A DNA stretch of 23,751 nt from a virus. The notes under the pieces were generated by a model, which saw nothing but the letters and a program-made list of their open reading frames with translations, had not been told where the DNA came from and searched no databases. Both the position numbers and the translations under genes were made by a program. Within the stretch, counting starts at the first letter, position 1; the number at the start of each line of letters is the position of its first letter. Where the stretch lies: the IMG/VR virus record IMGVR_UViG_3300022925_000178, positions 1 through 23,751 of that record. One strand, written 5' to 3'. Below, piece by piece: positions 1 to 23,751 of this stretch.

Positions 1-282
1 GTATTCTATTGTATCTGCACTGTCGACTATTTCTAACATTCTATCTAAATTTCTTTCTATAAGAGTATTAGATGGTGTTAGTTTAATTACGCAATTTTCA
101 TAATTTAACAATTCTTTGTATCTTCTCTTATAATATATACCAGGTCCTAGCAAGTGCAATCCGTAAGAAGGGCGCATATAGAAATATTCTCCGAGATTTT
201 TAGCGTTATTCTCGGATGCTATACCTTTACAACGCCAAGTACTTCCGCTTCGAAAATTGGCTATCAAAACATGACACGGCAT
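1..282 (-). CDS. Sulfotransferase-like P-loop protein (N-terminal part, cut by window edge)
   Basis: An open frame of 94 codons runs from an ATG at 282 to base 1 without a stop, so the gene continues off the left edge. Residues 9-16 read NFRSGSTW, the form of the 5'-phosphosulfate (PAPS) binding loop of sulfotransferases (R-S-G-S/T-T-W). A later strand, NCVIKLTP near residue 63, could be the second core strand. Family members transfer sulfate from PAPS to sugars, proteins or small molecules; the substrate here cannot be told. It lies 7 bases after the gp16 stop in the same direction, so it is probably co-transcribed with gp16. Two more sulfotransferase-like genes lie at 22409-23441. The P-loop match is clear, but the 3' PAPS motif lies outside the window, so activity is uncertain. 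Confidence 0.7.
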   Translation of the reverse strand, partial: MPCHVLIANFRSGSTWRCKGIASENNAKNLGEYFYMRPSYGLHLLGPGIYYKRRYKELLNYENCVIKLTPSNTLIERNLDRMLEIVDSADTIEY

Positions 283-289
283 TAATTTA

Positions 290-775
290 TCACTTTGAGC
301 TGTCTTTCATCAACTTCAATAATTCGTTCCTATCGAAAACATGACCCTTAACAGAGTCTTCGTCACCGTTTCCACTATCGTTTCGCACTTTATCTAGTCT
401 AGCTTTCTTAAGCATTAAGTCGATTTGATCTAACTTTCTTTTAGTTTTAGTGTCTTTGGCTTCTAACGCAATCTTAAGCATGTTACTAGCCTCAGCAAAT
501 ATCTTGCCTGCGGCCATATCAGTAGTATTCATGCCTAAATCCATTAGCTGTTGATAGCTGTCAAGTGCTTTTAACGCAACATCGTCCATTTCTGATTCGT
601 GGTCGTCTAGTCCTTTGACATCTTTAAAGGCATCGTTGATTTTTTCTGAAATTGTAAGTGCGTTACTAACAAGCTCAATTTCTTGTCTAGTTTCTTCTAC
701 AGTTTCTTCTTCGAAATCCTCAGTTACATCTTCAATCGGAGGAAGTCCGAAAGTTTCTTCTAATTTCTTAGTAAT
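290..775 (-). CDS. gp16: Terminase small subunit gp16, apparent ATT start
   Basis: T4 gp16 recognises DNA and stimulates the large terminase gp17 during headful packaging. The first ATG of this frame is at 589 and gives only 99 residues. The frame stays open upstream to a TAA at 776-778, the stop of the preceding gene. Starting at the ATT right after that stop (773-775) gives 161 residues, against 164 for T4 gp16. A GGGGGA Shine-Dalgarno lies 7 bases before this ATT, and no ATG, GTG or TTG lies in between. The added N-terminus (KKLEETFGLPPIEDV) resembles the start of T4 gp16 (KLLDISDLPGIDGEE). The central MAAGKIFAEA resembles the T4 DAAKIFLETA segment. An acidic linker precedes a helical, coiled-coil-like core. 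Family call good; start codon is an inference. Confidence 0.72.
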   Translation of the reverse strand: MTKKLEETFGLPPIEDVTEDFEEETVEETRQEIELVSNALTISEKINDAFKDVKGLDDHESEMDDVALKALDSYQQLMDLGMNTTDMAAGKIFAEASNMLKIALEAKDTKTKRKLDQIDLMLKKARLDKVRNDSGNGDEDSVKGHVFDRNELLKLMKDSSK

Positions 776-979
776 TTAAGTATCCCCCACATCAAGGTAA
801 GTTACCTCAATGTTATAAGTGTCGTCGCTTGCGGACATGACCCTATCATATTCTGGGTCTGATGGAGAGATATAGCAATCTTCCGGTGGTGTCGCCTCGC
901 CGTGGGTTTTCTCTGTATTGAGAATTTCTCCGTCAGGAGTAATTGAACAACTGGTGGTGTATTTATACTGTTTCATCAT
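776..979 (-). CDS. Hypothetical 67-residue protein
   Basis: I do not recognise this family. The protein is small and acidic with two cysteines (near residues 11 and 35), no membrane segment and no signal peptide. There are two consecutive ATGs, at 979 and 976. A GATAAATA element at 985-992 ends 5 bases before the first ATG, which puts the expected transcription start on the ATG itself. No Shine-Dalgarno is seen. Its stop codon directly abuts the proposed ATT start of gp16 and it shares gp16's frame. The GGGGGA serving gp16 lies inside its last codons, so the two genes are probably translationally linked. Confidence 0.6.
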   Translation of the reverse strand: MMKQYKYTTSCSITPDGEILNTEKTHGEATPPEDCYISPSDPEYDRVMSASDDTYNIEVTYLDVGDT

Positions 980-984
980 AACAG

Positions 985-992
985 TATTTATC
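985..992 (-). promoter_or_regulatory. T4-type late promoter GATAAATA
   Basis: The minus-strand octamer GATAAATA is one base from the T4 late consensus TATAAATA. It lies 5 bases before the ATG at 979, so the predicted transcript is leaderless. Confidence 0.6.
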
Positions 993-1017
993 AGAATTTA
1001 CTACCTAGATAATGGAT

Positions 1018-1278
1018 TTATCCGCAATACCAACTACGGTAATTGTTGTAGATAGGGCTACTATAAGACTGCGGCGGTATGGCAAAATACAGCGGGCGGC
1101 TGCCGTACTGATCTACGTATACTATCTCACAGTTAACCCAACGTGGTTGAGGATTATAAATTACTACCATGCCTGGTATATATGTACCGTCTGGGTACCT
1201 AGCTGGCTGTGGTTGGGAATAGCCGAGCATAGCTACAAACAAAGTGCCTATAATTAAAGATTTAAGTAGTGTTTTCAT
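1018..1278 (-). CDS. Small exported protein with signal peptide (unknown)
   Basis: An 86-residue protein. Residues 1-21 form a signal peptide: basic MKTLLK followed by a hydrophobic stretch LIIGTLFVAML. The rest is rich in Pro, Tyr and Trp with two cysteines (WVNCE and the C-terminal WYCG), suggesting a small disulfide-bonded periplasmic or envelope domain. Its ATG overlaps the stop of the upstream membrane/coiled-coil gene as ATGA, implying translational coupling. The pairing of a membrane coiled-coil gene with a small exported protein recalls phage i-spanin/o-spanin pairs, but there is no lipobox cysteine after the signal peptide, which argues against a classical o-spanin. Function unknown; export is the only confident statement. 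A plus-strand frame over the same bases is taken as a shadow. Confidence 0.6.
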   Translation of the reverse strand: MKTLLKSLIIGTLFVAMLGYSQPQPARYPDGTYIPGMVVIYNPQPRWVNCEIVYVDQYGSRPLYFAIPPQSYSSPIYNNYRSWYCG

Positions 1279-1628
1279 TGTGTTCCTGGTAGACCTATCA
1301 ATAACATTCTACGTGCCTGAAGGCCGTCTCTTATTTTTATCATGTCGTCATAATTTTGACGTTCTGTGTCGCTGAGGTTAGCTAATCCTTCCTCAGTGTA
1401 TTCTCGTAATTCGTTGTTATAGATAATAATTTGTAAATCAATATCACGTTTTTCAGATTCAATTTGGGCTTCGGTGTCTCGTTTTTCGGAATCAGCAATT
1501 GCTTGTTCTATAACCGATGCCAGTGCTTCTACATCGTTACTTGTAGCTACATTGTCGTATAAGAAATATCCGCCAGTTGCTAATCCTGAAAGTATTCCGA
1601 ATATGATTCCAATTTTATCTATGCTCAT
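1275..1628 (-). CDS. Membrane-anchored coiled-coil protein (spanin- or holin-like candidate)
   Basis: A 117-residue protein starting at the ATG at 1626-1628. A longer frame begins at 1715 inside gp4, but those 29 residues overlap gp4's 3' end. The chosen start sits 5 bases after a GATAAATA element that directly follows the gp4 stop. Residues 6-24 (IGIIFGILSGLATGGYFLY) form one transmembrane segment. Residues about 30-105 are charged and heptad-like (EKRDTEAQIESEKRDIDLQI), consistent with a coiled coil. N-in membrane anchor plus periplasmic coiled coil is the shape of an i-spanin, which helps disrupt the outer membrane at lysis. It overlaps the downstream exported-protein gene by ATGA. Topology is visible; the lysis role is inference. 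Confidence 0.6.
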   Translation of the reverse strand: MSIDKIGIIFGILSGLATGGYFLYDNVATSNDVEALASVIEQAIADSEKRDTEAQIESEKRDIDLQIIIYNNELREYTEEGLANLSDTERQNYDDMIKIRDGLQARRMLLIGLPGTQ

Positions 1629-1633
1629 AATTT

Positions 1634-1641
1634 TATTTATC
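1634..1641 (-). promoter_or_regulatory. T4-type late promoter GATAAATA
   Basis: Minus-strand GATAAATA directly after the gp4 stop codon and 5 bases before the ATG at 1628. It predicts a leaderless transcript for the membrane/coiled-coil gene. Confidence 0.6.
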
Positions 1642-2112
1642 TTATTTTCTACGCTTTTTTGGGATGCGGGGCTTGGGATTACGAGCTTTAGGTTTAGAGA
1701 AAATTTGGTCCTCATTTATTACCTTAAATCGTATTCCTTTACGCTGACACCATTCTTGAGCAGACTGCCACTTTGCGGCATTTACTGCTACGCTTAGTGC
1801 TTGATGTTTTCCTTTTGCGTTCTCTAATGTAGTTTGATTTGCTGGTTTGATTTCTATTAGTTCTACATGCTCAGTGCCAGTTTTATCTACATACTGTATC
1901 ATAAAGTCAGGAACATAATTTGCGTACTTGCCTGTTACCGGATTTCTGTAGGGAATTTTTACGTTTTCACTTGCCCACTTAATTATACTAGGATGGCTAT
2001 CGCAGAATTCCATAAACTTGCGTTCCCATGAGCTTCTGTAGTAAGGTGCTTTTGTGCCTATATACTTGTCCGAGTTCGCGACCTCGTATATAGCTTGCGA
2101 GAAACGGCTCAT
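1642..2112 (-). CDS. gp4: Head completion protein gp4 (PD-(D/E)XK nuclease fold)
   Basis: A 156-residue protein close in length to T4 gp4, which completes DNA-filled heads before tail joining. It has the TnsA-like PD-(D/E)XK nuclease layout: E30 in SSWERKF, D69 in YVPDF and E87-x-K89 in ELIEIKP. The segment SSWERKFMEFCDSHPSIIKW followed by IPYRNPVTGKYANYVPDF is typical of the gp4 family. The C-terminus is very basic (KPKARNPKPRIPKKRRK), consistent with DNA contact. Its ATG overlaps the stop of the upstream 144-residue gene as ATGA, so it is coupled to the tail operon gp19/tube-like/144-residue/gp4. The active-site residues appear intact. Confidence 0.85.
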   Translation of the reverse strand: MSRFSQAIYEVANSDKYIGTKAPYYRSSWERKFMEFCDSHPSIIKWASENVKIPYRNPVTGKYANYVPDFMIQYVDKTGTEHVELIEIKPANQTTLENAKGKHQALSVAVNAAKWQSAQEWCQRKGIRFKVINEDQIFSKPKARNPKPRIPKKRRK

Positions 2113-2543
2113 GGTTTTATTAAAGCAGAGGCTCTTGTGTTGCTATTTACAATAGGAGATATTAATCCTACTCTGCTTCCTGCCGGACGTAAATTGTTCA
2201 TAGCGGTGTAAGCATCTACAGTAAGATTTAATGTGTTACCAGTTACGTCGAAATACTCCAGAGGGTCTATGCCCTGTGTATAAGCTACTTCCATTAACAC
2301 ACTTGTCATAGCATCTGCATTTGGCTTACTGTAGCCTGCTTTAACTAATTTACTGTTTATCATTGCTACCTTAGCAGGGTCGTAGGATTTGCCTTGCGGC
2401 TGTGCAAGTTGACCAAGTATTTCTGAGGATGCTTCCGGAAGAGGAAATTTTATAGTAGCATCTTTTAAATAAGCAACGAGAGTATCGCCTGTTAGCTTAT
2501 AGGATTTTTCGTTACCAAATGTATCGTATATAGAGGAGCTCAT
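2109..2543 (-). CDS. Probable virion protein, 144 residues
   Basis: I do not recognise a named T4 counterpart. The protein is soluble and mixed alpha/beta: an N-terminal beta-like part (SYKLTGDTLVAYLKDATIKF), a helical middle (INSKLVKAGYSKPNADAMTS...LMEVAYTQGIDPLEYFDV) and a C-terminal segment NNLRPAGSRVG. It is stitched between two recognisable genes: its ATG overlaps the stop of the tail-tube-like gene (TAATG), and its own TGA overlaps the gp4 start (ATGA). This tight coupling in the gp19-gp4 operon suggests a structural or assembly role in tail or neck. The role is inferred from context only. Confidence 0.6.
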   Translation of the reverse strand: MSSSIYDTFGNEKSYKLTGDTLVAYLKDATIKFPLPEASSEILGQLAQPQGKSYDPAKVAMINSKLVKAGYSKPNADAMTSVLMEVAYTQGIDPLEYFDVTGNTLNLTVDAYTAMNNLRPAGSRVGLISPIVNSNTRASALIKP

Positions 2544-3481
2544 TAGCTTAGGAATTCTCCTGGAGTAGTACCGTCAATGCCAAATGCCGGACCGCTAAAT
2601 GTTCCGTCAGTGTCATTTACTGCTGTATCTGGAGCAGGATGAACAACTGGCTGAGATGATCTATTTAGTTTGCCTGTACTCGAAGAGTCTCCCATAAAGT
2701 CTAAGTCTCTTCTATTAAATCCGGGCTTGTATTTGTTTAGCGCATCTAGTACATCGCTAGTAAATAATGTATTATAACTTTCGAATCTTGCCCTGTCTAA
2801 ATCGTCTAGTGTAAAGTTTACAGTTTGATTAACAGTGAAATTTTCGTATTCAAAACTCATACCAAATTTTCTAACTTCGCTACTACTGTAATCAATTTGT
2901 CCGGGGCTAAACGCAGTTATTGTAGGTTTAAATAAAATGTATTCAACTCCCCTTCCGCCTGCGTAGGTAACTAATTTAATTTTGTCTATGAAATTTGCTC
3001 GCTTGTTTAAGTTAAATCCTGCTACATTACTATCGAACATCTCATAATCTAGATCTGGATAATGCTTTGGATCTTGGTCACGTTTATTCCCTTGCCCGTC
3101 TGTAGTTTTATTTCTCGGATTCATATAGAAATATGAGAAGTAACGCATAAACACAATTAACCATTCGTTGTTAACTGTATCTAATACTTCAATATCTACT
3201 GGGGAATATTCTACGCCGGTTTGCACAACTCGTTTCATGTTGTACTGATTTTTAACTGCTGTATTAAATCGTACTTCCGGGAGTTTTGCGTTCTGTACTA
3301 AACTACTAATTTGTGTGCGGAATGCGACTCCGTCACTTATTAGAGGTTCGATGTCAGGATTAAACACGAACTCGACAAAACCGTTAAAGTTTTGTCGAGG
3401 CGGTGTATAATTTGGTTTTAGCCTATTCGCATTTTGCCAGTCACGAAAATAAAGACTTGGGAATAAATCCGATCTAGCCAT
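2543..3481 (-). CDS. Tail-tube-fold virion protein (second tube-like protein)
   Basis: A 312-residue protein encoded directly after gp19 with a clear AGGAG Shine-Dalgarno. It shares general features of the gp19/gp54 tail-tube fold: a beta-rich core with a segment around residues 83-118 (YNMKRVVQTGVEYSPVDIEV then WLIVFMRYFSYFY) resembling the strand-helix unit tube proteins use to stack. A second beta region (residues 175-235) contains TITAFSPGQIDYSSSEV and MSFEYENF. The last 60 residues are Gly/Ser/Pro rich and probably flexible. Its size is close to the T4 tube initiator gp54 (about 320 residues), but the N-terminus does not look like T4 gp54. It may be a tube initiator, terminator or specialised tube subunit. 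Structural assignment is fairly safe, exact role is not. Confidence 0.6.
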   Translation of the reverse strand: MARSDLFPSLYFRDWQNANRLKPNYTPPRQNFNGFVEFVFNPDIEPLISDGVAFRTQISSLVQNAKLPEVRFNTAVKNQYNMKRVVQTGVEYSPVDIEVLDTVNNEWLIVFMRYFSYFYMNPRNKTTDGQGNKRDQDPKHYPDLDYEMFDSNVAGFNLNKRANFIDKIKLVTYAGGRGVEYILFKPTITAFSPGQIDYSSSEVRKFGMSFEYENFTVNQTVNFTLDDLDRARFESYNTLFTSDVLDALNKYKPGFNRRDLDFMGDSSSTGKLNRSSQPVVHPAPDTAVNDTDGTFSGPAFGIDGTTPGEFLS

Positions 3482-3495
3482 TATTTTCTCCTAGC

Positions 3496-4128
3496 TTAAC
3501 CTGCTGTTGAGCCGCCACCGCCTAGAGTTGAGTCAAAGTCGCTGAACGGATTAATAGCTGTGCTTCTGCCATTGCCATCGTTAGTACCGCTGTAATGAGT
3601 AGCGTTATCGTAACGAATTGACAAAGTAATAATTTGCGATTCGTTAGTGCTGTAATCACCTTCACCATACTGTACATTGTTTAAGAAGCAGCCTTCCAAG
3701 AACCATACTTCAGTAGGTTCTGTGCTTGCGCCATCTAGTACTTCGATTTCCATTTCAAACTTATAGTCGTTTGCCGCAGCCGGTGTAGTCTGCTGGAAGT
3801 GGTTTACTTGACGCTGTAATTGTGCGCCTACCTGTTTTGCAACATTGTTTGAAATATCATCACGAAGTGTAACCTGAATCGCTTCCCAAGTATGTTTCCC
3901 TTGCATATAAATTCTGCTGTTATAGCTATCAACTACAACCTCATCACCTGTGTAATTCGGACGTCCTACACTCTGGATATTCTGTGTTAGCGCAAGAGGT
4001 CGGGCCTCTCCACCTATGCCAATAAAGTTCACCCTAAAGCGATACTTTAATTTTGGCATTAGTATGCCGGCACTACCATCTGCTAACGGTACACCGAATT
4101 TTGATTTAGTTATAATGTTCTCTGCCAT
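3496..4128 (-). CDS. gp19: Tail tube protein gp19
   Basis: A 210-residue protein. gp19 polymerises into the inner tube of the contractile tail inside the gp18 sheath. Recognisable parts are the N-terminal MPKLKYRFRVNFIGIG strand, the loop QSVGRPNYTGDEVVVDSYNS, and the C-terminal YSTNESQIITLSIRYDNATH, all typical of gp19 in marine T4-like phages (T4 gp19 is 163 residues). The C-terminal 30 residues are Gly/Ser/Asn rich. The start is supported by AGGAGAACATAAAA before ATG. A GATAAATA late promoter at 4165-4172 gives a leader of about 31 bases, downstream of the gp18 terminator, so gp19 and gp18 are separately transcribed. The downstream tube-like, 144-residue and gp4 genes follow in one operon. 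Confidence 0.88.
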   Translation of the reverse strand: MAENIITKSKFGVPLADGSAGILMPKLKYRFRVNFIGIGGEARPLALTQNIQSVGRPNYTGDEVVVDSYNSRIYMQGKHTWEAIQVTLRDDISNNVAKQVGAQLQRQVNHFQQTTPAAANDYKFEMEIEVLDGASTEPTEVWFLEGCFLNNVQYGEGDYSTNESQIITLSIRYDNATHYSGTNDGNGRSTAINPFSDFDSTLGGGGSTAG

Positions 4129-4164
4129 TTTTATGTTCTCCTACGAACTTGTTTACTATACAGA

Positions 4165-4172
4165 TATTTATC
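4165..4172 (-). promoter_or_regulatory. T4-type late promoter GATAAATA for gp19 operon
   Basis: Minus-strand GATAAATA in the gap between the gp18 terminator and gp19. The ATG is 36 bases further on, with a Shine-Dalgarno between. Confidence 0.7.
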
Positions 4173-4216
4173 ATTATTAGCCAAAAAAGATAAACTCATG
4201 TTTTAATTCAGCCAAA

Positions 4217-4244
4217 AAGAAAGGGCTGTTGCCAGCCCTTTCTT
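4217..4244 (-). terminator. Rho-independent terminator after gp18
   Basis: A perfect 12-base-pair stem (arms 4217-4228 and 4233-4244) with a 4-base loop. On the minus strand the loop reads GCAA, a GNRA tetraloop, and the stem ends in CTTTCTTTTT, giving a U-run. It ends the gp18 transcript 49 bases after the gp18 stop and just before the gp19 promoter. Confidence 0.85.
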
Positions 4245-4292
4245 GTTTCCCCCTAGTTTTTACACTAGTTCGATCCTAAGGTAGTGGATCTG

Positions 4293-7076
4293 TTAGCCTG
4301 TTGAGCCCAGAGTGCTCTGGATTCTAATAGGTATGTAGATAAACTCTACTGCCTTAACAGGTTGTATAGCTATATCAATATGTAGCTCGTTGCGATTAAT
4401 ACGCGCAGGTGTATTGTTAGACTCATCACATACTGTAACATAATCAAACAATCCGCGCTGTGTAATCAACTCACTTAAGATTCTGTCAACGACAGTCTTA
4501 GCATTAGTGCGTGTAATCGCATCGTTTGGTTCAAACAAGAACGGACGTACTGCGTCGTCAAGTTGTTCACGAAGGTAAATTACCAAACGAGAAACGTTGA
4601 TACGATCAAGTGCGCTGGATGTAGGATTTAAAGTCTTTTGTCCGAATACGCTAATTCCACGTCCTGGGAATGTTGCAATCGGGTTAACTTTATTTAAATA
4701 CAATGTGTCGCGTTGGCCGTTGTTTAAGCTAGCCGCCACATATTCACTTTCTGCCGCATCTAAATAACCTACACTAGTTACGTTGTTAACTACACCACGT
4801 TGATACCCTGCTGGAGCAAACCACGGGAAAGCAACTTGGTCATTGTACGCAATTGTACGTAATGCCATATGAGATGCCGGTACCATGATGTTTGTTCCAT
4901 CTAGGTTAGTTGTTAAACCACTTGGATAGTAAACTGCCGCTTGACTGCTTGCGCTAACAAGTCCATCTTCGCCGTTTTCTATTGCGTTGTTACTGTTAGT
5001 AGCCCATGCTTGGATATCAGTATCTGAACTGCTTAGTCTAAATGGAGGGTCAATAAGAGCAAACACAGTGTCTTTTCTGTCAACGCTCAAAGTAAGCATT
5101 TCGTCTGTTAGTTCAGGATAACCCGGAACTGCTACTATGTTGAAACGGTTTGTTTCGTTACGAATATCTTCATTTGAGGATACTGCCGATTGCATTGCGC
5201 GAACTACTGCTTTACGCTGTGCTTTTCTTAGCAATATGCCAGAGCCGTCTGCGTTGTTGCCGCTGTAATTTTCCCACAGGCTGTCAGTGTCGTTCCACTG
5301 TTTGACATTACCACCACTTGCTCGATAGTTCCAAGCAAGCATGCCTGTTGGATAAAGTGCCGCACTCGGCGCATCTGCGTCCAGGCTTGCAGTAGTAGTT
5401 CTAAAGTCAGCAAAGAGAATGCCGTCCGGACTACTCTGGTCAGTTTGGTCTACTAGGTTAAAGCTAGCGCCATCATATTTGTAAAGTTTTATGTTTTCAG
5501 TATCAGCACTGTTTATCCAAACATCGCCACTAGCAAGTGCGCTAATGCCATCACTTTGTAAAGTAGGTTCAGTTGCTGAAGTTTGGAAGTCGCCTGTAAA
5601 TGTAACCCAAGTACTACCGTCGTGCTCCAGAAGATCAACATTAGTTGTGCTAATATCTGCATCATACCATAGCTGTCCGTCTGCTGTATCACCGACTGGT
5701 TCTGTTGCTGAGGGATCTATTACTAAGGTAGTAAAGTTACTGGTTGTTCCAGCCGTTAAGTTAATATTCGCTAAACGGAATGTAACGTTAGCAATATCAC
5801 CTTCAGCAAGAGTAATATCTCTGCCGTCAGTGTTAATTAATGTAACTTTTCCAGCAACATTACTTGCACTAAGTTGATCAGAAAACGTAGTTGTTACGTT
5901 TGCCGCAGACAAAGCAGTTTGTATATCAGTAACAACATCATCTACTGAAATATTTCCGTCACTGTCGCTATCTGTTATAATATAAACTGGAATAGCTGTA
6001 GTTGAGTTATTAACATAAATGTTAAATGCTACGTTAGACGCATCGACTAAGCTGTTCGAAAGATCTGTGTCTGTTAATGCCGATGAGCTAGCTACAGTAA
6101 CAGTAGACTCGCCATTCCACTCCTTGAAGTCACACTTAGCGATGAAACTGCTACGATCTGCGTATGATACGCCAGGAACTAATGTCCCTGCCGCTTCAAA
6201 TGCGTCGTATGCTATTGCTGGGGTTTCATAAGCTGGCACCGAAGTTTCGACAAATTGGGCAGATGATGTGCTGTATTCATATACTGCCAGATCTATGCCG
6301 TTATTTGGAGTTGTTGTCTGAAGCATTAAATCTCCAGCAGATAATGGATCACCATTGGATCTTCCATTAGCGGATTGAGGCAGTGTTGTATGCGTAGCAA
6401 ACTGAAAATCACTTGATGTAGCTGATGTCCAGGATCCGCTGCCGATGGCATCCCAGGTGCCTGAGGTTTTTTCATAAAAAGTCAAGCTGTTAGTTGAGTC
6501 GCCTGCGCTATCTGTTGAAACTACAGTATACTGTCCATCGATGCCGTATGCCGCTTTTGGTGTTGCATTAGCATATAAGTTTGTAGAAGTCGCTACAGTA
6601 ACAGTTGCCGGTACCCAGGCAGTTCCGTCCCATTCTTTAAGGCCATATGTACTAGATGCAGTATCAAGCCACACTGTGCCGTCGGCAGGCGCGGCACTTG
6701 GTGCTGTTGCGCTAGATTCTAATTCTGATAAGTCTATATCAGCACGTAATACATAAGCTCTGTTAGAAATTCCTAAAAAGCTGTATGCGGCTACTAAGCC
6801 GTATTCGTTTGTTTCGTCACCGTGTATAGGTGATCCACCTGAAGTCTTAAACGATGGGTTACCAAAATTCTGTAGTAACTCACGTTGACTAGTGATTAAA
6901 TATAAGTTGTTCGCGTTTGCGGCTGTAGTATATGCGGCTGTGGAAGTTCCGTCTGGTGCTGTCTTATCTTGTGCTGTTGCTATTACAATAAGAGGCACTG
7001 TTCCTGCACCAGCAGGTGCATAAAAACTTTCATCAGTTACGCTAATACTTACGCCTGGCGATACTAATGTTGCCAT
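4293..7076 (-). CDS. gp18: Tail sheath protein gp18 (927 residues, with inserted repeats)
   Basis: gp18 forms the contractile sheath around the tail tube. Typical sheath ends are visible: N-terminal LVSPGVSISVTDESFY and C-terminal SRLVIYLREQLDDAVRPFLFEPN with KAVEFIYIPIRIQST, and the conserved core GYPELTDEMLTLSVDRKDTV...ALIDPP (about 652-678). It is much longer than T4 gp18 (659 residues). Most of the excess lies between residues about 124 and 606. That region holds at least four copies of a 35-50-residue module with pattern DGxxWxD...L.E.DGxxWV (124-157, 455-497, 500-548, 563-606) and a weaker copy near 240-280. These variable domains would face outward on the sheath. The start is supported by GGAGAAG before ATG and a GATAAATA promoter at 7113-7120; a terminator follows, so the gene is monocistronic. 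Confidence 0.9.
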   Translation of the reverse strand: MATLVSPGVSISVTDESFYAPAGAGTVPLIVIATAQDKTAPDGTSTAAYTTAANANNLYLITSQRELLQNFGNPSFKTSGGSPIHGDETNEYGLVAAYSFLGISNRAYVLRADIDLSELESSATAPSAAPADGTVWLDTASSTYGLKEWDGTAWVPATVTVATSTNLYANATPKAAYGIDGQYTVVSTDSAGDSTNSLTFYEKTSGTWDAIGSGSWTSATSSDFQFATHTTLPQSANGRSNGDPLSAGDLMLQTTTPNNGIDLAVYEYSTSSAQFVETSVPAYETPAIAYDAFEAAGTLVPGVSYADRSSFIAKCDFKEWNGESTVTVASSSALTDTDLSNSLVDASNVAFNIYVNNSTTAIPVYIITDSDSDGNISVDDVVTDIQTALSAANVTTTFSDQLSASNVAGKVTLINTDGRDITLAEGDIANVTFRLANINLTAGTTSNFTTLVIDPSATEPVGDTADGQLWYDADISTTNVDLLEHDGSTWVTFTGDFQTSATEPTLQSDGISALASGDVWINSADTENIKLYKYDGASFNLVDQTDQSSPDGILFADFRTTTASLDADAPSAALYPTGMLAWNYRASGGNVKQWNDTDSLWENYSGNNADGSGILLRKAQRKAVVRAMQSAVSSNEDIRNETNRFNIVAVPGYPELTDEMLTLSVDRKDTVFALIDPPFRLSSSDTDIQAWATNSNNAIENGEDGLVSASSQAAVYYPSGLTTNLDGTNIMVPASHMALRTIAYNDQVAFPWFAPAGYQRGVVNNVTSVGYLDAAESEYVAASLNNGQRDTLYLNKVNPIATFPGRGISVFGQKTLNPTSSALDRINVSRLVIYLREQLDDAVRPFLFEPNDAITRTNAKTVVDRILSELITQRGLFDYVTVCDESNNTPARINRNELHIDIAIQPVKAVEFIYIPIRIQSTLGSTG

Positions 7077-7112
7077 AATCTCTTCTCCTAAGTTTAGAGT
7101 GCGTTGTAACTA

Positions 7113-7120
7113 TATTTATC
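7113..7120 (-). promoter_or_regulatory. T4-type late promoter GATAAATA for gp18
   Basis: Minus-strand GATAAATA 36 bases before the gp18 ATG, with a GGAGAAG Shine-Dalgarno in the leader. Confidence 0.7.
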
Positions 7121-7181
7121 AAATCGTCCAAATATAAGGCGATTTAGGCTATTAGCCCAATTTAGGAGATATTAGGTGGTA

Positions 7182-7832
7182 TTATACTAATTTAAGGGAA
7201 GGGATAAGAAGTGATTTTTGAATATTCTTAACTTTTTCTTCTAAATCTTCGATGGAGCCGTCATTGTGAATAACGTAGTCTACCGGACTACCTACCCAGT
7301 TCCATTCAGATTCGTGTACATCTTTGTACTTAGTTTTCATAATCTTATGTGCGACTGCGCTATCGTTTGCGTCTTTAGCAGTGTCCCACCATTCAGGTAG
7401 TTCGTTGCGTCTAACCCAAATAACTTTGCCGCCCATGCGGTTAATTAGTTTTAGTTCGTTTTGGAAACGTGCATCACTTATTACTACTGTTTGATCTTTG
7501 TGACTTTTACGAATGCGATATTCCAAACTATCCATCCATAAGTCTTCGTGCCAATGCTTACGTAGGACATCAGTGCCAAGTAGCTGTAATGCAAGGCGGG
7601 GAGTAAAATTTGGAATATCTAATTTTTTTGACCAAAACAAGTCTGGGGTTTCTCGGAATTCTCTGCTTTCAACAGTGTCGCCTTCTAATAAGTCTCGTGG
7701 CCAACCGAATATTGCCGAACACACATCCTTGAGTGGCGCCGCAAAACTATCTGTTGCACAGCCAGCTTCCTCGAACATTCCTGCTACTGTACCTTTTCCA
7801 CTTCCTATTAATCCAACGAGTCCTATTATAAT
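7182..7832 (-). CDS. gp1: Deoxynucleoside monophosphate kinase (gp1-type), apparent ATT start
   Basis: Phosphorylates dNMPs to dNDPs for phage DNA synthesis. The first ATG (7776-7778) would remove the P-loop. The frame continues upstream to an ATT at 7830-7832, giving 216 residues that begin IIIGLVGLIGSGKGTV (read M at position 1), with Walker A GLIGSGKGT at residues 7-15. GGAGG at 7841-7845 lies 8 bases before this ATT, and no ATG, GTG or TTG occurs in frame upstream before a TAA. Other family signs are FTPRLALQLLGTDVLRKHW, VVISDARFQNELKLI and a final VDYVIHNDGSIEDL. T4 gp1 is 241 residues. A consensus sigma70 promoter lies just upstream, fitting an early gene. The enzyme call is strong; the ATT start is inferred from the P-loop and Shine-Dalgarno. 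Confidence 0.82.
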   Translation of the reverse strand: MIIGLVGLIGSGKGTVAGMFEEAGCATDSFAAPLKDVCSAIFGWPRDLLEGDTVESREFRETPDLFWSKKLDIPNFTPRLALQLLGTDVLRKHWHEDLWMDSLEYRIRKSHKDQTVVISDARFQNELKLINRMGGKVIWVRRNELPEWWDTAKDANDSAVAHKIMKTKYKDVHESEWNWVGSPVDYVIHNDGSIEDLEEKVKNIQKSLLIPSLKLV

Positions 7833-7860
7833 GAGACTATCCTCCGAGCATTTATTTTAA

Positions 7861-7888
7861 ATTATAACACTTATTTATGTATTGTCAA
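7861..7888 (-). promoter_or_regulatory. Consensus sigma70 (early) promoter for dNMP kinase
   Basis: On the minus strand TTGACA (7883-7888) and TATAAT (7861-7866) are both perfect and separated by 16 bases. Transcription should start near 7854, giving a leader of about 20 bases with GGAGG before the ATT start of the kinase. Confidence 0.8.
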
Positions 7889-7895
7889 GTATTAT

Positions 7896-7903
7896 GATAA
7901 ATA
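7896..7903 (+). promoter_or_regulatory. T4-type late promoter GATAAATA for homing endonuclease
   Basis: Plus-strand GATAAATA 58 bases before the ATG at 7962. The leader carries AAGGAG. It lies back to back with the minus-strand sigma70 promoter. Confidence 0.6.
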
Positions 7904-7961
7904 AAAGTGTAGATCGCGTGTTGGAGCACCATCTACTCTAATACTAGAAAGGAGTATCAGC

Positions 7962-8783
7962 ATGAGTATTTATAACTCTATCAAAAAACATAAAAGATTT
8001 ACCGACGTATTACCGTACACATATTACATTAAACACATACTGTCTAATACCAAATATTATGGTGTTCGTTGGGCAAATAAAGTAAGTCCACTTAGCGATT
8101 TTGGTATAAAATACCATACCTCCGGCAAGTTCAAGGAAGAATTTAAATATCACCCCGAACGATTCGAGTACAGATTATGCTGGACGTTTGACCACAAAGA
8201 TGATGCTATCTTGTATGAGAACAAAATAATAACAAGAGTATACAGAAAAAACGATTGGGCTAATAATAATGCTTATCCTGCGTTTTATAACCAGTCTGGA
8301 CCAAATACTGGCAACAAAGTAACCGAAGAACAAAAAATACTTAGAAGAAAGCAAATAACCGGACGGAGAGGATTTAATAACGGAAGTAGCAATTTTCTAT
8401 TGTTTCCGAATGACCCAAAAGCAAAATTGCTAGATTCGGGCTATACACAAGCGTTTAAAAATAAAGTAACTGCTTCGGCGAAGAACCGGCCTCCACGGAC
8501 ACAAGAATATAAAGAAAACATGTCAAGAAGTTGTAAGGGAAAGAAAGTATCAGATACTACTAAAGAAAGAATGAAGATTTCTAATAGCCAAGACGCAGTA
8601 GGCAGGTCTTGGTATAATGACGGGGCTAAAAATTATCGGCTAACGCCAGACGATAAAAGACGAAAAGTGTTATCGAAAGGACGGTTGTTATCTGAAAATC
8701 ACAGAGAAAAAATCATAAAGCACAATAAATCAGAAGGGCAAAGACGGGCCGTTAGCGTAGCTAGGACTAGTGCTACCCGATAA
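7962..8783 (+). CDS. Free-standing GIY-YIG homing endonuclease
   Basis: A 273-residue protein. Residues 18-95 carry a GIY-YIG-type nuclease domain of the kind common in phages: PYTYYIKHI (18-25), KYYGVRWANK (31-40) and a candidate catalytic Glu86 in LYENKII. The C-terminal half is basic and has two copies of a DNA-binding-like motif: GRRGFNNGSSNFLLFPND (134-151) and GRSWYNDGAKNYRLTPDD (214-231). NUMOD3-like helices sit between and around them (NKVTEEQKILRRKQITG; GKKVSDTTKERMKISNS). Such enzymes cut DNA at gene-specific sites and spread themselves. It is opposite in strand to its neighbours and its last 11 bases overlap the 3' end of gp13, as expected of an inserted selfish gene. AAGGAG lies 7 bases before ATG. 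Confidence 0.78.
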   Translation: MSIYNSIKKHKRFTDVLPYTYYIKHILSNTKYYGVRWANKVSPLSDFGIKYHTSGKFKEEFKYHPERFEYRLCWTFDHKDDAILYENKIITRVYRKNDWANNNAYPAFYNQSGPNTGNKVTEEQKILRRKQITGRRGFNNGSSNFLLFPNDPKAKLLDSGYTQAFKNKVTASAKNRPPRTQEYKENMSRSCKGKKVSDTTKERMKISNSQDAVGRSWYNDGAKNYRLTPDDKRRKVLSKGRLLSENHREKIIKHNKSEGQRRAVSVARTSATR

Positions 8784-9534
8784 TGAAGCCGAGTGGGAAA
8801 TTGCCCTCTTCCATGTTGTGTACTTGTTCCTTAAGTGCTTCCAGTTCTGCAACGGCTTCTGCTTTTAGAGCTTCACCATTAAGTTGGATATTTCCGCCTG
8901 CGCCGGGTAATCCGCTTTGGTACTTGCTACGTGCTTCGCCGAGCATATACTTAGACATTGCCAATGAGTAATTAGCTAACCAAGGATTAGCATAAACATC
9001 TCTCAACAAAACACTCTCAGGGATGAAATTGTTTACTACTGCTAACACTTCTTCTGTATGTCTTATATTTCTAAGTATTTTTAACTTCTTAGTATTTCTA
9101 TTCCAGTTAAAGTCGTATTCGCTACCGAATATTCTACTAATTGTTTCTTTGTACTGCGCAAATGCGTCAAATACCGCAAGACCACCAATCTGGCCTGCCT
9201 GAAGCATGTACATATTGTTAAATGCTACATCAAATGGATCGAAGTTTGTACCGCCGCCACTGTTAGTGCCGATGCCTCGTCTGTAAAGACGCTGTACTTC
9301 CATAACCTCATCCGGAAAGGTGTATTCTGTTACACCTGCAATAGTGCTAAAAAATACTACACTTTCCTCAGTGCTACCGCTACTGGTTTGCCTGTAGACT
9401 GCTAATGCTTTATCAATAGCAACATCGTAATGTTGTCGGTCCAGTTCAACGTCTACCATATCGTCGGCTAACCGCAATCGTAATTCTTTAATAAGTTCTT
9501 CTCGGCTTAAGTAGCCGATCTGATTAATAGGCAT
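8773..9534 (-). CDS. gp13: Neck protein gp13 (head closure)
   Basis: A 253-residue protein (T4 gp13 is 309). gp13 and gp14 close the packaged head and form the platform for tail joining. The N-terminal helical pattern REELIKELRLRLADDMVDVELD followed by HYDVAIDKALAVYRQ is typical of head-closure proteins of marine T4-like phages. So are EYTFPDEVMEVQRLYRRGIG and the helical C-terminal YSLAMSKYMLGEARSKY. The start is supported by GGAGAAA before ATG and a GATAAATA late promoter at 9559-9566 that overlaps the stop of the previous gene. Its partner gp14 is encoded 1.5 kb away on the opposite strand, an unusual split of a normally adjacent pair. gp13 rather than another connector protein is likely but not certain. 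Confidence 0.75.
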   Translation of the reverse strand: MPINQIGYLSREELIKELRLRLADDMVDVELDRQHYDVAIDKALAVYRQTSSGSTEESVVFFSTIAGVTEYTFPDEVMEVQRLYRRGIGTNSGGGTNFDPFDVAFNNMYMLQAGQIGGLAVFDAFAQYKETISRIFGSEYDFNWNRNTKKLKILRNIRHTEEVLAVVNNFIPESVLLRDVYANPWLANYSLAMSKYMLGEARSKYQSGLPGAGGNIQLNGEALKAEAVAELEALKEQVHNMEEGNFPLGFIIG

Positions 9535-9558
9535 GTAGTTTCTCCAAATACTTTACAG

Positions 9559-9566
9559 TATTTATC
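9559..9566 (-). promoter_or_regulatory. T4-type late promoter GATAAATA for gp13
   Basis: Minus-strand GATAAATA overlapping the TGA of the 381-residue gene and 24 bases before the gp13 ATG. It lets gp13 be expressed late although the upstream pair has an early-type promoter. Confidence 0.7.
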
Positions 9567-10710
9567 AACTAAATGCTTTTAGAATCACTATGTTAGGTCC
9601 TAGTCTGCCGTTTAACTTAGTATCCGTAGCTTTGATGCTATCGAATGCTTTTCCGTACTTAGTCTTTGCGTTGCCTTTGAACAGTTTAAGTTGCTCTTCG
9701 GGCTTACGTAGCGTTTTCTGAAAACTTAGGTTTTCCATAAAGTTTATAATCGACGCGCCTTTTACGCTTAGACTTGGACCTATATCGTCAGCCTTATAAA
9801 CACCAATCTTTCTGTATTTGGTATTATACACCCAAAGCTCTCTAGCATCTATAATATCAGCTGGATTAATGCTAGCAATACCTAACTTACTATCGTTTAT
9901 TTGATATTTTAGTTTAGCTACAAGTTTTTCTTTACTAACTGATTTAGGTTTGCGTGTCTTGCGTGTTGCTTTGCTAGTTTTAATGTATGTGTCGCAAGCC
10001 GCGTTAATTTTGTCAAAGAATGCTAAGAATTCCTTCTTCTTTTTAGCACTCAAATGATCGTATGCCTGTGTTAATTCCGCATCGTCGCCTTCGATTACTT
10101 CTACTATTTCAGTATAAGCAGGCTCAAATACGTCTTTAATGATTTTAGCGTGATTAGCTTTTATCAATCCGCCATCAAATGCTAGCATATCGTTATAAGG
10201 CTCAAATTTTGCTAGAGTAAAGTTGCCATCAACTAAGTCGTCGATGTAGCCTTCCCATTCACTAGTTAATCCAACTACCTGTTCGCGCATACGTTGCTGA
10301 ATAGTAACTACTTTCTTTTCAGGTTTGGCGGCTTCTTCTTCAAGTTTTAATTCTTTCAAGTCTTTGCTAAGTTCAATCCACTCTACTACGTATTCTGCTA
10401 TACCTGCGTCTAAGGCTTCGTATGAGAAGCCAAGTTTATTTGTAATCCAGATATATTTGCCGACATGAACAAACGTGTAATCCGGCAATAGATTTAATTG
10501 CTTACGCTGTTCTTTAGTTAATTTGTATGTTTTTAGAAAGTCTTTAGTTGCTTTAATCTTTGCCTTGTTATCAATTTCGTAGTGGACAAAGAATTCAGCA
10601 TGTTGGTGAGCTTTGTAGCGTTCGTCTTCTGTACCGGTAGCCGCTTTCTTGAGATTAGCCCATACAGGTTCGGGTGTTAAATACACATTCTTCTTTTTAC
10701 GTACAGCCAT
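9565..10710 (-). CDS. Conserved phage protein of unknown function (381 residues)
   Basis: I recognise the C-terminal style (WVYNTKYRKIGVYKADDIGP, then FQKTLRKPEEQLKLFKG and DTKLNGRLGPNIVILKA) as that of a protein common in marine T4-like phages, but it has no known function. It is strongly charged and largely helical, with a Lys-rich N-terminus (MAVRKKKNVYL), an acidic/basic linker near residues 120-135 and a second basic stretch (SKATRKTRKPKSVSKEKL, about 243-260), suggesting nucleic-acid or large-complex contact. Its ATG overlaps the stop of the 72-residue membrane gene (TAATG), and both follow a consensus sigma70 promoter. It is therefore likely to be made early, unlike the structural genes around it. 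Confidence 0.65.
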   Translation of the reverse strand: MAVRKKKNVYLTPEPVWANLKKAATGTEDERYKAHQHAEFFVHYEIDNKAKIKATKDFLKTYKLTKEQRKQLNLLPDYTFVHVGKYIWITNKLGFSYEALDAGIAEYVVEWIELSKDLKELKLEEEAAKPEKKVVTIQQRMREQVVGLTSEWEGYIDDLVDGNFTLAKFEPYNDMLAFDGGLIKANHAKIIKDVFEPAYTEIVEVIEGDDAELTQAYDHLSAKKKKEFLAFFDKINAACDTYIKTSKATRKTRKPKSVSKEKLVAKLKYQINDSKLGIASINPADIIDARELWVYNTKYRKIGVYKADDIGPSLSVKGASIINFMENLSFQKTLRKPEEQLKLFKGNAKTKYGKAFDSIKATDTKLNGRLGPNIVILKAFS

Positions 10711-10928
10711 TATTTTAACACCTCTTTGTTATTGTATGCTTCGCGGAGTTCTTGTGGCCACTCATTAAAATCGTCAATATTAGATGACGACTTAAGTGCG
10801 TTAGACTTGCTTAAAAATCTAATAGTGCCGAGAACAGCAACCCATTTTCCGCTGGACTCTCCCGCCTTAAACGAAAAGTAACTGTTGAGAGCAATTACAC
10901 CCAAAAATACCCACATATAATCTTCCAT
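10710..10928 (-). CDS. Small membrane protein, early-expressed (unknown)
   Basis: A 72-residue protein. Residues 4-20 (YMWVFLGVIALNSYFSF) form a likely transmembrane helix. A second, shorter hydrophobic patch (KWVAVLGTIRFL, 28-39) could lie on the membrane. The C-terminal 30 residues are polar and charged. It is the first gene after a perfect sigma70 promoter at 10960-10987 and is coupled to the 381-residue gene by a TAATG overlap. Early timing and membrane location are the only inferences possible; no function is recognised. Confidence 0.6.
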   Translation of the reverse strand: MEDYMWVFLGVIALNSYFSFKAGESSGKWVAVLGTIRFLSKSNALKSSSNIDDFNEWPQELREAYNNKEVLK

Positions 10929-10959
10929 TTTTTCTACCCATTATTGTTTAAGTTCTACT

Positions 10960-10987
10960 ATTATACACTCAAATAAGAGTATGTCAA
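10960..10987 (-). promoter_or_regulatory. Consensus sigma70 (early) promoter for the 72/381-residue pair
   Basis: Minus-strand TTGACA (10982-10987) and TATAAT (10960-10965), both perfect and 16 bases apart, the same layout as at 7861-7888. Both also share ACTTGACA around the -35 element. Confidence 0.8.
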
Positions 10988-11032
10988 GTTATTTAGCAAC
11001 CTTTTTTGGATTTTCTACCCTTGCAAGTTATT

Positions 11033-11040
11033 GATAAATA
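11033..11040 (+). promoter_or_regulatory. T4-type late promoter GATAAATA for gp14 operon
   Basis: Plus-strand GATAAATA 27 bases before the gp14 ATG. The leader contains GAGG. It likely drives gp14, the M15 peptidase and gp15. Confidence 0.7.
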
Positions 11041-11067
11041 GTGTTATATAACATTTGAGGAAAATTA

Positions 11068-12129
11068 ATGCCACGTTTAAGTCTCTGGAACCCAATAAAA
11101 ACGAACGATTTTAGCTTTATAGACAGAATTGTTGGTGAACATTTGTATGCTGGCGGCACTGGTGTGCTTGTACATAAGTATTTGGGTGCTAATGACCAAC
11201 CTGACGTAAATGATCCAACTAGGCCAGCAACCGCAGGCACAGACGATCCTACATTTATACAAGATTTACTATTCTTAGAAAACAGAGACCGCAAGTATGA
11301 TACTACTGTATACGAAATGCGCGGGCAGTACAATATACAAGATAATGATGCGTACGATTTAACACAGTTTGGTTTATTTTTAGCAAACGGTACGCTGTTT
11401 ATGAATTTCCATATAGAAAGTATGTTCGAATCATTAGGCAGAAAACTTATGCCTGGTGATGTTATTGAACTTCCTCATCTACGTGACGATATTTTGTTAG
11501 GTAGTGACGAAGCCATAAACGGATTTTATGTAATTACAGATGGCGCTAGGCCAGCCGAAGGTTATGATCCACGCTGGTGGCCACATCTTTGGAGAGTTAA
11601 GTTAGGTCCTATTACAGACAGCCAGGAATACAGAGATATTCTTGGCACTGGTGAGAACGAGGAAGATTTACGTAATCTTATTAGTACTTACGCAGACGAC
11701 ATTGCTATCAATGATGCTATCTTAGCCGCGGCAGAACTCGAAGTTCCATACGATCCGCAATATAGAGAAACTGCACATTTATTTTACGATCCAGAAGTTC
11801 CAGATAAGCCTGTAGTAGATTTTTTCTCTGGAGACGGTAATCCTCCGAATGGTACTGCTGTTGTAGGCACAGGTACTACTTTCCCAACAAGCGGTGTCGT
11901 AGATGGCGATTACTTTTTACGTACAGATTTTGAGCCAGACAGATTATTTAGAAAATCCGGTACACGTTGGATTTATGTTGAAACTGATACACGTGACGTT
12001 TGGGCATCTGCTAATAAACTACTTACAACATTTGTCAACAACGACAATACAACAACAAACACAGACGGTACTACTGCTCCTGAGAAAACTAATCTCAGCA
12101 AAGTTGTATTACCTAAAACAGATAATTGA
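11068..12129 (+). CDS. gp14: Neck protein gp14
   Basis: gp14 joins gp13 in the neck between head and tail. This 353-residue protein shows the marine gp14 signature FMNFHIESMFESLGRKLMPG (111-130) then DVIELPHLRDD (131-141), and the helical segment around residues 185-225. It is longer than T4 gp14 (256 residues). The extra C-terminal part (about 258-304) contains a module GVVDGDYFLRTDFEPDRLFR with SGTRWIYV, of the same DGxxxxxTD...L.R..G..W.Y kind as the repeats in gp18. The final 40 residues are Asn/Thr rich. A late promoter at 11033-11040 and GAGG before ATG support the start. Its TGA lies 8 bases before the ATG of the M15 peptidase. Confidence 0.82.
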   Translation: MPRLSLWNPIKTNDFSFIDRIVGEHLYAGGTGVLVHKYLGANDQPDVNDPTRPATAGTDDPTFIQDLLFLENRDRKYDTTVYEMRGQYNIQDNDAYDLTQFGLFLANGTLFMNFHIESMFESLGRKLMPGDVIELPHLRDDILLGSDEAINGFYVITDGARPAEGYDPRWWPHLWRVKLGPITDSQEYRDILGTGENEEDLRNLISTYADDIAINDAILAAAELEVPYDPQYRETAHLFYDPEVPDKPVVDFFSGDGNPPNGTAVVGTGTTFPTSGVVDGDYFLRTDFEPDRLFRKSGTRWIYVETDTRDVWASANKLLTTFVNNDNTTTNTDGTTAPEKTNLSKVVLPKTDN

Positions 12130-12137
12130 GAGGAAAC

Positions 12138-12611
12138 ATGAAATTAAGTAAGAATTTTAGTTTAAGCGAGTTCACACGCTCCGAGACTGCAAAACGCAAA
12201 GGTATAAACAACGAACCGAGCAGGGAGCATTTTGACAATCTGCTTTATTTAGTAGAGACTATTTGTCAGCCAGTAAGAGACCATTTCGGTAAACCTGTTA
12301 GAGTAACATCCGGTTATAGATCACCTGACTTAAATAAAGCAATAGGAGGCTCGCGCACATCGCAACATTGTAAGGGCGAAGCTGTTGATATGGAAATAGC
12401 AGGCGTATCAAATAAAGAGCTTGCTGATTGGATTGTTAATAACTGCAAGTTCGATCAAGTTATTTTAGAATTTTATAACCCAGCCGAAGGCGAAAATAGT
12501 GGATGGGTTCATGCTTCTGTTAAACGTAGCAATAATAGAGGCACGAAACTTATCGCATTTAAAGACGGTAAAAAGACACGGTACGAACTTGTAACAGAGT
12601 TTGAGGATTAA
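12138..12611 (+). CDS. M15-family zinc peptidase, probable endolysin
   Basis: A 157-residue L-alanyl-D-glutamate or D-Ala-D-Ala type peptidase that cuts peptidoglycan peptide bridges. The zinc motif is intact: H77 and D84 in SRTSQHCKGEAVDM, and H125 in SGWVHAS, with a likely catalytic Glu111 in VILEFYN. Also typical are the leading NFSLSEFTRSETA and VTSGYRSPDLN. I chose ATG 12138; a TTG at 12126 in frame would overlap gp14 and would put the GAGAGGA Shine-Dalgarno inside the gene. There is no signal peptide, so a holin would be needed for access, or it could be a virion-associated lysin, since it lies between gp14 and gp15 in one operon. Lysis role is inferred from family. Confidence 0.85.
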   Translation: MKLSKNFSLSEFTRSETAKRKGINNEPSREHFDNLLYLVETICQPVRDHFGKPVRVTSGYRSPDLNKAIGGSRTSQHCKGEAVDMEIAGVSNKELADWIVNNCKFDQVILEFYNPAEGENSGWVHASVKRSNNRGTKLIAFKDGKKTRYELVTEFED

Positions 12612-12613
12612 TA

Positions 12614-14479
12614 ATGGCAAATCTTGACTACTTTTATGACGAACAAATTAAGCGATACTTGCTTCAGCTTATTCGTGTGTTTTCTCACTTTCAAGTAAAG
12701 GAAGTGTCAAGCACCGGCACCAGTTACAATCGAGTGCCTGTTCGTTATGGTGATGCTAGCAGAATGGTATCGAGTATTTTGAGGAACAACTCAGAGAACG
12801 TCGTAAACTCTGCGCCGTTTATAGCACTAAGCATTAATGAGTTACAGCTATCGAGAGAACGCGCACAAGATCCAATGAACGTAGACACTAAACAAGTAGC
12901 TGAACGTTTATATGATCCCGACACTGGCACATACTCTTCTGAGCAGGGCAACTTGTACACTGTACAAAAATATATGCCTGTTCCGTATGATCTTACATTA
13001 CAAGTTGATATTTGGACTACAAACACTGATACTAAATTACAATTATTAGAACAAATTTTTGTGTTGTTTAATCCTAGTCTAGAGTTACAAAGCAATAGCA
13101 ATCCGCTAGATTGGTCTAACGTATTTAATATAACATTAACTAATACTTCGTGGACTAGCAGAAGTGTGCCAGCCGGCGTTGATGAAAGTTTAGATATTGC
13201 TACGCTTACATTTGAGGTGCCTATTTGGATTTCTCCTCCAGCTAAGGTTAAGGCGCAATCTATTATACAAAAAATTATTGCAGATATTCACACTGTAGAT
13301 AGTATAGCAGACTTAGGATTCGATAATGATTACTATGACTTCTTTAGCAGTATAGAAAATACTGCGCAGGTTATTGTTACTCCAGGAGATTATTACTTAC
13401 AAATTAGCGGCAGTTCTGCTGTGTTACTTAATTCCGCTGGCATAGAGCAATCGTGGAACAATGTCATTGAGATGTATGGCACTGTATCTACTACTAGCTT
13501 GCTTAAATTAAACACTACTAACGATCCTGAGAACGATACAGATGTTATTGTAGGAGGTATAAGCCTGTCAAATAATACGATGACGTTTACGTTAGATTCT
13601 GACACGTTGCCTACTAACACCGTATCTAGTGTTGATAGCATTATAGACCCTAGGGCTGTTTATCCCGGTGACGGGCTTGACCCTGCATCTGCAGGACAAC
13701 GTTACCTTCTTACTGAGGATATAAGTCCTGCAGTTTATGAAACCGTTATTACTCCGGCAGTACCGGCAGTTCCGCCTACATTAGGTAACGTGGAAAGCTC
13801 AAGCAATTGGACTATTATAATTAACGATTTACAGGGTCCGGACAAATCTAGTTTCGAGATTGCTGAGATAGGTTGGTACGATACAAGCAATGTTTATTTG
13901 GGTGAGCCCGGCTTAATTGCGGCCAACACTGATGTATTATACGACGGGAATCCGTTTACTACGTATATCGATTCTTTCCCTAATGATGGGATTTTTGCTG
14001 TAGGGTTTTTCCCGGAGGTTGAAATCGGGCGCGTAGACATTACCGTTGCCCCTGGTGTTGATAATTTGCCGACCTCTATTAGTATTACATTTGAAAACGA
14101 CTTGAAAACTATTGTTGAATTAGTACGATACGATGGTTTAGACTTTGCTAATAATTCATACACTTATTCATTTACAGGGTTTAATACCGGCATAGCAGAT
14201 CCAGGATCGCCAGAGATACCCGAGACATCAAATTTAGAATTAGTGGCGGGCCAAGCTAATTTTACATTAGCGTGGGATATCTTAGCTAGAGAAAATGATA
14301 TTATCGAATTCGACGCTGACAGTAACAGCTGGATAGTGTCTTACGATTCTAGTAATGTGTCAACCGAAAATTACGTAACAAGTACTGCTAGTTCTACACA
14401 ATACAAGTGGACAGGCTCGCAGTGGATTAACAGTTATGAAGGCACTTATAATCCAGGTTACTGGGTTTTAGTTCTCTAA
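12614..14479 (+). CDS. gp15: Tail sheath stabiliser gp15 with nested sugar-binding-like domain
   Basis: gp15 caps the top of the tail and binds the neck. Residues 1-225 are a typical gp15 core: YFYDEQIKRYLLQLIRVFSHFQ, YTVQKYMPVPYDLTLQVDIW, LEQIFVLFNPSLELQ and FEVPIWISPPAKVKAQSIIQ. T4 gp15 is 272 residues; this one is 621. Residues 250-368 and 547-621 look like the C-terminal extension of marine gp15s (AQVIVTPGDYYL, AGQRYLLTEDI, then ENDIIEFDADSNSWIV, TQYKWTGSQWINSYEG). Between them residues about 369-546 form an insert resembling a discoidin (F5/8 type C) domain: FEIAEIGWYD, VLYDGNPFTTYIDS, EIGRVDITV. GAGGAT precedes the ATG; it follows the M15 gene by 2 bases. Confidence 0.82.
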   Translation: MANLDYFYDEQIKRYLLQLIRVFSHFQVKEVSSTGTSYNRVPVRYGDASRMVSSILRNNSENVVNSAPFIALSINELQLSRERAQDPMNVDTKQVAERLYDPDTGTYSSEQGNLYTVQKYMPVPYDLTLQVDIWTTNTDTKLQLLEQIFVLFNPSLELQSNSNPLDWSNVFNITLTNTSWTSRSVPAGVDESLDIATLTFEVPIWISPPAKVKAQSIIQKIIADIHTVDSIADLGFDNDYYDFFSSIENTAQVIVTPGDYYLQISGSSAVLLNSAGIEQSWNNVIEMYGTVSTTSLLKLNTTNDPENDTDVIVGGISLSNNTMTFTLDSDTLPTNTVSSVDSIIDPRAVYPGDGLDPASAGQRYLLTEDISPAVYETVITPAVPAVPPTLGNVESSSNWTIIINDLQGPDKSSFEIAEIGWYDTSNVYLGEPGLIAANTDVLYDGNPFTTYIDSFPNDGIFAVGFFPEVEIGRVDITVAPGVDNLPTSISITFENDLKTIVELVRYDGLDFANNSYTYSFTGFNTGIADPGSPEIPETSNLELVAGQANFTLAWDILARENDIIEFDADSNSWIVSYDSSNVSTENYVTSTASSTQYKWTGSQWINSYEGTYNPGYWVLVL

Positions 14480-14483
14480 TATA

Positions 14484-14491
14484 GTTAAATA
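14484..14491 (+). promoter_or_regulatory. Late-promoter variant GTTAAATA
   Basis: Plus-strand GTTAAATACTATT matches the T4 extended late consensus TATAAATACTATT in its last ten bases, and sits exactly 5 bases before the Nudix ATG (leaderless layout). Confidence 0.5.
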
Positions 14492-14496
14492 CTATT

Positions 14497-14919
14497 ATGA
14501 CTATAGCCGCAGGCGTTGTCTTTTTAGCTAAAGACACAGGACGCTGTTTACTACAATTAAGAAAATCTGAAAAACGTTTCAAGCATACTTGGGGATTCTG
14601 GGGCGGCACATTAGAAGCAAACGAAACACCCTATGATGCTATTAAGCGTGAGCTAGGTGAGGAAATAGGATTTGTTCCTGAACTTACTAAACTCAATCCT
14701 ATAGACATATATCAAAGTAGAGATCAAAAGTTTTACTATTACAGTTTTGTGTATGTAGTAGACGAAGAATTTACTCCTATTCTAAATGAAGAAAGCGCAG
14801 GCTATGCGTGGGTTGACATTGGCGTTTGGCCACAGCCTTTACACGCTGGCGCAAAAACTACTCTTAAGCAAAACAAAGGTACAGAAAAACTACATACTAT
14901 ACTTGCTATTAATTCTTAA
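14497..14919 (+). CDS. Nudix hydrolase
   Basis: A 140-residue protein with a complete Nudix box at residues 37-59 (G-x5-E-x7-REL-x-EE-x-GF; the REL-x-EE part is RELGEEIGF). Nudix enzymes split a nucleoside diphosphate linked to another group, such as Ap3A, ADP-ribose or oxidised dNTPs; the preceding GRCLLQLRKSEKRFKHTW and following YYYSFVYVV are ordinary for the family. T4 encodes one (NudE), but this gene is placed after gp15 in the structural region. The ATG lies 5 bases after a late-promoter-like TTAAATA and has no Shine-Dalgarno, suggesting a leaderless late mRNA. The substrate cannot be read from sequence. Confidence 0.85.
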   Translation: MTIAAGVVFLAKDTGRCLLQLRKSEKRFKHTWGFWGGTLEANETPYDAIKRELGEEIGFVPELTKLNPIDIYQSRDQKFYYYSFVYVVDEEFTPILNEESAGYAWVDIGVWPQPLHAGAKTTLKQNKGTEKLHTILAINS

Positions 14920-14925
14920 TAAATA
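14918..14925 (+). promoter_or_regulatory. Late-promoter variant AATAAATA
   Basis: Plus-strand AATAAATA overlapping the Nudix stop codon and 5 bases before the ATG at 14931. Confidence 0.45.
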
Positions 14926-14930
14926 TATGT

Positions 14931-15560
14931 ATGAAGAAAGGTGAAGTGATAAACTTCGATGTACTTCAGATACAAAGCGCACTAGACAAATACCAAAAGA
15001 CAAACACTCTCCCAAAACTTTTATTACATCGTATGTATACCTTAGACGACATCCTGAGACTACATAGCGAGCTGTCTCCGAGACATAAGGATATAGCCGA
15101 TAATTTAAAAGATAATTTTGACCGTGTAGTTGACCGTACTGTCAAGATGCTAAGGGGAACTCTTACTAGAGAGTATAAAGATGTAATGGATAATTTGTCT
15201 ACGACACATAGTAGTTTTATTTTTTCTAGCATAAGCAAGAAATATAGATCAGCTATAAACCCAGTAAGAGCTTTGTATTACGAATTGCGAGAAGTTGCTA
15301 AAAACTATAATCCAGAGAATGAATATCATCATTGGTTGATAGAAGTTGTCTCGGATATAAATTATAAAACAATTATTCTTGATGCGTTGAGGAAGGATAT
15401 TTCGCGACTAGAATATATCATAAAAACCTATCATATTCCTATCGTTACTTTTTCTAAGAAAGTACCACTAGAACTGTTTCACGCTCGTCAAACAGTAGAT
15501 GATTTCGAAACGTATTATACAGCGTTTAGGAAGTTTGACAGAAGTAAAATTATATTATAA
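14931..15560 (+). CDS. Hypothetical helical protein (209 residues)
   Basis: Not recognised. The protein is almost entirely helical and charged, with repeated Leu/Ile heptad-like spacing (DDILRLHSELSPRHKDIADN; DRVVDRTVKMLRGTLTREYK; DALRKDISRLEYIIKTYH), and no membrane segment or signal peptide. ATG 14931 lies 5 bases after AATAAATA and lacks a Shine-Dalgarno. An in-frame GTG at 14946 follows AAAGG and is an alternative start (204 residues). It ends the plus-strand block, and its last 6 bases overlap the 3' end of the convergent gene at 15555. Function unknown. Confidence 0.6.
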   Translation: MKKGEVINFDVLQIQSALDKYQKTNTLPKLLLHRMYTLDDILRLHSELSPRHKDIADNLKDNFDRVVDRTVKMLRGTLTREYKDVMDNLSTTHSSFIFSSISKKYRSAINPVRALYYELREVAKNYNPENEYHHWLIEVVSDINYKTIILDALRKDISRLEYIIKTYHIPIVTFSKKVPLELFHARQTVDDFETYYTAFRKFDRSKIIL

Positions 15561-16241
15561 GATTTTAATCTTACCTAACAGGTTCTTATCAAAATCAATG
15601 CTAGCTTGACTGGCTGCTTTTAACATGTTGTTAAGCAGGCTAGCTTGTTTTCGTGACAGTTTATTAGGACTGTTAGTTAGAGATTCGTTAATAATGTCAG
15701 TAGGTGTTTGGGTAGGCTTAGTTTTATATTTTAGCGATTCTGCTACCAGCTTTGCGATCTTGTATTGTTTCGCACTATCAATCGGTTTAGCTTTTACAGT
15801 TTGTTTTACAGTTTGCGTAGTTGTAACTGTAGCTGGGTGTTCAGCCGTTGTTACAGATTGTTCTACCGGCGCAGATTCGCTTACTTTCATTTTGTTAATA
15901 GATACAGATGGTTTTTCTTTTGGTTCTACACTGTCAACTACTTTAGCTTCGCTGACTGATACTGGCATTTTAAATTCTATGGTTTCACTAATAGGCATGA
16001 AGTAATACTCGTCTACCATAATTTCTAGCTTACACTCATATGTGCCAGCTTCTAGTAAACTCTCTAATTTAGGGATACAAAACTTAACAGAACCGTTCTC
16101 TAATAGACCAGTAAAGCCGATCTCTTTATCCTCGGTTACAATGCAGAATCGTGTTTTCGCATTGTTGCTGTTTGCACCCGAAACTGCTACTGAAAACTCC
16201 AGGTCGTTTTGTTGATTTAAGTTTAGACTGGTTATTGCCAT
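15555..16241 (-). CDS. Virion-associated protein candidate, beta domain plus helical tail (228 residues)
   Basis: Three parts are visible. Residues 1-95 are a beta-sandwich-like domain (DLEFSVAVSGANSNNAKTRF, GSVKFCIPKLESLLEAGTYE, CKLEIMVDEYYFMPISETI). Residues 96-155 are a low-complexity Val/Thr/Lys/Pro linker. Residues 156-228 are helical (QYKIAKLVAESLKYK; SRKQASLLNNMLKAASQA). Marine T4-like phages often carry a protein of this shape among structural genes, but I know no function. A GATAAATA promoter at 16273-16280 and GGATGAAAA before ATG support late expression. It converges on the 209-residue gene with a 6-base overlap. Confidence 0.62.
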   Translation of the reverse strand: MAITSLNLNQQNDLEFSVAVSGANSNNAKTRFCIVTEDKEIGFTGLLENGSVKFCIPKLESLLEAGTYECKLEIMVDEYYFMPISETIEFKMPVSVSEAKVVDSVEPKEKPSVSINKMKVSESAPVEQSVTTAEHPATVTTTQTVKQTVKAKPIDSAKQYKIAKLVAESLKYKTKPTQTPTDIINESLTNSPNKLSRKQASLLNNMLKAASQASIDFDKNLLGKIKIL

Positions 16242-16271
16242 TTTTCATCCATATACAGATATTTGTTACTA

Positions 16272-16652
16272 TTATTTATCTGTTTTATCAATAATTTCTG
16301 CCTTCACACTCACGTTAGGTTGTCTTACTTTCTTCAAAAATGCGTAAGCTCTTGCTGTAATTGCGTGTGCTATGCTGTTTAAGAACTTAACTACTACGTT
16401 CACTTTCTTACTTTTATCTACTATATATTCTCTTTCCCACCACATATCTTTTAAAGCTACACGTACATGGATTTTGTATCGAGGTAGGCGACCTTCCGTG
16501 GAGCCGACCGGGCCGCCTTTTCCGGGCAGTTCCTCAATAGTAATATCTATTATTTTAAGGAAGCCTAAGACAGCAAGTATTTTAGGGTTACATGCGTTAA
16601 CACCTTCTGTTGCTATGTTATAGTGAAAGGGCTTGTTAGTGCCGGAGGCCAT
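16272..16652 (-). CDS. Hypothetical protein (126 residues)
   Basis: Not recognised. It is a compact, basic, soluble protein with alternating strand-like segments (ILAVLGFLKIIDITIEELP, RYKIHVRVALKDMWWEREYI) and a helix near residues 88-108 (VVKFLNSIAHAITARAYAFL). It starts 1 base after the stop of the 740-residue fibre gene, with GAGGG within the fibre gene's last codons as a possible Shine-Dalgarno, so it is translated from the fibre operon. Its position could suit a fibre assembly factor, but nothing in the sequence shows that. Confidence 0.6.
   Translation of the reverse strand: MASGTNKPFHYNIATEGVNACNPKILAVLGFLKIIDITIEELPGKGGPVGSTEGRLPRYKIHVRVALKDMWWEREYIVDKSKKVNVVVKFLNSIAHAITARAYAFLKKVRQPNVSVKAEIIDKTDK
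16273..16280 (-). promoter_or_regulatory. T4-type late promoter GATAAATA
   Basis: Minus-strand GATAAATA formed by the last codons of the 126-residue gene (GAT AAA TAA), 31 bases before the ATG at 16241. Confidence 0.65.
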
Positions 16653-16653
16653 G

Positions 16654-18876
16654 TTACACCCTCGTTACAGTAGTGGTGCTCGTAGTAACATTACAATCGA
16701 CAGTTTGTGTAATATTAGCGCCTGCTGTTCTAGCAGTATCACTAACAATAAGTGGCTTAGTAGGATCTAATCCGTACAATGCGTAAATCTCCATTAACAT
16801 AGTTGCTTGGTCAGTGCTTAACGCACCGTTAAGAACAACATTGGAAAGTTGGTTATCTATGTTTGTAATCGTAACATTAGAACTTAATGTGGTGGCATCA
16901 ATTTGATTCAACGTATTTGCTTGGTCGCTTGTTAAACCACTAATCTGTATGTTTGCATTTGATATATCACCCGCTTGTACTTGCAAGTAACCCGCAGTAC
17001 CGATTGGGTACGTCGATACATCCTCGGACCAAATATTCGTTGTGCTAATCATAGCATCGATCACAGTAGCATTACCCGCGTATGTAGATTTGTTAGTCCA
17101 TGTTCCTACACCACGCAAAATAATATTACCTGCTGAGCAGTTGTCGGATATTTCAACTTCGCCCGACGCAAAGTCGAGGGCAATAGTTGATGCCGATACG
17201 TCTAAATTTGACAGTGTGATGTTTCCGTTATACTGCGAGAAGTTTACATTTCCGGTGCCAGTTAAATCAAATACTGGCTTTGTGCCTCCTTGGTTACAAC
17301 GGACAAATCTAGCAGTAGTACCGGGCTCAATTGTCCATGTTCCTACAAGTGCGGTTTCGATAGCCGTTCCTTGGAAGTTTTGTAATCCCACTGCTACACA
17401 GTTTCTAAGTTCAACTGGATCAGTGCTGTTCATTGTTCCGCGAACAGTGCTTAGGGTAAAAATACTTTCGCCTACGTCTTGATTATTAAAATCAATATCG
17501 GTTGCGTTTGAAGAAACCCCTGCAAAGGTCCATTCATAATATGTAGCGTCGAGGGAAGTTGTGCCTACAATATTGTATTTTTTAAGATTGTTAGTATCTG
17601 CAATTATTCGTGCATCGGTTATAGTATTTGATGGTTGAATTGGTGTGCCCGTTGGGTATTTTAAACCAGCCGTACCGCCTATTATATCAATATCGACTGC
17701 ATCATTGAACAATGCCTTGTTTAGTGTAACTGGATTTAGCATCTCATTATATATAACAACATTGCTATTTGGGTCGGTATTATCTGTAAGTTTACCAATA
17801 CCGCGCACAGTAATCTCACCCTCTGTTATTGATGAATCTACGATAACCTGCCCGCTATTAAGGTCTACATCAATAGCAGGGTACGTGTTTCCTGTTTTGT
17901 TTATTAATCTTATACCACCGTTATAGTTACGCATTGCTAAGGGAGGGCTGTCACCGTTGCAATCAATAGTAGGCGTTCCCGGTCCGGGAACGCCCGAAGC
18001 ACAATCTCGCAGAATAGCTTCTGTGGTACCGCCTAATTCTATTGTACCTTCTAATAGGCAATTATTAATCTCACCGTTAAAGAATGTTATGTTACCTATA
18101 TGCGCATCAAATATTAATGATCCGCCATCTAACACACCTTGATAAAATGCGCTAGATAATTGGCAGTTTTCTAATTGAACAGTACTAGCTATTGTAATTG
18201 TTGTAACAGTAGGTCCTTCGCCTACTATTTTAAATTCGCTAAAATCCTCATCTTGTAAAGTCATACTCTCTAAAATAAAGAGCTTATTAAAACCACGCGC
18301 AGTTGCAATAAGTTTTGCGTCTGCTAAGTTGTTAACTGGTTCGCGCAATGTTCCGGCTGGGTAGGTTGTTCCTGAGGTATTTGTGGATGGTTTAACATAA
18401 ACACCACCGCCGTACTCACCAAACTCAATAGCTTGTGAAGTTACAAGTCCAGCAGAGTTAGCTGAACGTACCGAAACTTGGTTAACATTAACACGGTCAC
18501 CTACGTTACTGTTAGCACCTACTAAGTTAACAGCATATTGATCGTCTTCAAAAGTAACACTGTAATCGTTAATAATCTCCACAACTCGAGCAAGTGTTAC
18601 ACCTCCTACTGTTACGGGCGGGTTATGTTGGTGCGTATCTTCAAACGACATGCCACCTGCACCGGAGTCGATAACCTCTGCCTCAAGCTCTTTAAGTGTT
18701 AAGCGGAAAACGTTTAGGTCTAATTGATAAATTACAGATGGGGTTGATTGTACTAAAGTCATAGCGATTTTTGGAACAAAAATAATTTTGTTCTTCCAAT
18801 CGACAGTTATACCAGTTTGTACAAAATTATCACCAACTGCGTACCCGTCATCTACATATAATATTCTAGATGCCAT
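16654..18876 (-). CDS. Tail fibre/adhesin-like protein with duplicated beta-helix domain
   Basis: A 740-residue structural protein. The N-terminal 145 residues (VDWKNKIIFVPKIAMTLVQS, YQLDLNVFRLTLKELEAEV, DQYAVNLVGANSNVGDRVN) are of a type found in phage fibre or baseplate-attached proteins. Residues about 158-380 and 394-611 are two copies of a beta-helix-like domain. Each opens with YPxGT and ends with a YNGxIxL ... GxIxxRGxGxxT ... IxxxM block. The C-terminal 45 residues (LMEIYALYGLDPTKPLIVSD to the TTTVTRV end) match a C-terminal tag seen in several phage structural proteins. Likely role is host-surface binding. It is followed by the 126-residue gene and preceded by the 237-residue gene, all one operon. 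Confidence 0.7.
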   Translation of the reverse strand: MASRILYVDDGYAVGDNFVQTGITVDWKNKIIFVPKIAMTLVQSTPSVIYQLDLNVFRLTLKELEAEVIDSGAGGMSFEDTHQHNPPVTVGGVTLARVVEIINDYSVTFEDDQYAVNLVGANSNVGDRVNVNQVSVRSANSAGLVTSQAIEFGEYGGGVYVKPSTNTSGTTYPAGTLREPVNNLADAKLIATARGFNKLFILESMTLQDEDFSEFKIVGEGPTVTTITIASTVQLENCQLSSAFYQGVLDGGSLIFDAHIGNITFFNGEINNCLLEGTIELGGTTEAILRDCASGVPGPGTPTIDCNGDSPPLAMRNYNGGIRLINKTGNTYPAIDVDLNSGQVIVDSSITEGEITVRGIGKLTDNTDPNSNVVIYNEMLNPVTLNKALFNDAVDIDIIGGTAGLKYPTGTPIQPSNTITDARIIADTNNLKKYNIVGTTSLDATYYEWTFAGVSSNATDIDFNNQDVGESIFTLSTVRGTMNSTDPVELRNCVAVGLQNFQGTAIETALVGTWTIEPGTTARFVRCNQGGTKPVFDLTGTGNVNFSQYNGNITLSNLDVSASTIALDFASGEVEISDNCSAGNIILRGVGTWTNKSTYAGNATVIDAMISTTNIWSEDVSTYPIGTAGYLQVQAGDISNANIQISGLTSDQANTLNQIDATTLSSNVTITNIDNQLSNVVLNGALSTDQATMLMEIYALYGLDPTKPLIVSDTARTAGANITQTVDCNVTTSTTTVTRV

Positions 18877-18885
18877 GGATTACCT

Positions 18886-19599
18886 TTACGTGAAGAAGTC
18901 CGGTGATTTATTCTTTGTTCCGAAGCCTCTGCTTTGATAGTGTATATCGACAAAATGTACAAAGGGGTCGGGCTTAACGCCTGAGGAAACAGTTAAGTCA
19001 TTACTATCTAAAAATACACGACAGTTAATTACACCATCTGTTTCAATAATAGCAGTGTCAAATTGACCCGCAGCACCGCCCGGTGTAGTTAATGGGCCTT
19101 CTGCAATCATATGTGTATATTGTGTAGTATTAGCATTTTGTGATATTGCTACTGTTATGGGTGCTTGGAATGCTGACTGCTGGTGTCCTTTTGCATAAGT
19201 TGCATCTATGCCCCATGTAACTGAACCGCCTGTAACATTTGTGTTAGAATGACTCCAATGTACGTGTATATACAGTTCTGTTCCTTCAACATAATTGTGC
19301 GGTATATGGAAATCTACATACGCAACATCAGTCTGTTCATTAATAAATTGCCTTGCTTTAATATTACCTATAAAATTAGTAAATACTGCCGCATTAGCTA
19401 GGTCAGATTCGTCTACAAATAACGTACCAACAAGGTCTTCCCACGCCCAATCCGGGCTAGCCGTGTCTACTTTAATACCCACGTTAGACGCACTCGGGTA
19501 CACTGTTCCTGTCGGCAAATCACGTAGATCGATAAAGTTTTGATCTAACTCTGCGTGGGTAAGTGCTGTGCCTTTAACTGATCTTAATGTAATTGACAT
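18886..19599 (-). CDS. Fibre-associated structural protein (237 residues)
   Basis: The N-terminal SVKGTALTHAELDQNFIDLR (residues 8-27) is a short motif common at the start of phage tail-fibre and baseplate-attached proteins. The rest is beta-rich (GTELYIHVHWSHSNTNVTGG, VTWGIDATYAKGH, GVINCRVFLDSNDL) and looks like a jelly-roll or lectin-like domain with several His and Trp residues. AGGAAAA precedes ATG. It lies 9 bases before the 740-residue fibre gene and 11 bases after the coiled-coil gene, in one late operon. A structural role is likely; a ligand cannot be named. Confidence 0.62.
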   Translation of the reverse strand: MSITLRSVKGTALTHAELDQNFIDLRDLPTGTVYPSASNVGIKVDTASPDWAWEDLVGTLFVDESDLANAAVFTNFIGNIKARQFINEQTDVAYVDFHIPHNYVEGTELYIHVHWSHSNTNVTGGSVTWGIDATYAKGHQQSAFQAPITVAISQNANTTQYTHMIAEGPLTTPGGAAGQFDTAIIETDGVINCRVFLDSNDLTVSSGVKPDPFVHFVDIHYQSRGFGTKNKSPDFFT

Positions 19600-19610
19600 T
19601 TATTTTCCTA

Positions 19611-20063
19611 TTATTGCTCTAATGATAGACCCGCTGCCTTAACGACAGTTTCTAACTGTTTAACTCTTTTTTGTTCTGTTTGTAATACTACTGCGTTCTC
19701 TTGTATTATTTCATTCATCTTTGTCATTAATTGATGATTAATATTTTTTTGAACAGTAGCTTGCGCATCAGCGTTCTTTACATCTTCTTTTAAATTGTCT
19801 ACTTTTACTAGCAATTCATTACGTTCATCTTGTAGCAGTTTAGCCGCATGATTCATGGCACTTGCTAGTTTGTGCATATACCGTGATTGTTCTTTTTGTG
19901 GGAGATTTTTAAATTCATCTTCTACGCTGATAAGTGGAGCACGATAGTTATATTCTATTACACCCTTAGCCTCTTCAAGACTAATTTCCTGGGTCTCGTT
20001 TTCTGTAGTTTCATCGATTTCTATAACATTTGCGTCGATGATATTAGTGTTATTTTCTTCCAT
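19611..20063 (-). CDS. Coiled-coil protein (150 residues)
   Basis: The first 45 residues are acidic and disordered-like (NVIEIDETTENETQEISLEE). Residues about 70-145 form a long coiled coil (KLLQDERNELLVKVDNLKED; HQLMTKMNEIIQENAVVLQT; QKRVKQLETVVKAAG). No enzyme motif is seen. It is the first gene after the GATAAATA promoter at 20096-20103 and heads the operon that continues into the 237- and 740-residue fibre proteins. A fibre assembly chaperone or scaffold is a fair guess, from context only. Confidence 0.6.
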   Translation of the reverse strand: MEENNTNIIDANVIEIDETTENETQEISLEEAKGVIEYNYRAPLISVEDEFKNLPQKEQSRYMHKLASAMNHAAKLLQDERNELLVKVDNLKEDVKNADAQATVQKNINHQLMTKMNEIIQENAVVLQTEQKRVKQLETVVKAAGLSLEQ

Positions 20064-20095
20064 TCTCAGTCTTCCTCGAGTAAGGTTGTTATTAC

Positions 20096-20103
20096 TATTT
20101 ATC
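20096..20103 (-). promoter_or_regulatory. T4-type late promoter GATAAATA for fibre operon
   Basis: Minus-strand GATAAATA 32 bases before the ATG at 20063, in the gap after the 620-residue gene. Confidence 0.7.
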
Positions 20104-20137
20104 AGAAAGATAAGAATGTTATTTTAGGATTGGATTG

Positions 20138-22000
20138 TTATTGGTCTAGAACCATTTGGACGTTTATAGATAGCCCATTAGTAGTACTCACAGTGCCTGT
20201 AATTGGGAATGTTTTAAAGAATGGTGCTGAGGACGATTTGCGAACCCAGCCTGTAACAGGTTGTGCTACACTAATTGAACGTGTGTCGTCTGCGATACCG
20301 CCTGCGGTTGTTAACTCGTTAATTAATATGCCTGTAGCAATCGGTGTTCCTGTTGCTGTGCCATCGTTAACTACTGTGTAAGTGTAAGTGTTTACGCCGG
20401 TTACTGTAATCGTTTTGGCACCATTGTAACCAGACTGATTAAGTCCTGTTATCTTTACTTGATCGCCAGTTGTCATACCGTGCGCCGTATGCGTAACTGT
20501 TGCGGTTGTTGCTGTTACTGAAACAGACACAGAATCTTCAAACGGTAGCGCACCAGTTCCATCTGCCGCTTCTAGATATACCCTAGCATTTTGTAAAAGC
20601 GAGCCATTATTGTCTCGTACTGTAACAGTGGTTGTTACTGGAGCAACTACTAATATTGTTGTGCCTGAGGTGTCTAAAACCGTAGGTGAAGTACCAGTTA
20701 CGTTTATTGTTATTGTATTGCCTGTTGAATTTTCTATAGCGGCATCTGTAGATGCATCAGCACCATAACCCACAAAAGAAACTTCAGTTAAAAATTGCGA
20801 TGAAGGTTCACCCGGGCCGACAATTTCAATAGCGTGACCATCCGAGAATTCAAACGTTGAATTTGTTACACCGCTAATATTACTTAATGTCATGAACGGC
20901 ACATCGTCAGCAGTATTTGCCGCAACAACACCTATTCGTGTTTGCCGTGAACCCTCAGTAAATGCCGAAGTACAGTCAATATAGTTAGTACTAACAACTT
21001 CAACTACTGAACTATCTAATTGGAAATCCCCACCGTGAATAAACGAGCCGCCATAAAAACCAACAAGGTCTAAATTCGCATCATCCATATCAACATCATA
21101 TCGCACACCAGCTGTTGCCGCCGACACAATACCACCTTGAGAACCTGTAGCATCTGCGCCAGTCCCAGATTTAATCCCGAACGTAACATTAGTAGTCCCG
21201 CCACTTCCGCCTAAAGCAGAAATCTTATACAAATCTGCCGCCACAAATTCCTGGTTATCCCACAACCAAATAAAGTTAGTGTCCAAGAATTCATGAGTAG
21301 TCGTGTCGTTGATGCCGAATTGTATCGGAGTACTAATAACCCATGCTCCTCCAGGACCTGGTCTAAATGTGCCTGCGCTAGTCCCTAGCTGAGTGAAAAT
21401 ATCCGAACTATCCCACGGCGTGGTACCACCGTTGCGACCTTCAACAATAATACCAGGAACGCCATCAGCTAGTGAATAGATAGCATCAACCCAACAGTTA
21501 TCGCCAACTTTTGTCATTGGAACTGTTACGCCAGCAATACCAATATGTTGGATTGCTGTAATTGCTGGTGGTGTTCCGCCTGTGTTGCTCGGTGAGGCTT
21601 GCGCTGCCACCACGTCAACGGCAAATTGCACCCAACCACCATTAATCGCTGTGGGCCAGTTATCATTGCCGCCAACATATACTTCAAAAAAGTCACCTTG
21701 GGCTGGGCCGCAAAATCTAACAGCCATCCCGCCTAATGCTTGCGTTTCAAGTAGTCCCACAATACCACAGTTAACCCATATATAAATATGCGTATCGGAG
21801 AGGTCAATAGTAGTACCTGCATTCCACAGAATAGTACGCACAGAGTTGTTTAGCTGGTCAGCAATGGAGGCCGCACCCTCAATAAACACTTCTATCGCTT
21901 GTGCTGGCGAAGTTGACCCTACCCAAGTGCCTGTAATACCGTCCGTGAGATTCTCAGCATCGGCTAGTTGGGTTCTATTGTCAGTTATTTGGTTAGCCAT
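20138..22000 (-). CDS. Modular fibre/structural protein with nested FCCH-like domain
   Basis: A 620-residue beta-rich protein without signal peptide or membrane helix. Residues 1-430 resemble a fibre body with many Gly/Thr/Asn-rich strands and repeated aromatic patches (HIYIWVNCGIVGLLETQALG, FEVYVGGNDNWP). Residues about 455-490 (TTTVTVRDNNGSLLQNARVY, LEAADGTGALPFEDS) and 560-620 form one Ig-like domain. Between them, about 491-557, lies a module of the FCCH type (THTAHGMTTGDQVKITG, YNGAKTITVTGVNTYTYTV) found in many phage structural proteins, so this is a domain within a domain. Its start overlaps the end of the SPOUT-like gene by 8 bases. Likely a distal tail or fibre component. Confidence 0.65.
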   Translation of the reverse strand: MANQITDNRTQLADAENLTDGITGTWVGSTSPAQAIEVFIEGAASIADQLNNSVRTILWNAGTTIDLSDTHIYIWVNCGIVGLLETQALGGMAVRFCGPAQGDFFEVYVGGNDNWPTAINGGWVQFAVDVVAAQASPSNTGGTPPAITAIQHIGIAGVTVPMTKVGDNCWVDAIYSLADGVPGIIVEGRNGGTTPWDSSDIFTQLGTSAGTFRPGPGGAWVISTPIQFGINDTTTHEFLDTNFIWLWDNQEFVAADLYKISALGGSGGTTNVTFGIKSGTGADATGSQGGIVSAATAGVRYDVDMDDANLDLVGFYGGSFIHGGDFQLDSSVVEVVSTNYIDCTSAFTEGSRQTRIGVVAANTADDVPFMTLSNISGVTNSTFEFSDGHAIEIVGPGEPSSQFLTEVSFVGYGADASTDAAIENSTGNTITINVTGTSPTVLDTSGTTILVVAPVTTTVTVRDNNGSLLQNARVYLEAADGTGALPFEDSVSVSVTATTATVTHTAHGMTTGDQVKITGLNQSGYNGAKTITVTGVNTYTYTVVNDGTATGTPIATGILINELTTAGGIADDTRSISVAQPVTGWVRKSSSAPFFKTFPITGTVSTTNGLSINVQMVLDQ

Positions 22001-22409
22001 TTCTTATATGCCACATTGCCACTAAATAAGCAGAATAAGAATACATTGTTGTATCCTCGTCGGTTGGTATCTCTACAATATTAGCTGGTGTCTTATCTCC
22101 TAAATGGTCTTTCATTAAGTGTGTATTGTTTGGGCCGAATACAAGGATACAATCCTCTGGCGCGTTAAAATCTTGTAATTGTAAATCAGGTGTAAAATTT
22201 CGCGCATTTTTCGGAGCAAATACATATATCGGAAAGTCTTCTGTTACTTCGGACATATCAGCTATATGCGGTGCATCTTTTAATTTTTTACTAGCATCGC
22301 ATTTATACCCACTCATTACATATACTTTGTCCGACTTAAAATGAGATAACGCATAATCAAAATAGTTCTCATCTTCGTATGAGTCGGCACATAATACAGT
22401 TACAATCAT
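21993..22409 (-). CDS. SpoU/TrmL-like (SPOUT) methyltransferase candidate
   Basis: A 138-residue protein, near the size of the smallest SPOUT enzymes such as E. coli TrmL (157 residues), which 2'-O-methylates tRNA wobble bases. The C-terminal half follows TrmL in order and spacing: DCILVFGPNNTHL (87-98) where TrmL has DYLMFGPETRGL, then VEIPTDEDTTMYSYSAYLVA (112-131) where TrmL has IPM...S-N-L-S-N-A-V. The knot region therefore seems present. But the N-terminal NTGN motif is not seen, the Glu of FGPE is Asn, and the SxNxSN motif is degraded, so activity is doubtful. GGAGAAAG precedes ATG; the ATG overlaps the stop of the sulfotransferase-like gene (TAATG). Confidence 0.45.
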   Translation of the reverse strand: MIVTVLCADSYEDENYFDYALSHFKSDKVYVMSGYKCDASKKLKDAPHIADMSEVTEDFPIYVFAPKNARNFTPDLQLQDFNAPEDCILVFGPNNTHLMKDHLGDKTPANIVEIPTDEDTTMYSYSAYLVAMWHIRNG

Positions 22410-22900
22410 TATTTACTTTCTCCATTAAAAAGTTGATTAAATTCTTCAACTGTTAATTCATCGTTGTTGTCAATTATATAATTATATGTTTCTAATTCTT
22501 TTTCTAGCTCACCGTTGGTGTACACATCAGCCCATTTGTCCTCACCTTTCGATTCTTCTTCTTCATACTCAAAATATTTATATAGATTTTCGAATAATAT
22601 ATATCGAACTGCTTTATGCGCAAAATGGTCTAAGTAAGGCGCTGTGTGTTGCTCGACATATGGTCCTGTTACATTGTTTCCGTCATATAAAAATCTCATG
22701 CCAGATTCGTATCGGGCTTGCGGGTTTCTAAGAATAACTACTAAACTTTGATAGCTGTCTATAGTTGAAATAGCAGTTTCGTATTGGTACCCGCTACAAG
22801 CAATTCGATGTTTGCTACAAAAATCTCTAAGGGAATTATTACCGGCTTGTGGTACAGTTATAAGTAACGCGCCATTATGTTGTGCTATTGTGTATTTCAT
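22409..22900 (-). CDS. Sulfotransferase-like protein A (163 residues)
   Basis: Both PAPS-binding signatures of sulfotransferases can be seen. The 5' loop is LLITVPQAGNNSLRDFC (12-28; compare PKxGTxSL). The 3' phosphate motif is VVILRNPQARYESGMRFL (54-71), with Arg58 and Ser66 in the expected R-(D/N)-P-x-x-R-x-x-S-G order. The protein is shorter than typical sulfotransferases (usually 200-300 residues), so the acceptor part is reduced. The C-terminal YTNGELEKELETYNYIID and LTVEEFNQLFN match the next gene's C-terminus, so the two are paralogues. A GATAAATA lies 6 bases before ATG with no Shine-Dalgarno. Acceptor unknown. Confidence 0.7.
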   Translation of the reverse strand: MKYTIAQHNGALLITVPQAGNNSLRDFCSKHRIACSGYQYETAISTIDSYQSLVVILRNPQARYESGMRFLYDGNNVTGPYVEQHTAPYLDHFAHKAVRYILFENLYKYFEYEEEESKGEDKWADVYTNGELEKELETYNYIIDNNDELTVEEFNQLFNGESK

Positions 22901-22901
22901 A

Positions 22902-23441
22902 TTAAGTATTTATCACTTTAAAATTGTCGAGTATTTCATCAAATTCCTCAAGCGTTAGACATGATGTATGTTGTATAATGCGATTACATGCTTCTAATTC
23001 GTTCTCTAATTCGTTATTTGTATATGGGTTGTGTATTTCCGGCATTTCGTCGTATAATACAGTTGCGTGACCTGCTCTCGGGAAAAATATAGGCATATCT
23101 ACCCAAGCAATATATTTGGTAATATATTTTTCTATTGGGCTTAGATAGGGATAAGTGTGCGTTATAATATGCACGTTGTCTAATAAATTTTCAGTAGGTA
23201 GACGATTGATTCTATTTAATATTTTTATACCCGATTCATATCTATCAATTGGGTCTCTTAATATTACAATTACGTCTTTTGCTTTTTTAAATTCTAATAT
23301 TGCATCCGCAGTTGAATATGCTCCGCGATTTGTTGTCTTATCATCGAAGAATTTATTGAATGAATGTGAACCGACACGATATGTTGTTACGAATATTGTT
23401 TGGTCTAAATTTGCTAATAGGTATTGTAAGTTTGTGTCCAT
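22902..23441 (-). CDS. Sulfotransferase-like protein B (179 residues)
   Basis: Paralogue of the following gene. The 5' PAPS loop is TYRVGSHSFNKFF (20-32, RxGSxS type) and the 3' phosphate motif is IVILRDPIDRYESGIKIL (57-74) with Arg62, Arg67 and Ser70. The C-terminus (YTNNELENELEACNRIIQ; LTLEEFDEIL) is shared with protein A. A small segment of about 25 residues around DMPIFFPRAGHATVLYDE is specific to this copy. The ATG lies 6 bases after AATAAATA, which follows the terminator at 23460-23485, so it begins its own transcription unit. It is flanked by fibre-type genes, so a virion or host-surface glycan is a conceivable substrate, but this is inference. Confidence 0.72.
   Translation of the reverse strand: MDTNLQYLLANLDQTIFVTTYRVGSHSFNKFFDDKTTNRGAYSTADAILEFKKAKDVIVILRDPIDRYESGIKILNRINRLPTENLLDNVHIITHTYPYLSPIEKYITKYIAWVDMPIFFPRAGHATVLYDEMPEIHNPYTNNELENELEACNRIIQHTSCLTLEEFDEILDNFKVINT
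22907..22914 (-). promoter_or_regulatory. T4-type late promoter GATAAATA
   Basis: Minus-strand GATAAATA within the last codons of sulfotransferase-like protein B, 6 bases before the ATG of protein A. Confidence 0.6.
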
Positions 23442-23447
23442 GTGTTG

Positions 23448-23455
23448 TATTTATT
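23448..23455 (-). promoter_or_regulatory. Late-promoter variant AATAAATA
   Basis: Minus-strand GAATAAATA just after the terminator and 6 bases before the ATG at 23441. Confidence 0.5.
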
Positions 23456-23459
23456 CATA

Positions 23460-23485
23460 AAGAAAGGGCCCGTAGGCCCTTTCTT
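23460..23485 (-). terminator. Rho-independent terminator with UACG tetraloop
   Basis: A perfect 11-base-pair stem (23460-23470 with 23475-23485). On the minus strand the loop is TACG closed by C-G, the very stable UNCG type, and the stem ends in CTTTCTTTAT. It ends the transcript of the structural gene at 23508. Its outer arm AAGAAAGGGC is the same as in the gp18 terminator. Confidence 0.82.
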
Positions 23486-23507
23486 GAACGTGCTTATATC
23501 TTCTCTG

Positions 23508-23751
23508 TTATAGATCCGATGTCCTAATTGCCGCAATAGTACCACCTGAGGAAGTCAACTGAGACGGTGCCTCAAAAGTCTTAATAGGTGTTACACCACC
23601 ATCACGTACACGTACAAACAAGTCCCTTGTTGACAAGAAAACCGATGTAAATGACGCCGAGGTTGCAGCCGCTGTTTCATCAATATACGCAATAAACACA
23701 TTGTTAGTTACTGCGGCAGCATCGCCGTAAGCAGTAATAGTAAATGTGCTA
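23508..23751 (-). CDS. C-terminal end of a virion structural protein (cut by window edge)
   Basis: An open frame of 80 codons runs from the right edge to a TAA at 23508-23510. A GTG at 23697-23699 could be read as a start, but the frame is open beyond it to base 23751 with the same Ala/Thr-rich composition, so the gene very probably begins outside the window. The visible end (SVFLSTRDLFVRVRDGG, TPIKTFEAPSQL, GGTIAAIRTSDL) is of a kind seen at the C-terminus of marine phage structural proteins. A strong terminator lies 22 bases after the stop. Probably a fibre or baseplate-linked protein. Confidence 0.6.
   Translation of the reverse strand, partial: STFTITAYGDAAAVTNNVFIAYIDETAAATSASFTSVFLSTRDLFVRVRDGGVTPIKTFEAPSQLTSSGGTIAAIRTSDL

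Follow-up and report, generated by a model that had tools for sequence, protein, structure and literature searches.

Leaderless and leadered placements of predicted T4-type late promoters in a group of T4-like giant phages

The window analysed here is a complete viral metagenome record of 23,751 bases, and an 89-kb contig carries the same phage at 100% identity. By its sequence, this phage is a member of a group of distant T4-like giant phages: its tail tube protein is about 48% identical to that of Pseudomonas phage PA5oct and 52% identical to that of Sinorhizobium phage Phosso, its gene order matches that of PA5oct, with which it also has proteins in common, and a relative's large terminase has 59% identity to its PA5oct counterpart. 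The comparisons reported below draw on 58 non-redundant relatives (1.10 Mb, with DNA at least 88% identical masked) of 33–42% GC; the relative contigs were fetched via structural genes, so that the sample leans toward the structural region.

In six places in the window, an octamer of the form NATAAATA or a variant of it ends 5 or 6 bases before an ATG. On the minus strand, GATAAATA occurs at 985–992 and 1634–1641, in each case 5 bases before the start codon, at 979 (67-aa ORF, 776–979) and 1628 (117-aa ORF, 1275–1628), and both genes are assigned to the predicted leaderless class. On the plus strand, the variant GTTAAATA at 14484–14491 is followed by CTATT and the ATG at 14497 of a Nudix hydrolase gene (14497–14919; spacing 5; likewise leaderless class), and AATAAATA at 14918–14925 lies 5 bases before the ATG of a 209-aa gene (14931–15560), in whose family 6 of 10 members are leaderless. 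The remaining two elements, on the minus strand, have a spacing of 6: GATAAATA at 22907–22914 precedes the ATG at 22900 (ORF 22409–22900) and falls inside the paralogue lying upstream, at its 3′ end, and AATAAATA at 23448–23455 precedes the ATG at 23441 (ORF 22902–23441). Region 22409–23441 thus holds two tandem paralogues of unassigned function, each with a close element at spacing 6.

The initial annotation had reported these six elements, 5 or 6 bases before ATGs that have no Shine-Dalgarno sequence (SD), and all six lie where it placed them. Five match NATAAATA strictly, the exception being 14497 with GTTAAATA, and shuffled sequence rarely does as well: at the 26 fixed gene starts of the window, five strict matches at spacing 5–6 compare with a mean of 0.03 in shuffles, and none of 20,000 shuffles reaches five. 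When up to two mismatches are allowed, six starts compare with 0.96 (p = 0.00015). At none of the six genes does an SD match reach 3 bases. The octamer is not enriched across the window as a whole, so the signal is one of placement.

Six further genes in the window have the octamer at a greater distance. These are the tail tube gene (3496–4128; element at 4165–4172, minus strand, spacing 36) and the tail sheath gene (4293–7076; 7113–7120, minus strand, spacing 36), which are leaderless in 0 of 30 and 0 of 28 members of their families, respectively; the gene for a gp13-like neck protein (Ad2), with GATAAATA at 9559–9566 on the minus strand, 24 bases before the ATG at 9534; the gene for a virion protein of PHROG 11591, with GATAAATA at 11033–11040 on the plus strand, 27 bases before the ATG at 11068; and the genes at 15555–16241 (element at 16273–16280, minus strand, spacing 31) and 19611–20063 (20096–20103, minus strand, spacing 32). 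At nearly all of these starts (4128, 7076, 9534, 11068, 16241 and 20063) an SD of at least 4 bases is present, and the spacings of 24, 27, 31, 32, 36 and 36 agree with the earlier description of the core and fibre genes of the window as leadered, with SDs, at 24–36 bases. The Ad2 gene, although leadered here, is leaderless in 21 of 28 family members, and the PHROG 11591 family includes five leaderless and three leadered genes.

It should also be noted that two genes in the window have ATT where their orthologues have a conserved ATG, namely the dNMP kinase gene (7832–7830, minus strand) and a homologue of PA5oct gp283 (775–773, minus strand), as placed by 20 and 22 orthologue comparisons, respectively. 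Among about 450 conserved starts compared, ATT is confined to these two; each has an SD-like GGAGG or GGGGG directly upstream, and extra genes adjoin both.

One of the genes in the window is recognizably mobile. A homing-endonuclease-like gene (7962–8783, plus strand; PHROG 314, E 1.2e-7) has been inserted at the junction of Ad2 and dNMP kinase, two genes that in most relatives directly adjoin each other (gap of −1 to 2 bases). It is preceded by a late-promoter element at 7896–7903 and by a hairpin, GTAGAT..ATCTAC, at 7909–7936 (both plus strand), the first base of which is the predicted +1. This gene, the most obviously mobile one in the window and one on which the initial annotation was silent, is leadered. 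The same layout, NATAAATA-AARGT-GTAGTT-CGC-[variable hairpin]-AACTACTCTAAYGC-AAGGAG-CAGC-ATG, occurs repeatedly: at least 119 viral contigs have it with GATAAATA and at least 120 with another first base. The 60 bases upstream of the octamer have no conservation. An ORF begins about 69 bases downstream in 147 of 156 cassettes. Among the nucleases behind the cassette are GIY-YIG-like ones, two HNH types and one restriction-like nuclease, with HNH_3, HNH, NUMOD3 and endonuclease PHROG matches among the cassette relatives; C-terminal modules such as NUMOD3 are common to many of them, which indicates that the cassette nucleases are modular and not wholly unrelated.

The hairpin covaries across cassettes. 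Among 40 distinct hairpins, standard pairs fill 98% of pair cells, two-sided changes number 50 where shuffles give 10.4, and the covariation score is 0.348 against 0.078 (reached in 0 of 500 shuffles); structures slid along the sequence pair at 54% or less. A 5′-terminal hairpin would be expected to shield a message from 5′-end-dependent decay. The SD of the window copy, at 7948–7954, lies outside the hairpin, so that the covering of the ribosome site known from I-TevI is not seen here. In most cassettes (loci L416 onward) TATTTA occurs 5 bases after CAGC, whatever the frame of the ATG (78 of 84). An I-TevI-like long-range pairing between this motif and the transcribed ATAAATA was considered but is not supported, as the outer base lacks covariation and the predicted accessibility barely differs, at 0.43 compared with 0.46, when the element is shuffled. 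A scan of 50,697 phage records gave no match to the cassette at the sensitivity used, no cultured phage searched carrying it, and none was found in the 84,980 bacterial and archaeal species genomes of GTDB. Searches of Rfam gave no gathering-level match in the window, and the cassette matched only a snoRNA, by chance. A portable promoter unit for mobile genes is present in the window, though in a different form from the close element: it is the putative late promoter with its covarying 5′-terminal hairpin ahead of the gene at 7962.

The distance from octamer to start codon was tabulated in the 58 relatives as the distance to the first ATG of an ORF of at least 50 codons, the genome-wide histogram that had been proposed with the initial annotation. 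The distribution is bimodal with a sharp peak: for GATAAATA there are 58 cases at 5, four at 6, three at 4, none at 7–15 and a broad spread from 16 onward. The octamers AATAAATA, CATAAATA and TATAAATA likewise peak at 5 (28, 23 and 9 cases), and permuted octamers average 0.46 at this spacing. The peak is also found in single long relatives, with 17 at 5 and 7 at 6 in a 340-kb genome (G015) and 26 at 5 in a 250-kb one (G016), and two others have 10 and 9 at 5 (G018 and G019). In cassette-carrying contigs the histogram of the leaderless class is noisier, and that histogram was left out of the analysis. One clade, represented by a 50-kb contig with two copies of the endonuclease cassette, favours a spacing of 4 (four of five close sites). 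Among known phages, PA5oct has a small peak only (5 of 145 octamers at spacing 5), spacing 5 is unoccupied in T4 at every ATG that opens an ORF of at least 40 codons, and Syn9 and P-SSM2 have none and two at spacing 5, respectively.

The two spacing classes differ in their translation signals, with an SD of at least 4 bases at 2% of leaderless and 90% of leadered genes. The start codons at spacing 5 are 118 ATG and 4 GTG; a preference for AUG only was considered as a test of leaderless translation and set aside as not discriminating, since this ratio is too near the general rate (367 ATG, 16 GTG and 5 TTG at conserved starts overall).

A cultured phage, HTVC008M of Pelagibacter, exhibits the same arrangement. 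It contains nine NATAAATA-N5-ATG sites, compared with one in a reversed control, and all nine fall on annotated gene starts (6280, 7562, 19456, 31132, 49760, 75559 and 142360, with 16007 and 18916 on the minus strand). Its leaderless-type genes include those for the tail tube cap, baseplate wedge, baseplate initiator, tape measure and DNA end protector, and the close element is missing at its sheath, tube and major head genes, where strong SDs are present. HTVC008M-like contigs, with copies of HTVC008M itself left out, have 14 sites at 5 and 19 at 6.

The position of the presumed RNA start is apparently common to both classes. Six bases past the octamer, 76% of 147 leadered promoters have A, and 80% have a pyrimidine (T or C) just before that position; at the 58 spacing-5 cases, T precedes the A of the ATG in 95%, and this A lies at the same offset as the leadered start base. 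A purine is also favoured at this offset in the leadered promoters of T4. Homologues of gp55 are encoded in three relatives (G002, G015 and G016; 45% identity to PA5oct), so that both a gp55-type sigma factor and a TATAAATA-like octamer, here NATAAATA before structural genes of window and relatives, are found in the group; the window phage's own 89-kb contig, a fragment, gave no gp55 homologue. Because of the pyrimidine/A at the shared offset, the hairpin that starts there and the encoded gp55-like sigma factor, RNA of the close class very likely starts on the A of the ATG. At spacing 6 (22900 and 23441), the message may have a leader of a single base, or transcription may begin one base later.

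We now turn to which genes carry the close element. Predicted proteins were grouped into families, and the number of contigs per family was used to separate core from rare; orthologous sites are not independent, the 127 leaderless genes belonging to 34 families. Leaderless members make up 18 of 24 for the large terminase, 11 of 26 for head closure and 18 of 24 for the homologue of window gene 290–589. Single large genomes have the same mix, with leaderless genes for virion proteins, a baseplate wedge protein among them, and small size does not define the leaderless class, whose genes extend to 1,553 aa. Both placements occur within five families, Ad2 and the homologues of PA5oct gp278, gp320, gp262 and gp282. 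Leaderless late promoters also occur on CHASE2-type adenylate/guanylate cyclase genes of one family (33; G015, 249449–251521; G016, 83346–85415); HTVC008M has a related cyclase beside curli genes, and another relative (G012) encodes a curlin-repeat protein.

These data are best explained by T4-type late promoters used in two placements, the close one leaderless, with placement set per gene and per lineage and not as a badge of mobile genes, a reading to which we assign a probability of roughly 0.82. A gp55-like sigma factor would read the octamer of both classes. In the close class, the octamer ends 5 (sometimes 6) bases before the ATG, RNA would be made from the A of the ATG and the mRNA would be leaderless; in the leadered class, the same promoter 16–60 bases upstream would yield an mRNA leader with an SD. 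The bimodal spacing, the loss of the SD in one class only, the pyrimidine/A start, the use by core genes and the changes of class within families can be read directly from the sequences, and from them we infer the actual RNA 5′ ends and the translation of leaderless messages.

The initial annotation had gone further, proposing that mobile accessory genes carry the close spacing with them as a built-in unit of expression, all six in the window being small accessory genes. Four of them (979, 1628, 22900 and 23441) indeed have no relatives among the other contigs. However, the Nudix family of 14497 occurs in 15 contigs and the family of 14931 in 10, which are not rare. In the comparison of presence and absence of orthologues with spacing class, two classes do exist, but rare families are not enriched in leaderless genes: families in at least 10 contigs have 87 leaderless and 81 leadered genes and those in fewer than 3 contigs 16 and 32 (Fisher p = 0.03), which runs opposite to the proposal, core families being if anything more often leaderless than rare ones. 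In the relatives the leaderless placement extends to core genes, both classes coexist within five families, and the endonuclease gene, which is clearly mobile, has a leader. As a general rule the mobile unit is already refuted, and we regard it as very improbable, although a weaker accessory trend could exist in a sample without the structural core. Thus, the two classes and their leaderless reading are well supported, by bimodality, start dinucleotide and SD loss, and the role as a marker of mobile accessory genes falls because core genes are leaderless.

The octamer before the ATG might instead be an A-rich translation signal that replaces the SD, with RNA starting further upstream. A-rich regions can aid ribosome binding, and the SD is missing exactly in the close class. 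Yet the same octamer and start dinucleotide also occur 16–60 bases upstream, before leaders with SDs, the spacing fixed at 5 suits a transcription start and a gp55-like sigma factor is encoded, which together make this explanation unlikely. It might also be thought that AT-rich DNA and the choice of starts produce the pattern by chance or as an annotation artefact, given genomes of 33–42% GC and an octamer unenriched in the whole window; but permuted octamers and shuffles are nearly without a peak and the nine HTVC008M sites all fall on independently annotated starts, controls by which this explanation is already refuted and its chance reduced to almost nil.

Under the two-placement reading, spacing may set translation strength, a hypothesis suggested by the tube and sheath genes, which are never leaderless, and the terminase and neck genes, which usually are. 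By the copy numbers of T4, tube and sheath are the highest-copy tail proteins, and packaging and neck proteins are made in small amounts. We tentatively propose, at somewhat less than even odds, that promoter-to-start distance is an evolvable gene-by-gene dial, with low-copy genes leaderless and high-copy genes given a leader and an SD, and that, separately, the hairpin cassette has spread among homing nucleases of uncultured phages as a portable unit.

Late promoters of the T4 type are textbook material, and in T4 the leaderless placement is absent; this marine group uses it routinely for core genes. Such routine use alters late-gene calling in these genomes and supplies natural orthologue pairs in which one gene has a leader and the other has none. 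In a study of pelagimyophages, the methods used for cyanophages could not predict late promoters (PMC7029224); the close placement offers a testable reason for this. With the endonuclease cassette as a query, mobile nucleases can be sought in uncultured phages, and its structured RNA belongs to no Rfam family. A search of the open-access literature turned up neither leaderless late genes in T4-like phages nor the cassette.

Finally, these promoters resemble known systems in some respects and differ from them in others. They resemble the late promoters of T4 (TATAAATA, served by gp55, gp33 and gp45) in the octamer, the start about 6 bases downstream (here predicted), the purine start and the gp55-like sigma factor of relatives, and differ in that the first octamer base is mostly G in this group and that T4 is without spacing-5 octamers. 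A search of the relatives with HTVC008M gp33 gave no homologue; this protein is short and divergent (T4 gp33 itself gives E 0.09), and most contigs are fragments. The leader of the endonuclease cassette is similar to those of T4 I-TevI, segB and mobE and of seg43 of Aeromonas phage 25, in which a late promoter and a leader hairpin precede an endonuclease gene (PMC2988022), and seg43 is also similar in that its hairpin lies upstream of the SD without covering it. Unlike in those cases, one conserved promoter-leader-start unit is here common to different nuclease types; in the same review, seven free-standing endonucleases are described as promoterless cassettes that rely on upstream promoters (PMC2988022). 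PA5oct matches the window in gene order and proteins, with only a small spacing-5 peak, and HTVC008M, a smaller phage placed in the Kyanoviridae, has the leaderless placement in common with the window. According to the paper on phage AR9, phage transcripts in general are often leaderless (PMC5312081). Mycobacterial leaderless genes likewise have an mRNA starting at the start codon, without an SD and beside leadered genes (PMC4633059), as is predicted here from sequence; in the present case, however, the genes are those of a virus, the late promoter is virus-specific and the class varies between orthologues.

Follow-up and report, generated by a model that had tools for sequence, protein, structure and literature searches.

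Apparent AUU start codons beside homing endonuclease insertions in a phage dNMP kinase gene and the TKKLEE gene family

Where does translation of a conserved gene begin if no conventional start codon in its open frame would preserve the P-loop? This question is raised by a dNMP kinase gene in a 23,751-nt stretch of viral DNA (positions 1 to 23,751 of IMG/VR record IMGVR_UViG_3300022925_000178), referred to here as the window. An 89,367-bp IMG/VR contig (G001) contains the window with 100% identity and was used for genome-scale tests; in a megablast search of GenBank phages, a 6-kb portion of the window gave no match. The material consists of metagenomic contigs and the account is one of sequence inference throughout. 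At 22409-23450 (minus strand), the window also encodes two adjacent small proteins with stretches in common, for example 'VVILR[ND]P..RYESG'. Their appearance is that of sulfotransferase-like paralogues; no family matched them convincingly.

The start of the kinase gene

The kinase gene and its immediate start region comprise the following features.

7182..7832, minus strand: dNMP kinase CDS of 216 aa when read from ATT, assigned by phrog_139 and Pfam matches and by its conserved N-terminus
7830..7832, minus strand: ATT start codon, in the column of the homologues' ATG
7841..7845, minus strand: Shine-Dalgarno sequence (SD) GGAGG, at a spacing of 8 nt to the ATT
7837..7851, minus strand: mini-ORF ATG CTC GGA GGA TAG, read from the sequence

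The open frame (7856-7182, minus strand) matches the phrog_139 profile at 4.8e-49 and Pfam PF21448 at 3.2e-15. It is closed above by an in-frame TAA at 7859-7857, and no in-frame ATG, GTG or TTG lies between this stop and the ATT. The first such codon in the frame is the ATG at 7778-7776, and a protein starting there loses the P-loop GLIGSGKGT, which is retained only in the reading from ATT. The GGAGG (7845-7841) and the ATT (7832-7830) are separated by the 8 nt ATAGTCTC. A sequence-only reading of this DNA had proposed that the kinase starts at ATT behind an SD, that the first ATG would delete the Walker A loop and that a TAA blocks the frame further up; each of these points stands.

The evidence that carries the assignment is comparative. 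Kinase homologues conserve the N-terminus MIIG.xGxIGSGK, and in an initial comparison with 11 close homologues ATG occupies the column of the ATT in 10, the eleventh (L015) having its ATG a few codons upstream. A wider census of 80 contigs found ATG in the same column in 67, one codon earlier in 11, and ATT in 2, both of them copies of this phage. Codons 1-18 differ from those of relatives at 8-14 third positions against 3-7 first and second positions taken together, and because the differences fall mainly at third positions this segment is under coding constraint. On such evidence the kinase really appears to start at ATT, and the two ATA codons that follow could also be the starts. The case is made by homology and not by the motif, since SD-then-ATT sites are not in themselves enriched: the 89-kb sister contig contains 50, against 70 +/- 11 expected by chance. 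The kinase SD, at -9.5 kcal/mol, is the strongest among the 54 genes of this phage that were audited. It is contained in the mini-ORF, which ends 4 nt before the ATT; the predicted transcript start, near 7854, is only 2-4 nt away from this mini-ORF. A role of this mini-ORF in coupling or occlusion at the kinase start is possible. RNA folding of the leaders of both ATT starts in the window (that of the kinase and a second one described below) gave nothing beyond shuffles, and an Rfam search gave no match.

An insertion at the neck/kinase junction

Upstream of the ATT, the window has an arrangement that differs from that of most relatives.

7861..7888, minus strand: sigma70-type promoter TTGACA-N16-TATAAT of the kinase, a perfect match, predicted to be active
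7895..7964, plus strand: endonuclease leader with a late-type TAAATA, a hairpin and a second hairpin with an SD in its loop, shared with other endonucleases
7962..8783, plus strand: homing endonuclease gene (phrog_314, 1.2e-07), head-to-head with the kinase and filling the neck/kinase junction
8773..9552, minus strand: neck/head-tail adaptor gene, the upstream neighbour, given as a stop-to-stop frame (phrog_211, 1.6e-29)

In most relatives there is no gap between the neck gene and the kinase ATG, the two being adjacent or overlapping, and this ATG has no strong SD (median -4.0 kcal/mol). In the phage of the window, about 930 bp with a homing endonuclease on the opposite strand part the two genes. 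The endonuclease gene has no Pfam match and was not found in 7 other kinase-bearing contigs searched; the junction is closed in most relatives, so that the insertion site is polymorphic for presence and absence. We regard 7962-8783 as a candidate free-standing homing endonuclease with putative cleavage and homing activity. Where the junction carries inserts without a strong SD (L074, L098), the kinase keeps ATG.

The combination of the strongest SD and a perfect sigma70-type promoter suggests that the kinase, formerly expressed by late read-through, is now probably transcribed from an early promoter. Perfect promoters of this kind (TTGACA-N16/17-TATAAT) occur five times in the 89-kb contig against 0.13 expected, all on the coding strand. 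The other four are located at 38756, 56035, 66545 and 88050 (plus strand).

The leader of the endonuclease is common to the HNH-type endonucleases of three other loci (L231:3427-3502, L300:3172-3246 and L319:3222-3302). In the alignment, which has only 4 sequences, 11 pairs are 100% paired, with changes on both sides at 4 pairs. This leader links the kinase-side endonuclease with the endonucleases found at the second ATT-start gene family. As an observation in its own right, homing endonucleases of two nuclease families have a 5´ leader in common, composed of a late promoter and two hairpins with covariation; the second of these hairpins, whose loop holds the SD, is reminiscent of the RBS hairpins of T4 I-TevI and SegB.

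A scan for kinases with ATH starts found one further lineage (L406/L413). Here, an in-frame TAA is followed by an ATC start with the SD CAGGAG, and a phrog_655 homing endonuclease is placed head-to-head with the kinase, 25 nt away. A second homing endonuclease, at L406:1943-2695, lies on the other side, such that the ATC-start kinase is flanked by two. The kinase evidence for an insertion model comes from these two lineages only.

Recurrent ATT starts in the TKKLEE family

The sequence-only reading had also mentioned a second independent ATT start in the window. It is present at 775-773 (minus strand) in a gene of the phrog_16202 family, here called TKKLEE, and homologues again have ATG in that column (15 contigs), so that its support equals that of the kinase start.

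290..775, minus strand: second ATT-start gene, phrog_16202 (TKKLEE) family, profile match 7.3e-07
773..775, minus strand: ATT start codon, directly after the TAA of an inserted ORF
784..788, minus strand: SD GGGGG, spacing 8 nt, -8.4 kcal/mol, inside the inserted ORF
776..979, minus strand: inserted 67-aa ORF, beginning in the sequence TAAATA CTGTT ATG
985..990, minus strand: late-type -10 element TAAATA, placed 5 nt ahead of the ATG that opens the 67-aa ORF

The 67-aa ORF uses the late promoter and ATG that belong to the TKKLEE gene in relatives, and its end supplies the GGGGG and the TAA/ATT junction of the TKKLEE start. Judging from the sequence, the overlapping upstream frame does not account for the ATT, since an ATG in its place would leave the stop of that frame unchanged. 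DNA inserted immediately upstream is a feature common to the kinase and TKKLEE genes of the window. The 67-aa ORF has no relative in 9 related contigs and no Pfam match, and it counts against an insertion model that the element displacing this particular start is not recognisable as an endonuclease. The phrog_16202 assignment holds in 30/30 family members. An AlphaFold model of TKKLEE (pLDDT 62) is a long helical hairpin with no significant Foldseek match; identity with the T4 gp16 small terminase was considered but is not supported (hhalign probability 0.4%; PHROG terminase match in 1/30 members, at E 0.098).

A pattern scan (ATH-TKKLEE-x-F) over all IMG/VR contigs plus homology searches gave 169 distinct TKKLEE loci, of which 149 start with ATG, 19 with ATT and 1 with ATC; GTG, TTG and ATA do not occur among them. 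The GenBank phage set yielded no isolate whose TKKLEE gene starts with ATT, and isolates such as the PA5oct-like Pseudomonas phages have ATG. The two types differ in their start context. An SD of -6 kcal/mol or stronger precedes 20/20 ATT/ATC starts and 6/149 ATG starts, and a TAAATA located 3-12 nt before the start is found at 0/20 and 106/149, respectively. The commonest arrangement in ATG-type relatives has the TAAATA at exactly 5 nt (73/149). Because the TAAATA lies about 5 nt before the ATG and an SD is typically absent, late mRNAs of ATG-type TKKLEE genes are predicted to be leaderless. The same spacing of TAAATA is over-represented in most of six contigs inspected (G001, G009 and G016-G019), which predicts many leaderless late mRNAs in these T4-like phages.

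In a tree of 166 TKKLEE proteins, nine start-codon changes are needed and nine are forced by well-supported branches. Across nine independent contrasts, a strong SD accompanies ATT in about 9/9 (p 0.004); the change to ATT is likewise coupled to loss of the abutting TAAATA (p 0.016). Repeated mutation is one possible origin of this pattern, and a cassette passed on by horizontal transfer could be another.

The gene next to the start differs as well. ATG loci usually have an adjacent head-closure gene (gp4-like), whereas a homing endonuclease or its remnant lies directly upstream in 14/20 ATT/ATC loci, against 2/149 of those with ATG (Fisher p 4e-14). Of the contrasts on the tree, 5.5/9 show the association and none the opposite (p 0.03). 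Endonuclease matches in L279, L280 and L282 were left out, as head closure lies 11-14 nt from the start and leaves no room. An initial interpretation of the gene upstream of ATT starts as a head-closure gene with an extended tail was abandoned when reading of the ORFs showed a homing endonuclease. The endonucleases belong to phrog_655 (HNH) and phrog_314, and several members of both families end in the tail GKTWKLxxGKRVW followed by an SD. In five loci (L262, L249, L252, L207 and L233) the invader uses the resident promoter and ATG, its own start (ATGAC or ATG) being at the TAAATA-Nx-ATG position of uninvaded relatives. In L265 and L289, a left duplicate reading MTKKLEV* precedes the endonuclease and the ATT-TKK copy stands at its right. 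Decayed endonucleases in L207, L252 and L242 have kept the tail, the SD and the ATT. Those of L207 and L252 are miniature genes, in which an internal deletion joins the N-terminal LGKT to the C-terminal GKTW with the SD and downstream ATT intact. Five further loci (L243, L254, L268, L331 and L343) have SD and ATT without an endonuclease; they presumably once had one and may be scars of earlier insertion. One locus, L354, is a counter-example, with an endonuclease present, ATG retained and no SD.

Start replacement by insertion and its alternatives

Start replacement by insertion is the best supported reading of these observations. We consider it likely that the kinase uses AUU because insertion of a homing endonuclease severed its former start context, and that the same has happened repeatedly at the TKKLEE start. 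At the kinase, the insertion would have separated off the neck gene, leaving ATT in the former ATG column behind a strong SD and a sigma70-type promoter. At TKKLEE, invaders, mostly homing endonucleases of the two nuclease families, would insert at the start codon itself, and in several cases the invader takes over the resident late promoter and AUG. For its new start, the resident gene would rely on AUU plus an SD that lies in the 3´ end of the invader or directly behind it, with translation initiating at the ATT or ATC and with the cassette probably bringing SD and ATT along. AUU is expected to need an SD, so the resident would depend on invader-supplied sequence, and this dependence should favour keeping that end of the element. 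The two genes do not share one geometry: the kinase-side endonuclease is on the opposite strand, and capture of the AUG as in TKKLEE is impossible there. One intriguing extension is that mobile homing cassettes specialise in start codons, capturing promoter and AUG and handing the gene an SD and AUU from their own 3´ end, with lasting dependence as the outcome. We put this forward tentatively and would sooner doubt it than assert it. If true, it would amount to an addiction device at translation initiation that persists after nuclease decay.

Other explanations address either the reality of the ATT starts or the reason for AUU. The sequence-only reading suggested that the phage tolerates or makes use of AUU initiation, perhaps through a changed initiation factor of phage or host. 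Relaxed start-codon selection in phage or host, by a changed IF3 or similar, would account for two ATT starts in one contig, but ATT is gene-specific in every contig audited. Among 54 supported genes of the 89-kb contig, a homologue-based audit found only the kinase and TKKLEE to start with ATT; a blind whole-contig audit found the same number, two, in this contig. Three contigs (199, 177 and 145 kb) had a single ATT start, in TKKLEE every time, and two control contigs of ATG type (180 and 102 kb) had none. No IF3 family member was found in eight contigs, which may be incomplete, and the 89-kb contig contains no tRNA genes. We consider general tolerance very improbable. Still less credible is an assembly or sequencing error or a pseudogene; the same reading had judged sequencing error a poor explanation. 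The contigs are metagenomic and there is no isolate, but the same kinase sequence is present in four assemblies, namely that of the window and three further ones from IMG/VR (L002, L003 and L016), which are near-identical and possibly from one sampling site. Moreover, ATT recurs in about 20 other contigs and the N-terminus is under coding constraint. An ATG at the aligned site of homologues had been proposed as a sign of assembly error. This sign fails here: the homologues carry that ATG, but further assemblies reproduce the ATT and ATT starts are found again in different phages. Mismatches in L002 were at one point taken for strain variation, an idea that was dropped because they are confined to the last ~65 bp near its contig end and are not independent evidence of a diverged strain.

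As to why the codon is AUU, an expression throttle has close to an even chance of being correct and is compatible with start replacement by insertion. By this account, AUU is selected since TKKLEE and the kinase must be made in small amounts: uninvaded genes are kept low by an AUG without a strong SD (leaderless or coupled), and once they acquire a strong SD, a change to AUU brings initiation back to its low level. A well-placed SD of at least 5 exact bases is indeed absent in 146/149 ATG loci of TKKLEE and present in 14/19 ATT loci, whereas strong SDs with ATG are common in other genes of the same phages (16/31 in G001, for example). ATT also persists across deep divergence though one transversion would restore ATG, the milder steps GTG and TTG are never taken among the TKKLEE loci, and low-expression cases exist among known AUU genes (pcnB, as cited in PMC13009471). 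The strength of the SD may instead compensate for a damaged start. This is the essence of a damage-and-repair account, in which the insertion removed the ATG and any near-cognate codon behind a strong SD offered the fastest repair, with no function for AUU itself. Insertions adjoin both kinase cases, and stronger SDs are associated with bacterial non-AUG starts (PMC5622118). Rescue by chance should, however, have yielded ATA, the easiest point-change product of ATG (a transition), as well as GTG or TTG, and none is seen; ATT accounts for 19/20 and is kept within long-diverged ATT clades. This persistence, with ATA, GTG and TTG all lacking, speaks more for selection than for damage, and we find damage and repair unlikely. 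More doubtful still is that ATT, still read as Met, is an immunity mark. The endonuclease target would then span the conserved start sequence ATG-ACN-AAR, and in the invaded allele ATT would block recleavage or recombination with the left duplicate. Insertion at ATGAC agrees with this, as do L265 and L289, where the left duplicate has ATG and the right copy ATT, but insertion alone should split the target site, and the kinase case differs in geometry.

Start replacement by insertion has partial precedents. The E. coli gene infC starts at AUU. An AUU start is also cited for E. coli pcnB (Binns and Masters 2002, cited in PMC13009471). As in these genes, the phage starts would be near-cognate AUU codons preceded by an SD, codons against which IF3 should discriminate and which should hold expression down; infC and pcnB are single fixed genes, whereas in the phages one gene family has acquired AUU repeatedly, in connection with insertions. 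In S. aureus, cvfC1 (AUU) and ccpN (AUA) combine a non-canonical start with a strong extended SD, as here, and ribosome profiling and reporters gave a lower yield than with AUG (PMC13009471). Those starts are measured and involve no mobile element. A survey of start-codon switches in prokaryotes found that non-AUG starts tend to have stronger SDs, that leaderless mRNAs need AUG, and that AUG-to-AUU switches number 1 in 61,358 ancestral AUG starts (PMC5622118); the survey genomes are closely related, and the rate is not directly comparable with the at least nine changes in the TKKLEE family. Free-standing homing endonucleases of T4-like phages (seg/mob) insert beside conserved genes, use resident promoters, have leaders with RBS hairpins and harbour, within their own coding sequence, promoters of the gene downstream, a feature that favours their retention (PMC2988022). 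The elements described here share the insertion beside a conserved gene, the use of resident promoters and the hairpin leaders. They differ in that the invader carries the downstream SD, that the resident start becomes AUU or AUC and that insertion is at the start codon itself. In the open literature, with most subscription papers outside the search, we found no description of endonuclease-associated AUU starts.

AUU starts are treated as rare curiosities. If our reading is right, a common class of mobile elements creates them repeatedly, and the phages studied here show how a selfish gene can settle at the start of a conserved gene and leave the latter functional. It would also explain N-terminal truncations in automated phage annotation, here the loss of the kinase P-loop. 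The uninvaded, invaded and decayed loci would then form a natural, replicated series for study of the trade-off between start codon and SD.
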